A stretch of 64,000 nt of DNA from an uncultured Lachnospiraceae bacterium. GTDB lineage: Bacteria; Bacillota; Clostridia; Lachnospirales; Lachnospiraceae. The notes beneath the pieces are model-generated. The model did no database searches. It was not told where the DNA came from and worked only from the letters and a program-made list of their open reading frames with translations. Below are positions 1-64,000 of the stretch, piece by piece. A program made the translations under genes and the position numbers. The stretch spans positions 35,928 to 99,927 of the forward strand of contig CALWLY010000008.1 in NCBI GenBank assembly GCA_944381635.1, given 5' to 3'. How positions within the stretch are numbered: position 1 is the stretch's first letter; the number at the start of each line of letters is the position of its first letter.

Positions 1-517
1 GCGACTGATCCTCCATACAGATGCGGGAAGCACTGATTCCTTTTTCTATAAGATACCGGTACATTCCTTCCGCCTCACTTACCGGCTCGTTTTCTCCCTG
101 ACCTCCGGATACGATGACCACTGTCCCGGGATTTTCCTGAAGATAGGAAACAGCAGCGTCCAGACGTTTCTGCAAAGCCAGACTGGGACCGTTTTCCTTC
201 ATCTGAGCCCCCAATACAATCAGATAATCAAGCTCCGGCTCTCCCTTTTCCCAAAATCTGCTGACAATCATCCCTTCTATCAGCAGAAACCAGGCTGCAC
301 AGACAAAAATCAGTGCCAGAATTGCTTTTTGAAAAATACCGGGAATTTTGTCCCATACGCCAATCTGCAATCCGTAGGCTGCTGCAAAGAGAATCAGTCC
401 CATGGCTGCCCAGATCAGAAAAAACCGGGAACCGTAAGCTCCTGACAGAAAAATTCCAAAACAGTAAAGCAGACAAAGACTTCCCGCCAGATATAATACG
501 TAGGCCATTTTTCTCAT
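1..517 (-). CDS. DUF218 (YdcF/SanA-like) membrane protein, 3' end outside window
   Basis: The frame opens at an ATG preceded by GGAAGGAG and runs off the left edge after 172 codons, so the C-terminus is missing. The first ~90 residues hold three hydrophobic segments typical of an N-terminal membrane anchor. They are followed by YLIVLGAQMKENGPS, a conserved RLDAA segment and VIVSGGQGENE, which are the opening motifs of the DUF218 fold found in YdcF, SanA and ElyC. Members of this family are linked to envelope integrity and vancomycin sensitivity, but the biochemical reaction is unsettled. The motif order supports the family call; a specific role is not inferred. Confidence 0.8.
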   Translation of the reverse strand, partial: MRKMAYVLYLAGSLCLLYCFGIFLSGAYGSRFFLIWAAMGLILFAAAYGLQIGVWDKIPGIFQKAILALIFVCAAWFLLIEGMIVSRFWEKGEPELDYLIVLGAQMKENGPSLALQKRLDAAVSYLQENPGTVVIVSGGQGENEPVSEAEGMYRYLIEKGISASRICMEDQS

Positions 518-626
518 AGCCACTCCTTCCTTCTGTGTACTTTTACCCTATTTTAGCACACTTTTTTTCCTGACCGGACATCTTCATAAAATCTTATAAA
601 TTCTCATGAATTTCTTAAGGTATGAC

Positions 627-1634
627 TTAATCATTTCTATAAATATCGTAGTTGATCCTTTTATAAAAATACCACTCGATAGTAGAAAAATCCCGGACAT
701 CCTGTCCCAAAATCCACATAATTTTGGTAAGCGCCGCCTCCAGTGTCATATCGTAAGTTTCCAGAATAGGAAGATTTCCCTTTGCCTGCTTTCCTACCTT
801 ATAAGTCCCCATGCTGCTTCCCTCATAAGTGACCTGTGTCGCCATAATCAGCACTTTTTCATGGGGCTCATAGTTTTCCAGTTCTCTTTCAAAAGCGGCA
901 GTCAGTTCATCCGGCATCCCGCCCACGCCAAAGCTCTCGATGATGATGCAGTCATACATCTTAAGGATAAACGGAACAATTTCCACAGACATGCCAGGAG
1001 TCAGTTTCAGCAAAAACACTCTGGGATTTATTTTCTCATGGAAATGAACCGGGCTGTCCTCCATGCGGAAATCAAAATAATAAGTCACACGGTCATCCTG
1101 GATATTTCCAAGAAGCGGGAAATTGATACTGGAAAAAGCATTATAACTGAACGTGGCGGTCTTTTTGGCTCTCGTTCCGGCAATAATCTTTCCGTCAAAA
1201 ACCAAAAGAACTCCCCGGCTTCTCTCATCAAGAGCGCATCGTATGGAATCGTGAAGATTTTTCCTTGCATCCGTGATTTCCGATAAAATGGACTTCTGAG
1301 CCCCCGTAAGCACGATAGGTTTTCTGGAATTTTGGATCAGGTAAGACAGCGCCGCTGCTGTATAAGCCATGGTGTCTGTCCCGTGACACACAAGAAAAGC
1401 ATCATAATCGTTATAATTTTCTCTGATATGTTTGACAAGAAGCAGCCAGTAGTCTGCATTCATATTTGTGCTGTCGATACTGCACACTTCATAGGGAACC
1501 AGTTCGCAAATTTCCCGAAATTCCGTTACATATTCCAGAAAGTCCTCGGAACTAAGCACCGGAGTCAATCCATTTCCTTTGTCACCGGAAGCTATGGTTC
1601 CTCCGGTTGTCAGCAACAAAATTCTTTTTTTCAT
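627..1634 (-). CDS. ansA: L-asparaginase, type I (cytoplasmic)
   Basis: The 335-residue protein would hydrolyse asparagine to aspartate and ammonia. Both catalytic threonine motifs of the family are present: TTGGTIAS at residues 9-16 and HGTDTM at 84-89. A substrate-binding SIDS segment lies near residue 52 and LTGAQ further on. There is no signal peptide, so this is the cytoplasmic type I enzyme rather than the exported type II. The length matches the family. The ribosome binding site upstream of the ATG is weak (GGGA). The gene stands alone, and a T6-hairpin-A6 repeat lies in the gap between it and the upstream DUF4261 gene. Confidence 0.92.
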   Translation of the reverse strand: MKKRILLLTTGGTIASGDKGNGLTPVLSSEDFLEYVTEFREICELVPYEVCSIDSTNMNADYWLLLVKHIRENYNDYDAFLVCHGTDTMAYTAAALSYLIQNSRKPIVLTGAQKSILSEITDARKNLHDSIRCALDERSRGVLLVFDGKIIAGTRAKKTATFSYNAFSSINFPLLGNIQDDRVTYYFDFRMEDSPVHFHEKINPRVFLLKLTPGMSVEIVPFILKMYDCIIIESFGVGGMPDELTAAFERELENYEPHEKVLIMATQVTYEGSSMGTYKVGKQAKGNLPILETYDMTLEAALTKIMWILGQDVRDFSTIEWYFYKRINYDIYRND

Positions 1635-1675
1635 AAAATTCCCACACTTTTTGTTTTATGTTTTCGCCTTTGCCG

Positions 1676-1766
1676 CAGCGCGATTTATTTTCTCTCCGCT
1701 ACAGTGCGATTTATCGTTTTTTCTTATACCATAGGAAATGAATTTTCCTAATGGCATAAGAAAAAA
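1676..1766 (+). repeat. Family A hairpin element, copy 1 (diverged)
   Basis: A T6 run at 1717-1722 is followed by an imperfect hairpin (CTTATACCATAGGAAA pairing with TTTTCCTAATGGCATAAG) and an A6 run at 1761-1766. The GGAAATGAA apex is the same as in the other copies. The upstream arm (GCGATTTAT...CCGCTACAG) is only loosely like the conserved arm of the better copies. The A6 side abuts the intrinsic terminator of the DUF4261 gene. Confidence 0.55.
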
Positions 1767-1818
1767 CTGCTGCCTATTTGCAGTTTCCGGAAGGAAAGCT
1801 CTGCAAATACACAGCAGC
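1761..1818 (-). terminator. Intrinsic terminator of the DUF4261 gene
   Basis: Read on the minus strand, GGCTGCTG and TATTTGCAG pair with CTGCAAATA and CAGCAG, followed by TTTTTT. It lies 18 bp after the stop codon. Confidence 0.8.
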
Positions 1819-1836
1819 CAATTTTCTGTCAGAAAA

Positions 1837-2799
1837 TCATTCCTTTTTTTCTTCTGCTTTTGTCTCTGCTTTCTGCTCCTCGGGCTGTTTCATTTCCTTG
1901 CGGTTGCCGGATGCATATTCATTCATGCAAACATCCATCACGCCGCGCACAGGCCTGATCAGAGAAAACGCATAATGGCAGGGCCAGGAAACTTCCCGGC
2001 TCATCTGTCCTTCCTCATCAAGTCCGCTGACCGCAGCACCGTTTTTTACCGGCGCATTGTTTGCAAAGACAAATGCCGCTGTGGAGTATGCATGACGCAC
2101 TACCTCCTGCGGTTTTCTTCCATGGAAGAAATACTGGATATCCGGCAGATTAAAGGCATATAAACCAAGGGTATCCACCACCATATCCTCTGATTCATTG
2201 ATTTTAAAGAAACGTACATTCAAACTGCTGTAAAAAAATACTTCTTCATCCTTATAGGGATTGTTATAAATCTGACCTGCGGAAAGCAGCTTTGCACTGG
2301 GTGTAAACCAAATGGCAATACATCCCGGGAACATACGCATCGCAGCCTTCAGCCATTCCAGAAGGATATTGCATCTTTCCTTATAGGGCAGCCCCATTGT
2401 CATAAAATCCGAAATGATGACACGATATTTGCAGTCTTTTAAGATTGCTTCGCTGTCTTTGCAGCTCCACTGCTGTCTGCGCTGAATCTCCGGAATTTTG
2501 TCGGGATCGAATTCCCCGTAATCTCCCATTACCAGCTGAACCGGATACGTCTTGTCCTCTCTTTGGAATGTTTTTTCCATAAGGGCAAACTCTGTCATAC
2601 GTTTGCCTTCCTCGCCGGCCTGTGTCACGATCTGCGTTTTGCCGAACGTGCGCTCCAATTCCTCTCTCATCTCTTCCGGTTCCGGACGTCTGCCTTTATC
2701 TGTAAACAGCAGCTGTATGGTATACATCTGCCGGAAATCAATTCCTTTTGCCTGTTTTTCTTTCTGTGCCTCAATATTTACTTTCTGTTCTTTATCCAT
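1837..2799 (-). CDS. DUF4261 domain-containing protein
   Basis: The 320-residue protein has no signal peptide or membrane segment. From about residue 25 it reads as a DUF4261-type protein: MYTIQLLFTDKG, a central VIISDFMTMGLPYKER segment, AIWFTPSAKLLSAGQI, and a conserved VVDTLGLYAFNLPDIQYFF block near residue 210. The N-terminal 20 residues and the last 25 residues are charged, Lys/Glu-rich and probably disordered. The family is widespread in Firmicutes and proteobacteria and has no established activity. A GGAGG lies about 12 bases before the ATG. A terminator follows closely, so it is probably monocistronic. Confidence 0.75.
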   Translation of the reverse strand: MDKEQKVNIEAQKEKQAKGIDFRQMYTIQLLFTDKGRRPEPEEMREELERTFGKTQIVTQAGEEGKRMTEFALMEKTFQREDKTYPVQLVMGDYGEFDPDKIPEIQRRQQWSCKDSEAILKDCKYRVIISDFMTMGLPYKERCNILLEWLKAAMRMFPGCIAIWFTPSAKLLSAGQIYNNPYKDEEVFFYSSLNVRFFKINESEDMVVDTLGLYAFNLPDIQYFFHGRKPQEVVRHAYSTAAFVFANNAPVKNGAAVSGLDEEGQMSREVSWPCHYAFSLIRPVRGVMDVCMNEYASGNRKEMKQPEEQKAETKAEEKKE

Positions 2800-3000
2800 A
2801 CCTGCCTGTGACCTCCCTTACATTTATCCGCAAGCGGATTCTTTCTTATTCTATCACACTTTCCTGAAATTTGCGTCATTTTTCTAATATTTTATAAAAA
2901 ATACTTCTGAAAAATGTTATACTATTGGTAAACAATGATAGCGTCACAGATCCAAATACTTTTTTCATCCTTATGAAATCTGATACAGGAGGTACAGCAT

Positions 3001-3555
3001 ATGCGTCTTTTTATTGCCGTCACCTTTTCCCAGCCTATCCAGGAAAAATTAGAGGGAATCCTTTGTCTTTTGAAAGAGCAAGCTTTTGCAGGGAATTTTT
3101 CTTCCCGGGAAAATCTCCATCTCACTCTTGCCTTTCTGGGCGACATTCCATCCTGCCGTCTTTCCCATGTCATAGATGCCATGGAACAGATCCATACAAA
3201 ACCTTTTCTGTGTTCTCTTTCCTCTCTGGGTTGTTTTGGAAAGATGAAAAAAGAAGCCGACTCCCGGGAATCTTCTGTTCTGTGGATCGGCACAGACTAC
3301 TGCCCCGAACTTCTGAACCTGCAGAACGAACTGACTGCATCTTTGCGCAGACACGCAGTCTGGTATGACAGCAAACCTTTCCGTCCTCATGTCACTTTGG
3401 GACGAAACGTGCGTCTGAATCCGGAATTTTCGGAAGAACACTTCTGCCAAAACCTTCCGGAAATGTGTCAGCAGGTCACCGGCATCAGTCTGATGAAATC
3501 CGAACGGAAAAACAACAAAACCGTTTACACCGAACTTTACCGGAAAATCTTGTAA
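3001..3555 (+). CDS. thpR: RNA 2',3'-cyclic 3'-phosphodiesterase (LigT/ThpR family)
   Basis: This 184-residue protein belongs to the 2H phosphoesterase superfamily. The two HxTx motifs that make the active site are at residues 40-43 (HLTL) and 130-133 (HVTL), with the spacing expected for ThpR. Enzymes of this type open 2',3'-cyclic phosphates on RNA to 2'-phosphates. The ATG is preceded by AGGAGG at optimal distance, which fixes the start. It is one of only four genes on the plus strand and converges on rpmF; a family A repeat separates the two. Confidence 0.9.
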   Translation: MRLFIAVTFSQPIQEKLEGILCLLKEQAFAGNFSSRENLHLTLAFLGDIPSCRLSHVIDAMEQIHTKPFLCSLSSLGCFGKMKKEADSRESSVLWIGTDYCPELLNLQNELTASLRRHAVWYDSKPFRPHVTLGRNVRLNPEFSEEHFCQNLPEMCQQVTGISLMKSERKNNKTVYTELYRKIL

Positions 3556-3564
3556 TATCTACCT

Positions 3565-3718
3565 AAAAGTATGCTTTGCAGCGAGCACTAGCGCCAAGCA
3601 TGATTGCCGTCAGACAATATCTACCGGCAATCTCTGATTACCTGCGCGCGAAGTACGCATCTACAATAGAACGTCTTTTTGTACACCGGGAAAGAAACTT
3701 TCCCGGTGTACAAAAAAA
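3565..3718 (+). repeat. Family A hairpin element, copy 2 (full length, diverged)
   Basis: The layout matches copies 4 and 5: AAAAGT start, GCGCC block, ATTGCCGTCAG hairpin, TGCGCGCGAAGTACGCAT arm, CGTCTTTTT, then a 13-bp stem (GTACACCGGGAAA / TTTCCCGGTGTAC, 3681-3711) and A7. The stem sequence is quite unlike the other copies although its shape is the same. It fills the convergent gap between thpR and rpmF, and its A-run is the complement of the rpmF terminator U-run. Confidence 0.75.
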
Positions 3719-3744
3719 GCCTCCCTGAACGATCAGGAAGGCTT
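3712..3744 (-). terminator. Intrinsic terminator of yceD-rpmF
   Basis: On the minus strand AAGCCTTCCTGA pairs with TCAGGGAGGCTT around a TCGT loop, followed by a run of T. It lies about 30 bp after the rpmF stop. Confidence 0.85.
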
Positions 3745-3775
3745 ATTTTCATAATTGTTAAAATTTTCGCTCTTC

Positions 3776-3958
3776 TTATGCTTCTACTTTAACGATTTCA
3801 CGTTTGTTGTAAGAACCACATGTCTTGCAAACTCTGTGAGGCATCATCAGTGCACCACATTTGCTGCATTTTACTAATGTAGGAGCGCTCATTTTCCAGT
3901 TTGCTCTTCTTTTGTCTCTTCTGGATTTAGAAGATTTATTTTTCGGACAGATAGACAT
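3776..3958 (-). CDS. rpmF: 50S ribosomal protein L32, zinc-binding form
   Basis: The 60-residue protein starts MSICPKNKSSKSRRDKRRAN, the characteristic basic N-terminus of L32. It carries the four-cysteine zinc ribbon as CSKCG...CKTCG (about residues 32-48). It is part of the large ribosomal subunit. It begins 2 bp after the stop of the DUF177 gene, the classic yceD-rpmF arrangement of bacteria, so the two are co-transcribed and probably translationally coupled. Confidence 0.97.
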   Translation of the reverse strand: MSICPKNKSSKSRRDKRRANWKMSAPTLVKCSKCGALMMPHRVCKTCGSYNKREIVKVEA

Positions 3959-3960
3959 CG

Positions 3961-4485
3961 TTACACCTCCTTATTTGCATTAAAGACATCCATAATTGCG
4001 GCCATCCGTGGATCAGGAACAAATGTATCACAGCCGCATGCTCCCGTATTCAAATCCTTGCCGCAGACGGGACATAGTCCTTTACAATCCGGCCGGCATA
4101 AGATTTTCATAGGCCAGCAAGTCATAATCTCATTGCATATCAGGCTGTCTATGTTCAGCTCATAACCTTCCATGAAGTCATTCTGCTCTTCCAGCTCTTC
4201 CTCGGAAGCCTTATCTAAAGATACTGCTTTCTGAGAAATATGCAGGTCGAACTCCTTCTCCACTTCTTTCAGGCAGCGGTCACACCGCATCCGGACTTTC
4301 AGCTTTGTCTCAGCCTGCACAAGTGCATGCCCGGGACCATCGTTAACAAGCGTAAGCCTTACCGGCTCCTTCTCTGTCACCGGAAATTCCTGTCCGTGAC
4401 AGGTCACCTTATCCAGTTCCAGTTCCGCTTCTTTGCTGACGGTTCTGCCTTCTGATGTAAAAACATCGGTTAAATTCACTAACAT
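3961..4485 (-). CDS. yceD: DUF177 (YceD-like) protein
   Basis: This 174-residue protein is the usual upstream partner of rpmF. DUF177 shows as RMRCDRCLKEVEKEF near residues 88-102, and a second cysteine cluster (CRPDCKGLCPVCG) near 128-140 gives a probable zinc site. Plant and bacterial homologues are linked to 23S rRNA accumulation, so a role in large-subunit assembly is likely, though the mechanism is not settled. A GGAG lies a few bases before the start. A consensus promoter and a small leader hairpin lie directly upstream. Confidence 0.9.
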   Translation of the reverse strand: MLVNLTDVFTSEGRTVSKEAELELDKVTCHGQEFPVTEKEPVRLTLVNDGPGHALVQAETKLKVRMRCDRCLKEVEKEFDLHISQKAVSLDKASEEELEEQNDFMEGYELNIDSLICNEIMTCWPMKILCRPDCKGLCPVCGKDLNTGACGCDTFVPDPRMAAIMDVFNANKEV

Positions 4486-4499
4486 AGCATACTCCTAAT

Positions 4500-4518
4500 G
4501 AATCCGATTTCCGGATTC
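4500..4518 (-). promoter_or_regulatory. Leader hairpin upstream of yceD
   Basis: A perfect 7-bp inverted repeat, GAATCCG/CGGATTC with a 5-base loop, lies in the short leader between the promoter and the ribosome binding site. It could gate translation of the yceD-rpmF transcript; this is inference. Confidence 0.4.
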
Positions 4519-4534
4519 TTTTCACACTTAAACA

Positions 4535-4563
4535 AGTATACATAGACATTTGGGTTTTGTCAA
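4535..4563 (-). promoter_or_regulatory. Sigma-A promoter of yceD-rpmF
   Basis: On the minus strand: -35 TTGACA (4558-4563), 17-base spacer, -10 TATACT (4535-4540). Both hexamers are near consensus, as expected for a ribosomal protein operon. Confidence 0.8.
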
Positions 4564-4619
4564 CTACTTTTCTCTCTTTTTTCCGACACCTGTTTTTACC
4601 GCCTGTGCCGCCCTTTTTA

Positions 4620-5795
4620 TCACGATGTCTGATCTCTGACAATGGCATGGGAAAGAATATAATCTTTCCATATCTGATAATATTTCGCCTTCAGATGCAC
4701 CTGATCAAAGGTCCAGTCTCCATTCAGGTTTCCATCCTCTCCGCAGAGAACTTCGTTGGGGTCCAGATAAAAGATATTCTGGTTGTCCTGGAACATGGAA
4801 ATTCCCGTATTTCTTATTTCAATATTGGTATTATTAAAAATCGGATCCGTTGCATTTTTTTCGGCTCCCACTTTCATAATTCCCTGCACATAGATGATTG
4901 CCTGAGGCTGAAGTTCCTGTATGTGTTTCACTACCCTGTAGTATTCTTCCAGGAATGTCTCCGCGGTTCCTGTTCCCATCTCATTGATGCCCAGCATCAG
5001 ATAGATTTTTCCGAACTGCTTTTGGGACAATGCTTCTTCTATCGTTATTTTCGGTCCTCCTTTTTCCAGGTATGCCACTTTTTTGGGTTTGGAAAAAATG
5101 TCGTAAATCGTCAAGGATGTCTGGCAGTAAAAATCAGCCGTATCTTCCAGTCCGCCGTATTCATACAGTCCCTGGGTTCTGGAATCACCGATAAACAGTG
5201 CGTCCTCCAGGTAACTTTCATCAACCTGAGAAAATTCTAAAATAACTTCGGTATTCTCGCTTTCTGATTCCGTCTGGTCTTCCTGTCCGCTTTCTGTCTC
5301 AGATGCTTCTCCGTTTTCCTCTGTGCCTGCTTCTGATTCAGCCCCGGAATCCGGCGCATTTTCCTCTGTCAGCCCATTTCCCGAAATTCCATTCCGGGAA
5401 ACATTGTTTGCGGACAATCCGTTTTGAGAAACTCCGCTCTGTGCTTCCGTTTCCTGACTGTCTTCTCCGTCATTTCCCGAAATCATGCTGCCGGTATGAT
5501 CCAAATCAGACTGCCCCTTGGACTCTGTCACAGGAGAAGTTTCTCCTGACGGTGAAGCTTCGGCCTCTGCGTTTTCTGCCTGTCCCATGGTCATAGTATC
5601 CTCATTGACACTCCACGGGTAAATGCCGTCCTTGATTCCCTGAAACATTGCCGCAATTTCCGGCGTCATAATGTCAGAATCTTCGTAATCTTTATATAAA
5701 TCTCTCCGCAAAAAGGAAGCTGCCGTGAACAGAACAAATGTCAGCACCAGCACGCAGACCAGCGGATAATTTTTGAAAAATTTCATTCTTTTCAA
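4620..5795 (-). CDS. Membrane-anchored SGNH/GDSL hydrolase-like protein paired with MBOAT
   Basis: The protein (391 residues) has an N-terminal transmembrane segment at about residues 8-24 and a long low-complexity Ser/Glu/Gly/Asn stretch to about residue 190. An extracytoplasmic SGNH domain follows: ALFIGDSRTQG holds the nucleophile Ser, MLGINEMG is block III, and FDQVHLKAKYY near the end is the DxxH pair. It starts 14 bp after the MBOAT stop, so the two form an O-acylation pair. In such systems MBOAT brings the acyl group across the membrane and the SGNH partner transfers it. The first start is TTG (5795), close behind AGGAAAGGG; an ATG three codons later is equally possible. The acceptor polymer is unknown. 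Confidence 0.8.
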   Translation of the reverse strand: MKRMKFFKNYPLVCVLVLTFVLFTAASFLRRDLYKDYEDSDIMTPEIAAMFQGIKDGIYPWSVNEDTMTMGQAENAEAEASPSGETSPVTESKGQSDLDHTGSMISGNDGEDSQETEAQSGVSQNGLSANNVSRNGISGNGLTEENAPDSGAESEAGTEENGEASETESGQEDQTESESENTEVILEFSQVDESYLEDALFIGDSRTQGLYEYGGLEDTADFYCQTSLTIYDIFSKPKKVAYLEKGGPKITIEEALSQKQFGKIYLMLGINEMGTGTAETFLEEYYRVVKHIQELQPQAIIYVQGIMKVGAEKNATDPIFNNTNIEIRNTGISMFQDNQNIFYLDPNEVLCGEDGNLNGDWTFDQVHLKAKYYQIWKDYILSHAIVRDQTS

Positions 5796-5809
5796 GCATC
5801 CCTTTCCTG

Positions 5810-7210
5810 CTAAAATCGAAAATACATAAACGGATTATTCCCCGCAATAGACAGCCGGTATACACACAGCCAGAATAAAAGGGCCAGTCCTGCGATCACA
5901 TACCACTTTCTGCAGTGTCTCTGGTACCACTCAGACACTGCAGGAATGCAGCACAAAATTCCTGCTGCCATCAGCCATCCGTAATTGGAAATCATTTTTA
6001 CAAAATCGCCCGAATTGATCGCGGTTCCCACACCGAAAAAAGGAAACAGTCTTGCGAAATAAGTTTCCAGTTCTGTGAATCCTGAGGTAATCGCAAAAAT
6101 AATCCATGTCAGCGGAATAAAAAACCATACGTAGATTCTTGCCGCAATTTTATGCTTCTTCAGCCATTTTCCCAGGAAAAGTTTTTCCAGCATAATAAAA
6201 AGGCACAGGGTCAGTCCCCACACGATAAAGTTGGCGCTTCCTCCATGCCAGAGTCCTGTCAGAACCCATACCACCAGCAGGTTCAGAAGAGTTCTTGCCG
6301 TCCCTTTCCGATTGCCTCCAAGGGGAATATACACGTAGTCGCGAAACCAGCTTCCCAGCGTTATGTGCCAGCGGCGCCAGAAATCACTGATGGATGTGGC
6401 AGCATAAGGATGATGGAAATTGCGGATTACAGGATAGCCAAGCATCTGCCCGATTCCGATGGCAATCAGGGAGTATCCGCAGAAGTCAAAGTAAAGCTGA
6501 AGGGAGTAGGAAAAAGCCCCAAGCCAGGCAAGAGGCGTGGATATGCTTTCAAAACCTATGGTCTGAATGTCATTCCACAAAATCGCCAGCTGGTCAGCCA
6601 AAAGCACTTTGGCACTTAACCCAAGCACCACCTTTTTTAAGCCTTCCTCTGCCTGAGACAGCTTAAGCCTCGGGCCATCCAGTCCCTCACAGGCATCTGA
6701 GTAGCGCATAATGGGACCGGATACCATTTGGGGAAACATACACAGATAGGCTCCAAAGCGCCAGAAGGAATGTTCCGCATCCGCTTCCCCCTGGTAAACA
6801 TCCGCCAGATAAGAAATACTCTTAAATGTATAAAAGCTGATTCCCAGTGGGAGCAGGAAATTTGCATCGAATGCATTGGAAATCTTAAAATAAATAAGCA
6901 GCCCCGCATTGGCACATACTCCTGCCGCCAGCCAGAGCTTTCTCTTTCTCTCCGAATCCGTATCCAATCCCAGGCCTGTCAGATAGTTAAATACGGACAT
7001 TCCCAGCAAAAGAAAGACATAAAACGGCTCCGCCATAGCGTACATGATAATGCTTGCCACAAAAAGCAAAGCATTTCTCCCCTTTTTCGGAACCGCAATA
7101 TAGCACAGCAAAAAAACAGGCAGGAACCGAAAGAGAAATTCCAGACTGCTGAAAACCATGCTATTTTCATTTAATAAATTTCCCAAATCAATTCCTGCCA
7201 CTTTTATCAC
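5810..7210 (-). CDS. MBOAT family O-acyltransferase (AlgI/DltB-like), first copy
   Basis: This is a polytopic protein of about 450-466 residues. It shows the MBOAT signatures SFYTFKSISYLADVY, the loop WRRWHITLGSWFRDYVYIP followed by LGGNRKG, and the catalytic His in LTGLWHGGSANF. MBOAT proteins of the AlgI type move acetyl groups for O-acetylation of extracellular polysaccharide. The longest frame uses a GTG at 7210 with GGAG only 2 bases away. An ATG at 7159 gives MVFSSLEFLFRFLP, the usual family N-terminus, and is the more natural start. The downstream SGNH gene is its likely partner. A second, different MBOAT is at 61156-62568. Confidence 0.9.
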   Translation of the reverse strand: MIKVAGIDLGNLLNENSMVFSSLEFLFRFLPVFLLCYIAVPKKGRNALLFVASIIMYAMAEPFYVFLLLGMSVFNYLTGLGLDTDSERKRKLWLAAGVCANAGLLIYFKISNAFDANFLLPLGISFYTFKSISYLADVYQGEADAEHSFWRFGAYLCMFPQMVSGPIMRYSDACEGLDGPRLKLSQAEEGLKKVVLGLSAKVLLADQLAILWNDIQTIGFESISTPLAWLGAFSYSLQLYFDFCGYSLIAIGIGQMLGYPVIRNFHHPYAATSISDFWRRWHITLGSWFRDYVYIPLGGNRKGTARTLLNLLVVWVLTGLWHGGSANFIVWGLTLCLFIMLEKLFLGKWLKKHKIAARIYVWFFIPLTWIIFAITSGFTELETYFARLFPFFGVGTAINSGDFVKMISNYGWLMAAGILCCIPAVSEWYQRHCRKWYVIAGLALLFWLCVYRLSIAGNNPFMYFRF

Positions 7211-7367
7211 AACTCCAATTCTGATGTATTTTTCTGTCAGCTATTTAAGCATAATACAATCTGCCGGTTGTGAAAAGAGGTAATTTTTTTAAGTTTTTAT
7301 TACGATTTTTTAAGAATTATTTCACTGCTTATTGGATTACCCCAAAAAGCTAAGGACTCTTTCTTTT

Positions 7368-8567
7368 TCATCCTTTTACCAGGCGTGCAGTCTCCCTTGC
7401 GATGGCAAGTTCCTCGTTGGTAGGCACTACCATAACCGTTACCGGTGCATTCTCTGCCGAGATAATTTCTTCCTGGCCGTAAATTCCGTTTTTATCTTCA
7501 TCCAGATGAACGCCCAGAAATCCCAGATACTCACAAATCAGGCTTCGAATAATGGGACTGTTCTCTCCCACTCCTGCAGTGAAACACAAAACATCCACAC
7601 CGTTCATCACCGCAGCATAAGCTCCGATGTATTTTGCAACTCTCCGGGCAAAGGTGCGGATTGCCCGAACCGCCTCAGGACGTCCTTCAAAATAAGCTCT
7701 CTCCAGATCTCTGAAATCGGGAGAAAATCCATCGGACAGCCCCAGCACTCCGGATTCTTTATTCAGAATATTCATGATTTCATCGATGGTCCTGCCTTCT
7801 TTATGGGCAATAAACTCAATCACCGCCGGGTCAATATCCCCGCTTCTGGTTCCCATAACAAGCCCTTCCAAAGGCGTAAGTCCCATGGATGTATCCACGC
7901 ATTGTCCATTTTTTACCGCAGATACGGAAGCGCCGTTGCCCAGATGGCACACAATGATTTTGCAGTCTTCTCTTTTTTTGCCTAAAATCTCTGCGGCTCT
8001 TTCGGAAACATAGTCATGGCTTGTTCCGTGAAATCCGTATCTTCTCAACCGGTATTTTTCATAATAGGAATAAGGAATCCCGTAAAGATAAGCCTCCTCC
8101 GGCATAGTCTGATGAAACGCCGTGTCAAAGACAGCCACCATAGGAATATCCGGCATCAAAGCCTGACAGGCCTCCACGCCGATCAAATTGGCCGGATTGT
8201 GAAGAGGCGCCAGTGCGCTGCATTCCCGGATCGTCGCCTTGACCTCGGAGGTGATCAGGGTAGCTTTGGAGAATTTCTCGCCGCCGTGTACAATACGGTG
8301 CCCCACAGCTCCGATTTCGGAAAGTTCCGAAATCACTCCTGTTTTTTCATCCTGAAGAACTTTCAGCATCTGCAGAATAGCCTCTTTGTGATTCGGCATG
8401 GACACTTCCATTTTTTTCTTATCTTCACCGGTTTTGGTGTAAATCACTCTGCTGCCTGCAATACCTATACGCTCGCATAACCCCTTTGCGAGCCTTTTTT
8501 CCGTTTCCGCATCGATAACCTGAAATTTCAGCGAAGAGCTTCCACAGTTTAATACTAAAATTTTCAT
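7368..8567 (-). CDS. ackA: Acetate kinase
   Basis: The 399-residue enzyme interconverts acetyl phosphate plus ADP with acetate plus ATP. It starts at MKILVLNCGSSSLKFQ, the invariant N-terminus, rather than at an in-frame ATG 8 codons earlier. The usual motifs follow: GHRIVHGGEKF, FDTAFHQTMPE, RYGFHGTSHDYV, HLGNGASVSAV and TRSGDIDP. It is downstream of pta, and together they form the acetate-producing, ATP-yielding branch. A 164-bp repeat (family B) lies between the two genes, so co-transcription would pass through that structure. Confidence 0.97.
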   Translation of the reverse strand: MKILVLNCGSSSLKFQVIDAETEKRLAKGLCERIGIAGSRVIYTKTGEDKKKMEVSMPNHKEAILQMLKVLQDEKTGVISELSEIGAVGHRIVHGGEKFSKATLITSEVKATIRECSALAPLHNPANLIGVEACQALMPDIPMVAVFDTAFHQTMPEEAYLYGIPYSYYEKYRLRRYGFHGTSHDYVSERAAEILGKKREDCKIIVCHLGNGASVSAVKNGQCVDTSMGLTPLEGLVMGTRSGDIDPAVIEFIAHKEGRTIDEIMNILNKESGVLGLSDGFSPDFRDLERAYFEGRPEAVRAIRTFARRVAKYIGAYAAVMNGVDVLCFTAGVGENSPIIRSLICEYLGFLGVHLDEDKNGIYGQEEIISAENAPVTVMVVPTNEELAIARETARLVKG

Positions 8568-8628
8568 CCCCAATACCACCCTTTCTTGCACAAGGAAACC
8601 GAGAATCCTTCCGGATCTCTCTTAAACC

Positions 8629-8792
8629 GTAACAGTTTTACCCGCGCCATTCGAAAAACCGCACTGACGTGCTTACTGCGGCTGCGCCGCTGTTTTCCTC
8701 ATATACTGGCGCTCAGCTCATCTGTGCATCCGGAAACGGATTTTTATGCAAGCATAAATCCTTTTCCGGATAACAGATGGGAAAACTGTTAC
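8629..8792 (+). repeat. Family B inverted-repeat element, copy 1
   Basis: The element begins GTAACAGTTTTACC and ends GGGAAAACTGTTAC, an 11-bp perfect terminal inverted repeat. Inside are GCACTGACGTGC, GCGGCTGCGCCGC and a long hairpin (ATCCGGAAA.GGATTTTTATGC, apex AA, then GCATAAATCC.TTTCCGGAT), enclosed by CATCTG/CAGATG. The second copy is at 54891-55055. This copy ends one base before the pta stop codon. Confidence 0.85.
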
Positions 8793-8793
8793 T

Positions 8794-9795
8794 TTAAATC
8801 AGCTGAGCCTGTACTGCTGTCAGCGCAACTACACCCACAATATCCTGCCAGGAACATCCTCTGGAAAGATCGTTGACAGGCTTTGCAATTCCCTGCAGCA
8901 TCGGTCCGTAAGCTTCCGCACCTCCCAGTCGCTGTACCAGCTTATATCCGATGTTTCCGCAGTCCAGATTCGGGAAGATCAGCACATTTGCCTTGCCTGC
9001 CACTTCACTTCCGGGAGCTTTGGATTTTGCCACATGAGGAACCAAGGCTGCGTCTGTCTGCAGTTCGCCGTCCAAAGTCAGATGCGGATACTCTTCGTGA
9101 GCGATCTCCACGGCACGCACAACTTTATCTACCAACGGATGCTTTGCACTTCCCTTTGTAGAGTGAGAAAGCATGGCAATGATCGGTTTTGCACCAACCA
9201 GATTCTTAAAGCTTTTCGCACTGGTATCAGCGATTGCAGCCAGCTCTTCAGATGTAGGGTCCTGATTCAGACCACAGTCTGCAAACAGGAAGGTACCGTT
9301 TTCACCGTAGGGACAATTGGGCACATCCAGAATAAAGAAGGCGGATACCAGCTTCACACCGGGAGCTGTGCGCAGAATCTGCAGTGAAGGACGCAGCACG
9401 TCTGCCGTAGCATGGCATGCGCCTGCAACCATACCATCCGCGTCGTTAGCCTTTACCATGACAACGCCGAAAGTAAGCGGATCGCTTAACAGAATCTCTC
9501 TGGCACGCTCCGGCGTCATACCTTTATTTTTTCTCGCTTCGTATAAAACATCCACATAAGTATCCAGTTTATCGGTGCGTTCCGGATCAATCACCTTCAC
9601 GCCGGTCAGGTCTACCTCCAGCCATCTGGCACCGTCCATAATTTTTTCCTCGTTGCCTACCATGATAATGTCGGCAATGCCTTCCTCCAGAACATGCGCC
9701 GCTGCGATCAAAGTTCTCTTGTCGTTGGTTTCCGGCATTACGATCGTCTTTTTATCCTCTTTTGCCTTTTCTTTGATAATATCAATATAAGCCAT
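8794..9795 (-). CDS. pta: Phosphate acetyltransferase
   Basis: The 333-residue protein converts acetyl-CoA and phosphate to acetyl phosphate. It is the short, single-domain Pta of Firmicutes without the N-terminal P-loop extension of the enterobacterial enzyme. Recognisable segments are IVMPETNDKRTL near the N-terminus, DGMVAGACHATADVLRP, FFILDVPNCPYGENGTFLFAD interrupted only by normal variation, AMLSHSTKGSAKHP and ANVLIFPNLDCGNIGYKL. AAGGAAGGAGC lies before the ATG. It has its own promoter at 9871-9899 and is followed by ackA. Confidence 0.96.
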   Translation of the reverse strand: MAYIDIIKEKAKEDKKTIVMPETNDKRTLIAAAHVLEEGIADIIMVGNEEKIMDGARWLEVDLTGVKVIDPERTDKLDTYVDVLYEARKNKGMTPERAREILLSDPLTFGVVMVKANDADGMVAGACHATADVLRPSLQILRTAPGVKLVSAFFILDVPNCPYGENGTFLFADCGLNQDPTSEELAAIADTSAKSFKNLVGAKPIIAMLSHSTKGSAKHPLVDKVVRAVEIAHEEYPHLTLDGELQTDAALVPHVAKSKAPGSEVAGKANVLIFPNLDCGNIGYKLVQRLGGAEAYGPMLQGIAKPVNDLSRGCSWQDIVGVVALTAVQAQLI

Positions 9796-9870
9796 AAAAA
9801 TTATGCTCCTTCCTTAGTGATAAACCTGTCACCTTTTTAGGGGTTTCCCGGTTTTTGTCTTTCTGCTAAA

Positions 9871-9899
9871 ATTATAATCAATAACCAGTATGTATACAA
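9871..9899 (-). promoter_or_regulatory. Promoter of pta
   Basis: On the minus strand: -35 TTGTAT (9894-9899), 17-base spacer, -10 TATAAT (9871-9876). It lies about 75 bp upstream of the pta start. Confidence 0.7.
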
Positions 9900-9945
9900 G
9901 AGCGAAAAACGGAAAATGTTGTATAAAAAGATGCACATTTTCCAT

Positions 9946-10072
9946 TACTGTTCACTCCGTTCCAGTAACCTGCAAAAATCCATTTAAAATTGCCTTCGGC
10001 AATGGGATTTTGCATTTCTGAATCATTTTTTTACGAACTTTGCAGTAAATGCAAAGTCCTGTATGAACAGTA
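9946..10072 (-). repeat. Family C inverted-repeat element, copy 1
   Basis: It begins TACTGTTCACTCCG and ends TATGAACAGTA, an imperfect terminal inverted repeat. Inside are the hairpin ATTGCCTTCGGCAAT and TTTGCAGTAAATGCAAA. The second copy, in the opposite orientation and nearly identical, is at 39625-39755. It lies between the divergent pta and tmcAL genes. CCAT flanks both ends here, possibly a short target duplication. Confidence 0.8.
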
Positions 10073-10197
10073 CCATTTTCCATTTCCGTCCCCATTGTTT
10101 GTAAATATGTACAAAAATGGGAACTATCCGTCAGCATCCGCCAGGAAAACCAGGCAGCGGCGGATTTTTGAATACTGAAAAAAGGAAGGATCCATTT

Positions 10198-11481
10198 ATG
10201 CAGATTACCGGCATTATCGCAGAATACAACCCATTTCACAAAGGACATCTTTATCATTTAACTGAGGCCCGAAAGCAAACCGACGCCGATTATATCATCG
10301 TAGTCATGAGCGGAGATTTTATGCAGAGAGGAACTCCTGCTTTGCTGGACAAATACACCCGTACCCATATGGCTCTTCTTTGCGGCGCAGATCTTGTGCT
10401 GGAGCTTCCTGTTATTGCCTCCACCGGCAGTGCGGAATTTTTTTCCCACGCTTCGGTGCGGCTTCTCGATTCCCTGGGCGCAGTGAACTCTCTTTTCTTT
10501 GGAAGCGAGTGCGGCGATATCTCTAAAATAAAGCAGGCAGCCTCCGTTTTGTCACAGGAGAGTGAAGAATTTCGCTTCCGTCTGCGGGAAGGCCTCTCCG
10601 AAGGCCTTTCTTTCCCAAAAGCCAGGGCTCTCGCCCTGGGCGATGAGGAAGGCATTTTTTCTTCCCCCAACAATATACTGGGACTGGAATACTGCAAGTC
10701 TCTTCTGCGCCTTAAAAGTCCTATGGAACCTGTCACTCTTTGCAGGAAAGGCGCCGGATACCATCAGGATGCGTTGGATGACGGGGAAGTTTTCCCCTCT
10801 GCCAAAGCCATTCGCTCTTTTCTTCTTTCTCCCTCTGAGCGAAAAATTTCTGCTTCCGACAAGGAAAAACTGTTTTCCTCCGTCCCGGAGGCTGCCCTTC
10901 CTGTGTGGGAAGAAATCCTGGGCCTTGCCTCTCCTCCCCTGCTTGAAGCGGATGATTTTTCTTCCCTGCTGTGCTTTCAGCTGATGCGGCTGACTTCTTT
11001 TTCTTCTGAAACTGCACAGAACGATCTGACCGTCTATGCAGACATCTCCAGAGAGCTTTCCGACAAGCTTTCTAACCTTATGCCGGGCTCTTACCGCTGG
11101 GAGGAACTTTGCGGACGCTTAAAAACAAAGGAACTGACCTACACAAGGATCAGCCGGAGTCTTTGTCACATTCTGCTGTCTGTCACAGCCCGGGAGCAAC
11201 AGCTTTTCCACAGTCTGCCCACCGCTCCCTACGCCAGAATCCTCGGTTTCCGAAAAGAAAGCGCGCCGCTTTTTCCCCAATTAAAAAGGAAGACGCACAC
11301 TCCCCTGATCTCCCGGCTGGCAGACGCAAAAAAAATCCTCTCCCCGGAAAGCATGGCCTTCCTGGAAAAGGATCTTTTCGCTTCGCATATTTATCAGTCC
11401 GTATCCCATGAGCGGTACGGGACTTCTTTTCAGAATGAATATCAAAGAAAAATGCTTATCGTAGATGACAGCACAAAGTGA
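10198..11481 (+). CDS. tmcAL: tRNA(Met) cytidine acetate ligase (TmcAL, YlbM family)
   Basis: This 427-residue protein uses acetate and ATP to form N4-acetylcytidine at the wobble position of elongator tRNA-Met. The nucleotidyltransferase fold is evident from GIIAEYNPFHKGHLYHL (residues 4-20) with its HxGH-type motif, VVMSGDFMQRG, and LVLELPVIASTGSAEFF. The ATG at 10198 follows AAGGAAGG and gives the family N-terminus; an upstream in-frame extension from 10117 crosses a non-coding segment and is not used. It is divergent from pta-ackA, whose product acetate is its substrate. This neighbourhood is common in Firmicutes. Confidence 0.93.
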   Translation: MQITGIIAEYNPFHKGHLYHLTEARKQTDADYIIVVMSGDFMQRGTPALLDKYTRTHMALLCGADLVLELPVIASTGSAEFFSHASVRLLDSLGAVNSLFFGSECGDISKIKQAASVLSQESEEFRFRLREGLSEGLSFPKARALALGDEEGIFSSPNNILGLEYCKSLLRLKSPMEPVTLCRKGAGYHQDALDDGEVFPSAKAIRSFLLSPSERKISASDKEKLFSSVPEAALPVWEEILGLASPPLLEADDFSSLLCFQLMRLTSFSSETAQNDLTVYADISRELSDKLSNLMPGSYRWEELCGRLKTKELTYTRISRSLCHILLSVTAREQQLFHSLPTAPYARILGFRKESAPLFPQLKRKTHTPLISRLADAKKILSPESMAFLEKDLFASHIYQSVSHERYGTSFQNEYQRKMLIVDDSTK

Positions 11482-11549
11482 CGATAAAGCTGCGAAAAAT
11501 TATAGCTCTTGGGCGTTTCGCCCTCTTTACACTCTTTGCATGAATACCG

Positions 11550-12914
11550 TCAGTTCTTAAAGCTGTGAATCGGAGCAGGAATCCTTCCTCCGCGATTGAC
11601 AAAATCATCGCAGGAGAACTGATTTACAGGCATAATGGGTGCATAACCCAGCAAGCCGCCGAATTCCACCACTTCGCCTACGCCTTTTCCCACAACCGGA
11701 ATGATGCGGACTGCTGTGGTTTTCTGATTGATCATGCCGATTGCCATCTCATCCGCAATAATGCCGGATAAGGTAGACGCCTTGGTGTCTCCGGGAACTG
11801 CGATCATATCCAGTCCTACGGAACATACGCAGGTCATGGCCTCCAGTTTTTCCAGTGTAAGGGCGCCTGCATTTACCGCATCGATCATTCCCTGATCTTC
11901 GCTGACCGGAATAAATGCACCGCTGAGTCCTCCCACATAGGAAGAAGCCATGACGCCGCCTTTTTTCACCTGATCATTCAAAAGAGCCAGCGCCGCTGTT
12001 GTACCGGGCGCACCCGCATGCTCCAGACCGATTTCACATAAAATATCCGCCACACTGTCGCCGATGGCCGGTGTGGGAGCCAGGGAAAGATCCACGATTC
12101 CGAAAGGAACGTTCAGTCTCTCGGAAGCTTCTTTTGCCACAAGCTGACCTACTCGTGTCACCTTAAACGCTGTCTTTTTGATCGTTTCACAAAGCACTTC
12201 AAAATTTTCTCCACGCACTTTTTCCAGAGCCGTCTTAACTACACCGGGTCCGCTGACGCCTACGTTGATGATTCTGTCCGCCTCGGTCACTCCGTGGAAA
12301 GCTCCTGCCATGAAAGGATTGTCATCCGGTGCATTGCAGAAGACTACCAGCTTGGCACATCCCAGGGAATCCTGATCTTTGGTATATTCCGCCGTCTCTT
12401 TGATGATATCTCCCATCAGTTTTACTGCGTCCATATTGATTCCGGTTTTTGTGGAGCCCACATTGACGGAGCTGCACACCCGCTCTGTTCTTGCCAGAGC
12501 CTGAGGAATGGAGCGAATCAGCATTTCATCTGCCGGAGTCATTCCTTTTGACACAAGAGCAGAATAACCTCCAATAAAGTTTACTCCCACTTCATGAGCC
12601 GCCAAATCAAGGGTTTCCGCAATTTTTGCAAAATCCTCCGGTGTTTTGCAGGCAGCGCCGCCTACCAGGGCAATCGGTGTGACGGAGATTCTTTTGTTTA
12701 CCACGGGAATGCCGAATTCATGGGCGATATCTTCCCCTGTCTTTACCAGATCTCTGGCAGATTCCGTAATTTTAGCGTAAATCTTTGCACGCGTCTTCTC
12801 GAGATCAGCATCGATACAGTCAAGGAGGCTGATTCCCATAGTAATTGTGCGGACGTCCAGGTTTTCCTCCTGAATCATTTTATTGGTCTCTGTTACTTCG
12901 TAAATATTAATCAT
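11550..12914 (-). CDS. DUF711 / UPF0210 family (PFL-like) protein
   Basis: The protein of 454 residues starts at [14 protein letters not shown], preceded by AGGAG; a longer frame from 12983 would overlap the upstream gene. It is Gly/Ala-rich throughout, with [53 protein letters not shown] and [21 protein letters not shown]. These are hallmarks of the DUF711 family, which has a pyruvate-formate-lyase-like barrel but lacks the glycyl radical motif. Its activity is unknown. It lies 26 bp behind an ACT-domain protein, a pairing conserved across Firmicutes and archaea, so the ACT protein probably senses a ligand for it. Confidence 0.9.
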
Positions 12915-12940
12915 ATGTCCGGCTCCTGTCCCTTTATCGT

Positions 12941-13213
12941 TTAAATTCTGTGCATCTGGTTGAAGATATCTTCGCCCTGACATTTAATAATAACGCCGAT
13001 TTCCTTTCCCAGCTCATTTAACTCTTCCGCAAGCACCGCAATGGATTTTTCTGATTTGTTGGTGTCTACGATCATCATCATATTGAAATATTCCTGAACG
13101 ATCGTCTGGGTAATGTCCAAAATGTTGATGTTGTTTTCTGCCAGGTATGTACAAACCTTTGCAGTAATTCCAACGGTGTCATGTCCTACTACGGTAATAA
13201 TTGTCTTTTTCAT
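12941..13213 (-). CDS. ACT domain protein, UPF0237 family
   Basis: The 90-residue protein is a single ACT domain: [19 protein letters not shown] at the start, [12 protein letters not shown] in the middle and the C-terminal [17 protein letters not shown] domains bind amino acids or similar small ligands. Related stand-alone ACT proteins resemble the glycine cleavage regulator GcvR. It is directly upstream of the DUF711 gene and co-directional with it, so the two very likely act together. An AGGAGC ribosome binding site precedes the ATG. Confidence 0.92.
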
Positions 13214-13252
13214 CTGAAAGCTCCTTTTCTTTTTCTATTTATCCCAATCATT

Positions 13253-14053
13253 TCAGGCCAGTTTTATCATTTCCGAAACTTCGCTGCGTCTGGCAACCTC
13301 TATTGGAAAATCTTTGGCATGATAGCCGTTATCTGCCATCTCTATTTCCAGCCGAACCGTCTCATAAGCCAGTTCCGGCAGGTTGTTATCTTTGGAAAGA
13401 TGTCCCAAAACAACTTTCTGAAGCCCGTCGTGGAGAAGACGACTCAGCAGTTTTCCTGCATTTTCGTTGGAAAGGTGTCCTCTGTCTCCGAGAATTCTTC
13501 TCTTTAAGGGGTAAGGATAAGGTCCTACCTGCAGCATGTTCACATCATGGTTAGCCTCTAAGAGAAGCACATCCATTCCTCTTAAACATTCCACTGTGTA
13601 ATCGTTAAAAGTTCCGATGTCGGTGCAAACCGCCATATGTTCTTTCCCGTAGGAAAAACGGTAAGCCACCGGCTGTGCCGCATCATGGGAAATTTTCATG
13701 GGATTGACCGTAAGGTCTTTAATGGTAAAACTTTCGTCTTCCTTTATTTCTCTGAAAAGTCCTTCCGGAATTTCTCCGATACTTTTACATGCTCTGATCG
13801 CTTTTACCGTGCCGCCCGTGGCGTAAATCGGTATTTCATATTTTCGGCTCAAAACACCGAGGCCGCTTATGTGATCGCTGTGTTCATGGGTGATCAGAAT
13901 GCCGTCAAGCTCTCCGGCTTTCACACCCAGCTCCTTTAAGCCGGCCTCGGTGCGTTTGCCGCTGATTCCCACATCCACAAGCACATGGGTCATGTCCGTC
14001 CCTGCATAAATACAGTTTCCGCTGCTTCCGCTTGCAATACTGCATAATCTCAT
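13253..14053 (-). CDS. MBL-fold metallo-hydrolase, YycJ/WalJ type
   Basis: The 266-residue protein has the metallo-beta-lactamase fold with the metal-binding ITHEHSDHISGLG motif and later metal ligands in KISHDAAQP and LLLEANHD. The start MRLCSIASGSSGNC is the conserved N-terminus of the YycJ family; a frame opening at 14161 adds 36 residues with no family support. In Bacillus the gene sits with the WalRK system and its product is thought to be a nuclease that helps mismatch repair. Here it lies downstream of coaE and polA, a DNA-related setting compatible with that idea. Confidence 0.88.
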   Translation of the reverse strand: MRLCSIASGSSGNCIYAGTDMTHVLVDVGISGKRTEAGLKELGVKAGELDGILITHEHSDHISGLGVLSRKYEIPIYATGGTVKAIRACKSIGEIPEGLFREIKEDESFTIKDLTVNPMKISHDAAQPVAYRFSYGKEHMAVCTDIGTFNDYTVECLRGMDVLLLEANHDVNMLQVGPYPYPLKRRILGDRGHLSNENAGKLLSRLLHDGLQKVVLGHLSKDNNLPELAYETVRLEIEMADNGYHAKDFPIEVARRSEVSEMIKLA

Positions 14054-14153
14054 AGGTATACTCCTGTCTGCTGGTTCCTTTTCATTTTTCCACTTTACTA
14101 TGCCACATTCCGAAGCTTTCTGCAAGAGGGTGACAAAAAACGAATCCCTTCTT

Positions 14154-14771
14154 TCAGTCATTCACCGGAATTTCGCTGTCTGTCAAAGCTTTCCTCAGCT
14201 GCTCCTGCGTATGGGAAAGAAGACCGCTGTTATCGATCACTTTCTGACAGTGATGCCTGAATTCCTCTTCGGGAAGCTGGCTGTTTAAAATCTGTGTAAT
14301 CTTTTTATCACTGTAGTTCCGGCTTTTTTTCAGGCGTTCCCGCCGCACATCTTCCCTGGTAAAAATATACCAGAGTTCGTCCAGAATCTCGTCGTATTTT
14401 TCTTCGATCAAAAGCGCCGCCTCCACAAAAAAGGCGTCACAGACTCCTCTGTTTTTTTCTTTTTCAATCTCTTCCAGAATATATGTTTTTACGGCGGGAT
14501 GAATGATGGCGTTTACTCCTGCCAATAGCTTTGCATCCTGGAAAATCATAGTTGCCATTTTCTGCCGGTCTATCTGTCCGCTTTCTGTCAATACTTCTTT
14601 AGAAAGCAGTCCCACCAGCTTATCATAGCAGGGCTGCCCCGGTTCTTTTACCGCATGAGCCGCCTCATCTGCCAGAATAATCCGACAGCGGCAATGTTCT
14701 TTTATATAGGAGAGCACTTCTGTCTTTCCGGAGCCTACTCCCCCGGTAATTCCTATCAGCTTCATATCCAT
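14154..14771 (-). CDS. coaE: Dephospho-CoA kinase
   Basis: The 205-residue protein phosphorylates dephospho-CoA, the last step of coenzyme A synthesis. It carries the Walker A motif GITGGVGSGKTEVL at the N-terminus, ILADEAAHAVKEPGQP (substrate-binding Asp) and the CoaE segment AIIHPAVKTYI. The lid is represented by REDVRRERLKKSRNYS. The start can be MDMKL at 14771 or the internal ATG two codons later. It is 13 bp behind polA, and the polA-coaE order is common in Firmicutes. Confidence 0.95.
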   Translation of the reverse strand: MDMKLIGITGGVGSGKTEVLSYIKEHCRCRIILADEAAHAVKEPGQPCYDKLVGLLSKEVLTESGQIDRQKMATMIFQDAKLLAGVNAIIHPAVKTYILEEIEKEKNRGVCDAFFVEAALLIEEKYDEILDELWYIFTREDVRRERLKKSRNYSDKKITQILNSQLPEEEFRHHCQKVIDNSGLLSHTQEQLRKALTDSEIPVND

Positions 14772-14784
14772 CCCCTTTTTCCCG

Positions 14785-17433
14785 TTACTTGGCCTCGTAC
14801 CAGTTATAGCCTGTATGCAGATCCACTTCCAGGGAAACCGACAGATCCGCTGCCGCTTTCATCTGGCGTTCCAGAAGTTCTGCCACCTGCTCTTTTTCTT
14901 CCTCTGCCGTCTCTATCAGAAGTTCATCGTGGATCTGCAAGATCAGGCGGGATTTAAAGCCTCTTTCTTTCAGTTCCTTGTAAACATTGATCATGGCAAT
15001 CTTGATGATATCCGCAGCGGTTCCCTGAATCGGCGAATTCATCGCCACCCTTTCCCCGAAAGAACGCTGCATGAAATTGCTGGATTGCAGTTCCGGAATA
15101 GGACGTCTTCTTCCGAACATGGTAGTCACATATCCCTTTTCCTTTGCATGTTCCACCGTATCATCCAGGAATTTTTTCACATCCGGATATGTGGCAAAAT
15201 ACTGTTCAATATAAGCGGCTGCTTCTTTTCTTGTGATACTTAAATCCTGACTTAAACCAAAAGAACTGATGCCGTAGACAATGCCGAAATTTACAGCTTT
15301 GGCATTTCTTCTCTGCAGATCGGTCACTTCCTCAAAAGGGGTATGGAACACTTTTGACGCCGTAATACGGTGAATGTCCGCATCGGTGCGGTAAGCTTCA
15401 ATCAGCTGCCTGTCTCCCGATAAATGGGCCAGCACACGAAGCTCAATCTGTGAATAGTCCGCATCGGTAAAAAGGAATCCGTCTTTAGGTACAAATACTT
15501 TTCGAATCAGACGTCCCAATTCCATACGCATGGGAATGTTCTGAAGGTTAGGCTCTGTGGAACTGATCCTTCCGGTAGCCGTGATCGTCTGATTTAATGT
15601 AGTGTGGATTCTCTCATCCTCACCGATAAAAGCCGCCAGTCCGTCTGCGTAAGTGGATTTTAGCTTTGCAAGTCCCCTGTACTCCAGGATTTCGGATACA
15701 ATCGGATAATCCGGAGCCAGTTTTTCCAGAATATCTGCAGCTGTGGAATAGCCTGTTTTCGTCTTCTTTCCGCCCGGAAGCTGCATTTTTTCGAACAGTA
15801 CCTCCCCCAGCTGTTTGGGAGAATTGATATTAAACTCACAGCCTGCCTTTTCGTGGATGGAAGTTTCCAGCTCGTTGATTCTTCCCACGAGAGCTTCCCC
15901 GTAAGATTTCAGTTCTTCACGGCGTACCCGGATACCTTCCTTTTCCATCTCATGGAGTACATAGGAAAGAGGCATTTCGATTTCTTCCATCAGCCGGCTC
16001 ATGCCTGTCTCCTCAAGTTTTTCTCTGAGCACCGGCTCTGCCATAAAGATGGTATAGGCACAGAAACCGGCGTATTCCAGAAAGCTTTCCTCATGTTCAG
16101 CCATGGTTTGCACATAAGTGCGTTTTTCCAGTGTCTGCGCTTTTGTGGGCATCATAACACCCAGATATTCATTGGCAATATCCTCGATTTCGTAATCGCT
16201 TTTCAGCGGATTGAGCAGATATGCCGCAATCAGCACATCAAAAAACCGCTCATTGTACTCTTTTTTCAAATATTCGTATTGATTTTTTATCTGAAACGTG
16301 GACAGTTTCCCATCACCTGCTGCCAGTTCTGCCAGTTTCCCGGCCAGATATTTTCCGGAAACAAAACCTTCCGCCTTCAGCACAAAAACATCTTTCGGAG
16401 AAAAGGCCAGCGCCAGCGCTGCAAACTGTTCCTCCTTTTTTCCATCCTCCAGCACATAAAAAGCAACTCTTTCAGCCTTTTTTGCTTTTTCAAAAACAGC
16501 TTCCGTCTCTCCAAGATCCGAAGTCATAACAAAATACTTAGACTGCTTTTCTTTTACGACAGCATCTTCCTCAAATTTCCCCAGAAGATTTTTAAATTCC
16601 AGCTTTTTAAACAGGGTATAGGCTTCCTGTGTAAACATAACTCCAAGTCTGGCATCTTCCCAGGAAAAGGGAAAATCCCCTGTCACACATATCGTTGCCA
16701 GTTCCTTGCTCAAATCAGCCAGATGTCTGTTCTGCTCCAGAGATTCTCTTATGGATTTTTTGCTCACATCCTCAAGATGTTCATAGATTCCTTCCAGAGA
16801 ACCAAACTTCAGCATCAGATCCGTAGCTGTTTTCTCTCCCACTTTGGGAACTCCCGGAATGTTATCCGAGGTGTCTCCCATGAGAGCCTTTAAATCAATG
16901 AACTGCAGAGGAGTCACCTTGTATTTTTCAAGCACATCCTCTGCATAATAGTCTTCTATTTCCGTTTTTCCGCCCCTGGTTTTGGGAATGCGGATTTTTA
17001 CATGCTCACTGGCTATCTGCAGCAGATCTCTGTCACCGGACACAAGGGAAACTTCCATTCCCTCTCTCTCTGCTCTTCTGGCAAGTGTGCCCAGAATATC
17101 GTCCGCTTCCAGCCCGGGTCTTTCCACAATGCAGATTTCCATTGCCTTTAAGACTTCCTTGATCACCGGAACCTGTTCTCTCAGCTCTTCGGGCATCGCT
17201 TTTCTTGTGCCCTTATAATCCGCATACATTTCGTGGCGAAACGTGGGGGCATGTACGTCAAACGCCACAGTCAGATAATCCGGCTTTTCTTCCTCCAGAA
17301 TTTTAAACATAATATTCAGAAAACCATATACCGCATTGGTATGCAGTCCCTCTGCATTACTTAAATCCGGAACTCCATAAAATGCCCGGTTCAAAATACT
17401 GTGTCCATCGATCAGGACTAATTTCTCGCTCAT
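14785..17433 (-). CDS. polA: DNA polymerase I (5' nuclease and polymerase; degenerate 3' exonuclease)
   Basis: The 882-residue protein acts in DNA repair and Okazaki fragment maturation. Residues 1-290 form the 5' nuclease: LVLIDGHSILNRAFYG, AFDVHAPTFRHEMYADYKGTR split normally, and DADD-type acids in RPGLEADDILG. The middle region aligns with the 3'-5' exonuclease fold, but the expected DxE pair is replaced (VAFYVLEDG), so proofreading is probably absent, as in Bacillus Pol I. The polymerase motifs are complete: DYSQIELRVLAHLS (motif A), RRNAKAVNFGIVYG (motif B) and LILQIHDELLIE (motif C). The start MSEKLVLIDGHS at 17433 is preferred to an upstream in-frame start at 17490 that overlaps the preceding gene. 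Confidence 0.96.
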   Translation of the reverse strand: MSEKLVLIDGHSILNRAFYGVPDLSNAEGLHTNAVYGFLNIMFKILEEEKPDYLTVAFDVHAPTFRHEMYADYKGTRKAMPEELREQVPVIKEVLKAMEICIVERPGLEADDILGTLARRAEREGMEVSLVSGDRDLLQIASEHVKIRIPKTRGGKTEIEDYYAEDVLEKYKVTPLQFIDLKALMGDTSDNIPGVPKVGEKTATDLMLKFGSLEGIYEHLEDVSKKSIRESLEQNRHLADLSKELATICVTGDFPFSWEDARLGVMFTQEAYTLFKKLEFKNLLGKFEEDAVVKEKQSKYFVMTSDLGETEAVFEKAKKAERVAFYVLEDGKKEEQFAALALAFSPKDVFVLKAEGFVSGKYLAGKLAELAAGDGKLSTFQIKNQYEYLKKEYNERFFDVLIAAYLLNPLKSDYEIEDIANEYLGVMMPTKAQTLEKRTYVQTMAEHEESFLEYAGFCAYTIFMAEPVLREKLEETGMSRLMEEIEMPLSYVLHEMEKEGIRVRREELKSYGEALVGRINELETSIHEKAGCEFNINSPKQLGEVLFEKMQLPGGKKTKTGYSTAADILEKLAPDYPIVSEILEYRGLAKLKSTYADGLAAFIGEDERIHTTLNQTITATGRISSTEPNLQNIPMRMELGRLIRKVFVPKDGFLFTDADYSQIELRVLAHLSGDRQLIEAYRTDADIHRITASKVFHTPFEEVTDLQRRNAKAVNFGIVYGISSFGLSQDLSITRKEAAAYIEQYFATYPDVKKFLDDTVEHAKEKGYVTTMFGRRRPIPELQSSNFMQRSFGERVAMNSPIQGTAADIIKIAMINVYKELKERGFKSRLILQIHDELLIETAEEEKEQVAELLERQMKAAADLSVSLEVDLHTGYNWYEAK

Positions 17434-17476
17434 CCGTACCGCCTTTCCTGCTCCTGTTTTTCTTTTATCTGCCGGT

Positions 17477-17857
17477 TCAAACCACAACAAACAGCGACAA
17501 AATCAATGCTGCAGCCAGCATGGCCCCAGCTTCCACCGCGTAAAGTCCGTTCTGGAGAGAACGCTTCGTATGCAGATGTTTCCATTCAAGTTCTATTCTT
17601 TCCGAAAGGGCTCTGTTTAAATCAAACGCCTCTCCCTTTTCCAGACTTGCCATTCCTGCCATAACAAGATACTGAATACTCAGCTCTTCTTTGCATGAAC
17701 TGCATTCTTCGATGTGCTCCAGAAAGTGTTTCTTGGTGCTGTCATCCAGCTCGTCTCTGATAAACTGGGGAATCATCTTTTCCACTTTTTTGCATTCTTT
17801 TTTTCTCTGTTCTGCTTTGCTTTGTCTGCTTTTTCTGGTAAATTTCATAAACTGCAT
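17477..17857 (-). CDS. Small zinc-finger (zf-HC2-like) membrane protein
   Basis: The 126-residue protein starts at MQFMKFTRKSRQ behind GAGG; a longer frame from 17911 runs into the repeat array upstream. Its N-terminus is very basic. Residues 60-80 contain HFLEHIEECSSCKEEL, the HxxxCxxC pattern of zf-HC2 domains of anti-sigma factors. The last 25 residues are a single hydrophobic helix, so it is probably a tail-anchored membrane protein with the zinc finger in the cytoplasm. No sigma factor gene is adjacent. A role as an anti-sigma-like regulator is possible but unproven. Confidence 0.7.
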   Translation of the reverse strand: MQFMKFTRKSRQSKAEQRKKECKKVEKMIPQFIRDELDDSTKKHFLEHIEECSSCKEELSIQYLVMAGMASLEKGEAFDLNRALSERIELEWKHLHTKRSLQNGLYAVEAGAMLAAALILSLFVVV

Positions 17858-17899
17858 ACAAACCTCGATTCTGTCCGCAGACCGGTCTGTCGGACTGCT

Positions 17900-18385
17900 C
17901 CGCAAAAACACGGCTGGTCATGGATTGACATGCAAGCATGTACTCCATAGCCTTTTCATCTATGATACCTGCGGACTGCTCCGCACTTCGTGCTCTCTCA
18001 GTCCTGAAAACATTCGAATTCCGCCCTGTTCGGGCTCCTTTCTCATGTTTTGCGGGTCACAAAGTCTTGGATTGACATGCAAGCATGTCATCCACAGCTT
18101 TTTCATCTATGATACCTGCGGACTGCTCCGCACTTCGTGCTCTCTCAGTCCTGAAAACATTCGAATTCCGCCCTGTTCGGGCTCCTTTCTCATGTTTTAT
18201 GAGTTGCCCGACAAATGAGCCTGATGTCGATTTTTCCGTGCTACGCACTCCCAAAATCGGCAAAAACATTCACAATTCGCTCATTTTTCTTCGAAAAATG
18301 GCTACTTGCTTATGTTTTTCGGGACCCATAGACATAAAAATATATGCAAGCATGTATTTTTATGTCCATTTGTCCCTTGGCTCAT
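17900..18385 (+). repeat. Array of structured repeats (family D), about 130-150 bp units
   Basis: Two nearly identical units (about 17917-18046 and 18066-18198) share GATTGACATGCAAGCATGT, the CTATGATACCTGCGGACTG segment, and GGACTG...CAGTCC enclosing GCACTTCGTGC, then GCCCTGTTCGGGC. A third unit (about 18200-18385) keeps the layout with different stems: CGATTTT/AAAATCG enclosing GTGCTACGCAC, CATTTTTC/AAAAATG, and a long hairpin GACATAAAAAT...ATTTTTATGTC with apex ATGCAAGCAT. The array fills most of the 630-bp gap between the zinc-finger gene and nagA. No convincing gene is present in it. Confidence 0.8.
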
Positions 18386-18493
18386 ATTTTATCATATCAT
18401 ATAGAAAAGGGCAGCTCAAGAAAAAAAGAAGATTCCTGAAAGCGGTTGTTTTCAGGAATCTTCCTCAGTGCTTTTTATTACCGGCACAGGCAA

Positions 18494-19633
18494 TTACAGC
18501 ATTGCAACGCCTCGGCAATAAGTCTGCGCCACTTCATAATCATCTTCCAGAACTACCATGTCAGCATCATAGCCTGCCGCCAGGCATCCTTTACGGTCAT
18601 CCACTCCCAGAACACGAGCCGGGTTAATTGTGCAGGAATTTAATGCAGATTCGAAAGGAACCATGGCTTCTTCAACCAGGATTCTCAGTCCTCGGTTCAT
18701 ACGCAGTGTGCTGCCGGCGATGGTATCGGTTCCCTTTAATCTGGCAAGACCGTCCTCGCCGATTTCAATGTCATGTCCACCCAGCTGATAATTTCCTCCC
18801 GGAGCGCAGTGTTTTGCGCGCAGGGAATCGCTGATCATAATTGCATAATCAGGTCCTTTAGCCGTATAGTAATTATTCAAAGCAGCCAGATGAGAATGAC
18901 AGCCGTCACAGATGATTTCTCCATAAATGCTGCGCACCCGCATAGCCGTTCCAACCAGGCCCGGTTTTCTGTGGTGATACGGAGTCATACCATTGTATAC
19001 ATGAGTCATGCTTCTTGCGCCGTTGGCAATTCCCATCATGGCCTGTTCATAGGTCGCGCTGGAATGTCCCATGCTGACTACCACGCCGGTTTCTTTGCAA
19101 TAGCGTGTCAATGCGTAATCCGCATCATGCTCCGGAGCCAGCGTAATATATTTGATCAGTCCGTGAGCCGCTTCCTGATATTTTTTAAACTGCTCCACGG
19201 TTGCTTTTGCGATTGCTTCCGGAGGCTGTGCTCCTTTATATTCCATATCCAGATAAGGGCCTTCAAAGTGAATGCCCAGAATTTCAGCGCCTTCATAGCC
19301 TTCTTCCACAACAGCAGCCACATTTGCAACAGCTTTTTCCAAAACATCCGGCATCTGTGTTACGGTTGTAGGCAAAATTCCTGTAACGCCTTCTTCCGGA
19401 ATTCTTTTCATCCAGTCTCTGAGTCCTTCCGGTTCCGCATCGTTGGTATCAAAACCGTAAGCACCGTGTGTGTGCACGTCAATAAATCCGGGAACAATGC
19501 GCTTGTTTCCGTAATCTTCATCCGCCTCTTTTTCGCCGTATTCATATACCCGTGTGATTTTTCCATCTTTTACTTCCAATTGCAGAGGCATAAACTGGCT
19601 TCCCATCCACACTCTCCTGCTCTGTATTATCAT
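18494..19633 (-). CDS. nagA: N-acetylglucosamine-6-phosphate deacetylase
   Basis: The 379-residue amidohydrolase removes acetate from GlcNAc-6-phosphate. The metal and catalytic motifs are VPGFIDVHTHGAYGFDTND (HxH), ILGIHFEGPYLD (metal Glu), VVSMGHSSATYEQA, MTHVYNGMTPYHHR and the catalytic Asp in IMISDSLRAKHC. The protein starts at MIIQSRRVWMGSQ (19633); an in-frame start 14 codons earlier lacks family support. It lies downstream of nagB and feeds it with glucosamine-6-phosphate. With nagB and the PTS genes it completes GlcNAc catabolism. Confidence 0.95.
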   Translation of the reverse strand: MIIQSRRVWMGSQFMPLQLEVKDGKITRVYEYGEKEADEDYGNKRIVPGFIDVHTHGAYGFDTNDAEPEGLRDWMKRIPEEGVTGILPTTVTQMPDVLEKAVANVAAVVEEGYEGAEILGIHFEGPYLDMEYKGAQPPEAIAKATVEQFKKYQEAAHGLIKYITLAPEHDADYALTRYCKETGVVVSMGHSSATYEQAMMGIANGARSMTHVYNGMTPYHHRKPGLVGTAMRVRSIYGEIICDGCHSHLAALNNYYTAKGPDYAIMISDSLRAKHCAPGGNYQLGGHDIEIGEDGLARLKGTDTIAGSTLRMNRGLRILVEEAMVPFESALNSCTINPARVLGVDDRKGCLAAGYDADMVVLEDDYEVAQTYCRGVAML

Positions 19634-19789
19634 ATTTTCACCATACCTTTCCGGGACTTTCCCTTGTTGTAACACAGGGGAAAGTCGTCGATACGTACTT
19701 TCCCCTGTCTATTTTCCTATGTAGTGCAAAAGTTATCCGACACAGACCAATCTATTCTGGCCTTTCGAAAAACACATGCTTACCTGTTC

Positions 19790-20518
19790 TCAGTCAACCA
19801 AGGATAAAGCAGCTTCATCAGCAACCAGAATAAAATTGGGATGCAGCTGGAGAATGGATGCCGGAACTTCCGGTTTGATTGGTCCGAAGAATGCATCTTT
19901 CAAGATCTGTGCTTTGTCTTCGCCGCTTACTACCATCAATACAGTTTTAGCTCTCATAATAGTAGCGATACCCATAGTATAAGCCTGTTTCGGAACATCA
20001 TCGATGGAATCGAAGAAACGTTTGTTAGCTTCGATTGTCATCTGTGTCAGATCTACGCAGTGTGTTTCTTTGTCAAATTCGTCGTTAGGCTCGTTGAATC
20101 CGATATGTCCGTCATGTCCCAGACCAAGAAGCTGTAAATCTACGCCGCCCATGGAAGCGATAACTTTATCGTATTCGGAGCATGCTTTCTCGCTGTCTGG
20201 TTCGGTTCCGTCCGGAAGATGTGTGTTGGCAGGATCGATATTTACATGTTTGAAGAAATTGTCATTCATGAAATAGAAGTAGCTCTGCTCATTTTCTTTC
20301 GGAAGTCCTTTGTATTCGTCCAGGTTTACACTCTTAACCTGAGAGAAATCCAAGTCTCCGTTTTTATAGCCTTCTACCAGATTGCGGTAAGTTCCAATCG
20401 GTGAAGAGCCGGTAGCAAGACCGAGCACACAGTCTGGTTTTGTAACAACCAGCGCACCGATAATGTTGGCAGCCTTTCTGCTCATATCCTCATAGTCTTT
20501 TGTTCTGATAATTCTCAT
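19790..20518 (-). CDS. nagB: Glucosamine-6-phosphate deaminase
   Basis: The 242-residue protein converts glucosamine-6-phosphate to fructose-6-phosphate and ammonia. It has the nucleotide-like LGLATGSSPIGTYRNLV motif, SVNLDEYKGLP, the active-site LGLGHDGHIGFNEP and HCVDLTQMT. It is the short bacterial form without the allosteric C-terminal extension of the E. coli enzyme. An AGGAGC site precedes the ATG, and it has its own promoter (20587-20615). NagA follows after about 150 bp. Confidence 0.96.
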   Translation of the reverse strand: MRIIRTKDYEDMSRKAANIIGALVVTKPDCVLGLATGSSPIGTYRNLVEGYKNGDLDFSQVKSVNLDEYKGLPKENEQSYFYFMNDNFFKHVNIDPANTHLPDGTEPDSEKACSEYDKVIASMGGVDLQLLGLGHDGHIGFNEPNDEFDKETHCVDLTQMTIEANKRFFDSIDDVPKQAYTMGIATIMRAKTVLMVVSGEDKAQILKDAFFGPIKPEVPASILQLHPNFILVADEAALSLVD

Positions 20519-20586
20519 AATCCCTCTGCTCCTATTCTATAGAATTTGTTTTTTCTGCGGATTACCCTTCATCCGCTCTGTCTATA

Positions 20587-20615
20587 GTATAATACATCTT
20601 GCCCATAATGTACAA
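20587..20615 (-). promoter_or_regulatory. Promoter of nagB
   Basis: On the minus strand: -35 TTGTAC (20610-20615), 17-base spacer, -10 TTATAC (20587-20592), about 70 bp before the nagB start. Confidence 0.6.
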
Positions 20616-20650
20616 TATATTCTATGATTTTGTTCCACAATTTCACCAGT

Positions 20651-20724
20651 AGCGCGAAACGCGCATCCACAGCGGAGTGTCTTTTTTATACGTTAGGAAA
20701 TGAAGTTTCCTAACGTATAAAAAA
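20651..20724 (+). repeat. Family A hairpin element, copy 3 (5'-truncated)
   Basis: GCGCATCCACAGCGGAGTGT is followed by T6, a perfect 13-bp stem (ATACGTTAGGAAA / TTTCCTAACGTAT, 20688-20718) and A6. The 5' half of the full-length element is missing. The A6 directly abuts the nagE terminator stem at 20725. Confidence 0.8.
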
Positions 20725-20749
20725 CCGGAAGCCCTTCGGGGCTTCCGGC
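20719..20749 (-). terminator. Intrinsic terminator of nagE
   Basis: On the minus strand CCGGAAGCCC pairs with GGGCTTCCGG and is followed by TTTTTT. A second strong hairpin (AGACACTCTG/CAGAGTGTCT, about 20776-20801) lies between it and the nagE stop. Confidence 0.85.
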
Positions 20750-20839
20750 TGTGCTAGGGAGGTACCGCTTCATGCGATACTTTTTTGAGGCAGACACTCT
20801 GCACTGACAGAGTGTCTCTGCCGCATCTTCCTGTACTTA

Positions 20840-22309
20840 TTACAGCATTTTCTTCATCTCGTCAGCTACAAACTGAACTTTGGTACCAACGATAACCTGA
20901 ACAGAAGTTTTGCTCGGACGGATAACTCCGGCAACACCAGCAGATTTGATCTTCTTCTCATCTACTTTGGTATAATCTTTTACTTCCATTCTCAGTCTTG
21001 TGATGCAGTTGTCAAGAGAAGTAATGTTTTCTTTTCCGCCAAGGCCTTCCAGAACGATTTCAGCTACTTTTGTGAAGTCGTTGTTAGCCAGCACTACTGT
21101 CTTCTCGCTTTCCAAATCATCGTCATCCTCACGTCCAGGAGTCTTCAGATCGAATTTTACGATTGCAAAACGGAATACAACGTAGAATACGATAAATGCT
21201 GCGATACCAAGCGGAATGATCATCCATGTATTCTGAGCTGCCGGCAGGGATGCAGAGAACAGTAAGTCTGTTGCACCTGCGGAGAAACTGAAGCCTGCAC
21301 GGAAACCAACCAGAACAGTGATAACTGTGAAAATACCATACAGTAAAGCATAGATTACATACAGAGCGGGAGCTAAGAACATGAAACCGAATTCAAAGGG
21401 TTCTGTAACACCGCAGATGAATGCACAGAGAGCTGCAGAAGCAACCAGACCGATTGCAACTTTTTTCTTGTTGCTCTTTGCTGTGTGAATCATAGCTAAA
21501 GCTGCGCCAGGAACACCGAACATCATACAAGGGAAGAAACCGGACATGTACATACCCAGATCCCATGTAACGTCTGCGGAAGTTTTTCCTGCCCAGAAGT
21601 TTGTCAGGTCACCAAGACCGATTGTGTCAAACCAGAATACGTTGTTCAGTGCGTGATGCAGTCCCAGAGGGATTAACAGACGGTTCAGGAATGCATAGAT
21701 ACCTGCGCCAACTGCGCCTAAACCAACGATTCCTTCTCCTAATGCTACCAGTGCGCCGAATACCAGCGGCCATATGAACAGAAGGATTACGGAAACTACA
21801 ATGGATACGACACCTGCAACAATGGCAACAGAACGTTTGCCGCTGAAGAAGGACAGCCAATCGGGAAGTTTTGTTCCCTTAAATTTGTTGTAGCAAGATG
21901 CACCGATAATACCAGCAAGGATACCGATGAACGGGTTCTGGATTTTCTGGAATGCCAGGATAGCATCTGTGTTTTCTGCCAGAGAAGGAATGATTGTTGT
22001 TACAACACCTTCAGAAAGCAGATTTGTGATCATTAACCAGGAAACCATCGCTGCCAGACCGCCTGTACCGTCGTTGTCAGCCATACCAACGCCGACACCG
22101 ATTACAAACAGGATTGCCATGTTGTCAATCAGAGCACCGCCTGCTTTTACAAGGAAAAAGCCGATCTGCTGTGCAATACCGGTGATATCACCGCCCTGCA
22201 TGGTTGCCGGACACAGAAGATATCCGATTCCCATCAGGATACCGCATATCGGAAGACATGCAACGGGAAGCATCAGGGACTTCCCTAACTTTTGTAAATA
22301 TTTCATCAT
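20840..22309 (-). CDS. nagE: PTS transporter, GlcNAc/glucose-type EIIBC
   Basis: The 489-residue membrane protein imports and phosphorylates a sugar. Residues 1-385 are the polytopic EIIC domain, starting YLQKLGKSLMLPVACLPICG, with the conserved GVTEPFEFGFMFLAP loop of the glucose superfamily. Residues about 410-489 are EIIB with the phospho-cysteine in SLDNCITRLRMEV. There is no fused EIIA; EIIA-Glc is encoded separately at 24510-24995. Adjacent nagA and nagB point to N-acetylglucosamine as the substrate, which is inferred from context. It starts with tandem ATGs. Confidence 0.88.
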   Translation of the reverse strand: MMKYLQKLGKSLMLPVACLPICGILMGIGYLLCPATMQGGDITGIAQQIGFFLVKAGGALIDNMAILFVIGVGVGMADNDGTGGLAAMVSWLMITNLLSEGVVTTIIPSLAENTDAILAFQKIQNPFIGILAGIIGASCYNKFKGTKLPDWLSFFSGKRSVAIVAGVVSIVVSVILLFIWPLVFGALVALGEGIVGLGAVGAGIYAFLNRLLIPLGLHHALNNVFWFDTIGLGDLTNFWAGKTSADVTWDLGMYMSGFFPCMMFGVPGAALAMIHTAKSNKKKVAIGLVASAALCAFICGVTEPFEFGFMFLAPALYVIYALLYGIFTVITVLVGFRAGFSFSAGATDLLFSASLPAAQNTWMIIPLGIAAFIVFYVVFRFAIVKFDLKTPGREDDDDLESEKTVVLANNDFTKVAEIVLEGLGGKENITSLDNCITRLRMEVKDYTKVDEKKIKSAGVAGVIRPSKTSVQVIVGTKVQFVADEMKKML

Positions 22310-22463
22310 AAACTTATACCCCCATTCTGCCCTGCCCTAGCATCAGGACATTTCCTATTCACGCACAGAATGCGCAATATTTTTATTCACAGGAACCTTG
22401 GTTCCAAAGAATACTTAAAAATTTAAAATAATAAGAAAAAGAAAATAGAAATCTCAGCCGCTA

Positions 22464-22721
22464 TTACAGATTTTCTTTCATGAATGCTTCCAGCGCTTCT
22501 GCTGCAGCATCTTCATCCGGACCTTCGATTGTAATGGTAACCTCATGTCCTTTTTTAACGCCCATCATCATGATTGACATGATTTTCTTTGCATCACCTT
22601 TTTTGCCATTTGCTTCCATGGTCACTGTGCTTGCAAACTCTCCCGCTTTTTTTACCAGCAGTCCTGCCGGTCTTGCGTGAATGCCGACCTCATCCTGAAT
22701 TGTGTAAGTAAACTGTTTCAT
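22464..22721 (-). CDS. ptsH: Phosphocarrier protein HPr
   Basis: The 85-residue HPr carries phosphate from EI to the sugar-specific enzymes. The phospho-His is in DEVGIHARPAGLLVKKA (His-15 region). The regulatory serine is present in KKIMSIMMMGVKKG (Ser-46 region), so HPr kinase and CcpA-type control are possible. GAAAGGAG lies before the ATG. It lies between ptsI and nagE, so general and sugar-specific PTS proteins share a cluster. Confidence 0.97.
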   Translation of the reverse strand: MKQFTYTIQDEVGIHARPAGLLVKKAGEFASTVTMEANGKKGDAKKIMSIMMMGVKKGHEVTITIEGPDEDAAAEALEAFMKENL

Positions 22722-22790
22722 AACTGTAAACTCCTTTCTTTTACTTCCTGTTTTCTTTATACAGAGATTTTTGAAATTGAATTTATAAGC

Positions 22791-24407
22791 TTAAATCTCA
22801 CGGATTGTCTTTCTGAGTCCCAGCACATAAGTAGGAGAAACAGAAAGTTCATCGATTCCCATGTCGATAAAGGTCTTTGTCAGTGTGGTATCGCTGCCAA
22901 GCTCGCCGCAGATTCCTACCCAGGCGCCGCCTTTGTGACCGTTTTCAATGGTCATCTGAATCATGCGCAGCACTGCAGGATGGTGAGAATCGTAAATATT
23001 GTCAAGGCTCTGGTTCTGACGGTCAATAGCCAACGTATACTGTGTCAGGTCGTTGGTTCCGATGCTGAAAAACTCTACTTCCTTAGCCAGTTCTTCACTG
23101 ATCATAACCGCTGCAGGCGTTTCCACCATAATACCCAGCTCCACATTGCCGAATTCTTTTTCCTCGCTGGCAAGTTCTGTCTTTACTTCCTCCACAATCT
23201 CCTTGATTCTGCGAATTTCAGAAACCGAGATAATCATAGGGAACATAATGGAAACCGTTCCGAAAGCGCTTGCCCGGTAAATAGCCCGGAGCTGTGTTTT
23301 AAATACATCCACACGGCTTAAGCAGATTCGGATAGCGCGAAAGCCCATTGCCGGATTTTCCTCTTTGGGAATTCCAAAGTAGTCTGCCTGTTTGTCAGCG
23401 CCGATATCCAGCGTACGGATGATTACTTTTTTGCCGCCCATACGGGAAACGACTTCCTTATAAATTTCAAACTGTTCTTCCTCGGTAGGATAAGTGTCTC
23501 TTCCCAGATAAATAAATTCGCTGCGGAACAGGCCGATGCCGCCGGCATCATTCTTTAACACTTTTTCCACATCTTCCACACTGCCGATATTGGCATAGAC
23601 ATTGATTCTTCTGCCGTCGGTAGTTACATTGTCTTTTCCGATCAGTTCCTGTAAAGCCGCTCTCTCTTTTTCCCATGCTTCTTTTCTGTTTTTCATGTCT
23701 TCTAGAGTAGCTTCATCCGGATCCAGATAAAAAGTACCGTCAATGCCGTTTACAATGCCAGTCATCCCCGTGTACTCATCTTTGAGTTCCACGTCTGTTT
23801 TCACCAGAGAAGGAATATTCATGGAACGGGCCAAAATCGCTGTATGAGAATTTGCAGAGCCGTTTTTAGTCACAAAAGCAAGGATCTTACTCTTATCGAT
23901 TGCCACCGTCTCGCTGGGAGAAAGATCGTCCGCCAGAAGGATCACCGGTTCTTCCGAGTCGATTCCTCCATCCACAATTCCTGCCAGATTGTTGACAATT
24001 CTCTTGGAAATATCCAGCACGTCGGCAGAGCGGGCTTTCATGTATTCGTCATCCATGGATGCGAAGACTGCCGCAAAATTTTCTCCGGTCACATGTACCG
24101 CATATTCTGCATTGACGCTTTCCTCTTTAATCATATTCCGGATGGAGTCCAGATAGTCTTGATCTTCAATCATCATTTTGTGAACATCAAAAATCATCGC
24201 CTGCTCTTCACCGGCTTCTTTCAAAGCCTTTTCATACAGGGCATCCAACTGCACTACCGCCTTTTTCTTTGCCTCTTCAAAACGGCTGATTTCTGCTTCT
24301 GCATCGGAAATCTTTTCCTGTTTCAGTACATATTCCTGTTTTTTGAATAAATAGACTTTTCCGATCGCAATTCCTTTTAAAACACTTTTGCCGGAACAGC
24401 TAATCAT
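22791..24407 (-). CDS. ptsI: PTS enzyme I (phosphoenolpyruvate-protein phosphotransferase)
   Basis: The 538-residue protein takes phosphate from PEP and passes it to HPr. The active-site His lies in GSANSHTAILARSMNIPS. The C-terminal PEP-binding barrel shows GIGLFRSEFIYLGR, MGFRAIRICLSR, IMVETPAAVMISEELA, FSIGTNDLTQYTLA and the dimer-interface GICGELGSD. Its start is either MEEIM (24419) or the ATG at 24407, with GGAGG just upstream. The total length is a little below the usual 570 because the C-terminus is short, ending at TIREI. Confidence 0.96.
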   Translation of the reverse strand: MISCSGKSVLKGIAIGKVYLFKKQEYVLKQEKISDAEAEISRFEEAKKKAVVQLDALYEKALKEAGEEQAMIFDVHKMMIEDQDYLDSIRNMIKEESVNAEYAVHVTGENFAAVFASMDDEYMKARSADVLDISKRIVNNLAGIVDGGIDSEEPVILLADDLSPSETVAIDKSKILAFVTKNGSANSHTAILARSMNIPSLVKTDVELKDEYTGMTGIVNGIDGTFYLDPDEATLEDMKNRKEAWEKERAALQELIGKDNVTTDGRRINVYANIGSVEDVEKVLKNDAGGIGLFRSEFIYLGRDTYPTEEEQFEIYKEVVSRMGGKKVIIRTLDIGADKQADYFGIPKEENPAMGFRAIRICLSRVDVFKTQLRAIYRASAFGTVSIMFPMIISVSEIRRIKEIVEEVKTELASEEKEFGNVELGIMVETPAAVMISEELAKEVEFFSIGTNDLTQYTLAIDRQNQSLDNIYDSHHPAVLRMIQMTIENGHKGGAWVGICGELGSDTTLTKTFIDMGIDELSVSPTYVLGLRKTIREI

Positions 24408-24509
24408 AATTTCCTCCATTCTGCCAGCCCGCTGACCTTTCTCAACTTCACTCTTTCGCCTTAACTATATACCGGCCGGGAAATATTTCCCCGTCTTTTG
24501 CGAAAGCTA

Positions 24510-24995
24510 TTATTTGGAAAGCTGTAAAATGTCATCGCCGACTTTTACTTCTTTGCCGGTCATTCCTTCGATGCTCTTAAACGCATCGGTATTGCATATA
24601 ACAATAGGAGTGACCGTGTCATATCCTGCTGCCTTGATCTTTTCGATATCTGCTGTCAGAAGCAGATCGCCTTTTTTCACTTTCCGTCCGGCTTCCACAT
24701 GGCTGGTAAAATGCTCGCCTTTCAGCTCTACTGTATCAAGGCCTACATGGATCAGAATTTCTGCGCCGTCTTCCGTCATCATACCTACAGCATGTCCGGT
24801 AGGAAACACCGTGCTGATTTCCCCGTCAGCCGGTGCGTAAACCTTGCCGTCAGAAGGAATGATCGCTGCACCCTTTCCAAGAATCTCTCCGCTGAAAGTG
24901 GGATCGTTTACTTCCTTGATCTCAACGCATCTTCCTTCCATATATGCTCCCAGCACAATTCCTTTTTTCTTAAATATTCCATCCAGAAATCCCAT
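24510..24995 (-). CDS. crr: PTS EIIA, glucose type
   Basis: The 161-residue soluble protein passes phosphate from HPr to EIIB of the glucose/GlcNAc family. The active-site histidine is in AEILIHVGLDTVEL, and the second conserved His is in FPTGHAVGMM. KVYAPADGEI is typical. The start MGFLDGIFKKKG at 24995 follows GGAG at the right distance; an earlier in-frame start at 25013 is unlikely. It lies between licT and ptsI and can serve the IIBC protein encoded at 20840-22309, which lacks its own IIA domain. Confidence 0.94.
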   Translation of the reverse strand: MGFLDGIFKKKGIVLGAYMEGRCVEIKEVNDPTFSGEILGKGAAIIPSDGKVYAPADGEISTVFPTGHAVGMMTEDGAEILIHVGLDTVELKGEHFTSHVEAGRKVKKGDLLLTADIEKIKAAGYDTVTPIVICNTDAFKSIEGMTGKEVKVGDDILQLSK

Positions 24996-25060
24996 AATTT
25001 TCTCCTTTCCCATACCTCATGTACTCTCACATTGTTCAGATTTTCCACAACTTCACTTTA

Positions 25061-25906
25061 TCACTTCTTTGCAGTATCTTTCATGTTGCCTGCCATTTTC
25101 AGCTGCAAAAGCAGATAGTAAAACTCCCTTTCCTGCATATCGCAAAGATAACGCAGCTTTACATAGTCTCTCATCTTTTCTGCCAGAGCATACTCTCTTT
25201 TGCAGTGGTTGTTCAAAAATTCATACAGCTGCCAGTCATCTGCTGTCTCTATAGGTTCCAGCAGCACCATGCGCTGAACCAGAAACTTTAAATTGGTGAC
25301 AAACCGGTCTTTGTAAAAAGAATTCTGTCCTGAAAAATCAATCTCCTCTTCTGCCATCCGGGTCAGATCCCTGATCATCTGGGTCATCTGCGCCGTGTCA
25401 TGCATGCTGGAATTGTATTCTGCATTTACAAGGTGCACCGCAATGGACGCCGCCTCATGATCCGGGAGTTCAATTCCTGTTTTTTCCAGGATCAGTTTCA
25501 CCGCCTGCAGTCCGACTTCAAATTCTTTGGGATAGAAACACTTGATTTCCTCATACAAAGCATTTTCGAAAAACATTCCTTTTTCATAGCGGTCTATGGC
25601 AAAATGAATGTGATCAAGCAGCGTCAGATAGACATTCTGAGAAAGTTCACAATCCAGAACTTTTTTGGCATATGAAATAATCTCATCAGACACTTGTATG
25701 TAAACAAGCGGCATACCTGCAAGCAGGTTTTTAAAGCGTTCCCGGATATCCGGGCTTTCCAGGCGGAAAATTTTCTCCACTTTTCCGGTGATTTCCTCAC
25801 CGGCCTTTTTCTGGAAGCCAATTCCCTTTCCCATGACCACAACTTCTTTGCCGTCTGCATCCCAGGCAGAAACCACATTGTTGTTGATTACTTTTCCTAT
25901 CTTCAT
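25061..25906 (-). CDS. licT: LicT/BglG-family transcription antiterminator
   Basis: The 281-residue RNA-binding regulator starts at MKIGKVINNNVVSAWD, the conserved CAT (co-antiterminator) domain. Two PRD domains follow, with the phosphorylatable histidines in LLDHIHFAIDRYEKG and ASIAVHLVNAEYNS. PTS-dependent phosphorylation sets its activity. The frame could open at 25966, but that extension covers the leader terminator. It heads the crr-ptsI-ptsH-nagE gene run, and its own leader holds a RAT site, so it very likely controls itself and this PTS cluster. Confidence 0.93.
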   Translation of the reverse strand: MKIGKVINNNVVSAWDADGKEVVVMGKGIGFQKKAGEEITGKVEKIFRLESPDIRERFKNLLAGMPLVYIQVSDEIISYAKKVLDCELSQNVYLTLLDHIHFAIDRYEKGMFFENALYEEIKCFYPKEFEVGLQAVKLILEKTGIELPDHEAASIAVHLVNAEYNSSMHDTAQMTQMIRDLTRMAEEEIDFSGQNSFYKDRFVTNLKFLVQRMVLLEPIETADDWQLYEFLNNHCKREYALAEKMRDYVKLRYLCDMQEREFYYLLLQLKMAGNMKDTAKK

Positions 25907-25949
25907 GTTTTCACCCTGTACAGATTTTCCGATTTTGCCACAGCAGCAC

Positions 25950-26030
25950 AAAAAAAGAAAAACCAACTTTTATAAATCAACCAAGTGGGCGTACTACACG
26001 CACCGCGATTAACTTATAAAATTTGGTTTT
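25950..26030 (-). terminator. Leader terminator of licT, overlapping the RAT site
   Basis: In the transcript AAAACCAAATTTTATAA (26014-26030) pairs with TTATAAAAGTTGGTTTT (25958-25974), with one interior mismatch, followed by a T-rich tract. The first six bases of the 5' arm are also the end of the RAT sequence, so the two structures exclude each other. Confidence 0.85.
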
Positions 26031-26052
26031 GCCTGCCTGACAGTAACAATCC
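26025..26052 (-). promoter_or_regulatory. Ribonucleic antiterminator (RAT) site for LicT
   Basis: In transcript sense it reads GGATTGTTACTG, four bases, then GCAGGCAAAACC, which matches the BglG/LicT/SacY RAT consensus. Binding of the CAT domain here would stop the overlapping terminator from forming and allow read-through into licT and downstream PTS genes. Confidence 0.9.
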
Positions 26053-26083
26053 AACTGGAGTACTCTATTTATTTTATGTGTTT

Positions 26084-26112
26084 AGTCTAACAAATTTACC
26101 CTATGCTGTCAA
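26084..26112 (-). promoter_or_regulatory. Promoter of the licT-PTS cluster
   Basis: On the minus strand: -35 TTGACA (26107-26112), 17-base spacer, -10 TAGACT (26084-26089). The RAT begins about 30 bases downstream of the -10. Confidence 0.8.
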
Positions 26113-26249
26113 CCCTTATATTGTATTATTTGTATATTTCTTTTCATTCCGACACTTTTTTTTAGATACTTAGCACAAATGGTATGAATTTTTTATTAAA
26201 TATTCGAAAAATATATGTGTCATTCATAGTATTGCAGATATTATCGTGA

Positions 26250-26255
26250 TATAAT
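26250..26255 (+). promoter_or_regulatory. Possible extended -10 promoter for the SGNH lipoprotein gene
   Basis: TGATATAAT gives a consensus -10 with a TGn extension; no good -35 is seen. It would give a leader of about 130 bases. The leader contains a distant AAGCTGCCT/AGGCAGC pair. Nothing else was recognised in the 26113-26394 gap. Confidence 0.4.
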
Positions 26256-26394
26256 ACGCAAAAGCATGATTTTCAAAACAACAAAAGCTGCCTCAAAGCT
26301 TTCCGGCGCGTTTTCTTCCTTTTAAATTTTTATCTAAAAAGGACTCTTACGGCTCTTTATCTTTTAAGGCAGCCTCATTTTCAGGAGGTCTATT

Positions 26395-27414
26395 ATGGAT
26401 ATGAAAAAAATAAATAAAAGCAGCGTCTTTTCCCTTGCAGGTCCCAAAAGCTGCGTGTTGATCCTTTCTCTTTTTGCGGCCATCTGCCTGGCAGGCTGTT
26501 CTTCTTCCCGGACTGCTCCGCAGCAGTCCGAAAACAATGCCGGCATTCACACTCCACTGGAAGGGGGCGAAGCTTCCGATGACACAGAAAAAAAAGAGGA
26601 CTCCGCCGGCATTTCCGATCAGGAAAACAGCCCGGCTGCTTCGGAAAATACAGACTCTTCCGAAACTGCATCCAACCAGCCTGAGACATCCGTTTCTCTG
26701 GAGGGAAAAACCCTTTCCATTATCGGCGACAGTATTTCTACCTTTGACGGCTATATTCCCTCGGATTACAGCATCTATTACCCAAGACACGGAGAAATCC
26801 TTACGGTGGAAGAAACCTGGTGGTATCAGGTTCTTGAGAATACCGGCATGAAACTTGGCGGAAATGCCTCCTATTCCAACAGTACCGTTGCAGGAGATTC
26901 CACCAGTTCCACAGACGGACTGGCCGCATGCAGCTGGCGCAGAGTAAACGACCTGAAAGCTTCCGATGGCTCCTCCCCGGATGTGATCCTGCTTTTTACC
27001 GGAATCAATGATTTTCTTCACTGCATTCCCCTTGGAAACTTTGACGGAACCCCTTCTCAGATGGAAGAAGGCGACATTCAGGATTTCAGCAAGGCTTATG
27101 AGCTTATGCTGCAGAAAGTGCTTGCCCTTTATCCGGACGCTTCCGTCTACCTGTGCACTCTGACTGAAACCGATGCGGGCGATGAGAAAGAGCCTCGCTC
27201 TTACCCATCCACCAACAAAAACGGAAATGTGATCGCTGATTTTAACGATACGATTCGAAACATTGCCGCCGCTTATAACCTGCCTCTTATCGATGTGCAT
27301 GAGTGCGGCATCACTTATGACAATCTTTCGGATTATACCGGTGACGGACTACATCCAAATCCTGCCGGAGCCAGTCTGATTGCCGATTATATCACAGACT
27401 TCCTTTTACAGTGA
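26395..27414 (+). CDS. SGNH/GDSL hydrolase lipoprotein
   Basis: The 339-residue protein is exported and lipid-anchored: a basic N-terminus, a hydrophobic stretch and the lipobox CLAGC (Cys at residue 35). A disordered Ser/Glu/Thr/Asn linker runs to about residue 100. The SGNH domain then shows LSIIGDSISTFDGY (nucleophile Ser), a Gly block around GGNASYSNSTVAGDSTS, LLFTGINDFLHC (Asn block) and DGLHPNPAGASL with the Asp-His pair. The substrate may be an ester on surface polysaccharide; this is inference. AGGAGG precedes the ATG. It converges on pepF with a 4-bp gap. Confidence 0.85.
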   Translation: MDMKKINKSSVFSLAGPKSCVLILSLFAAICLAGCSSSRTAPQQSENNAGIHTPLEGGEASDDTEKKEDSAGISDQENSPAASENTDSSETASNQPETSVSLEGKTLSIIGDSISTFDGYIPSDYSIYYPRHGEILTVEETWWYQVLENTGMKLGGNASYSNSTVAGDSTSSTDGLAACSWRRVNDLKASDGSSPDVILLFTGINDFLHCIPLGNFDGTPSQMEEGDIQDFSKAYELMLQKVLALYPDASVYLCTLTETDAGDEKEPRSYPSTNKNGNVIADFNDTIRNIAAAYNLPLIDVHECGITYDNLSDYTGDGLHPNPAGASLIADYITDFLLQ

Positions 27415-27418
27415 CATT

Positions 27419-29224
27419 TCACTCTGCCAAAAGCTCCTCCATCTCATCGATCAGGGTGCCAAACAGCTTCAGAGCCTGATGTACCGGTTCCGGAGTCTGC
27501 ATATCCACACCGGCGCCCCGCAGCAGGGAGATAGGATCTTTCGAGCAGCCTCCTGACAGAAATTCCAGGTAATCTTTGACAGCCGGTTCTCCTTCTTTGA
27601 GAATTCTCTGAGAAAGTGCCATAGCAGCGGAAAAACCGGTTGCATATTGGAATACATAGAAATTGTAATAGAAGTGAGGGATTCTTGCCCATTCCTTATC
27701 AATTTCCGCATCCACAACCACATCTTCCCCGTAGTAGAGCACGTTCAGATCATGGTACATCTGGTTAAGTTTTTCTGCAGTCAGTCCTTCGCCGCGTTCG
27801 CTGGCCTCGTTGACCATCAGTTCAAATTCCGCAAACATAGTCTGACGGTAAAGAGTGGTGCGGAACTGCTCCAGGAAATAATTGATCAGGTAAGCGCGCA
27901 CCTTTTTGTCCTGCGTTTTCTTTAACAGGCTCTGCATCAGCAGCGCTTCGTTGCAGGTAGACGCCACTTCCGCCACAAAGATCACATATTCAGAATCCAC
28001 AGGACGCTGATGTTTGTGGGAAAGGTAGGAATGCATCGCATGTCCCATCTCATGCGCCAGTGTGAATTCAGAATCCAGGGTATCTTTGTAGTTCAGCAGC
28101 ACGTAAGGATGCACATTCTGTCCGGCTGAATAAGCGCCGCTTCTCTTTCCTTTGTTTTCGTACACATCCACCCAGCGCTTTTCAAAGCCTTCTTTTAATA
28201 CATTTACATAATCGTCCCCAAATACAGACACTGCCTCCAGCACATTTTTCTTCGCCTCTTCGTAAGGCACTTTCACATCCGCATCTGCAACGATAGGTGT
28301 ATATAAATCGTACATATGAAGTTCATCTACGCCCAGAAGCTTTTTGCGCAGTTTCATATATTTGTGCAGATATCCCATGTCTTCATGCACTGCCTGAATC
28401 AGATTTTTGTAAACCTCTGTAGGAACGTTGGTATTGTCCAGAGAAGCCTCCAGAGTAGACGGATACTTTCTGGCAGCGGCATTGAATTTCAGCTGGTTTA
28501 CCTGTGCGGTCAAAAGCGCTGCGGAAGTATTGATGATATTGCCGTAAGTGTGATACAAGGATTCGAAAGCCGCTTTTCTTATTTTCCGGTCCGCATCCTG
28601 CATCAGCGGAATAAAGCTTCCGTGAGTAACCGGAAGTTCTTCCCCATTGTCCCGTTTTATGCTGGGGAACGTCAGATCCGCATTGTTTAACATACTGTAA
28701 ATATTTCCGGGCGCGGCTGTCACTTCTCCTGCTGCCGCCAGCAGTTTTTCTTCCTGAGGAGAAAGAATGTGCTCCCTGCATCTTCTGAGTTCATTCAAAC
28801 TTCTTCTGTAAGCTTCCAGCTCTTTTTCTTCTCCAAAGAAACCATCCAGACGTTCCTGGGAAATTGCCAGAATCTCCGGTCCGGAAAATGCCAGAGCACC
28901 CTGTATTTCCACTACGGCACGCATAGCCTGAGCTTCCATCTCCTGATATTCCGGATTGGTGGTATCCTCATCATTTTTTCTGGCTGCATATCCATAAACT
29001 TCATTGAGTCTTGAGCCAATCTCCTCTTCCTTTTGGCAGTAGTCCAGAAGATTTGCCGCGCTCTCTCCCAGTGTTCCCTGCAAAGCGGCCGCTTTTACTG
29101 CCAGTTTTTTTACATCTTCCAGTTCCTCTCTCCAGGCTGCATCGGTAGCAAACATATCTTCCGTGGCCCAGGTAAAGCTCTTTTCTGCCTCGCTGCGGGC
29201 AGGAATCTGATTTTGATTCTTCAT
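27419..29224 (-). CDS. pepF: Oligoendopeptidase F
   Basis: The 601-residue zinc metallopeptidase of family M3 cleaves short peptides in the cytoplasm. The zinc site is FTLAHEMGHAMHSYL (HExxH), with the third ligand in FVAEVASTCNEALL. The PepF N-terminal region and the C-terminal HFYYNFYVFQYATGF and FLSGGCSKDPISLL segments are typical. GGAGG before the ATG at 29224 selects that start over one 7 codons earlier. It has no signal peptide and no obvious operon partner. Confidence 0.95.
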   Translation of the reverse strand: MKNQNQIPARSEAEKSFTWATEDMFATDAAWREELEDVKKLAVKAAALQGTLGESAANLLDYCQKEEEIGSRLNEVYGYAARKNDEDTTNPEYQEMEAQAMRAVVEIQGALAFSGPEILAISQERLDGFFGEEKELEAYRRSLNELRRCREHILSPQEEKLLAAAGEVTAAPGNIYSMLNNADLTFPSIKRDNGEELPVTHGSFIPLMQDADRKIRKAAFESLYHTYGNIINTSAALLTAQVNQLKFNAAARKYPSTLEASLDNTNVPTEVYKNLIQAVHEDMGYLHKYMKLRKKLLGVDELHMYDLYTPIVADADVKVPYEEAKKNVLEAVSVFGDDYVNVLKEGFEKRWVDVYENKGKRSGAYSAGQNVHPYVLLNYKDTLDSEFTLAHEMGHAMHSYLSHKHQRPVDSEYVIFVAEVASTCNEALLMQSLLKKTQDKKVRAYLINYFLEQFRTTLYRQTMFAEFELMVNEASERGEGLTAEKLNQMYHDLNVLYYGEDVVVDAEIDKEWARIPHFYYNFYVFQYATGFSAAMALSQRILKEGEPAVKDYLEFLSGGCSKDPISLLRGAGVDMQTPEPVHQALKLFGTLIDEMEELLAE

Positions 29225-29393
29225 AATATCCTCCATTCTTGTCACACCGTCCGGTTATTTACCACACAATTATTTCTGTTTTTTTCAACAAAAATACACG
29301 GTGTGCAAACCAAACAGCTGTTTCTTTTTGTCTCTTAGTATACACCATAGAAAAAACGGTTGCAATGCAGCGTTTTTTCTGTCACCTCCGTTT

Positions 29394-30632
29394 TCAGGAA
29401 TAGGTTTGGCAAAAACGTTTCCAACGGCGGACAGCTCCAAAACACAAAATCGCTCCTACAGCCGAAACAACTGCCCACACGATTATTACTGTTTCCCATC
29501 CCAGCCTTTCTGAAAGAAAGCCAAAAAGCCACGCGGACAGTGCACTTCCCACATAAGTAGCGGCATTTAAAATGCCTGAAACCGTAGCCACACATCCCAA
29601 GGCGGAAAAATGAGCGGGAACCCGGCTGATCAGGCACAGATTGATTCCGTACATACAGCCGGTTGTCAGAGTCATGAGCACAATACTGAGCGCCACACCT
29701 GAACGATAAAAATAAAAAAGAAGCCCTGAAAACATCATAGCTGCGAAGAAAACGAAGCCGGAAACAGCCAGCTCGCTGCCCATTTTCTGCATCAGAAAAG
29801 AAGCCAGCGTAATACTTACAACGCTGAAAACGGGAAGCACAACTGCCGTGAGAATGGACGTCTCTGTACTCAGTCCAAAGGTTTCCGTAATATATACCGG
29901 CATCCATGTGGTGATTCCGTCCCGCAAAAGTCCGTGAAGGATGATGGCAAAAAATGTGGTAAGCAGCGCAGCCTTAAAAAACAAAACCGACAGAGGAACC
30001 GAGTTTTCACTGGCTGTTTCAACTCTGAGGGCTGAAACAGTATTTGTTCCATCGGTAGATAACGTGCCAATTCCCAAATTCCAAATACAAACCACTGCAA
30101 TTCCTGCCAGTGAGGGCAGAAGAAAAGCGGCTCTCCATCCGGAAAAACGAATACACAGCGGAACAAGGATGTACACAAGGATGGATCCCGCAGAAGCCGC
30201 CACAGATACCTGAACGCAGCACTTTTTATACTGTTCCGCATTCAAAGCTTCCGCCATCAGTCTGACAAGAGGAGGCCACAACATAGCCTGGAACAAACCG
30301 TTTAAGCACCAGACCGGAAGTATGAGATTCATATGGGGAAAAAGAGCAATCAAAAAGTTACATGCGCTGGAGCCTGCCAGCCCTGTAAATATCATTTTAC
30401 GGGGAAGAAAACGATCCCCTAAAAATCCAAACAGCAGCTGCCCCGCTCCATATGTGATAAAGCATCCGGTCACCGGCAGACTTGCAGCACTTTTGGAAAC
30501 CGAAAGACTGAGCTGTATCTCTGCAAGACAGGCAGAATAATTCATGCGCGTCAGATAGCTCATAAAATAAACCATGCAACAGAGGCAGACAAAGATACGT
30601 GTCTGCCTCTTCTCCGTAAGCTTATTTATCAT
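29394..30632 (-). CDS. Major facilitator superfamily transporter
   Basis: The 412-residue protein has about 12 hydrophobic segments. The MFS loop 2-3 motif appears as GFLGDRFLPRKMIF, and the N-terminal YFMSYLTRMNYSACLAEI resembles the organophosphate:phosphate antiporter group (GlpT/UhpT/UhpC). The start at 30632 has AGGAG placed in the end of the phosphodiesterase gene and abuts that gene's stop, so translation is coupled. With the phosphodiesterase and the DeoR regulator upstream, a phosphorylated substrate or product is a reasonable guess, but it is only a guess. Confidence 0.85.
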   Translation of the reverse strand: MINKLTEKRQTRIFVCLCCMVYFMSYLTRMNYSACLAEIQLSLSVSKSAASLPVTGCFITYGAGQLLFGFLGDRFLPRKMIFTGLAGSSACNFLIALFPHMNLILPVWCLNGLFQAMLWPPLVRLMAEALNAEQYKKCCVQVSVAASAGSILVYILVPLCIRFSGWRAAFLLPSLAGIAVVCIWNLGIGTLSTDGTNTVSALRVETASENSVPLSVLFFKAALLTTFFAIILHGLLRDGITTWMPVYITETFGLSTETSILTAVVLPVFSVVSITLASFLMQKMGSELAVSGFVFFAAMMFSGLLFYFYRSGVALSIVLMTLTTGCMYGINLCLISRVPAHFSALGCVATVSGILNAATYVGSALSAWLFGFLSERLGWETVIIVWAVVSAVGAILCFGAVRRWKRFCQTYS

Positions 30633-31405
30633 AGCAGACTCCTGCCCTCCCATTCTGCTGCGGAAGAGACTCCCAAAAGTTTCGTTATCGTAGGAGCAAC
30701 ATCCATAATAGAAGACTTTCCCTTAAGAAGTCCCGGCTCAAAGTCCTGTCCGATCAGAATAAGCGGAATGAGCATATCGCTTTCCTCCAAGGAGCCATGG
30801 CTGCGTCCATGCCCGCCGTGATCTGATGTAAAAATAACCGTGTATTCCTGTGAAAAAGCCTTCCAAAGTTCTTCCACCTGATCTATGGTTTCTGTACAGG
30901 CCTTAAGATATTCCTCTCCCATCCAGCCATATCTGTGTCCTGCATCGTCGGTAAGTCCATAATAAACAAAAGCAAAATCAGGCGCAGATTCCCGAATCGC
31001 CTGCAGTGCATTTTGTGTAACCAGCTCGTTGGCTTTTTCATAACCATACTTGCTGCCTGATGCAAAAAAGCTGTGCAGCAGACTGGACGGACGGCTCAGG
31101 TCACGAAGTTCTTCCCAGTTATAGAAAAAAGCGCAGGTTTTTCCGGCCGCATCCAACTGCTCACACAAACCGTTCACCGGACGTACCTGCGGAACATAGG
31201 TATTGGTGAGAATTCCATGCCGATCCGGAGATACACTGTGAAACAGCGACATATGACAGGGCAGTGTAACGGAAGGGTAAACAGCCCGGGTCTTAAGTGA
31301 ATAGCTGCCAAGCCTCAGCATTTTGTCTGCAAATGGATGGCCGCAGGCAGACAGTGCATCAGGACGAAAACCGTCTGCAAGAATCAAAAGTACTTTTCTT
31401 TTCAT
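30629..31405 (-). CDS. Alkaline phosphatase superfamily protein (type I phosphodiesterase/pyrophosphatase)
   Basis: The 258-residue protein shows metal-binding LLILADGFRPDALS at the N-terminus and the nucleophile segment YPSVTLPCHMSLFHSV (Thr in SVTLP). YYGLTDDAGHRYGWMG and IFTSDHGGHGRSHG complete the two-metal site. This is the nucleotide pyrophosphatase/phosphodiesterase branch of the superfamily. No signal peptide is evident, so it would act in the cytoplasm, which is unusual for NPP enzymes. It lies between a DeoR-family regulator and an MFS transporter, both co-directional. Confidence 0.85.
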   Translation of the reverse strand: MKRKVLLILADGFRPDALSACGHPFADKMLRLGSYSLKTRAVYPSVTLPCHMSLFHSVSPDRHGILTNTYVPQVRPVNGLCEQLDAAGKTCAFFYNWEELRDLSRPSSLLHSFFASGSKYGYEKANELVTQNALQAIRESAPDFAFVYYGLTDDAGHRYGWMGEEYLKACTETIDQVEELWKAFSQEYTVIFTSDHGGHGRSHGSLEESDMLIPLILIGQDFEPGLLKGKSSIMDVAPTITKLLGVSSAAEWEGRSLL

Positions 31406-31529
31406 AAAACATCCTTTCCACCTGCAAAGCAGGTATTTATTTATGGCAGCGCCCCACAGACCATAGCATTTCTACGTCTGTGGATGTATACAAAATTATC
31501 TGCCGGACAACGCAGTCTTTCGGATTTTC

Positions 31530-32297
31530 TCAGCGCGCAGTCACAACTTCAAAAGAACGCTTACGGTAAGCTTCCAGAATTTCTCCGGGAAGCCCGGAAT
31601 CCGTCAGATAAAGAAAACGGGGGCTGAGATCACATACCTTCAAAGCTGCGCAAGTTTCAAATTTGGAGCTGTCTGCCTGTACAATGACCCTATCTGCAAT
31701 TCCAAGCAACGCCCTTTGTACCTCCACCAGCTCCCAAACATGTTCACTGATGCCAAACTCCAGAGAAATGGACGTTGGCGAAAGGAAATAGGACGTCACA
31801 TGAAGCTGACGAATCATGTCCAGAGCCAGGTGCCCGTAAAAAGCTTTCTCGCCAGGCATATAAAAGCCTCCGGCAAGTATGACCTGAAATCCGCTCTTAT
31901 CTGTCAGAAGCTGAAATACTTCCAGTGAATTGGTAAGAATGGTCAGATTTTCAAAAGAAGACGGCAGCAATCGAGCTAAAACAGAAGAAGTGGAACCTGC
32001 ATCCAGCGCGATTCTGTCTCCCTCCCGGATATAATTCAAACAGGTACGGGCAATCCGCTGCTTTTCTTCCCGATGCTCTGTTTCTCTGCGCTCCAGTCCG
32101 CTGTAATTTTTCATCCTGTTTAAACTAAGGGCGCCGCCGTGCACCCTTTTTAAAACTCCCTGGCTTTCCAGATATTCCAGATCTCTGCGTATCGTTTCCA
32201 AGGAAACATGAAACAACTCGGTGAGCTCTGCAACCGTTACAGAAGATTTATAGCCGAGCATATGCATGATCTCATTTCTTCTTTCATTCGCAAACAT
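31530..32297 (-). CDS. DeoR-family transcriptional regulator
   Basis: The 255-residue protein has the DeoR winged helix at residues 5-55: MFANERRNEIMHML, SVTVAELTELFHVSLETIRR and LESQGVLKRVHGGAL. The C-terminal sugar-phosphate sensing (DeoRC) domain begins GDRIALDAGSTSSVLAR and includes LTILTNSLEVFQLL. DeoR proteins usually repress nearby catabolic genes and respond to a phosphorylated sugar. The ATG follows AGGAGG with 9 bases; a TTG two codons earlier is too close to it. It likely controls the phosphodiesterase and MFS genes downstream. Confidence 0.9.
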   Translation of the reverse strand: MFANERRNEIMHMLGYKSSVTVAELTELFHVSLETIRRDLEYLESQGVLKRVHGGALSLNRMKNYSGLERRETEHREEKQRIARTCLNYIREGDRIALDAGSTSSVLARLLPSSFENLTILTNSLEVFQLLTDKSGFQVILAGGFYMPGEKAFYGHLALDMIRQLHVTSYFLSPTSISLEFGISEHVWELVEVQRALLGIADRVIVQADSSKFETCAALKVCDLSPRFLYLTDSGLPGEILEAYRKRSFEVVTAR

Positions 32298-32474
32298 TCG
32301 CAATCACCTCCTCGTAATCACAACTAATTACATATAATATAGCAACCTCATCCACAGATGTCAATAAAGCAATCGGCACAAAAGGGAAAATTTTTCTGCC
32401 CTTTCCGGCATCTTTTTCTGCGCGGCTCACTCCTTCTTCCCGAGAGGTTTTCCAGCGCGTAAAATCTTCTCCTG

Positions 32475-32525
32475 AAAAAACATGACACCGGCGCGCAGGG
32501 CAATCCTTTCCCTGCGCGCCGGTGT
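32475..32525 (-). terminator. Strong intrinsic terminator of the ABC exporter pair
   Basis: ACACCGGCGCGCAGGG pairs perfectly with CCCTGCGCGCCGGTGT (16 bp) and is followed on the minus strand by TTTTTT. It lies 17 bp after the stop of the second ABC gene. Confidence 0.85.
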
Positions 32526-32541
32526 CCGCAAAATGTTTCCG

Positions 32542-34347
32542 TCAGGAAAACTGCGACCGGTAAAGTGCCGCATAAATACCGTCTTTTTCCAAAAGCTCTT
32601 CATGTTTTCCCTGCTCCACAATATCTCCATTCTGCACGACCAGAATGTGATCCGCATTCTGAATCGTGGAAAGTCTGTGAGCAATGACAAAACAGGTCCG
32701 GCCTTCCATCAGTTTTCGCATGGCCATCTGAATTTTCTGCTCCGTTCTCGTGTCCACATTGGAAGTGGCCTCATCCAGAATCAGCATTTTAGCGTCTAAA
32801 AGCATGGCTCTGGCAATGGTAAGCATCTGCTTTTGCCCTTTGGAGAGATTGGAACCGTCATCCGTAAGAAGGGTATCATACCCCGCCGGCAGCTGCATGA
32901 TGGCATCATGGATATAGGCTGCCTTGCAGGCGTTGATAATGTCTTCCCTGGTGGCGTCTTCTTTCCCGTATGCAATATTTTCCGCTATGGTTCCCGTGAA
33001 CAGCCACGTATCCTGAAGCACCATGGCAAAGGCCTTGCGGAGGCTGCTTCGTTTCAATTTCCCGATTTCTTTTCCATCTATATATATTTTCCCCTCATCC
33101 GGATCGTAAAAACGCATAAGCAGGTTGATGATGGTAGTTTTGCCTGCCCCTGTGGGGCCTACAATGGCCGTCAGGCTGCCCGGCTCTGCTTTCAGAGACA
33201 AATTATGAATGACAGTCTTGCCTGGCAGATAACCAAATTTTACGCCTTTAAGCTCCACTTCTCCTCTGGTATCCGAAAGTTCTAAGGCATCCGGCACATC
33301 TGCAGACTCCGCCGGTTCATCCAGCAGATGAAAAATTCTCTCCGCCGCTGCGAAGGCCGATTGAAATTCACTTAAAATATTGGCCGCCTCATTGATGGGA
33401 CCGGAAAACTTCCGGGAATAAAGGACAAAGGAGGATAAATCGCCCAAAGTTATGGCATTTTTCAAAAACAGCACAGCTCCGAACACACTGATCAAAGATA
33501 ACGACAGGTTGTTGATAAAGTTCACAGAAGGGCCGGTCATACTGCCATAATAGTCCGCCATGTAATAGGCGTCCACGGCTTTTTGGTTTCTCCGGTCAAA
33601 TCTTCCCACCATAGTTTCTTCCTGATGATAGGCTTTGATGGTCTTCTGCCCCGAAATGATTTCCTCCACGTAGCCGTTAAGCTCACCGAGACTTGCCGAT
33701 CTTGCCCGAAACAAAGGCCTTACCTTGCCGGTCATATACTTTGTCAGAATGATAGAGGCAGGAATCGTCACGGCAAAGACACTCACCAGCAAAGGCGCTA
33801 TCATAAGCATCATAACAAGGGAACCTGCCACAGTAATCACACTGGTACAGATCTGAAGCAAATCGTTTGCCAAAGACGCATTTACCGTATCAATATCGTA
33901 ACTGATACGGCTGATAATTTCCCCCGCAGGTGTTTTGTCAAAATACCCTACCGGAAGTTCGCTTAAATGCTCAAACACATCATTTCTCATCCTCTGAACC
34001 ACATTTTGACTGAGCTTGATCATAATCCGGCTCAGTATCCAGGTAAGAAGAGAAGAGGCGGCATAAAAAAGGATCATCCATGCCGCGTAGAAAAATACCT
34101 GATGAAAATCCACATCGCCCGGTCCGTGGATGGCGTCAATGGCATAACCTGACAGCATAGGCCCCACCAGACCCGAAAGATTACTTGCCACCGTCAGAAT
34201 CAAAGCCAGAAGCAAAAGCCATTTATATTCATAAAGATACTTCCACAGTCTGACTATGACATACTTATGTCTGCCCTTTCCCTTTTTTCCCTGACCGCCT
34301 GCGGATGTTACAGCAGGATCTGTTTTGTCATAAGCTTGCTTTTTCAC
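32542..34347 (-). CDS. ABC exporter half-transporter, subunit with catalytic-competent site
   Basis: The 601-residue protein fuses a six-helix exporter membrane domain with an ABC ATPase. ATPase motifs are IVGPTGAGKTTI (Walker A), SNLSKGQKQML (signature, with Lys in place of the first Gly), MLILDEATSNVDTR (Walker B with catalytic Glu) and the IAHRLSTI switch His. A GTG at 34347 behind GGAGGAGGGG overlaps the end of the upstream ABC gene by 20 bp and is the likely start; an ATG at 34401 would lie deep inside it. Together with the partner it forms a heterodimeric exporter of the MdlAB/TM287-288 type. The substrate is not predictable. Confidence 0.9.
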   Translation of the reverse strand: MKKQAYDKTDPAVTSAGGQGKKGKGRHKYVIVRLWKYLYEYKWLLLLALILTVASNLSGLVGPMLSGYAIDAIHGPGDVDFHQVFFYAAWMILFYAASSLLTWILSRIMIKLSQNVVQRMRNDVFEHLSELPVGYFDKTPAGEIISRISYDIDTVNASLANDLLQICTSVITVAGSLVMMLMIAPLLVSVFAVTIPASIILTKYMTGKVRPLFRARSASLGELNGYVEEIISGQKTIKAYHQEETMVGRFDRRNQKAVDAYYMADYYGSMTGPSVNFINNLSLSLISVFGAVLFLKNAITLGDLSSFVLYSRKFSGPINEAANILSEFQSAFAAAERIFHLLDEPAESADVPDALELSDTRGEVELKGVKFGYLPGKTVIHNLSLKAEPGSLTAIVGPTGAGKTTIINLLMRFYDPDEGKIYIDGKEIGKLKRSSLRKAFAMVLQDTWLFTGTIAENIAYGKEDATREDIINACKAAYIHDAIMQLPAGYDTLLTDDGSNLSKGQKQMLTIARAMLLDAKMLILDEATSNVDTRTEQKIQMAMRKLMEGRTCFVIAHRLSTIQNADHILVVQNGDIVEQGKHEELLEKDGIYAALYRSQFS

Positions 34348-36064
34348 AGTCTTCTTCCCCTCCTCCCATCTGCATGGCGGCAATCTCCCGATAAGTCTCA
34401 CAGTTTTTCATAAGTTCTGCGTGGGTTCCTTTCCCGATAATTTTTCCGCCGTCCAAAACAAGAATCAGGTCCGCATGACGGATGGAGCTGACCCGCTGAG
34501 CCACAAGTATCGTCGCCCTGGCTGTTTTTTTCTGCTTTAATACCTGCCGAAGTCTGGCATCTGTGCGATAATCCAGCGCGCTGGAAGAGTCATCCAGAAT
34601 CAGTATGGGGGAATCCGCCGCCAGGGCTCTTGCGATAAGGACTCTCTGTTTCTGACCGCCGCTTAAGTTACTTCCACGAATAGCCAGCCGGTATTCCATT
34701 CCTTCCTCCAGGCTGTCGATAAACTCGGAAGCCTGGGCACTTTTTGCCGCCTGATTCAGTTGTTCTTTCTCAAGATTACGTCCGAAACGGACATTTTCCG
34801 CAATGGTATCCGAAAAGAGAACATCGTTCTGAAAAACAACTCCGAACAACGTATGAAGCTTCTCGGAGGGAATGCTGCGGATATCCTGCCCTTCTATTCG
34901 TATACATCCCTTCTGGGGATCGTAAAATCTCATAAGCAGCTTGATCAATGTCGTCTTTCCGCTTCCGGTTCCGCCGATAATTCCCAGTGTCTGACCTTCT
35001 TTGAGTGTAAAATCGATGTCCGACACCGAAACTGCTCCTCCTCGGTAGGAAAAAGACACATGTTCAAAAGACAGGTAATTCTCTGTACTTTTCTGCTCTA
35101 CATCCGTATGTATTTCCAGATCTTCCGGCGCCTCTAACACTTCCCTGATACGCCCGGCACTTGCCACACCTTTCGAATAAAGCATGAACATACGGTTTAC
35201 GGAAAGAAGCGCATTTAAAATGATGGTAAAATAAGTAAGAAATGCCAAAATCACACCCGGCTTGCTGACCCCGGCGTAAACGCGGAAGGCTCCGGCGATG
35301 ACCACTAAGGTCAATCCCACATTCAGGAAAAGATTCATCAGCGGATTGCTTGCTGCCATGGTCACAGAAGCCTTTGTCTCCCTTTTTACCAGTTCCCTGT
35401 TTATTTCCTGAAAGCGTTTTCTTTCGTAATCGGATTTGGACAATGCTTTGATGACCCGGATACCGGAAGCGTTTTCTCTGACTGTGCGCACCATCGTATC
35501 CACCGCCCGCTGCTGTCTGGCGTAAAGAGGAATTCCTTTTTGTGAAATATACCAGACTACTCCGCCGGCAAAGGGCATCACCGCAAGAAGTACCAGGGTC
35601 AGAACCGGTTCCAGCGTTAGTGTCACAAACACGCCTCCCACCAGCAGAATAGGAGCCCTAACCCCCAGCCTCTGCATCATTCCGATCATCTGATGGATAT
35701 TGTAGGTATCTGTCGTCAGCCGTGACTCCAGAGAAGGCACGGTAAAATCATCCACCTGACGGCAGGATAAGTAGGACACTTTCCGGAACAGGTCATGGCG
35801 CAGCCTTTCTGTGGTATCTCTTGCCACCTTCGATGCCATGCGATTGGCCAAAATGTTGGTCAGCCACGCTGTAACGGAGCAAAGAACCATGATTCCTCCG
35901 AACAAAAGAATTTTCCTCATGCTTTTTTGAGGAACAATCTCGTCGATCAGATACGAAAGAATCCATGGAATCAGCAAATCCATGATCGTACCTATAAATT
36001 TGATAAAGAGTCCCACACTCATTCTCGGCACATATGGCTTCAGATAGTGAAATATCAGCTTCAT
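34328..36064 (-). CDS. ABC exporter half-transporter, subunit with degenerate site
   Basis: The 578-residue protein starts MKLIFHYLKPYVPR after GAGGGGAAG. A six-helix membrane domain is followed by an ATPase with IIGGTGSGKTTL (Walker A), SNLSGGQKQRV (signature) and ILILDDSSSALDYR. In the last motif the catalytic Glu is Asp, and the switch His is Gln in VAQRVSSI. One degenerate and one complete site is the rule for heterodimeric exporters such as TM287/288, where the signature of this subunit completes the active site of the other. The start overlaps no other gene. Confidence 0.9.
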   Translation of the reverse strand: MKLIFHYLKPYVPRMSVGLFIKFIGTIMDLLIPWILSYLIDEIVPQKSMRKILLFGGIMVLCSVTAWLTNILANRMASKVARDTTERLRHDLFRKVSYLSCRQVDDFTVPSLESRLTTDTYNIHQMIGMMQRLGVRAPILLVGGVFVTLTLEPVLTLVLLAVMPFAGGVVWYISQKGIPLYARQQRAVDTMVRTVRENASGIRVIKALSKSDYERKRFQEINRELVKRETKASVTMAASNPLMNLFLNVGLTLVVIAGAFRVYAGVSKPGVILAFLTYFTIILNALLSVNRMFMLYSKGVASAGRIREVLEAPEDLEIHTDVEQKSTENYLSFEHVSFSYRGGAVSVSDIDFTLKEGQTLGIIGGTGSGKTTLIKLLMRFYDPQKGCIRIEGQDIRSIPSEKLHTLFGVVFQNDVLFSDTIAENVRFGRNLEKEQLNQAAKSAQASEFIDSLEEGMEYRLAIRGSNLSGGQKQRVLIARALAADSPILILDDSSSALDYRTDARLRQVLKQKKTARATILVAQRVSSIRHADLILVLDGGKIIGKGTHAELMKNCETYREIAAMQMGGGEEDCEKASL

Positions 36065-36162
36065 TTCTTCCCCTCTTCTTTCAACCGCAACTGTTGCATA
36101 TACAATATATGACAAGTGTACCACTGAAAATGGGATTTTTCAAACACCAAAATGGAAAGAGT

Positions 36163-36302
36163 AAAAAGTGTACGCCCTGGCGTACACTCGCGCCGAACGC
36201 AATTGCCGTCAGGCAATATCTTCTTTTTGCGTGAGTGCGCATCCACAGCGGAGCATCTTTTTTAATGGGCTGGGAAATGGAATTTCCCAGCCCATTAAAA
36301 AA
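36163..36302 (+). repeat. Family A hairpin element, copy 4 (full length, reference copy)
   Basis: The order is AAAAAGTGTACG/CGTACACT hairpin, GCGCCGAACGC, ATTGCCGTCAGGCAAT hairpin, GCGTGAGTGCGCATCC, ACAGCGGAGCATC, T6, a perfect 14-bp stem (AATGGGCTGGGAAA / TTTCCCAGCCCATT, 36264-36296) and A6. The A6 is the complement of the antiporter terminator U-run. It lies in the gap between the K+/H+ antiporter and the ABC exporter genes. Confidence 0.85.
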
Positions 36303-36328
36303 GCGAGCAAATAATTTACCCGCTTTTT
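36297..36328 (-). terminator. Probable terminator of the antiporter gene
   Basis: On the minus strand AAAAAGCGGG pairs with CTCGCTTTTTT across an A/T-rich loop. The stem is short, but the U-run is strong. Confidence 0.55.
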
Positions 36329-36402
36329 CTTTCTCCTGATTCTTTTTTCAGAAAATTCAGCCGAAGGCCTTCCGACTCTTTAGAAATACGTTTTTTCCGG
36401 TT

Positions 36403-37992
36403 CTAAAATCTGGCTTCCACAAGCAGATCTCCTTCCTGAATTACCGTATTGCCGCTTGGAATAATCGTCTGCCCTTCCCTCTGTACCAGTACCACCAGAG
36501 TACCTTCCGGAAGCTTTGCTTCCGATAATGTCTTGTTTTTCCATTTGTGAGCCTTATCAACAGCAACTTCCCGCAATTCCAGATTTTCTCTGTCTTCAAA
36601 TTCTCTGGCCGCAATTACAAGCAAATCCCCTTCCTGAATCTGTGTATCTCCGTTTGGCACCATATTTTTTTCGCCTCTCATGATCATGACAACCAGAATT
36701 TCCGGCGGAAGAGGAATCTCCTTGAGCCGTTTGCTTTCCCATTCATGGTTTTTGCCTACAGAAATCTTGATAAAGGCAATATCATTATCCTCTTGGTAGT
36801 CCGTAAACGTACGCAAAACGTCTGCATGTTCGTCGATCATTCCCAGTTTTCTGGACATGTACGGCAGCAGGGATCCCTGAACTGCAAGCGAGAACAAGAC
36901 AATACAGAATACCAGATTGAACAGATTATATCTTAAAGGAATATCTCCCAGCACTGCCAGAATAGCAAACACAATTGACGCCACACCTCTGAGTCCTGCC
37001 CAGGAAACAAGCCCGATTTGCCTTAAGGATGTCTTAAAGGGAAAAAGAATGGCAGCTATCGCTGCGGGCCTTCCCACAAAAGTCATAAAAACCATGATAA
37101 GCAGGGATGGCACAATTACTGCCGGCAATTGTACGGGCGTCACCAAAAGACCTAACAGGAAAAAAATGATCATCTGCGCCACGCCTGTCAACACATCAAA
37201 AAAGTGCACCAGATTCCGTTTCCCCTGAAAATAAGAATTTCCCATCAGAATCCCGCATAAATAGGCGCTGAGATAACCATTTCCTCCTATGGCGTTAGGC
37301 AGGGCGTAGGCGAGTATTACAATGGCAAAAATCAGAATGGTCTCCCCCTGCTGCATGTCAAAGGAAATATGATTTAACAGCCATATAGCTGCCTTTCCCA
37401 GAAGAAGACCTGCTGCTGCCCCAAGCAAAAGCTGCTGCAAAAGCATAACCGGAACAGAAACCGCTTCCCCCTGCATCAGGCTTATCAGTACCACGGTCAG
37501 CATATAAGACATGGGATCGTTAGAACCTGACTCCAGCTCCAGCAAAGATGCTGTGTTATACTTCAGATTCAGCTTTTTGGAACGAAGAATATTAAACACC
37601 GAAGCGGCATCTGTGGAAGATACCACTGAGCCGATCAGCATACTTTCCATCCAGGGAAGCCCCAGAACAAAGTGCACGAAAGTACCGGTCAGTCCCGCTG
37701 TGGCCGCCACACCTATGGTAGACAGACAGAATGCCTGCACTGCCACAGGTTTAGCCGCTTTCATATTGGTTCCGAAACCACCGTAGAACATAACAAAAAT
37801 CAAACTCACGGAACAGATGATCTCGGAAGCCGCATAATCATCGTAGGGAATTTTAAAAATTCCGTTGGTACCAAAACACATGCCAAGGCCTATAAAAATA
37901 AGCAAAGAGGGAACCTGCAGTTTCTCTGTAAAACGATGCATCAGTACACAGATCACAATGACAATTCCCATCAATAATAAATAAAAATTCAA
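36403..37992 (-). CDS. Potassium/proton antiporter, CPA1 family with TrkA-C domain
   Basis: The 529-residue protein has about 12 membrane segments in its first 385 residues, with VVSSTDAASVFNILRS and LELESGSNDPMSYML, the ion-site motifs of NhaP2/CvrA-type antiporters. The C-terminal region has two TrkA-C-like modules (around residues 405-465 and 470-529), each ending in an IQEGDLLV segment. Such proteins export K+ or Na+ in exchange for protons, with the soluble domain sensing nucleotides or cations. It is a single gene, with a small membrane protein gene just upstream. Confidence 0.88.
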   Translation of the reverse strand: MNFYLLLMGIVIVICVLMHRFTEKLQVPSLLIFIGLGMCFGTNGIFKIPYDDYAASEIICSVSLIFVMFYGGFGTNMKAAKPVAVQAFCLSTIGVAATAGLTGTFVHFVLGLPWMESMLIGSVVSSTDAASVFNILRSKKLNLKYNTASLLELESGSNDPMSYMLTVVLISLMQGEAVSVPVMLLQQLLLGAAAGLLLGKAAIWLLNHISFDMQQGETILIFAIVILAYALPNAIGGNGYLSAYLCGILMGNSYFQGKRNLVHFFDVLTGVAQMIIFFLLGLLVTPVQLPAVIVPSLLIMVFMTFVGRPAAIAAILFPFKTSLRQIGLVSWAGLRGVASIVFAILAVLGDIPLRYNLFNLVFCIVLFSLAVQGSLLPYMSRKLGMIDEHADVLRTFTDYQEDNDIAFIKISVGKNHEWESKRLKEIPLPPEILVVMIMRGEKNMVPNGDTQIQEGDLLVIAAREFEDRENLELREVAVDKAHKWKNKTLSEAKLPEGTLVVLVQREGQTIIPSGNTVIQEGDLLVEARF

Positions 37993-38081
37993 ACTTTTTC
38001 CTCCCTTGCCTGTTTTTCAGCTTTCAGACTTTTGCCCCGGCACATACTTTTTTATTTTTCAAAGCTTTTGCTGTCAGCTGT

Positions 38082-38306
38082 TTACAGTTTTTCTTCTTTC
38101 CATGTCTTAAAATATTTCGCCATAAGAGGTATATAGGTCACAACAAAAACAATCGCGGCGATCATAAAAGGAATTTTTTTCTTTTCCCTAGGTATGGAAA
38201 GTCCGATCATGACTCCTACAGAGCACAGGCAAAGTTTCAGCATTGCCAGAACCTTCCAGTCACTTTCCATCACATACCGATCTGCAACTTCAAAGAATTT
38301 TTTCAT
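38082..38306 (-). CDS. Small membrane protein of unknown function
   Basis: The 74-residue protein has a polar N-terminus (MKKFFEVADRYVMESDWK) and two hydrophobic helices (about residues 22-40 and 45-62), and ends in charged KTWKEEKL. The ribosome binding site is GGGGGATG-like (AGGGGGATGAACAC), well placed. Similar short proteins are annotated in related Firmicutes without known function. It lies between the aldo/keto reductase and the antiporter, all on the same strand. Confidence 0.6.
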   Translation of the reverse strand: MKKFFEVADRYVMESDWKVLAMLKLCLCSVGVMIGLSIPREKKKIPFMIAAIVFVVTYIPLMAKYFKTWKEEKL

Positions 38307-38355
38307 GTGTTCATCCCCCTGAATCTATGCTATGTTTCCAGTTTCTCCTGTTATC

Positions 38356-39489
38356 CTAAAAACCCAGTTTTTGAGTAAAATCCGCCATTGCCTCGGAAAT
38401 TTTAATCTGCTGAGGGCATACTGCCTCGCAGCTGCGGCATCCTATGCAGGCGCTGGGAAGCTTCTCTTTGGGTATCGCGGACAAAGCCATGGGAGCAATG
38501 AATCCTCCCTGCGTAAAGCAGTGCTCATTATACAGCGAAAGTAAAGACGGAATATCCAGTCCTTTCGGACAATGGCTGACACAATAATGACAGGCGGTAC
38601 ACGGAAGTACAATTTTTTTCACCATGCCGTCCGCAATATCCAAAAGCGTCTTCATCTCTGCTTCGTTCAGCGGTTTTTCTTCCTCAAAAGTATGAATATT
38701 TTCTTTCATCTGCTCCATATTGGACATACCGGATAAAATCATCGTCACACTGGGCAGTGTCTGAAGAAAACGGAATGCCCAGGCCGGTATGTTCTCCTGC
38801 GGCCTTAATTCTTTCAGTTTTTCCTCATCTTTTTCGTCCAGTGCCGCAAGCTTTCCTCCCCGAAGCGGTTCCATAACCCAAACCGGTATGTTCCAGCTTT
38901 CCAAAAGCTCGATCTTTCCCTTTGCATCCTGGAAGGTATAATCCAGATAATTCAGCTGAATCTGGCAAAATTCCATATCTTTTCCGTAAGCATCCAGAAA
39001 CCGTTTCATCACATCAAGATTTCCATGTGCAGAAAATCCAAGATGACGAATACGCCCCTTCTTTTTCTGTTCCATCAGATATTCGTAAATTCCGTATTGG
39101 GGATCTAAGTAGGCGTCAATATTCATTTCGCACACATTGTGGAACAGGTAAAAATCAAAGTACTCCACGCCGCATTTTTCCAGCTGCTTTTCAAAGATTT
39201 CTTCCACCTTATCCATGTTGGAAAGGTCATATCCGGGGAACTTTGTAGCAAGATAAAAGCTTTCTCTGGGATATTTTTTCAAAGCTTTTCCCATAACAAG
39301 TTCGGACATGCCGTTGTGGTATCCCCATGCAGTGTCGTAATAATTCACACCGTTTTTCATGGCGTATTCCACCATTTTTTCCGCTGCCGCCTCATCAATT
39401 TTTCCGTCATCCCCATCGATAACCGGAAGGCGCATAGCTCCCATACCTAACGCTGACAGTTTTAATCCCTGAAAATCTTTGTAAACCAT
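38356..39489 (-). CDS. Aldo/keto reductase with C-terminal 4Fe-4S ferredoxin-like domain
   Basis: The 377-residue protein has the aldo/keto reductase barrel with the catalytic Asp and Tyr in GVNYYDTAWGYHNG, Lys in LATKFPGYDLS and His in FYLFHNVCEM. The last 80 residues add two cysteine clusters, CTACHYCVSHCPKG and CIGCRSCEAVCPQQI, which bind 4Fe-4S. This fused class is common in anaerobes; its electron donors and substrates are mostly unknown. The start at 39489 follows AGGAGTG and gives MVYKDFQGLKLSALG, the family N-terminus; a start 7 codons earlier is less likely. Confidence 0.9.
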   Translation of the reverse strand: MVYKDFQGLKLSALGMGAMRLPVIDGDDGKIDEAAAEKMVEYAMKNGVNYYDTAWGYHNGMSELVMGKALKKYPRESFYLATKFPGYDLSNMDKVEEIFEKQLEKCGVEYFDFYLFHNVCEMNIDAYLDPQYGIYEYLMEQKKKGRIRHLGFSAHGNLDVMKRFLDAYGKDMEFCQIQLNYLDYTFQDAKGKIELLESWNIPVWVMEPLRGGKLAALDEKDEEKLKELRPQENIPAWAFRFLQTLPSVTMILSGMSNMEQMKENIHTFEEEKPLNEAEMKTLLDIADGMVKKIVLPCTACHYCVSHCPKGLDIPSLLSLYNEHCFTQGGFIAPMALSAIPKEKLPSACIGCRSCEAVCPQQIKISEAMADFTQKLGF

Positions 39490-39624
39490 TTTCCAACACT
39501 CCTTCTCCAAAAATTTTCGTAGTTACTCCTCTCTTTTTCCGATGTCTCTCTTTCATTATACAACTTTAACCGGCTTCCAAGTCAATAAAAAATTGATGAT
39601 TACAGCCGGCATGGCAACCGTCCT

Positions 39625-39755
39625 GTTACTGTTCATACAGGACTTTGCATTTACTGCAAAGTTCGTAAAAAATGATTCAGAAATGCAAAATCCCATTGCC
39701 GAAGGCAATTTTAAATGGATTTTTTGCAGGTTACTGGAACGGAGTGAACAGTAAC
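39625..39755 (+). repeat. Family C inverted-repeat element, copy 2
   Basis: It begins GTTACTGTTCA and ends TGAACAGTAAC, an 11-bp perfect terminal inverted repeat. Internal sequence is nearly identical to copy 1 (9946-10072) read in the opposite direction. GTCCTG occurs just outside both ends. It lies between the aldo/keto reductase and hom. Confidence 0.85.
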
Positions 39756-39779
39756 ACTGTCCTGCCGCTGAACTATTGC

Positions 39780-41066
39780 TCAATATACACGTATGATACC
39801 TGAAATTTCCTTCAGAACGGACATTCCTTTTAAAATCTTTATTGCGTCGTTAAAATAAAGTTCTTTTACCCTGTCTGTAATGATCACAAGTTCCGCTACA
39901 CCGTCGTGGCTCTTCTTCTGCACTACCTGTTCAATGCTCACGTTATTGTTGCCCAGCACACCGGAAATATTTGCCAAAGCTCCGGGTCTGTCACTGACCT
40001 GAATGCGCAGGAAAAAGCGGCTGCTTGTCTCCTGAATGTTTTTTACCGGAAGAGATTTGTAGCATCCGCATCCAATCTTGCCGCAGCTGTTTTTCAGGAT
40101 ATTTCGCATAACATCGATCACATCGCCCATCACTGCGCTTGCCGTTGGCATTTCTCCTGCACCGCGCCCCATGAACATGGCGTCATCACAGGCATCTCCA
40201 TGTACGAAAACCGCATTAAAGGAATCTCTTACAGAAGCCAGTGGATGTGTATCCGGAATCAGCATGGGATGAACCTTCACTTCGATTCCCTCCTCGGTCA
40301 GCCTGGTGATTCCCAGCAATTTGATCACATAGCCGAATTCCTTCGCGTACTGGATATCCTTTGCCGTGATTTTCGAAATGCCTTCAGTATAGACCTGAGG
40401 GAATGTCACCCGGGAGTTAAAAGCTATGGAAGCCATAATTGCCAGTTTTCTTCCTGCGTCATAGCCTTCCACGTCAGCGGTTGGATCAGCCTCTGCGTAA
40501 CCAAGTTTTGTAGCCATATCCAGAGCCTCTTTGTAGTCCATTCCCTCTTCAGACATTTTCGTGAGAATATAGTTGGTGGTTCCGTTCACAATCCCCATTA
40601 CTTCTGTGAGACAGCTTCCCGCAAGACTCTGCCGCAGGGGACGTATAATAGGAATCGCCCCTGCCACTGCTGCCTCAAACTGAAGGTCACATCCTCTTTC
40701 CTCAGCCGCTGCAAACAGTTCCGCGCCATGTTCCGCAAGCAGGTCCTTGTTGGCCGTTACTACCTGTTTGCCCGCATGCAAAGCTTCCTTGATATAAGTA
40801 AGCGCCGGTTCAATTCCTCCCATCAGCTCTATGATGATCTCAATCTGCGAATCATTAAGAATCTCCTGCCAGCTGTCTGTCAGCTTTTCCCGGGGAATCC
40901 CCTCTCTTTTTTTGTTTTTATCTCTTACAAGCACTTTATCTATAACCAGCTGTGCCCCTGTCTTTTTTACCAGTTCCTCTTTCAGCGCTTCTGCCAGTTT
41001 GTACAGGCCGCCGCCTACTGTGCCTGCTCCTAACAGCGCCGCATGAATCACTTTTGTTTCTTCCAT
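39780..41066 (-). CDS. hom: Homoserine dehydrogenase with ACT domain
   Basis: The 428-residue protein reduces aspartate semialdehyde to homoserine, the branch point to threonine and methionine. The NAD(P)-binding loop is AALLGAGTVGGGLYKL. VVTANKDLLAEHG and the catalytic Lys region with GIVNGTTNYILTKM and LGYAEADPTADVEGYDA follow. The C-terminal ACT domain (RIQVSDRPGALANISGVLG onward) indicates feedback control by an amino acid, usually threonine. A start at 41075 three codons earlier is possible. No thrB or thrC is adjacent. Confidence 0.96.
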   Translation of the reverse strand: MEETKVIHAALLGAGTVGGGLYKLAEALKEELVKKTGAQLVIDKVLVRDKNKKREGIPREKLTDSWQEILNDSQIEIIIELMGGIEPALTYIKEALHAGKQVVTANKDLLAEHGAELFAAAEERGCDLQFEAAVAGAIPIIRPLRQSLAGSCLTEVMGIVNGTTNYILTKMSEEGMDYKEALDMATKLGYAEADPTADVEGYDAGRKLAIMASIAFNSRVTFPQVYTEGISKITAKDIQYAKEFGYVIKLLGITRLTEEGIEVKVHPMLIPDTHPLASVRDSFNAVFVHGDACDDAMFMGRGAGEMPTASAVMGDVIDVMRNILKNSCGKIGCGCYKSLPVKNIQETSSRFFLRIQVSDRPGALANISGVLGNNNVSIEQVVQKKSHDGVAELVIITDRVKELYFNDAIKILKGMSVLKEISGIIRVY

Positions 41067-41258
41067 ATCAGTCACTCCCTGTGTTCGCCATGCGAACCTT
41101 TTCTATTTGTGTTATGTTCCTACTTTAACACTTTATTTCCATATAGTAAAGACATCTGTTTTTTTGAGAAAAACTTTTTTCTTTTAATGTTGTTTTAATT
41201 TTTCTCTTTTATGATTAAAGCATAACAAAGAGAAATCAAAGAAAGGCAGGTAAAACTT

Positions 41259-41843
41259 ATGAAAAAAAGAACTATGATAGTAACAGCTTCCGCTCTGGCA
41301 CTTGCGCTCACCGCAGTCCTTGGTACTTCCGTACTCGCAGCATCTTCTGCAGATTATATCGGAGAAGAAAAGGCCAAAAACATCGCCTTTGAAAATGCAG
41401 GTCTGACCGCTTCCGACGTTTCCTATGTATGGAGCAGACTGGATTATGACGACGGACGTGCAGAATACGACGTGGAATTTCTTTACGGAACCAATGAATT
41501 TGACTACGAAATCGATGCTCTCACCGGCACCATTCTTTCCATCGACCTGGATGCAGAATATTACAATTCTTCCATTTCACAAAATGGCGTTAAGGGTACG
41601 ACAGATGCTTCCTCCACCCAGACAAACGGCGAATATATCAGCGCCGAAGAGGCAAAGCAGCTTGCTCTGGAGCATGCAGGACTGTCCGCTTCCGATGTAA
41701 AATATTTCGAATCTGATTTTGACTATGACCATGGCAGAGCCGTTTACGAACTGGAGTGGAGATGCGGCTGGAAAGAATACTCCTACGATATTGACGCATC
41801 TGACGGTGCTATCTTAAGATTTGAATCCGAATACGATGACTGA
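41259..41843 (+). CDS. Secreted protein with two PepSY domains
   Basis: The 194-residue protein has a signal peptide (MKKRTMIVTASALALALTA to about residue 31, cut near VLAASSA). Two PepSY repeats follow: YIGEEKAKNIAFENAGLTAS... and YISAEEAKQLALEHAGLSAS..., each ending in a YDIDA-type strand. PepSY domains are inhibitory or chaperone-like modules in peptidase propeptides and in stand-alone secreted proteins. Here no peptidase domain is attached. AAAGGCAGG precedes the ATG. A two-way terminator follows at 41994-42041. Confidence 0.85.
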   Translation: MKKRTMIVTASALALALTAVLGTSVLAASSADYIGEEKAKNIAFENAGLTASDVSYVWSRLDYDDGRAEYDVEFLYGTNEFDYEIDALTGTILSIDLDAEYYNSSISQNGVKGTTDASSTQTNGEYISAEEAKQLALEHAGLSASDVKYFESDFDYDHGRAVYELEWRCGWKEYSYDIDASDGAILRFESEYDD

Positions 41844-41892
41844 AACTTTTGTTTTCAGGATCTGATAGGGGAAGTTCCTTCCCCATCCGATC

Positions 41893-41992
41893 GCGCGATG
41901 CGTACAGCTTGCGACTGCGCCGCTCGCTGTACGTTACCCGGTAAATGGCCGCTCATGCGAGCATGACGGCCGCTTTGCCGGGCTTATCGCGC
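41893..41992 (+). repeat. Three-way-junction inverted repeat between convergent genes
   Basis: An outer helix GCGCGAT (41893-41899) / ATCGCGC (41986-41992) encloses two arms. Arm 1 is GTACAGC/GCTGTAC (41902-41908, 41926-41932). Arm 2 is CCCGG/CCGGG (41937-41941, 41978-41982), then GGCCG/CGGCC (41947-41951, 41967-41971), then TCATGC/GCATGA with apex GA. All helices are perfect. It lies in the 3' region of the PepSY gene. No coding frame is evident. Confidence 0.65.
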
Positions 41993-41993
41993 A

Positions 41994-42041
41994 AAAAGCC
42001 CCTGGGAGCCGATACATAAAGCTCCCGGGGCCTTCTTTTTT
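41994..42041. terminator. Bidirectional intrinsic terminator
   Basis: GCCCCTGGGAGC pairs with GCTCCCGGGGCC, with T-rich tracts on both sides (TTCTTTTTT on the plus strand, TTTTT on the minus strand). It serves the convergent PepSY gene and the 102-residue protein gene. Confidence 0.8.
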
Positions 42042-42048
42042 GCATGGT

Positions 42049-42357
42049 TTATATGGTGGGAATGCTGTCTTTTTCCACGTCATGCACTTCTTTGTATATC
42101 ATCATAAACCAGAGAAGTATCTGTTTTTCCTCCAGCGCGTTTTTCTGATATTCCAACAGTTTTTCTCTTGGAACATCCTCCTCAAAATCGATGGCCTTCC
42201 TGATCAGCTCACTTTCCCCTATCATTCCTGCTATCTGCTTCTTCTTCTCCCAGGGAAGCCGATACATCTTTTCCACTCCATCTTCCCGGCTTAAAATATC
42301 TAAAAGCTCCTGCATCAGTCTCTCACAATTTTTTGCGCTGCTATCCTTTCCTGTCAT
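42049..42357 (-). CDS. Hypothetical 102-residue protein
   Basis: Not recognised. The protein is highly charged and mostly helical, with no signal peptide or membrane helix. It contains LMQELLDILSREDGVEKMY and a Glu/Lys-rich second half ending VHDVEKDSIPTI. A GGAGG lies just before the ATG (CAGGAGGAGAGGCAA), and the frame has codon use like its neighbours, so it is likely a real gene. It ends at a strong terminator. It lies downstream of the ModE-type gene, separated by a repeat-filled gap. Confidence 0.6.
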   Translation of the reverse strand: MTGKDSSAKNCERLMQELLDILSREDGVEKMYRLPWEKKKQIAGMIGESELIRKAIDFEEDVPREKLLEYQKNALEEKQILLWFMMIYKEVHDVEKDSIPTI

Positions 42358-42662
42358 TTGCCTCTCCTCCTGTTTCCTTTCGTCTTGTCAAAAACCTCTT
42401 ATTTAAGAGTATACTACATTTATTTAGTATGTCAAATAGATTAAAATCCACATGATATATTGTGTTTTTCCATGCAACTTCTCTATTGTGAAAAAGAATC
42501 CGATAGCGTGTTTTGCCGCTCTTTTCTATGTGGTAAAAAGTAAACTTTTTCATCGTATAAAAAAGCCAGGCATCGGTATGCATAAAAGATATTTTATCCC
42601 TTATCCATCCATGTCTGGCTTTTTTGTTTCTATTCTGATATATTCTGAAAACAGGTACGCGA

Positions 42663-42688
42663 GTGTGCGCCAAGGCGCACACTTTTTT
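42663..42688 (+). terminator. Terminator-like hairpin next to family A copy 5
   Basis: GTGTGCGCC pairs with GGCGCACAC across AA and is followed by TTTTTT. A similar hairpin ending in T6 occurs at 42796-42822, at the other end of the repeat. The remaining part of the 42358-42820 gap, 42358-42660, shows only A/T-rich sequence with no gene recognised. Confidence 0.6.
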
Positions 42689-42822
42689 ATGCAATAGGAA
42701 ATTTCATTTCCTATTGCATAAAAAAGACGCTCCGCTGTGGATGCGCACTTCGCGCTCAAGGAAAATGGTTGCTGACGCAACCGCGCTCCGGCGCAAGTGT
42801 GCGTCAAGGCGCACACTTTTTT
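42683..42822 (-). repeat. Family A hairpin element, copy 5 (full length)
   Basis: In minus orientation: AAAAAAGTGTGCGCC/GACGCACACTT hairpin, GCGCCGGAGCGC, GGTTGCGTCAGCAACC hairpin, GAGCGCGAAGTGCGCATCC, ACAGCGGAGCGTC, T6, a perfect 13-bp stem (ATGCAATAGGAAA / TTTCCTATTGCAT, 42689-42719) and A6. It matches copy 4 along its whole length. The T6 at 42817-42822 overlaps the stop codon of the ModE-type gene. Confidence 0.85.
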
Positions 42823-43168
42823 ACAGTTCTTCCCGGTATTCCGGAAAATATTTTTCAAAGCTTTCCCGGGCGCTGTTTCTGACCTCTTCTTCCATTTTTT
42901 TATATCTTGCGATCAAAGAAATTCCTTCCTGCGTTACGCTGCATTTTCCACCGGTCTTTCCGCCATGCCTGCGTGTCAGAAGTTCATAGCCAAGCTCTCC
43001 TTCCGCCCGATTCAGGATTTTCCAGCCCTTACTGTAGGACATTCCCATCTGAGCACACGCCTCTTTCACGGATTCGGTCTGAACAATTCCCTCCAGCAGC
43101 GTTACCAGTCCCGGTCCGAAAACCAGTTCATTTTTGTAAACCTGTACCTTCACCACAGGATAAAACAT
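42821..43168 (-). CDS. ModE-type winged-helix regulator (DNA-binding domain only)
   Basis: The 115-residue protein is a LysR-like helix-turn-helix of the ModE N-terminal type: GPGLVTLLEGIVQTESVKEACAQMGMSYSKGWKILN, then LGYELLTRRHGGKTGGKCSVTQEG. It lacks the molbindin (MOP) domains that sense molybdate in E. coli ModE. Such short forms are common in Firmicutes. It lies 41 bp downstream of modC and is co-directional with modABC. A palindrome overlapping the modA promoter (46072-46095) is a candidate site for it. Confidence 0.88.
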   Translation of the reverse strand: MFYPVVKVQVYKNELVFGPGLVTLLEGIVQTESVKEACAQMGMSYSKGWKILNRAEGELGYELLTRRHGGKTGGKCSVTQEGISLIARYKKMEEEVRNSARESFEKYFPEYREEL

Positions 43169-43209
43169 CTTGGCTTCCCTCTTTTCCTCTGTCTTTGTTG
43201 TTTCTTCTC

Positions 43210-44307
43210 TCAGTCTGTCAGCAGAAGTATTTTTTCCGGCTCTACTTCAACCATCCGGGGAAGGAAATTGCGGGAAACATCGTCCATCTTCATCCACATA
43301 CTTCCTGCCGGATTGGCTGCATTTCGAAACAGAACGGTTCTCTCAAAGGGAGATTTGATCTCCTCTTCCACCACAACGGGAAAACAATTGCATTCTTTTT
43401 GCACTCTGTCCGTCTCTGAATTCCCGCTTTCGCCCGCTCCTTTCCCGGCAGTATCCTGTGATGGCACTTCCAGAAAATCATGAGCTCTGATTCCCACAGT
43501 GGATAGATTTTCGGGAATCCTTCCTGCAACAGTCAGTTCCACTCCCCACTCCAAAGCTCTGACGCGGTTTTCTCCTGTTTTTACGGCCTTTGAAATATTT
43601 TTGCACCCGGTCAGCCTGGCTGCGGCCGTTTTTTCCGGACATAAAAACAATTCTTTGGTATCTTTACAGATTCTGTTGCATCCTTCCTCCACGATCATGG
43701 TCCTGTCGCAAAGGCGATAAATTTCATCTCTGTCATGACTGACGATAATGGTACTTCCGCCAAACTGTTTCAGGTGCTCTCTTAACTCTAACTGCAGTTC
43801 TTCCTTCAAGTAACTGTCCAGCGCGGAAAAGGGCTCATCTAACAGCAAAACATCCGGCTCCGATGCCAAAATTCTTGCCAGAGCAGTCCGCTGCTGCTGT
43901 CCGCCGGAAAGTCTGTATGGATATTGATTTTCCAGTCCGCTCAGATGAAAGCGTTCTGTCATTTCCGCAATTTTTCTTTTTTTCTCTGCTTTGCTTCCCC
44001 TCATACCTGCCCCGATATTTTCCGCCACTGTCATATTCGGGAAAAGCGCATAATTCTGAAACAGGTATCCCACTTTTCGCTTTCGGGGCGGCAGATCCTT
44101 TTTTTCTGCTTTGTCAAACAGCACTCTCCCGTTGGCCTGTATCCTTCCGGAATCCGGTGTCACAATACCTGCGATAGCTTTTAATGTCATGCTTTTCCCG
44201 CTGCCGGAGGCCCCCAGAATTCCCAGGCATTCCCCGTCCATGGAAAATTCCATATCCATAGTAAAACTTTTCAGTTTTTTGGAAAACTGTACTTCCAGTC
44301 TGCTCAC
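43210..44307 (-). CDS. modC: Molybdate ABC transporter, ATP-binding protein
   Basis: The 365-residue ATPase energises molybdate or tungstate import. Motifs are GILGASGSGKSMTLKAIAG (Walker A), the Q-loop in YLFQNYALFPNM, YRLSGGQQQRTALAR (signature) and VLLLDEPFSALD (Walker B). The C-terminal 120 residues form a TOBE-like domain. The GTG at 44307 follows AGG of the overlapping modB end and gives VSRLEVQFSKKL; a frame opening at 44349 would lie inside modB. It is followed by the ModE-type gene. Confidence 0.92.
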   Translation of the reverse strand: MSRLEVQFSKKLKSFTMDMEFSMDGECLGILGASGSGKSMTLKAIAGIVTPDSGRIQANGRVLFDKAEKKDLPPRKRKVGYLFQNYALFPNMTVAENIGAGMRGSKAEKKRKIAEMTERFHLSGLENQYPYRLSGGQQQRTALARILASEPDVLLLDEPFSALDSYLKEELQLELREHLKQFGGSTIIVSHDRDEIYRLCDRTMIVEEGCNRICKDTKELFLCPEKTAAARLTGCKNISKAVKTGENRVRALEWGVELTVAGRIPENLSTVGIRAHDFLEVPSQDTAGKGAGESGNSETDRVQKECNCFPVVVEEEIKSPFERTVLFRNAANPAGSMWMKMDDVSRNFLPRMVEVEPEKILLLTD

Positions 44308-44311
44308 GTCA

Positions 44312-44986
44312 TTACCTCCGGTTAAATTTCTGAAAAGCCCAGGTGACATAGTTCATTCCTGTGACAACCAGAAAAGAAATCAGCACCAGTATTGCCACAT
44401 ACACAAAGGCGCCTTCCATATTGCCTGCTGACACTTCCGAGTAAACCGCCAAAGGAAGCGTCCTCGTTTTTTCCTGGATATTTCCTGCTATCATCGCTGT
44501 TGCGCCAAATTCTCCAAGGCCTCTGGCAAAAGCCAGGATTCCTCCGGAAAGGATTCCGGAAAGAGCATTGGGAAAAAGAATTTTCCAGAAAACCGACCAC
44601 TCTGACATCCCGAGAGTTCTCCCCGCATAGAGGAGATTCTTATCCACCTGCTCAAAAGCCCCTCTGGCCGAGCGATACATAAGCGGAAAGGAAATGACCG
44701 TCGCTGCCAACACCGTTGCAGACCAGGAAAAAGCAATTTTTACGCCGAAATAGTCCAGAAAAAATTGCCCTACCGGTCGTTTCACACCAAAAATATACAG
44801 CAGAAAAAATCCTGCCACGGTGGGCGGAAGCACCAACGGAAGCGTGAGAATCCCGTCACAAATCATTTTCAGTTTTTCGTTTCGGATACTTTCCACAAGC
44901 CAGGCAGCGGCAATTCCTGTAAAAAAAGTGATGACAATTGCCGCTGACGCCGTTTTCAATGAGATTAAAACCGCTGACCAATCCAT
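44312..44986 (-). CDS. modB: Molybdate ABC transporter, permease
   Basis: The 224-residue protein has five to six membrane helices and the inner-membrane binding-protein-dependent loop ARTLGMSEWSVFWKILFP...GILAFARGLGEFGA, which contacts ModC. LPLVLPPTVAGFFLLYIFG is typical of ModB. The start at 44986 (MDWSAVLISLKTAS) fits the family. It lies 22 bp after modA and its stop is 4 bp before the modC start. Confidence 0.94.
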   Translation of the reverse strand: MDWSAVLISLKTASAAIVITFFTGIAAAWLVESIRNEKLKMICDGILTLPLVLPPTVAGFFLLYIFGVKRPVGQFFLDYFGVKIAFSWSATVLAATVISFPLMYRSARGAFEQVDKNLLYAGRTLGMSEWSVFWKILFPNALSGILSGGILAFARGLGEFGATAMIAGNIQEKTRTLPLAVYSEVSAGNMEGAFVYVAILVLISFLVVTGMNYVTWAFQKFNRR

Positions 44987-45008
44987 TTTTCCCATCCTCT
45001 ATCCAGGT

Positions 45009-45920
45009 TTACTGGTTCTGGTATTCCATAAATCCATATTTTTCAAAGACTGCCAATGCTTCCTCAGACTGCAGGAATTCCACAAATTTCTCTGCCATTT
45101 CTTTGTTCTGGGAATCGGAAATAACCCCTACCGGATAGATTGCAGGCTCTGCCAGGCTGTCTGCAGGCGCCTCCGCAATCACTTTTACCTTGTCCGTGGT
45201 TGCCGCGTCTGTCGCATACACGATTCCGGCATCCGCACTTCCCTCTGCGACCCAATTGAGCACTTCTGTCACGTTGGTTCCAAGGCTTGCCTTAGCTAAA
45301 ACTTCATCCCATATGCCAAGGTTCGTCAAAGCTTCCTCGGAATACTGTCCCACCGGAACGCTGGCCGGATCGCCGATCGCTATGGTTTCCGCTTTGGTAA
45401 TATCCGTAAACTCTTTCAAATCCAATGTAGAATCCGCCGCTGTGATCAGTACAATTTTATTTTCCAACAGATTGACAACCGAAGCTTCCTCCACCAGACT
45501 CTCATCCACCAAGGCATTCATCTGTTTCGTTGCCGCAGACATAAATACCTCTGCCCCGATTCCTTCCTCAATCTGCGTCTGCAGTTTTCCTGAGCTGTCA
45601 TACGTTCCTTCCACTGAAACAGACGGATACATTTCCTCAAACATAGGAATCAGTTCATCCTCAAAAGAATATTCCAGACTGGCTGCCGCTGCAATCAACA
45701 GTTCGGAAGGCTCTGCATCTGTCGCTTCTTCCGCTGCAGCCTGCTGGCTCTGTGCCTCTTCCGTTACAGAATCTTCCTGAGAAGACTCCAAGGTCTCCTC
45801 TGCCGCCTGCGTGGATGCTGCCGTTTCTGTTCCTCCGTTAGCGCTGTCTGCACATCCTGCCAGCATGCTTCCTGTAAGCAATGCCGCAAATAAAATTCCA
45901 ATGCATGTTTTCTTTCTCAT
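45009..45920 (-). CDS. modA: Molybdate-binding lipoprotein
   Basis: The 303-residue protein captures molybdate (or tungstate) outside the membrane. The signal peptide MRKKTCIGILFAALLTG ends in the lipobox SMLAGC. A Ser/Glu/Ala-rich linker of about 60 residues precedes the binding domain, which starts ELLIAAAASLEYSFEDELIP and contains GKLQTQIEEGIGAEVFMSA and IAIGDPASVPVGQYSEEAL. The start at 45920 is clear; an in-frame extension to 46091 runs through a family A repeat and is not coding. GGAGG is just upstream. Confidence 0.94.
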   Translation of the reverse strand: MRKKTCIGILFAALLTGSMLAGCADSANGGTETAASTQAAEETLESSQEDSVTEEAQSQQAAAEEATDAEPSELLIAAAASLEYSFEDELIPMFEEMYPSVSVEGTYDSSGKLQTQIEEGIGAEVFMSAATKQMNALVDESLVEEASVVNLLENKIVLITAADSTLDLKEFTDITKAETIAIGDPASVPVGQYSEEALTNLGIWDEVLAKASLGTNVTEVLNWVAEGSADAGIVYATDAATTDKVKVIAEAPADSLAEPAIYPVGVISDSQNKEMAEKFVEFLQSEEALAVFEKYGFMEYQNQ

Positions 45921-45965
45921 GTTTATCCTCCATTTTACCGCTTTTGTCTTTGTAAGCTGCATTAT

Positions 45966-46037
45966 AAAAAGTATACGCATCCACAGCGGAGCGTCTTTTT
46001 TATGCAGTAGGAAAGAAATTTCATATTGTATAAAAAA
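45966..46037 (+). repeat. Family A hairpin element, copy 6 (internally deleted)
   Basis: AAAAAGTATAC is joined directly to GCATCCACAGCGGAGCGTC, T6, an imperfect stem (ATGCAGTAGGAAA / TTTCATATTGTAT) and A6. It lies in the 5' leader of modABC, between the predicted promoter and the modA start. Confidence 0.75.
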
Positions 46038-46065
46038 TGAACAAACACTTTTTCCTGGCAAGATT

Positions 46066-46095
46066 ATAAATCGAGTTATTTTTAAAAACAACTCG
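46066..46095 (-). promoter_or_regulatory. modABC promoter with overlapping palindromic operator
   Basis: On the minus strand, -35 TTGTTT, 17-base spacer, -10 TATAAT. The 24-bp palindrome CGAGTTNTTTTTAAAAANAACTCG (46072-46095, one mismatch pair) covers the -35 and most of the spacer, the expected place for a repressor such as the ModE-type protein. Confidence 0.65.
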
Positions 46096-46169
46096 AAAAT
46101 AAAAATCCAGCACTTTTTCCTTTTTTAAGTTTCCAAAAACCAGTGCGCAGCCAGACATATCACAACTGC

Positions 46170-46205
46170 AAAACAGCTGCCGGGATACCCAAAACCCGGC
46201 AGCTG
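46170..46205 (-). terminator. Intrinsic terminator of the TrpB2 gene
   Basis: CAGCTGCCGGG pairs with CCCGGCAGCTG, followed on the minus strand by TTTTG, 13 bp after the stop codon. Confidence 0.75.
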
Positions 46206-46217
46206 CCTTAACATGAA

Positions 46218-47615
46218 TCAGAATTCGTTCCCCTCAAATCTGGGAATACCGGCAAATCCGGCTTCCAGTTCTTCATCGGTGGGGATGTAATCTTTCATTT
46301 CTCCATTGTTGAATTTTTCATAGGCAACCATATCGAAATATCCAGTTCCTGTCAGTCCGAATACGATTGTCTTTTCCTCGTTGTTTTCTTTGCATTTTAA
46401 AGCCTCATCGATGGCTACGCGGATAGCATGGCTGCTTTCCGGTGCAGGAAGAATGCCTTCTACCCTGGCAAACATTTCCGCCGCCTCAAAGACGGAGGTC
46501 TGTTCCACACTCACCGCTTCCATCAGGCCGTCATGGTAAAGCTGAGAGAGAACCGAGCTCATGCCGTGATATCTAAGACCGCCCGCATGGTTCGCAGAAG
46601 GGATAAATCCAGAGCCCAGTGTATACATTTTCTGAAGAGGTGTGACCATTCCTGTATCGCAGAAGTCGTAAGCAAATTTTCCTCTTGTAAAGCTGGGGCA
46701 GCTTGCCGGTTCTACCGCAATGAAACGATAATCTTTTTCTCCCCGCAGCTTTTCTCCCATAAACGGTGAGATCAGACCGCCAAGATTGGAGCCGCCGCCT
46801 GCACAGCCGATGATCACATCCGGCGTAATGCCGTATTTATCAAGAGCTGCTTTGGTTTCCAGGCCGATTACAGACTGATGAAGCAGTACCTGGTTTAAAA
46901 CACTTCCCAAAACGTAACGATATCCTTCTGTGTGTGTGGCCACTTCCACCGCCTCTGAAATTGCACATCCCAGACTTCCTGTAGTACCCGGATGTTCTGC
47001 CAGAATTTTGCGTCCGATTTCCGTAGTCTCGGAGGGAGACGGTGTTACCGCTGCACCATAGGTACGCATTACCTCGCGGCGGAACGGTTTCTGCTCATAG
47101 GAACATTTTACCATGTATACTTTACAATCCAGTCCAAGGTAAGCACAAGCCATGGAAAGCGCCGTTCCCCACTGACCTGCTCCGGTCTCCGTTGTGACAC
47201 CCTTAAGTCCCTGTTTCTTTGCATAATAGGCCTGAGCGATGGCGGAATTCAATTTGTGGCTGCCGCTTGTATTGTTTCCTTCAAATTTGTAATAAATTTT
47301 CGCCGGTGTGTCCAGTTTCTTCTCCAGACAATAAGCCCTTACCAGCGGTGACGGACGATACATTTTATAAAAGTCCAGAATCTCCTGCGGAATATCAATA
47401 TAGGCATTGTCATTGTCCAGTTCCTGTTTTACCAGATCCTCACAAAATACCTGAGATAACTCTTCCGCAGTCATAGGCTTATGAGTAGCCGGATTTAAAA
47501 GAGGCGCCGGTTTGTTTTTCATGTCCGCCCGGACATTATACCACTGCTTGGGCATCTCACTTTCTTCCAGATAGATTTTGTAGGGGATTTCTCTGCTCTG
47601 ATTTGTCATGGTCAT
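46218..47615 (-). CDS. trpB: Tryptophan synthase beta-like protein (TrpB2)
   Basis: The 465-residue PLP enzyme belongs to the TrpB2 group: it has an N-terminal extension (PYKIYLEESEMPKQWYNV) absent from TrpB1. PLP Lys is in GNNTSGSHKLNSAIAQAYYAK, and the phosphate loop is GCAGGGSNLGG. ETGAGQWGTALSMACAYLG is diagnostic. TrpB2 condenses serine with indole without needing TrpA. No trpA or other trp gene is adjacent, so indole salvage or a stand-alone role is likely. A Trp T-box leader precedes it. The start is the ATG at 47615 or one two codons later. Confidence 0.93.
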   Translation of the reverse strand: MTMTNQSREIPYKIYLEESEMPKQWYNVRADMKNKPAPLLNPATHKPMTAEELSQVFCEDLVKQELDNDNAYIDIPQEILDFYKMYRPSPLVRAYCLEKKLDTPAKIYYKFEGNNTSGSHKLNSAIAQAYYAKKQGLKGVTTETGAGQWGTALSMACAYLGLDCKVYMVKCSYEQKPFRREVMRTYGAAVTPSPSETTEIGRKILAEHPGTTGSLGCAISEAVEVATHTEGYRYVLGSVLNQVLLHQSVIGLETKAALDKYGITPDVIIGCAGGGSNLGGLISPFMGEKLRGEKDYRFIAVEPASCPSFTRGKFAYDFCDTGMVTPLQKMYTLGSGFIPSANHAGGLRYHGMSSVLSQLYHDGLMEAVSVEQTSVFEAAEMFARVEGILPAPESSHAIRVAIDEALKCKENNEEKTIVFGLTGTGYFDMVAYEKFNNGEMKDYIPTDEELEAGFAGIPRFEGNEF

Positions 47616-47660
47616 TTTCTCCTTTCTCCATGGCCGGTAAGGAGAAATTTTTGTGTTTCA

Positions 47661-47990
47661 TAAAAAACTCCTGTCCCGGCAAAAAACAATTGTCTTTGCA
47701 GGGACAAGAGTATCAAAGTTCACTCCTGCGGTGCCACCCGGCTTGACGCCTTTTCCTGAATCTTCCTGCCGCTTCCCGGTAAAACCCGAAACAATGCAGA
47801 AAATCTGAAATCGGCATCCTCTCATGCATACTGACATATGCGCTCGTTGATAACGGAGTATCAGCTCCGGCTTCCCTACTGTGTTCGGGTCGCCCTCAGG
47901 AGTCCATTCACTAACAGCTGCGGCACCGCCTTACACCTGCCGGCGGCTCTCTGTAGCACGTATTACTGCTAATTACTTGCTCTCCTTCAT
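47661..47990 (-). promoter_or_regulatory. T-box leader, tryptophan specific
   Basis: The T-box core GGGTGGCACCGC is at 47728-47739, followed by a terminator (ACTCTTGTCCC / GGGACAGGAGT, then TTTTTT; 47662-47711). Stem I closes with AGGAG/CTCCT; its specifier loop has AGUA on the 5' side and GUGAA followed by UGG (47904-47906) on the 3' side. UGG is the tryptophan codon, which fits the downstream gene. Uncharged tRNA-Trp should allow read-through. Confidence 0.9.
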
Positions 47991-48007
47991 CGGTTTATGT
48001 TGGTGTT

Positions 48008-48036
48008 ATTTTATGCTCTAAAATCATCTTTGTCAA
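48008..48036 (-). promoter_or_regulatory. Promoter of the T-box/TrpB2 unit
   Basis: On the minus strand: -35 TTGACA (48031-48036), 17-base spacer, -10 TAAAAT (48008-48013), just upstream of the T-box stem I. Confidence 0.75.
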
Positions 48037-48096
48037 TAGCTTTTTGGCAAAATCAATAAATTTTACAATTGTACCGTCAGTTTTTCTGTCAATTTC

Positions 48097-48921
48097 CTAT
48101 TTTCCCACTCGTTCCCTGCAAAATGCCCACAGAGAAAACAGGCAAAACAGAATGATATCCATAACAACAATGCTGGCTCCTGTGGGAACCGCAAACAGAA
48201 AGCTGACTGTGATACCGCCAAAAAAACTTAACATAGCAACAATCACGGAACAGATCATGACTTTTTTATAGCTTTTGCAGACTCTCATGGAAGTCAGGGC
48301 CGGAAATACAATCAGGCTGGAAATCAGAAGCGCTCCCATCAGTCTCATGCCAAGCACGACTGTCACGGCGGTAAGAACCGCTAAAAGTGTATTATAGACA
48401 CCCGCCTTTGTCCCTGTACCTCTGGCGAAGGTTTCATCAAAAGTAACTGCAAAAATCTTGTCATAAAAAAATAAGTAAAGTATCAGTACCACAATGGAGA
48501 GAACCACTCCAAGGGCTACATCCGTTTTTGACATGGCAAGAATGGAACCGAAAAGGTAACTGTTCAAATCCGCATTTATGCCTGTACTCAAGGATATGAC
48601 CATAACTCCGATGGCCAACGCTCCTGTGGAAAACACAGCGATGGCCGCATCCCCTTTCATGTGCCCCGTCTCACTGAGACGCAGAAGGATGATTGCAGCT
48701 ACAATCACTACCGGAATCGCCACGGCAAGCGGCGCCAGATTCAGGGCCGATGCCACAGCCAGCGCGCCAAAGCCTACATGAGAGAGTCCATCTCCTATCA
48801 TAGAATACCGTTTCAGCACAAGGCTTACTCCCAAAAGTGCCGCGCAAAGGGAAAGAAGGGTGCCTACCAGAATTGCCCGCACCATAAACGGATATTGAAA
48901 CATCTGGAAGAAATCATCCAT
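48097..48921 (-). CDS. znuB: Zinc/manganese-type ABC transporter, permease
   Basis: The 274-residue membrane protein belongs to the ABC-3 family, with eight or so helices, LKRYSMIGDGLSHVGFGA (the ATPase contact loop) and RLMGALLISSLIVFPAL. The start MDDFFQMFQYPFMVRA at 48921 overlaps the ATPase gene by 8 bp and is preferred to an upstream one at 48966 that lies inside it. It is the last gene of the predicted zinc operon. Zn is favoured over Mn because of the CobW-type proteins and the His-rich loop of the binding protein. Confidence 0.9.
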   Translation of the reverse strand: MDDFFQMFQYPFMVRAILVGTLLSLCAALLGVSLVLKRYSMIGDGLSHVGFGALAVASALNLAPLAVAIPVVIVAAIILLRLSETGHMKGDAAIAVFSTGALAIGVMVISLSTGINADLNSYLFGSILAMSKTDVALGVVLSIVVLILYLFFYDKIFAVTFDETFARGTGTKAGVYNTLLAVLTAVTVVLGMRLMGALLISSLIVFPALTSMRVCKSYKKVMICSVIVAMLSFFGGITVSFLFAVPTGASIVVMDIILFCLFSLWAFCRERVGK

Positions 48922-49624
48922 GGCTTTCACCTCCCATAAAATATTTGCCGGCGTCACTTTCCTCATACTCTTTTACTGTCCCGAAAAAATAACTTCCCTG
49001 GGACAGATGCAAAATATGGCTGGCATGCTCCACCGCTTCTCTGATGGCGTGAGAAACCATCAGGATTGTAATATCGTGTTTTTGGTTTAACTCCTGCATA
49101 AGCCGATAAAATTCTTCGATTGCCACAGGATCCAGTCCAGTGGTGGGCTCATCCAGAAGCAAAATTTTTTCTGTCGCACACAGGGAACGGGCAAGCAGCG
49201 CCCGCTGTCTCTGTCCGCCGGAAAGTTCCCGAAAGCTTCTCTTTCTAAGGTCAGAAATCCCCATAAGCTCCATGTTCTTTTCCGCCCGCGCCTTATCCTC
49301 TTTGGAAAATCCGGGGCGGATTCCCCGGCGGTTTAAGCATCCGGACAACACCACTTCCCAGACTGAGGCCGGAAAGTCTCTCTGTGCCTCCGTCTGCTGG
49401 GGAACGTAGCCGATCTGAGTAGGTTTCAGACCGTCCCCTAAAATAATCTGTCCCTGAAAAGGCTTTTTCAGACCCAGAAGGCCCTTCAGCAAAGTGGTCT
49501 TCCCACTGCCGTTTTCGCCAATAATACAAAGATAATCTCCTTCGTTTACCTGAAAATTCAAATCTGATACAACAACCTGATTTTCATAGGCAAACGAAAC
49601 ATTTTCACAATTAATATATGCCAT
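48914..49624 (-). CDS. znuC: Zinc-type ABC transporter, ATP-binding protein
   Basis: The 236-residue ATPase shows CIIGENGSGKTTLLKGLLG (Walker A), IGYVPQQTEAQ (Q-loop), FRELSGGQRQRALLAR (signature) and ILLLDEPTTGLDPVA (Walker B). It powers import through the downstream permease. It lies 60 bp after the binding-protein gene and overlaps the permease gene by 8 bp. GAAAGGAGAG-like sequence (GAGAGGAAAGA) precedes the ATG. Confidence 0.92.
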   Translation of the reverse strand: MAYINCENVSFAYENQVVVSDLNFQVNEGDYLCIIGENGSGKTTLLKGLLGLKKPFQGQIILGDGLKPTQIGYVPQQTEAQRDFPASVWEVVLSGCLNRRGIRPGFSKEDKARAEKNMELMGISDLRKRSFRELSGGQRQRALLARSLCATEKILLLDEPTTGLDPVAIEEFYRLMQELNQKHDITILMVSHAIREAVEHASHILHLSQGSYFFGTVKEYEESDAGKYFMGGESHG

Positions 49625-49684
49625 TCTTTCCTCTCATTTTTCTTTCCATGAATGTGCCATGCAGACAAAAGGTTATCCTGTTGT

Positions 49685-50755
49685 CTAATTTAAAGCTTCT
49701 TTGAGTACCTCAAGATTCTGACGCATCAAAGATATATAGTCTTCCCCCCGCTCAAGCTCTTCTTTTGTGAGCGTGTGGCAGGAATGAAACATGGCTGTCT
49801 TTGCCCCGGTTGCCTCCGCAATAGCATCCGCTATCCGATGGTTGGACAGCTCCGGATACAAAATAACCGGAATCTTTTCCTCTTTTACCTTATCGATCAG
49901 ATAAGCTATGGTAGCCGCGCTGGGCTCTGTCTCAGAACTGCACCCCGGAAATGCCGCTTCAAACGTCAATCCGTAAGTTTTGGTAAAGTATAAAAACGGA
50001 AAACGATCCCCGAATACAAGCGTACTGCGTTTTCCCTCTGAAACTGCTTTTTCAAATTCCTGATCCAGAGCTTCCAGTTCTTTTTCATATTTCTCCGCAT
50101 TTTCCCGGTAGATATTTTCTCTTTCCGGATCCAGTTTTATCATTTCCTCACAGATATGATCAACCAGTATTTTGGCATTTTTAGGTGAAGTCCATGTGTG
50201 TTCATCGTATTCTGTTTCATCCAGATGAACAACTTCTCCCTCATGATCGTGGCCTTCGTGGTCCCCCTCTTCATGGTCGTGGTCATGCCCTCTTACCAGC
50301 ATGCCGGCAGAGGTTTCCTCCTCTAAGGGATCTACCCAGTCCAGCATGGAAAAAGCCTGCACCTCTTCATCATTTCCCAAAAGAAGCTCCTCCACCCACA
50401 CATCGGACTCACCGCCTGCGTAGAGAAACAAGTCGCTTTCGGTAATGCTGATAATGTCTCTGGGGGTAGGTTCATAGGAATGGCTCTCCATTCCCGGTTT
50501 CAAAAGCATCGTCACTTCCACATATTCTCCGCCGATTTTTGACACAAAATCATAAGGCGGAAAAATAGTCGTCACCACGGAAAGCTTTTCGCCTCCATCC
50601 GGCGCCGCTGTCTGTGCTGCTTCTTCCTGTCCGCAGGCAGAAAAAAGCAGCATGGATACAAGCAGCATCGTAACCGCTGCCGACCGCGTAACCTTTTTAT
50701 AAAACCAGCCTTTCCAGTACTCTTTGTTATCTAAATATTTGTTTTTATTTTTCAT
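49685..50755 (-). CDS. znuA: Zinc-binding lipoprotein of ABC transporter
   Basis: The 356-residue protein starts with a basic stretch of 24 residues, then the signal helix AAVTMLLVSMLLFSAC whose Cys is the lipid site. The cluster A-1 fold has metal ligands in GMESHSYEPTP and later in EHTWTSPKN, LVFGDRFPF and HSCHTLTKEEL. A His/Asp/Glu-rich loop (HDHDHEEGDHEGHDHEGE) at about residues 155-172 marks zinc rather than manganese specificity. It overlaps the CmpB-like gene by 11 bp, so the two are coupled. Confidence 0.92.
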   Translation of the reverse strand: MKNKNKYLDNKEYWKGWFYKKVTRSAAVTMLLVSMLLFSACGQEEAAQTAAPDGGEKLSVVTTIFPPYDFVSKIGGEYVEVTMLLKPGMESHSYEPTPRDIISITESDLFLYAGGESDVWVEELLLGNDEEVQAFSMLDWVDPLEEETSAGMLVRGHDHDHEEGDHEGHDHEGEVVHLDETEYDEHTWTSPKNAKILVDHICEEMIKLDPERENIYRENAEKYEKELEALDQEFEKAVSEGKRSTLVFGDRFPFLYFTKTYGLTFEAAFPGCSSETEPSAATIAYLIDKVKEEKIPVILYPELSNHRIADAIAEATGAKTAMFHSCHTLTKEELERGEDYISLMRQNLEVLKEALN

Positions 50756-51665
50756 CCTTTTTTTTCCGATATTCCTCTGCAGACTGTTTCAGTTCCTCCA
50801 ATGCCTCCTTAAACTTTTTCGATGCCATAGTCGGATTGCCTTTTAACATATTTCTTTTGCTCACATCACTTAAGAAAGATGCGATTTCATGATTTTCGAT
50901 ATTCATACGGAATTTGCTGCGCAGCTCGAAAAGTTCTTCTCTCTTGGCAGCCAGACGTTCAGATGCCGGAATCTGTTCGCGGATTCTGGCAAACAGTTTT
51001 TCAATATCCTCCGCAAGTTCCTCTTTTCTCTGCCTTTTTTCCAACTGTCTCTGGGTTCTGCTTTCATCCGCAAGGGCAAGAATTACATCCAGTCTGCGCT
51101 GCATACGCTCCAGTTCTTCTCTTGCCTGCTCCATTTTGATAAGTACATTGCGCAGATCCAGGGCAGCACGGAAGGAAAGAGCAAAATCTGCCACAAAAAT
51201 CACGGTGATAATCCATGTGATCGCTGTGAGAATCCCCTGGGGTATCATAAGTACAAAGCGTTCCACAGGTTTGTGCAAAAACTGTGTGAGAAATATCGTC
51301 AACGCTCCCCAGGCAAGGGTAGAGGATAAACAAATGTGCCCCTGGAAGTTAAATTTCTGATTGGAATAATCCCAGTAACGCACCTTGAAAAGAGCCTCCA
51401 TTGTCACACCGGTCACATATTCCAACAGTGTAGCGCCGATGCACCCGGCAAGAAAAGTAAGTACCAGATTATCCTGAAAAGGCATGGAAACAACCAGCAT
51501 CATAATAGCCCCGCTGCCATAAATAGGCAGAAAGGGTCCTCTCACAAATCCTCTGTTTACAAATCTTTTTTTCCTGATGGAAACATAGGCGGATTCAAAA
51601 CACCAGCCAAAAAAGCAGTAGAAATAAAAAAAGAAAATCCACTGCACTAACGTATAGGGTCCCAT
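50745..51665 (-). CDS. CmpB-like membrane protein with C-terminal coiled coil
   Basis: The 306-residue protein begins MGPYTLVQWIFFFYFYCFFGW, the start of the PF06541 family (putative ABC transporter type IV, CmpB). It has five to six membrane helices in the first 185 residues, including FVRGPFLPIYGSGAI and LLEYVTGVTMEALFKVRYWDY. The rest is a charged coiled coil (QAREELERMQRRLDVILA and on). The function is unproven. It is co-directional and overlapping with the zinc-binding lipoprotein gene, so a role linked to metal uptake or to envelope stress is possible. Confidence 0.8.
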   Translation of the reverse strand: MGPYTLVQWIFFFYFYCFFGWCFESAYVSIRKKRFVNRGFVRGPFLPIYGSGAIMMLVVSMPFQDNLVLTFLAGCIGATLLEYVTGVTMEALFKVRYWDYSNQKFNFQGHICLSSTLAWGALTIFLTQFLHKPVERFVLMIPQGILTAITWIITVIFVADFALSFRAALDLRNVLIKMEQAREELERMQRRLDVILALADESRTQRQLEKRQRKEELAEDIEKLFARIREQIPASERLAAKREELFELRSKFRMNIENHEIASFLSDVSKRNMLKGNPTMASKKFKEALEELKQSAEEYRKKKDEK

Positions 51666-51725
51666 AGCGTCCTCCTGTCTGCAAATCAAGTATGTCGTAG
51701 TTTCAAGTTCAGGCGGGCTGCACAA

Positions 51726-52496
51726 TCAGCGAAATACAGCTACACGTATACTGCATTTTCCTTTTTTCGTCAGATGCTGCATCCCCAGATAACGGAATTT
51801 TCCGCTGCCCCGTACGGTCACGGAATCTCCCTCTTTCAAAATATAACTGATATTTTCATTCAGTCTGCCATTTACATAAATCTTTTTAGCCCGGAAAAGT
51901 TCCACTGTCTGCGTTCTGGATATCCCATAAACTTTTGCAATCACCCCGTCGATCCTTTCGGAAGCCGCTGTAATCGTCTGCTCTTCCGGCTCTTTTATCA
52001 CAAATTCCCGGTCACCTTCCGCTCTTTTGCAGATTACATTGGTATGTTTGACCTTTGTCAGATTTTCACAGATATAGTCTGCAATCTTATCCGTACAAAA
52101 AAGCCATGCGCATTTGCCCTGAATAAAAATATCTCCCAATGTGCTTCTGTCAATTCCCAGGTTCATCAAGGCTCCCAGGAAATCCCTGTGCGTCAGGTTT
52201 TCTGCGAATTTTTCCATGGCAGGGCTGATTGCAAGGCAGACAATGGGAAATTCCTCCTCATAGCCGAACTCTTCCGGCGACCCGAAGCGTGCCATCTGCC
52301 GTTCGCTCTGCTCCGTTCCCCCATATAAAGCAACAGGAATGTGCGGGATTTCTCCACACGCATTCCATAACACTTCCTGCTCCGCCAGGGACAAAAAACC
52401 GGTAAAGGTATACAGATTCTGTGCGTAAGATTTCTCTCCCAGCTCCAGAAACCGTTTCCTAAGCCGCAGTAAATCCTTTTCTGTCTCTGCTGCCAC
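51726..52496 (-). CDS. ylmH: YlmH-family S4-domain RNA-binding protein
   Basis: The 256-residue protein has an N-terminal YlmH domain and a C-terminal S4 domain (about residues 182-240: ERIDGVIAKVYGISRTQ, then IYVNGRLNENISYIL and GDSVTVRGSGKF). In Bacillus YlmH binds stalled 50S subunits carrying peptidyl-tRNA in ribosome quality control, and it normally sits in the cell-division cluster. Here it lies between metal-homeostasis genes, which is unusual. It starts 22 bp after the CobW-like gene; a GGAG is close to the ATG. Confidence 0.88.
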   Translation of the reverse strand: MAAETEKDLLRLRKRFLELGEKSYAQNLYTFTGFLSLAEQEVLWNACGEIPHIPVALYGGTEQSERQMARFGSPEEFGYEEEFPIVCLAISPAMEKFAENLTHRDFLGALMNLGIDRSTLGDIFIQGKCAWLFCTDKIADYICENLTKVKHTNVICKRAEGDREFVIKEPEEQTITAASERIDGVIAKVYGISRTQTVELFRAKKIYVNGRLNENISYILKEGDSVTVRGSGKFRYLGMQHLTKKGKCSIRVAVFR

Positions 52497-52518
52497 TGTT
52501 CTCTCCTTTTTGTCAATG

Positions 52519-53448
52519 CTACATAAAACTGATGACTTCTTCTTTAGGGGCCTTTGTTTTTTCCACTTTCACTGCGTGAAGAACCGGTCCTTCCCCTTCG
52601 TAGTCTGCAAAATATTCGTATTCCACTTTGGCGGTAACCTTTACCCAATCCTTTTCCTTCAGACTTTCTGCGCCGTCATAGGCACAGGCAAATCCGAGAA
52701 ACGTCATATCTTCCGCACAGCAGGTCATCGCCAGTCTTCCCGGTACAAAATATCCTTTCGGGAAAGATTCCGGACGCACTACCATTCCTACGTACTGTAT
52801 GGTTTTTCCACGGTAACGCTCCAGATGATCCAAAGAATCCAGATACCAGATACCATACGTTTTGTCGTTTAAAACAATCGGTTCTTTGTTGATATCGTAG
52901 GGAAGATCTTCCTCCAAAAGCTCATCGATTTCGCCGTTGCTGTCTTCGAAAATGATTTCTGCCTGCTGATTGATTGCCTTCACATTTCGTTTGTATGTTG
53001 CAAGGTCTTCAATACCGTCGCAGCGGTTAAAAATAATCATTTCCGAATTGCGCAGCATATCTGCCACCATAGATTTCATGTTTGTGAAATACATAGGGAA
53101 CGTGGACGCATCGATTGTTGTGATCTGCTGTTCGATTTTCCAATGCCACGGCAGTTTGATATTTTTATGGTTCCACATTCCATTGTATTCAATAATGATT
53201 CTTTCCGGCTTATATTTCTTTTCCAGTTCCAAAAGCTTCTCCGGAGTAAAGTCCTCTTCCTCCTCAATAACTTCCAGAACAGAATTGCTTCTTTTTAGCA
53301 AAGCCGCGTCATATTCGTTTTCTCCTTCTTCACAAAGGACGATCAGCGTCTTGCCTTTTATCTGAAAATACGGCTGAGCCAATGTGTAAGTGATAAACTC
53401 TGTTTTGCCGCTCTCCAGAAATCCGTTAAGCATATAGACTGGTTTCAT
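52519..53448 (-). CDS. CobW-like GTPase fused to a YcgQ/DUF1980-like domain
   Basis: The 309-residue protein has an N-terminal G3E/CobW-type P-loop, MLNGFLESGKTEFITY, and IIFNRCDGIEDLATYKRN at the guanine-binding position. It lacks the CxCC metal-binding motif of true CobW proteins (the equivalent region reads IIIEYNGMW). The last 110 residues (WYLDSLDHLERYRGKT to the end) look like the C-terminal domain of YcgQ (TIGR03943), with PGRLAMTCCAEDMTFLGFACA. In Firmicutes YcgQ and YcgR are normally separate from GTPases. The fusion suggests that this protein coordinates metal or partner binding at the membrane; that is inference. Confidence 0.75.
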   Translation of the reverse strand: MKPVYMLNGFLESGKTEFITYTLAQPYFQIKGKTLIVLCEEGENEYDAALLKRSNSVLEVIEEEEDFTPEKLLELEKKYKPERIIIEYNGMWNHKNIKLPWHWKIEQQITTIDASTFPMYFTNMKSMVADMLRNSEMIIFNRCDGIEDLATYKRNVKAINQQAEIIFEDSNGEIDELLEEDLPYDINKEPIVLNDKTYGIWYLDSLDHLERYRGKTIQYVGMVVRPESFPKGYFVPGRLAMTCCAEDMTFLGFACAYDGAESLKEKDWVKVTAKVEYEYFADYEGEGPVLHAVKVEKTKAPKEEVISFM

Positions 53449-53512
53449 ATGTCTTTCTCCTATTTATAAATTCAAAAAAGATACATTTGGGACTTTGCAA
53501 GTCACTTTTTTT

Positions 53513-54748
53513 CTATCTTGCAAATAATTTCTGAAGTGCATCTTCTTTCAGGCCGGAACCAATGACACAGATTTTTCCTGTAATATCCGGCTTTCCTTCC
53601 CGAACTTCACTCTCGCCCGGCACATAATCAAAATATACCCAGGTTCCGTCTGCGCAGGGAAGCATTCCTTTTGCACGCAGTACAATACCATACGTGCTCT
53701 CTCTGTCCAGTTCCTCGAGAATCTCTTCCACTTCTGCACGGGTATAGCATGCCGGTGTCTCCATTCCCCAGCTGGTGAACACCTCATCTGCATGATGATG
53801 GCCATGGTGATCATGGTCATGACCACAGCCGCAGCTGCATCCGACCTCGTGGTCGTGATGATGGTGATGTTCCTCATCGTAGTGATGGCCGCAGCCACAC
53901 TCCTCATCATGGTCGTGGTGATGGTGCTCCTCATCGTGGTGATGGCCGCAGCTACATTCCTCGTCGTGATCATGGTGATGGTGATGATGTTCCTCATCAT
54001 GATGATGGCCACAGCCGCACTCCTCATCGTGATCATGATGATGGTGCTCCTCATCGTGGTGATGACCGCAGCCGCACTCTTCATCGTGGTCATGGTGATG
54101 ATGCTCGTGAGCATGTTCTCTCACCTGTGCCATCAGTTCTGCCTCCAGATCTGTAGCTCCCTCGATAGTATCCAGAATGGATTTTCCATCCAGCTGCTCG
54201 ATCGGTGTGGTTATAATGGCAGCTTTCGGATTGTGCTCTCTTATCAGCGCTACTGCCTGTTTGATCTTTTCTTCGCTTACCACATCCGTACGGCTCAAAA
54301 TAATAGTTCCCGCATACTCAATCTGGTTAACAAAGAATTCTCCGAAATTCTTGATATACATCTTACATTTGGATGCATCCACAACTGCCACTGCGCTGTT
54401 TAATTCCACTTTGTCTTCAAAATCCACGCTCTGTACTGCTTTCATAACATCTGAAAGTTTTCCTACTCCGGAGGGCTCGATTAAAATTCTCTCCGGATGG
54501 TAAGTTGCCATCACTTCTTTTAAAGATGTTCCAAAATCTCCTACCAGAGAACAGCAGATACAGCCGGAATTCATCTCCTTAATTTCAATGCCGGCGTCTT
54601 TTAAAAATCCGCCGTCAATACCTATCTCACCAAATTCATTTTCAATCAGCACGGTTTTGCTGCCATTTAATACTTCCCTCAACAGCTTTTTGATCAGTGT
54701 TGTCTTTCCGGCACCAAGAAAGCCGGACACGATATCTATTTTTGTCAT
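53513..54748 (-). CDS. CobW/COG0523 zinc-chaperone GTPase with His-rich repeats
   Basis: The 411-residue GTPase shows IDIVSGFLGAGKTTLIKKLL (Walker A), the metal-binding NSGCICCSL (CxCC) and ILSRTDVVSEE (NKxD equivalent). Between the GTPase and the C-terminal CobW domain is a stretch of about 105 residues (roughly 213-317) made of repeats of DEEHHHHDHDEECGCGHHH. Such tails store or hand over zinc. The DNA of the stretch (53790-54110) is itself a tandem repeat of about 57-63 bp. GGAGG precedes the ATG. It is the first gene of the predicted zinc operon. A palindrome lies in its leader. Confidence 0.9.
   Translation of the reverse strand: MTKIDIVSGFLGAGKTTLIKKLLREVLNGSKTVLIENEFGEIGIDGGFLKDAGIEIKEMNSGCICCSLVGDFGTSLKEVMATYHPERILIEPSGVGKLSDVMKAVQSVDFEDKVELNSAVAVVDASKCKMYIKNFGEFFVNQIEYAGTIILSRTDVVSEEKIKQAVALIREHNPKAAIITTPIEQLDGKSILDTIEGATDLEAELMAQVREHAHEHHHHDHDEECGCGHHHDEEHHHHDHDEECGCGHHHDEEHHHHHHDHDEECSCGHHHDEEHHHHDHDEECGCGHHYDEEHHHHHDHEVGCSCGCGHDHDHHGHHHADEVFTSWGMETPACYTRAEVEEILEELDRESTYGIVLRAKGMLPCADGTWVYFDYVPGESEVREGKPDITGKICVIGSGLKEDALQKLFAR
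53790..54110 (-). repeat. In-frame tandem repeat coding the His-rich tail
   Basis: About five units of 57-63 bp, each coding for a His block, DHDEEC, GCG or SCG, and HHHDEE. Units differ by a few substitutions and by the number of His codons, so the repeat probably changes length by slippage or unequal exchange. Confidence 0.85.
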
Positions 54749-54798
54749 GATAATGCCTCCGTTCTTTTCACTATAAATAATAATGCTATAATGTTGGA

Positions 54799-54814
54799 GT
54801 AAAACGTATTTTAC
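54799..54814 (-). promoter_or_regulatory. Palindrome in the CobW gene leader
   Basis: GTAAAA and TTTTAC flank a 4-base centre, about 51 bp before the start codon. A promoter with -35 TTGACA (54867-54872) and a weak -10 CAAAAT (54844-54849), 17-base spacer, lies upstream. The palindrome could be a metalloregulator site; the sequence does not match the Bacillus Zur box. Confidence 0.4.
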
Positions 54815-54890
54815 CCTGGTTTCTGAATAACCAACTATTTCTTATTTTGCGCTGTCAGAATGAAAATGTCAACCTTCGAGGACAATTTTG

Positions 54891-55055
54891 GTAACAGTTC
54901 AGCCATCTGCGTATCGGCAGCAGGATTTATGCTCGCATAAAAATCCAGCTGCCGATATGCAGATAAGCTGAGCGCCAGTCAATGAGGAAAACAGCGGCGC
55001 AGCCGCAGTAAGCACGTCAGTGCGGTTTTCCGAATGGCGCGGGCTGAACTGTTAC
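54891..55055 (-). repeat. Family B inverted-repeat element, copy 2
   Basis: It begins GTAACAGTTCAGCC and ends GGCTGAACTGTTAC, a 14-bp perfect terminal inverted repeat. Read on the minus strand it aligns over its whole length with copy 1 (8629-8792). The central hairpin stem changes from TCCGGAAA to TCGGCAG with matching changes in the other arm, and its apex is GA instead of AA. It lies between the CobW gene and the trypsin-like gene and takes up about half of that 378-bp gap. Confidence 0.88.
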
Positions 55056-55126
55056 TATTTTTATAGCTCGCTCTGCTGCCGACACCATCGAAAAAGCACC
55101 GTCTCTATACTGCTGTCTGCGCTTTC

Positions 55127-55933
55127 TCAAACGCTGTAATCCGCAGGATCTCTCGAAATCCCGTACAGATTCCAGTACGCTTTATTTGTCTGAGGCATAG
55201 TAAGCGCAATAACCTGATTCCCGTTTCCGGCTACAAGCAGGCCGATAAAATTTCCATAACCATCAAAAATACCGCCGCCGCTCATTCCCGGATCTGCTTC
55301 ACACTGCACAAGCAGCAAATGTTCGCCGAAATCTTCCAGACTGTAATCTGTCGATACCATCGTTCCTTCCTGACAGACATCCGCACTTCCACTCTGCGAA
55401 CATCCCAGCAGGAATACGCTGTCTCCTTCTCTCAGTTCACTGTAATGCCGTTCATGCAGTCTCACCCAGGCCAATTCCTTTGCCAAAGACTCTGTGATAT
55501 CCTCTTTTTTTATTTCCACAAAACCAATATCCTGTTCCCGGTCCACACCTTTCAAAGAAGCCGCAACCGTTGTCCCTTCATGGAAAGTTACGGTTATCCG
55601 TTCTCTGCCTTCCAGCAAATGCCCGCTGGCCGCTATGACCACGGCCTCCTGCTGTTCCGCCCAGATAACGCCGCTTCCCCAGTAAGTATCTGTTCCCTCT
55701 CCTGCCTCCACCCGCACGCAGGACGTTCTGGCATTTTCCCGGGCAAGTGCAAGATCAAAAGCCTCCTGCACAGGCTGACACCGAAGTTTTTCAGAATATT
55801 CTGCCAAAGCCGTGGTTTCCTGCGAATTTTCCTGTCCCTTCCTTGTATCTTCTCCCGGATTTTCACAGGAAGCCAAAAGCAGCGATGTGATACTTATAAA
55901 TATAAGGAAAAATTTAATCTTTTTGCCAAACAT
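55127..55933 (-). CDS. Trypsin-like serine protease lipoprotein
   Basis: The 268-residue protein starts with a signal helix and the lipobox LLLASC (Cys at about 23). A protease domain of the chymotrypsin fold follows: His in VIAASGHLLEG, Asp in REQDIGFVEI, and Ser in DPGMSGGGIFDGYGN. The His motif differs from the usual TAAHV. There is no PDZ domain. It is probably anchored outside the membrane. AGGAGGGG precedes the ATG. It lies about 200 bp downstream of the envelope cluster and may belong to it. Confidence 0.82.
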   Translation of the reverse strand: MFGKKIKFFLIFISITSLLLASCENPGEDTRKGQENSQETTALAEYSEKLRCQPVQEAFDLALARENARTSCVRVEAGEGTDTYWGSGVIWAEQQEAVVIAASGHLLEGRERITVTFHEGTTVAASLKGVDREQDIGFVEIKKEDITESLAKELAWVRLHERHYSELREGDSVFLLGCSQSGSADVCQEGTMVSTDYSLEDFGEHLLLVQCEADPGMSGGGIFDGYGNFIGLLVAGNGNQVIALTMPQTNKAYWNLYGISRDPADYSV

Positions 55934-56151
55934 TTTCCCCTCCTGATTTTTAAGTATGCCAGAGATAACCGCCTTTCGTCAAGTCCCTAATTCCCACTTA
56001 ACCGGAAGGAAAATCCAACCGGAAATCTCTGTCCAGTTCCATCTGAACATAACACTGGGACGGTATTCCTAAGAACACCGCCCCAACACTTGGCAAAGAG
56101 CCAATTCGTTCTTGCTTTTTCATTTGACCAAAAGAGCTGGTGACTGAGTCA

Positions 56152-58317
56152 TCAGTCATCCAGCCCTTCCTGGGAAACTCCTTCCTGAAAATGCTCCAGT
56201 TCCAGGGCGTCCCTTGTTTCATTATCCTGAAAATGCCACCATTCGGAACGCAGGATGGCAAACCCTGCTTCCGTCATATATTTGTTCAGGAGATTCGCCT
56301 GCTCATTGTTCCGGTCTATCGTGGAATACCAGCTAAGATCATGCATCCGCGTCTGCATCTGCAGTTCCTCTCCATCCAGCGTCTCCAGCGTCAGATCCAG
56401 GGCAATACCCATATTATGCGCTGATCCGCTTCTTGCAAGGAAATTCGAAAGGGTATAGGAGCCGTTCGTAACCAGGTCGCGGTAGACGGGAACCAGTTCC
56501 CATTCTCCGACAGTCCGGATTTCCGGCTGCTTGGGATCTTCCTCCTGAATAGTTCCATCTTCCGGCAGGGCCATCGTTTCTTCCGGCAGCGCCGCCGCTT
56601 CTCCGGTCAAGGCTTCCGTTTCTCCCATCAAGGCTTCTGTTTCTCCCATCAGGGCTTCCGTCCCCGGCAGCACAGCACTCTCTCCGTTCAGAATCCCTCC
56701 TGCTTCCTGCTGCGGCAGAATAATTCCCCTGGAACGAATAAGCTGCTCCTCAAGCTGTAAAATATCCTCTTCTGACCAGTCTTCCGGCCATTCCTCCTCG
56801 CCTTCCTCGGGAGGGGGAAGCGGCTCGTCAAGAATCCGCTGCGCAGTCTGATACAGCTGCTCCGTGGCTTCATGCGGGCGATAAGCGTCATATATTTTCA
56901 GCCTATATCCATCCGCCAGCGCCGCTCTGGCCGCAGCAATCAGCTTTTCACAGCAGGGATACAGATACGGAACCAGATACTCTCCTTCTGAAAGGCATAT
57001 TTCTTCATATCCCTCTATCACCGTATCCGTTATTTCCGGAATTTCAAAACCATGCATCATGTACAGGGCAGAATAGCTGTTCACAATATCATAGGCGCAA
57101 AGCTCTCCCAGATAATCCGGAAGGTTGATCAGGCAGTAGCTGCTGTCAATGAGCCCCTCTGTGTCCTCCGCCTCTATCAGAAACATTCCGTTCCTCTCGT
57201 CCAGAACACGATAAGCCTTTAATGCCTCCGTCCGTATTCCCGTATCTTCCATGTTATCAGGATTGTATAGCTCCAGCTCTCTGACCGGCCATACCGTACA
57301 ATTCAGCGTCATAAGATCTGTAAAAATATCCGCTTCATTCGACGTGCAGACCGGCTGCCCATCCTTTTCCACAGCTTCTACCCGGTACTGATAAGACCTT
57401 CCGGAATGAAGCATCTCCGTCTGGTATTTTCTTTCCTCGTCCAGTCCCACCTCTGCAACCGTTTCCCATACGTATTCGCCCAGACGACGCTGCACCAGAA
57501 ACTTTCTGCCAACCGTCTCATTCCACGTAAAGGAATATTTATTATCGCCGACATATTCCCAGGAAAGCGTCATGACTCTGGTCAGAATCTCCTCCCTCGG
57601 AACAACTATAGTTTCCGCGGCCGGTCCTGTCAGAACATATCCGCTGCCCTGTCTGGAAGCGCGGACCACAAACTGCATCGGCGCATCATATTCCGGCACC
57701 GGATAGTCTCCTTCTTCTCCAAAGAAGAGCTTCAGCTCCCCGTTATCAATCTTTCTTTCTTCCTGCTCCTCTCCGCCGGAAAGCAGATAAAGCTTATAGG
57801 TCAGCTGCTCCTGCGGCTCAAAGCCCACTGTGAGCAGCTGCTCTTCCGAATTCATCTCGTATTCCAGCCCGTCCACATTCGGGAATGCGAGTTCCACCGT
57901 TGCCCCAAGCGGAACACTCCCATGGCGGACTCCGGTTCCGAACAAAGTCCGGTACCGGGCAAACGGAACAATTTCAACCTGTATCCTCTCCTCAGAAAGC
58001 TGTTCTATCCGACATTTATTTTCCGCACATTCCGTACTCCAAAGAAGTTCTTTCTTTCCGGATTTGGACGTATCCTTCTGACGAAATATTTTTACCTGAT
58101 ACCCTTCTGCCGAGGACAGCCAAGGCCAGGAAAGCCGAAAGCTTTCCTCTTCATCCATCCGCACCTCTATTTCTGACTGCTCCGGAAATACCAGATCTGC
58201 TCTCCGGTATTCCAGCCAGAGAAGAACTCCGATTACCGCCGCAATCAGCAAAAGTCCCGCCAGGACTGCCCAAAAGAACCGATTCGATCTGCGCTGCATT
58301 TTTCTGTGACCTGTCAT
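56152..58317 (-). CDS. Large membrane-anchored VanX-type (M15) peptidase with FN3-like domains
   Basis: The 721-residue protein has one transmembrane helix (about residues 15-37), then about 300 residues of beta-rich modules like fibronectin type III (for example RKYQTEMLHSGRSYQYRVEA), and an SH3b-like segment. A C-terminal D-Ala-D-Ala dipeptidase-type domain follows, with the conserved Arg in IYDAYRPHEATEQL, zinc ligands in SGSAHNMGIALDLTL and the Glu/His pair SEWWHFQD. Between Arg and the first zinc ligand there are about 155 residues instead of about 45 in VanX, including an acidic stretch and repeats of EALMGET. The ATG overlaps the preceding stop (ATGA). Confidence 0.85.
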   Translation of the reverse strand: MTGHRKMQRRSNRFFWAVLAGLLLIAAVIGVLLWLEYRRADLVFPEQSEIEVRMDEEESFRLSWPWLSSAEGYQVKIFRQKDTSKSGKKELLWSTECAENKCRIEQLSEERIQVEIVPFARYRTLFGTGVRHGSVPLGATVELAFPNVDGLEYEMNSEEQLLTVGFEPQEQLTYKLYLLSGGEEQEERKIDNGELKLFFGEEGDYPVPEYDAPMQFVVRASRQGSGYVLTGPAAETIVVPREEILTRVMTLSWEYVGDNKYSFTWNETVGRKFLVQRRLGEYVWETVAEVGLDEERKYQTEMLHSGRSYQYRVEAVEKDGQPVCTSNEADIFTDLMTLNCTVWPVRELELYNPDNMEDTGIRTEALKAYRVLDERNGMFLIEAEDTEGLIDSSYCLINLPDYLGELCAYDIVNSYSALYMMHGFEIPEITDTVIEGYEEICLSEGEYLVPYLYPCCEKLIAAARAALADGYRLKIYDAYRPHEATEQLYQTAQRILDEPLPPPEEGEEEWPEDWSEEDILQLEEQLIRSRGIILPQQEAGGILNGESAVLPGTEALMGETEALMGETEALTGEAAALPEETMALPEDGTIQEEDPKQPEIRTVGEWELVPVYRDLVTNGSYTLSNFLARSGSAHNMGIALDLTLETLDGEELQMQTRMHDLSWYSTIDRNNEQANLLNKYMTEAGFAILRSEWWHFQDNETRDALELEHFQEGVSQEGLDD

Positions 58318-59066
58318 TTCACATAACTCCACGGAACATCCTTATAGGACATGGCAAAGAAATTGTAGATTTGATTTTTCTTCCGATAAGACATCTCCAG
58401 TTCCGTATCAAAAATCAGGGGTTCTCCGTTCACAGCAATCTCCACCCAGCCATGAGGAGACCGTCTTGATCCCACCAGACCGCTGACGATTTGTGAGTCG
58501 TACCCGAGTCCTCTTGACAGATAATAAAATACGGACGCATAGCAGTAACAGTTTCCTCTGCCCGTTCCAAACATGGTAAGCGCTTCGTCATGCTCCCAGC
58601 CTGTTTGTCCCACCTCATAGTAATTACGTCTGAGATAGGAAAAGCTGTCGCGGGTATAAACGTAAACGTCATAAAGAAGATCCGCACGCGTCTTGCCTTC
58701 CGCTATAAAACCCGCAAGAACACCCTTCACATAAGCGTCAAGAACCGGGTCTCCGCTGGTATACTTTCCATCAGGTCCAAAATAAAGTGTTCCTACGTAT
58801 TCGTCACAAACCACTTTCTGTGTCTGAGCGTCCACATAGTACAGATCCGTTCCCACCAGCATAGGGCCGTAAAAAAGCTCCGTTTGTCCCAGTATGAGTT
58901 CCGGTCCCGCCACCGGCTCTTCGGAAGCCTCGATCACACTTTGAAACGATACGGATTCCTCCGCCTGCACACTGAAACTCCATGGTCCAAGCAGCATCAG
59001 AATCCCCAGGAGCAGAGCGCTTGTCGTCCCCCTGATCTTCCTGGATGAAATGATCCTATTCAACAT
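58314..59066 (-). CDS. Secreted transglutaminase-like protein
   Basis: The 250-residue protein has a signal peptide (hydrophobic GTTSALLLGILMLLGPWSF, cut near VQAEE). The transglutaminase core has the catalytic Cys in GTGRGNCYCYASVF, His in RSPHGWVEI and Asp in LIFDTELEM. Such domains in bacteria act as cysteine peptidases or amidases, or make isopeptide bonds. The start overlaps the end of the lipoprotein gene by 11 bp and the stop overlaps the VanX-type gene (ATGA), so the three genes are translated together. Confidence 0.85.
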   Translation of the reverse strand: MLNRIISSRKIRGTTSALLLGILMLLGPWSFSVQAEESVSFQSVIEASEEPVAGPELILGQTELFYGPMLVGTDLYYVDAQTQKVVCDEYVGTLYFGPDGKYTSGDPVLDAYVKGVLAGFIAEGKTRADLLYDVYVYTRDSFSYLRRNYYEVGQTGWEHDEALTMFGTGRGNCYCYASVFYYLSRGLGYDSQIVSGLVGSRRSPHGWVEIAVNGEPLIFDTELEMSYRKKNQIYNFFAMSYKDVPWSYVK

Positions 59067-59685
59067 AGCTTACAACCTCCCCTGTTGCATCTCTGTAGGT
59101 ATATACCGTAAAGCCGTCATAATAAAGATTTCCGTCCTCTCCTTCACCGAGGCAGCTTGGCGCATAATCCGACGAAATCGGCTGCCCGATTGCCTGAATC
59201 AACGCATCAACAGAAGCCCCTTCGAAACTTTTGGCCGTTTCTAAAAGGCTTCCGGCAGTATTTGCCGCTGCTGCTCCGGCAGCTGCCGCAGGGGCTGCCT
59301 CGTTTGCCGCTTCTGCAGCTGCAGTATCCGCCGCGGGAGCCGCTGCACTTTCCACCGTTGTCTGTGCAGCTGCAGTATCTGCTTCGCTTGCCGCTGCTGC
59401 CTCACTCTCCGTACTCTCGGTATCGGCTGTCTCCTCCTCAGCCTCCGTACTTGTCGTTTCTTCCTCACTTTCTGTGCTCGCTGCCTCTGCCGCGCTTTCC
59501 ATGCTTTCCGTTTCCTCTTCACCTTCCGCGCTTACCGTCTCTGTTTCGCTTTCTACGGATTCTACGCTTTCCACAAGCGTCTCCTGCTCCGTTTCCTCCC
59601 CGCGGTCGGTAGATACATCTCCTCCGCATGCGCCAAGCAAAGTTACAAGAGTTGCCGCCGCAAGAAGAATAACCGCTTTTTTCAT
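59056..59685 (-). CDS. Ala/Glu-rich lipoprotein with small C-terminal domain
   Basis: The 209-residue protein starts MKKAVILLAAATLVTLLGAC behind AGGAGG; the Cys at residue 20 is the lipid site. Residues 25-140 are low complexity, first Glu/Ser/Thr then Ala, and probably a spacer through the cell wall. The final 60 residues fold differently: LLETAKSFEGASVDALIQ, then IGQPISSDYAPSC and a YYDGFTVYTYRD ending. The C-terminal domain is not recognised. The gene is between the AlgX-like and transglutaminase genes, overlapping the latter. Confidence 0.8.
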   Translation of the reverse strand: MKKAVILLAAATLVTLLGACGGDVSTDRGEETEQETLVESVESVESETETVSAEGEEETESMESAAEAASTESEEETTSTEAEEETADTESTESEAAAASEADTAAAQTTVESAAAPAADTAAAEAANEAAPAAAAGAAAANTAGSLLETAKSFEGASVDALIQAIGQPISSDYAPSCLGEGEDGNLYYDGFTVYTYRDATGEVVSYVE

Positions 59686-59812
59686 CTCATTCCTCCTATT
59701 CCCCGCATCCCGCGGTGTTTTTATGAAAACAGGGGACTGCCTCAGCCAGCCAACTCTGCTGTTCTCTGCCCAAGCATCCTCCCTGCCATCATCCTTTTCA
59801 TTCCGTCCTTTC

Positions 59813-61147
59813 TCACAGAAGGCTGATTTCACACCTCATCCATCCGCCGTCCTCCTGCCAGAACACCGTACAGTTCTCCGCTCCCTCCTCCGGAAGACAG
59901 GCTGTAAAGGTACGTTCCCCGGAAAGCAGCGCTTCATACAGCTTCCCGTTTTGCATAAGATAAATCGGAGAATCCGCAGCCGGCTCCCCGGCAATCTCTC
60001 CTTCTGCCATAAAATAACCCTCCGGTGCCCCGGATGTGGACATGGACAGCGAAGCCTCTCCTTCCTCCGCCTCTTCTATCGTCTCCGTTCTCTCCGGCGC
60101 AGGAAAGACAGCCGGCTGTTCCATCAGCCAGCGGATATTTCTTTCCACTAACTCTATGATCACTACATCCGTTTCCTCACTCATTGATTCCGCCAGCCCA
60201 TATGCGGCCTGACGTGAAAAATAGGCGTTTTCAAAATTGTCCGCCATATATGGGTACAACAGTTCTCCGAAAGAATCCCGGAACATCAGAAGAGAACCCT
60301 CTCCGCCTCCGGTCGTTTCGATCGTAACGCTGTCGGGTCTGACTCCTTCCGGTTCCTGAAAATTCAGCCCGGCCGGCGGCGCATTCAGTTCTCCATCCTC
60401 CGCTGCCGGATAAAGCATCTCAAACAAATCCCCTTTATGGGGCTCAGGAGCCGAAAAATCTCCTTCAAAATATGCGCTTTCCCGTCCCAGTGCCTCCATC
60501 AGCGTATCGGCCGCAAGCGCCGCTCCCCTGGATGTCCAGTGGGAATCATGGGCAAAATACAGCGTTTCCTCTTCCGCGCCAAACGCTTCAAACAAATCAG
60601 CGAACGCCACCCCCTGCTTCTCCAGCTCAGCCATAAGCCGCTGTGCATTCCGTTTTGTTTCCGCGGCCGGCCAATCCTGCATATATTCCGGATACAGAGA
60701 GCTCTTATTTGGTGCAATGGTAAACAGGAACTGGGCTCCTGCACCTTCCACATATTCCTGAATCAACGAAAGATTCCTTGCGGCCGCGAAAAGCTCCCGC
60801 TCCGTCAGAGGCTTTGTACCGGCGTAATCTGCCAGATCATCTCCATAAAAGAGCCAGCCTTCCCTGCCGAGCACCACATCCTCGTTGGCAGACTGCCCGA
60901 AAAGCGCCTGCAGCTTCGCATATCCGGTAATCAGCTCCCGACGCACAAAAAAGCTGTCCGCTGCATATTCCGTAAGCCCGGAAAGATATTCCATATTCAA
61001 TTTTCCCTCTTCCATCGGCTCGGGAACCCGTGCCGGAATCTCATTCGCCAACGCGCCGGATGGCCCGCAAAGGAGCATTCCAACGGAAGGAACAAGACAA
61101 ATAAGTAGAAAAAGCGCCGTAAAAAGAATTGCTATCCTCTTTTTCAT
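59813..61147 (-). CDS. AlgX/AlgJ-like SGNH O-acetyltransferase partner of MBOAT
   Basis: The 444-residue protein is anchored by an N-terminal helix (MKKRIAILFTALFLLICL). The AlgX-like catalytic domain shows VVLGREGWLFYGDDLADY, TIAPNKSSLYPEYM, AHDSHWTSRGAALAAD (Asp-His) and MFRDSFGELLYPYM (nucleophile Ser). Proteins of this kind transfer acetyl groups to polysaccharide outside the membrane. The start at 61147 follows GAGGTGG; a frame from 61213 overlaps the MBOAT gene. It begins 8 bp after the MBOAT stop. A further 125 residues at the C-terminus, rich in Glu, are poorly matched to AlgX. Confidence 0.85.
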   Translation of the reverse strand: MKKRIAILFTALFLLICLVPSVGMLLCGPSGALANEIPARVPEPMEEGKLNMEYLSGLTEYAADSFFVRRELITGYAKLQALFGQSANEDVVLGREGWLFYGDDLADYAGTKPLTERELFAAARNLSLIQEYVEGAGAQFLFTIAPNKSSLYPEYMQDWPAAETKRNAQRLMAELEKQGVAFADLFEAFGAEEETLYFAHDSHWTSRGAALAADTLMEALGRESAYFEGDFSAPEPHKGDLFEMLYPAAEDGELNAPPAGLNFQEPEGVRPDSVTIETTGGGEGSLLMFRDSFGELLYPYMADNFENAYFSRQAAYGLAESMSEETDVVIIELVERNIRWLMEQPAVFPAPERTETIEEAEEGEASLSMSTSGAPEGYFMAEGEIAGEPAADSPIYLMQNGKLYEALLSGERTFTACLPEEGAENCTVFWQEDGGWMRCEISLL

Positions 61148-61155
61148 AAGCCACC

Positions 61156-62568
61156 TCAAAACTGAGCGTAAATAAACGGTGAAAAGCCTTCTGACGCAAG
61201 AGCCGCAAAGCACAGTATCAGCAGACAGAGACTTGCCAACCAGGAACCGCCCTCCACAACCCCCTGAACTCTCTTAGGCAGAAGAGCCAGTCTTTTCTGC
61301 AGAGCGGGAAGCACCGGCAGCGACAGAACCGCCGCCACTGCCAGGATCAATATGGTATAGCTTCCACAGATTCCATACAGAAGAAGATCTCCCTCCGCCG
61401 TAAAGGAAAACCCGGTAAACATAGACGTAAGCATTCTCAGGCCCTCAGCCGCCGATTCCGCCCGAAACATGACAAAGCCCAGACAAACTGCCAGCATGAG
61501 ATAGACATGAGAAAACACGCGGCCGACCAGATTTTTTCTCCAACGCTGCACATCCAGAATCCTCAGACTTTCCAGCGCCGAAAGCAGTCCATGCCACATT
61601 CCCCAAATCAGGAAGGTGAATCCGGCTCCATGCCAGAGTCCACAGAGAGCGAAAACCACAAATTTGTTGGCCGCCGTGCGCCATTTTCCCCTCCTGTTGC
61701 CGCCCAGAGGAATATACACGTAATCCCGAAACCAGGACGAAAGGGAAATGTGCCAGCGTCTCCAGAAATCGGTAATGGATGCTGCCGCATAGGGATAATG
61801 GAAGTTTTCCGGACTGTGAAAGCCCAGCGCCTCGCCAAGTCCCACCGCCATGTCGGAATAGCCGGAAAAATCGAAATACAGCTGCAGACAATAGGCCACC
61901 GCTCCAAGCCATGCAATTCTGGCATCCAGAGCCGTTCCCGCCGAAAAGGCGACATTTGCAACAGCTCCCGCTTCCCCGGCAAAAATCAGCTTTTTCGCCA
62001 GGCCGAGAATGAAACGTCTCAGTCCGCACGCCGTCCTTGCCGCCGTTTTTTCCCTTACCGCAAGCTGACTCCTAAACGCCTCAAACCGCTCCAGCGGTCC
62101 CGCCATAATCTGAGGAAAAAAGGACAGATAAAATAATACATCCGTAAAGCGTCTGCTTCCCGCTTCTTTTCTGCGCGACACATCCGCTACATAGGAAATT
62201 CCTTTGAAAGTGAAAAAAGATAAGCCTGCCGGCATTACAAGCGCTGCCGCCGGAAGGGAAACGCCCGCCTCAGAAAGGACGGGGAACCAGACATCGGAAT
62301 ACCGATATACAGCCAGTATTCCTATATTCAGAAGAACGGCCAATGGAACCGCAGCTTTCTTTTCCCGCATGGCAAGAAGCCCCAATCCCCAGTTCACCAC
62401 AGCCGAAAGCAGAAGCAAAAGCAACGCATGAAAAGAGCCGAACGAATAGAACAATAACCCTGCTATCAAAAGAAGCAAATTCTTTCCCCGCGTTCTTTTC
62501 ACAAGCGCTTCCAGAATGAGAAGAACGGGAAGAAAAAAGCAGAGAAAAGCAATGGAATCGTAATACAC
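61156..62568 (-). CDS. MBOAT family O-acyltransferase, second copy
   Basis: The 470-residue membrane protein starts at a GTG behind AGGGGGG. It shows GLSFFTFKGISYVADV, WRRWHISLSSWFRDYVYIP followed by LGGNRRG, and the catalytic His in CGLWHGAGFTF. It is clearly related to the MBOAT at 5810-7210 but is not a recent duplicate. Its partner, an AlgX-like protein, is of a different type from that of the first MBOAT. A promoter is at 62620-62648. It is the first gene of the envelope cluster that runs to 56152. Confidence 0.92.
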   Translation of the reverse strand: MYYDSIAFLCFFLPVLLILEALVKRTRGKNLLLLIAGLLFYSFGSFHALLLLLLSAVVNWGLGLLAMREKKAAVPLAVLLNIGILAVYRYSDVWFPVLSEAGVSLPAAALVMPAGLSFFTFKGISYVADVSRRKEAGSRRFTDVLFYLSFFPQIMAGPLERFEAFRSQLAVREKTAARTACGLRRFILGLAKKLIFAGEAGAVANVAFSAGTALDARIAWLGAVAYCLQLYFDFSGYSDMAVGLGEALGFHSPENFHYPYAAASITDFWRRWHISLSSWFRDYVYIPLGGNRRGKWRTAANKFVVFALCGLWHGAGFTFLIWGMWHGLLSALESLRILDVQRWRKNLVGRVFSHVYLMLAVCLGFVMFRAESAAEGLRMLTSMFTGFSFTAEGDLLLYGICGSYTILILAVAAVLSLPVLPALQKRLALLPKRVQGVVEGGSWLASLCLLILCFAALASEGFSPFIYAQF

Positions 62569-62619
62569 GGTATCCCCCCTATTTCAGATTGCGACATTTT
62601 TCGCATCTTTCTTTCTAAA

Positions 62620-62648
62620 ATAATACAATAAACTGGCCCTGCATGCAA
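62620..62648 (-). promoter_or_regulatory. Promoter of the second MBOAT/envelope cluster
   Basis: On the minus strand: -35 TTGCAT (62643-62648), 17-base spacer, -10 TATTAT (62620-62625), about 50 bp before the GTG start. The 62569-62920 gap otherwise holds only the tpiA terminator. Confidence 0.65.
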
Positions 62649-62825
62649 TCCCACTTAAACGTAAAAACAGATGTTTTTTGGCGGATTCCCCGCGGAATTT
62701 GCATGGCCGTAACGCCAAAATATCCCTATGATTCAAAGTGCCATCGACTGTAACGAAATCCAGTCATTTTCTCCACTCCCTGCCTCCATTACACATCGAG
62801 TAACTTTTGAAATTCTGCAAAAAAT

Positions 62826-62873
62826 AAAACACCACTTGGTTTGTGATTTTACACATACCAAATGGTGTTTTGT
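62826..62873 (-). terminator. Intrinsic terminator of tpiA
   Basis: AAAACACCA and TTGGT pair with ACCAA and TGGTGTTTT with one mismatch position; on the minus strand ATTTTTTG follows. It lies about 48 bp after the stop codon. Confidence 0.75.
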
Positions 62874-62920
62874 CCTCTTTTGTAACGTATAAACTATGGA
62901 TACAGTCTACAATTTAAGAC

Positions 62921-63670
62921 TTATTTATAGTTTACAATTTTGCCAAAATCAGGTTTTAATGCTGCACCGCCAACCAGGCCGCCGTCGATATCAGGCTGTG
63001 CAAATAATTCCGGAGCGCTTGCTGCGGAAACAGATCCGCCGTACTGAATGCGGATAGCTTCTGCTGTTGCTTCGTCATAGATTTCTTTGATGCATGCACG
63101 AATAGCTGCGCATACTTCCTGAGCCTGCTCTGTTGTAGCAACTTTTCCTGTTCCGATTGCCCAGATAGGTTCGTAAGCGATAACTGCTGTTTTAGCCTGA
63201 TCTGCTGTAACATTCAGGAATGCAATTTTGATCTGCTGACGAATCCAGTCAATGGTAACGCCCTGTTCTCTCTGTGTTAAAGATTCACCACAGCAGATGA
63301 TCGGTGTGATACCATGTTCGAAGGCTTTCAGAACTTTCTTGTTTACAGTTTCATCTGTCTCTGCGAAGTATTCTCTTCTCTCAGAGTGTCCGATGATAAC
63401 ATATTTTACTCCAACATCTGTCAGCATAGCCGGAGAAATTTCGCCTGTGTAAGCGCCTTTTTCTTCGAAGTACATATTCTCAGCACCGATGTTGATGTTG
63501 GAACCTTTTGCAGCTTCCATAGCCGGAATGATGTCAATAGCGGGTACACAGAAAACAACATCTGCGTCTTCTGTAGCTACTAACGGTTTTAATGTGTTGA
63601 TCAGTTCTACTGCTTCGCTGGGAGTCATATTCATTTTCCAGTTACCAGCGATAATTTTTCTTCTTGCCAT
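62921..63670 (-). CDS. tpiA: Triosephosphate isomerase
   Basis: The 249-residue glycolytic enzyme interconverts dihydroxyacetone phosphate and glyceraldehyde-3-phosphate. Active-site residues are in AGNWKMN (Lys), [12 protein letters not shown] (His) and [13 protein letters not shown] (Glu). The phosphate loop is [15 protein letters not shown] and GGLVGGAAL. The start [13 protein letters not shown] at 63670 follows GGAGG; an earlier in-frame start at 63709 adds a basic stretch with no family support. The upstream gene lies outside the window, beyond a tandem repeat. Confidence 0.97.
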
Positions 63671-63780
63671 TGGAATCGGCCTCCTTCTTGTGATTCGCTT
63701 TTCGCGCATCTATTATTCAAAACCGGCATCAGCCGGTTTTGAATTCTATACTATTCCCAAAACAGAATGGTTTTTGCCGC

Positions 63781-64000
63781 GTTTGAGAAGCAACGGAAAA
63801 AATGGGCACAGCCCATCACTTTTCTGTCGGGAACCTTCTCGAACACTTCGTGTTTGAGAAGTAGCGGAATAAAATGGGCACAGCCCTTCTCCCTTCTGTC
63901 GGGAACCTTCTCGAACGCTTCGCGTTTGAGAAGTAGCGGAATAAAATGGGCACAGCCCTTCTCCCTTCTGTCGGGAACCTTCTCGAACGCTTCGCGTTTG
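63781..64000 (+). repeat. 72-bp tandem repeat upstream of tpiA, running off the window
   Basis: At least three units start with GTTTGAGAAG (63781, 63852, 63924, and a fourth begins at 63996), so the period is 71-72 bp. Each unit has GGGCACAGCCC and a hairpin CTTCTCGAACGC-TTC-GCGTTTGAGAAG. The first hairpin has ACAC/GTGT where the later ones have ACGC/GCGT. No gene is seen in it. Confidence 0.9.

What the first reader, a model, noticed from the sequence alone, without database searches (positions are those of the whole stretch)
1676..46037. Six-copy intergenic element (family A) with a fixed arm and a rewritten hairpin, sitting beside terminators
Copies at 1676-1766, 3565-3718, 20651-20724, 36163-36302, 42683-42822 (reverse) and 45966-46037. 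Five share an arm like GCGCATCCACAGCGGAGCG(T)C-T6 (the first is only loosely similar), and all six end in a hairpin and A6. The stem differs almost entirely from copy to copy (for example GTACACCGGG, ATACGTTAGG, AATGGGCTGGG, ATGCAATAGG), yet is paired in each, with a constant GGAAA/TTTCC top. In four copies (1-4) the A6 is the complement of the U-run of a neighbouring gene's intrinsic terminator, and copy 5 abuts another hairpin-T6. This could be an insertion element that targets terminators, or a structured RNA/terminator module. No enzyme for it is in the window.
Basis: seen in the sequence. Interest (0 to 1): 0.75.

Follow-up and report, generated by a model that had tools for sequence, protein, structure and literature searches.

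The report
Terminator-targeting mobile element, self-rewriting hairpin
A DNA element of about 150 bases, with its core sequence at 95 places in this genome and relatives of it in many related genera, sits just beyond the stop signals at gene ends, is missing from the same spots in some relatives, and ends in a hairpin whose two arms change together, likely because one arm is copied from the other; the enzyme that would move it is unknown.

Summary
The fixed arm occurs at 95 places in the genome; a covariance model recovers all six window copies. The hairpin is paired in 97.9% of 805 cells, with 99 both-side changes against 18.7 in shuffles. Copies that are 3% or less apart elsewhere can carry different, still paired stems, and some loops are inverted (6 of 66 own hairpins in a minority orientation). 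A hairpin follows the A-run in 62 of 84 copies against 47 of 400 control A-runs, with fixed polarity in 59 of 83. It is mobile: two copies of a relative (G102) are absent from the syntenic places in its sister G304, and six near-identical copies end exactly where the host A-tract begins. So the base of the hairpin is element T-run against host A-tract. Related elements occur in 42 of 120 genomes, one per genus. No enzyme was found; Y1 transposases do not follow the element. I read it as a non-autonomous terminator-homing element, a new variant of the small interspersed repeat kind, its hairpin probably re-matched by template switching.

The parts
1676..1766 (+). Copy 1: other arm type (GTGCGATTTATCG), T-run, hairpin, A-run
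   Evidence: model match 1703-1764, E 7.8e-8; sequence
1767..1820 (-). Terminator-like hairpin beside copy 1, beyond the - strand gene 1837-2799
   Evidence: sequence; ORF
3565..3718 (+). Copy 2: full-length type with left-end hairpin, middle, arm, hairpin and A-run
   Evidence: model match 3652-3718, E 2.1e-13; sequence
3719..3742 (-). Terminator hairpin beside copy 2
   Evidence: sequence GCCTCCCTGAACGATCAGGAAGGC
20651..20724 (+). Copy 3: short type; arm and hairpin
   Evidence: model match 20658-20724, E 2.2e-17
20725..20748 (-). Terminator hairpin beside copy 3, beyond the - strand PTS gene 20840-22309
   Evidence: hairpin -19.8 kcal/mol for locus L026; Pfam PTS_EIIC
36163..36302 (+). Copy 4: full-length type
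   Evidence: model match 36234-36302, E 1.6e-18
42683..42822 (-). Copy 5: full-length type, reverse
   Evidence: model match 42682-42749(-), E 2.1e-19
42658..42689 (-). Left-end hairpin of a second copy of the family, next to which copy 5 sits; the two overlap in the shared A-run
   Evidence: 32-nt repeat of 42792-42823 at 94%
45966..46037 (+). Copy 6: short type, imperfect hairpin
   Evidence: model match 45972-46038, E 1.6e-13

Best explanation
It is a mobile element of about 75-150 nt with no gene of its own in the copies seen, placed beside intrinsic terminators in one main orientation and absent from the same terminators in some relatives, and its end hairpin changes on both arms at once, likely because one arm is re-copied from the other by template switching. 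Shown: the position and polarity of the copies, filled and empty sites at terminators, and, in six recent copies, that element sequence ends where the host A-tract begins, so that the foot of the hairpin is element T-run against host A-tract. Inferred: the T-run probably helps to choose the site by pairing with the host A-tract; mismatches left at the border or arising later are then predicted to be corrected arm to arm during replication, which would also invert loops; the left-end hairpin with its T-run on the other strand would act as a fresh terminator on which the next copy can land. Unknown: the enzyme.
For: 95 arm places, reversed control 0. Covariation: 16 of 18 pairs changed on both sides, 99 cells vs 18.7 shuffled, score 0.409 vs 0.164 shuffled and 0.066-0.115 slid. 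Stem divergence 0.27 per site in the 15 pairs of copies 0-3% apart elsewhere and 0.26 in the 690 pairs 25-60% apart. Loop inversion: 39 of 66 own hairpins belong to loop types whose inverse also occurs, shuffle mean 11.9, 1 of 500 shuffles as high; 6 of 66 own and 6 of 20 other hairpins are in the minority orientation. Hairpin next to the A-run 62 of 84 vs 47 of 400 controls; right-hand gene points at the element in 59 of 83. Empty sites: two G102 copies absent from syntenic G304 DNA, one class IV aminotransferase terminator and one CTP synthase leader (genes by Pfam). Border: next base after the shared element end is C, T, A, C, C, T in six near-identical copies, and C in the empty allele of the first site. 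T-run variants are matched by the 3' partner in 26 of 35 rows.
Against: No enzyme and no longer, gene-bearing copy was found. Template switching is not observed; selection for a paired RNA or DNA hairpin could give much of the covariation: G-U pairs are 24 of 1116 core cells, not far below the 28 of 794 in host hairpins, and 80 of 98 both-side changes are transitions, which can go through a wobble. Of the 15 closest pairs several share copies, and at least five keep the same stem. 22 of 83 hairpins have a mismatch; 9 of 35 T-run variants are unmatched. 22 of 84 copies have no hairpin of -10 kcal/mol beside them. Left flanks align poorly at the aminotransferase and CTP synthase sites, site 1 of G102 has some 70 extra unaligned nt before the element, the host hairpins at site 2 differ between the two species, and a further G299/G301 site has an arm-like remnant in the genome without the element. 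Arm matched to host base is seen in a single recent copy (G304).
Confidence: 0.62

Rival explanations
1. A functional RNA module (double terminator, insulator or attenuator) kept by selection: arms covary because the RNA must fold, and copies sit at gene ends because they work there.
For: Structure conserved across 19 other genera plus own, 20 of 33 predicted pairs with both-side changes; left-end hairpin followed by a T-run on the other strand; the same gap-pgk border is filled in own and in G302; transition excess.
Against: Near-identical recent copies at unrelated genes and absent in the sister species; inverted loops; a patchy spread, 42 of 120 genera.
Confidence: 0.15
2. A REP-like element moved as single-stranded DNA by a Y1 (IS200/IS605 or RAYT) transposase, with the T-run as guide and the A-tract as cleavage site.
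For: Hairpins at both ends, no target duplication seen, and a guide-like T-run beside the hairpin foot (the comparison with IS608 guides is recalled).
Against: Y1 in 27 of 42 element-bearing and 42 of 78 other genomes; Y1-free genomes hold 10 to 21 matches (G002, G062, G066, G089, G114). Own has one IS200-like gene without matching ends.
Confidence: 0.1
3. A retro-element moved in trans by a group II (IIC) reverse transcriptase, which also targets terminators.
For: Same kind of target and same side of the hairpin; group IIC targeting as described in passages of PMC3240598 and PMC7161350.
Against: No group II intron match in the window or in the six loci scanned; read from the terminator, the element does not begin with the group II 5' consensus (recalled). 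Reverse transcriptases were not surveyed.
Confidence: 0.08
4. Copies exchange their ends by homologous recombination; new stems are only reshuffled old ones.
For: Tandem units with unmatched arms (locus L056) look like crossovers inside arrays.
Against: 66 distinct 5' arms in 83 copies, 52 of them perfectly matched by their own 3' arm; recombination would separate arms rather than match them.
Confidence: 0.05

Closest known systems
Pneumococcal BOX, RUP and SPRITE repeats (PMC3049150, passages)
   Same: Small, structured, intergenic, high-copy repeats thought to be non-autonomous; SPRITE has an 18 bp duplex and resembles a terminator
   Different: There MITEs are described with terminal inverted repeats and target duplications; here none was seen, insertion is at the terminator A-tract, and the stem is rewritten between near-identical copies
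REP elements with GTAG or CGTC tags (PMC3733652, abstract, passages and section 6)
   Same: Palindromes with variable paired stems, many copies, CGTC class without a transposase; own copies often have CGTC before the T-run
   Different: REPs are 20-40 bp with 8-9 bp stems and a CCA tail in the CGTC class; here the stem with T/A runs is about 18-22 bp, the CGTC tag is lost in most other genera printed
Group IIC introns (PMC3240598 and PMC7161350, passages)
   Same: Insertion beyond the hairpin of an intrinsic terminator, in fixed orientation
   Different: No ribozyme, reverse transcriptase or intron match found; about 150 nt
Template-switch mutations in hairpins (PMC8794818, abstract and passages)
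   Same: Both-arm changes, several at a time, and inverted loops
   Different: Described there in rRNA genes, where a compensatory change with loop inversion was extremely rare; here in copies of a mobile element

Membership tests
MITE | Terminal inverted repeats | tested here: not met
   The two ends in the six-copy alignment (GAACAAAGCATG and CCTATTAAA) are not inverted copies (by eye)
MITE | Target-site duplication | tested here: not met
   No repeat of the right border at the left border in six recent copies; A-runs on both sides in own are ambiguous
MITE | Parent insertion sequence with the same ends | tested here: not met
   G102: 5 left ends, all in about 140-nt elements; own: 12 left ends without the main arm, no second right-end arm within the 2.5-3 kb held downstream
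REP/RAYT | Associated Y1 transposase with matching ends | tested here: not met
REP (CGTC) | CGTC tag at the hairpin foot and unpaired CCA tail | tested here: not met
   CGTC frequent in own, not kept in most other genera printed; a host A-tract follows instead of a tail
Group II intron | Intron RNA fold and reverse transcriptase | tested here: not met
   No Rfam match in window or six loci; element too short to encode one. Loci elsewhere were not scanned
Known RNA family | Rfam match at the gathering score | tested here: not met
   Window at gathering: only Clostridiales-1, elsewhere; six loci at E up to 1: tRNA genes in flanks and sub-threshold microRNA-like hairpin matches
Pneumococcal SPRITE/BOX/RUP | Sequence homology to the pneumococcal repeats | not tested
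   Their models were not at hand

The most novel reading that the evidence does not exclude
A terminator-homing element that carries one arm of its end hairpin's foot and borrows the other from each host terminator: it finds sites by pairing its T-run with the terminator's A-tract, moves without any dedicated transposase of a known family, rebuilds a perfect hairpin at each site by arm-to-arm copying, and plants a new terminator that is itself a landing site, so that copies stack. It has spread through a whole bacterial family.
Probability: 0.3. Interest if true: 0.86.

Novelty: new variant of a known kind. Interest (0 to 1): 0.72.

Why it matters
It offers a family-wide set of hairpins, some very recent, in which both-arm changes, border re-matching and loop inversions can be counted, so that template switching as a source of compensatory change becomes directly testable in bacteria. 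It shows that strong covariation, usually read as proof of a functional RNA, can accompany a mobile DNA hairpin. It marks intrinsic terminators as a landing site for an element with no known enzyme, and it may add or change terminators at gene borders such as the CTP synthase leader and the gap-pgk border.

Tried and rejected
Target-site duplication of the A-run: considered from the first two empty-site pairs, dropped after the six recent copies showed none. Direct repeat of the 3' arm at the left flank: own-versus-others difference small (6.76 vs 6.40, permutation p 0.03) and led by tandem units L046 and L056. Scarcity of wobble pairs as proof of a DNA-level process: weakened by the host hairpins. 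A Y1 transposase or a longer autonomous copy. Phage carriage: no exact 19-mer in viral contigs. First terminator scan demanded a T-run on the far side (34 of 84 copies, 4 of 57 left flanks, 81 of 1110 control A6 sites) and was replaced. Sister species of own genome and of G109: none held. Literature: searches listed no paper that I recognised as this element; that is all the ground for calling it undescribed.
Full report
Observation. The window lies in a 3.08 Mb genome of 49 contigs. The arm CGCATCCACAGCGGAGCGTCTTTTTT, with up to 3 mismatches, hits 95 places (51 forward, 44 reverse) against 0 for the pattern read backwards. The loci were fetched; a script found 92 copies after removing repeats (whose printout was cut, so not every one was seen by eye). 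A model of the right end from 45 copies recovers all six window copies and gives 150 matches in the genome, the number of candidates scored; that list holds opposite-strand matches of the same palindromes and is not a copy count.

Anatomy. With the arm forward, a full copy reads: A-run, left-end hairpin (GTGTGYGCC..GGCRCACAC in own), a middle with one or two small hairpins, GAGTGCGCATCCACAGCGGAGCGTC, T-run, stem with GGAAA/TTTCC top, A-run, and then usually a host hairpin. Short forms lack the middle. A left-end motif occurs at 52 places; 12 of these had no right end of the main type, and 7 of the 12 carry a strong palindrome behind another arm, such as GTGCGATTTATTG. In a 462 kb sample (one contig, 120 kb of a second and the window) there are 20 near-perfect palindromes of 15 bp or more; 14 have T on the 5' and A on the 3' side, 1 is terminator-like.

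Covariation. On 45 copies, 16 of 18 pairs show both-side changes, 99 cells against 18.7 in shuffles; 97.9% of 805 cells are paired; the score is 0.409 against 0.164 shuffled and 0.066-0.115 for slid partners. The 98 Watson-Crick both-side changes counted are 80 transitions and 18 transversions. The unpaired arm diverges by 3.8% per site and the 5' side of the stem by 13.8%. In 83 copies with a clear hairpin the covariation covers stem and T-run and fades at the C of GTC. Stem change is decoupled from the rest: the 15 pairs of copies 0-3% apart elsewhere differ by 0.27 per stem site, the 690 pairs 25-60% apart by 0.26. These 15 pairs share copies among themselves, and at least five of them keep the same stem, two being tandem units. 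Core cells: 1062 Watson-Crick, 24 G-U, 30 mismatches; 52 of 83 copies perfect, 66 distinct 5' arms; host hairpins next door have 28 G-U in 794 folded pairs. So wobble scarcity alone does not decide between DNA and RNA.

Loop inversion. Loops occur in both orientations: TGAAG 15 and CTTCA 2, GAA 13 and TTC 1, AAA 4 and TTT 2, GCA 1 and TGC 1 in own; GAA 6 and TTC 4, AAA 2 and TTT 2 in relatives. In own 39 of 66 distinct hairpins belong to such types; shuffled loop types average 11.9 and 1 of 500 reached 39. The minority orientation is 6 of 66 in own and 6 of 20 in relatives. Monttinen and Loytynoja (PMC8794818, abstract and passages) call a compensatory change with loop inversion the strongest support for template switching and found it extremely rare in rRNA genes. 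This, with the decoupling, is my ground for the template-switch reading, which stays an inference.

Terminators. A hairpin of -10 kcal/mol or better starts within 6 nt of the A-run in 62 of the 84 copies examined (of 92) against 47 of 400 control A-runs. A right-hand gene was called, by a crude ORF rule, for 83 of 92 copies and points at the element in 59. Read from that gene the order is gene, terminator hairpin, T-run, element. In the same reading the left-end hairpin is followed by a T-run: A in 60, 58, 61, 52 and 45 of 65 copies at the five places before it. Copies stack: window copy 5 abuts another left end, and 29% of 62 left flanks match a right-end arm against 1.7% of 300 control contexts.

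Mobility. G102 holds five full copies, all at 0 mismatches over a 33-nt left-end pattern. In a 10.6 kb stretch with two of them, G304 of the same genus is syntenic (84% over the main block) and lacks both: where G102 has 213 nt between matching blocks, G304 has 4 nt at site 1 and about 75 nt at site 2. Some 70 nt before the element at site 1 have no counterpart, and the host hairpins at site 2 differ. Six copies (five of G102, one of G304) vary at only four places between GAACAAAG and CCTATTAAA; the next base is C, T, A, C, C, T, followed by A5-6 and different host sequence. The empty site 1 reads ATCAAAAAAG where the filled one reads TTAAACAAAAAAG. So the A-tract is host sequence. The five G102 copies have G in the 5' arm opposite that base whatever it is; the G304 copy has A opposite T. 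I read the two unmatched ones as fresh and the G304 copy as re-matched; one case is not proof. Two further pairs agree: a class IV aminotransferase terminator (G299 empty, G301 filled, own filled) and a CTP synthase leader (own empty, G302 filled). A PGK/GAPDH border is filled in own and G302 (the four genes by Pfam). A further G299/G301 site has an arm-like remnant in the genome without the element and is ambiguous.

Spread. The exact 19-mer occurs in 14 stretches labelled Eisenbergiella or Lachnospiraceae and 3 unrelated ones without the hairpin. The strict pattern hits 3 of 299 genomes, own included; the model hits 42 of 120 genomes, one per genus, own included. Of 29 loci numbered from that search I printed 26, and 21 of these have GGAG in the arm. 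On 19 of them and two own copies, 20 of 33 predicted pairs have both-side changes.

Enzyme. None found. Own has one Y1 transposase, IS200-like, with other ends. Y1 occurs in 27 of 42 element-bearing genomes and 42 of 78 others (my count from the lists). Reverse transcriptases were not surveyed.

Judgement. Mobility and terminator targeting are shown at a few sites and strongly supported for the family. Arm-to-arm copying is the best account of paired rewriting and inverted loops but is inferred. How it moves is open.

Noticed in passing
window 8624-8772 and 54912-55060: Inverted pair of 149 nt, 85% complementary: another repeat class.
   Followed up: no
window 9945-10075 and 39624-39754: Inverted pair in three blocks, 89-100% complementary.
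   Followed up: no
window 17966-18384, minus strand: Two neighbouring Clostridiales-1 RNAs (RF01699) above the gathering score.
   Followed up: no
window 63778-64000: Tandem repeat with a 72-nt unit running to the window end.
   Followed up: no
L056 (own genome, contig 5, 45.3-45.6 kb): Three tandem copies; the first two have unmatched hairpin arms, the last is matched.
   Followed up: partly
L105 about 1625-1790 (genome G302): An element lies between the leader hairpin and the start of a CTP synthase gene, so its left-end hairpin might affect that gene.
   Followed up: partly
L197 about 560-630 and L194 about 600-670 (own genome): Copies with other arms whose 5' side pairs beyond the T-run into the host terminator sequence.
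   Followed up: partly
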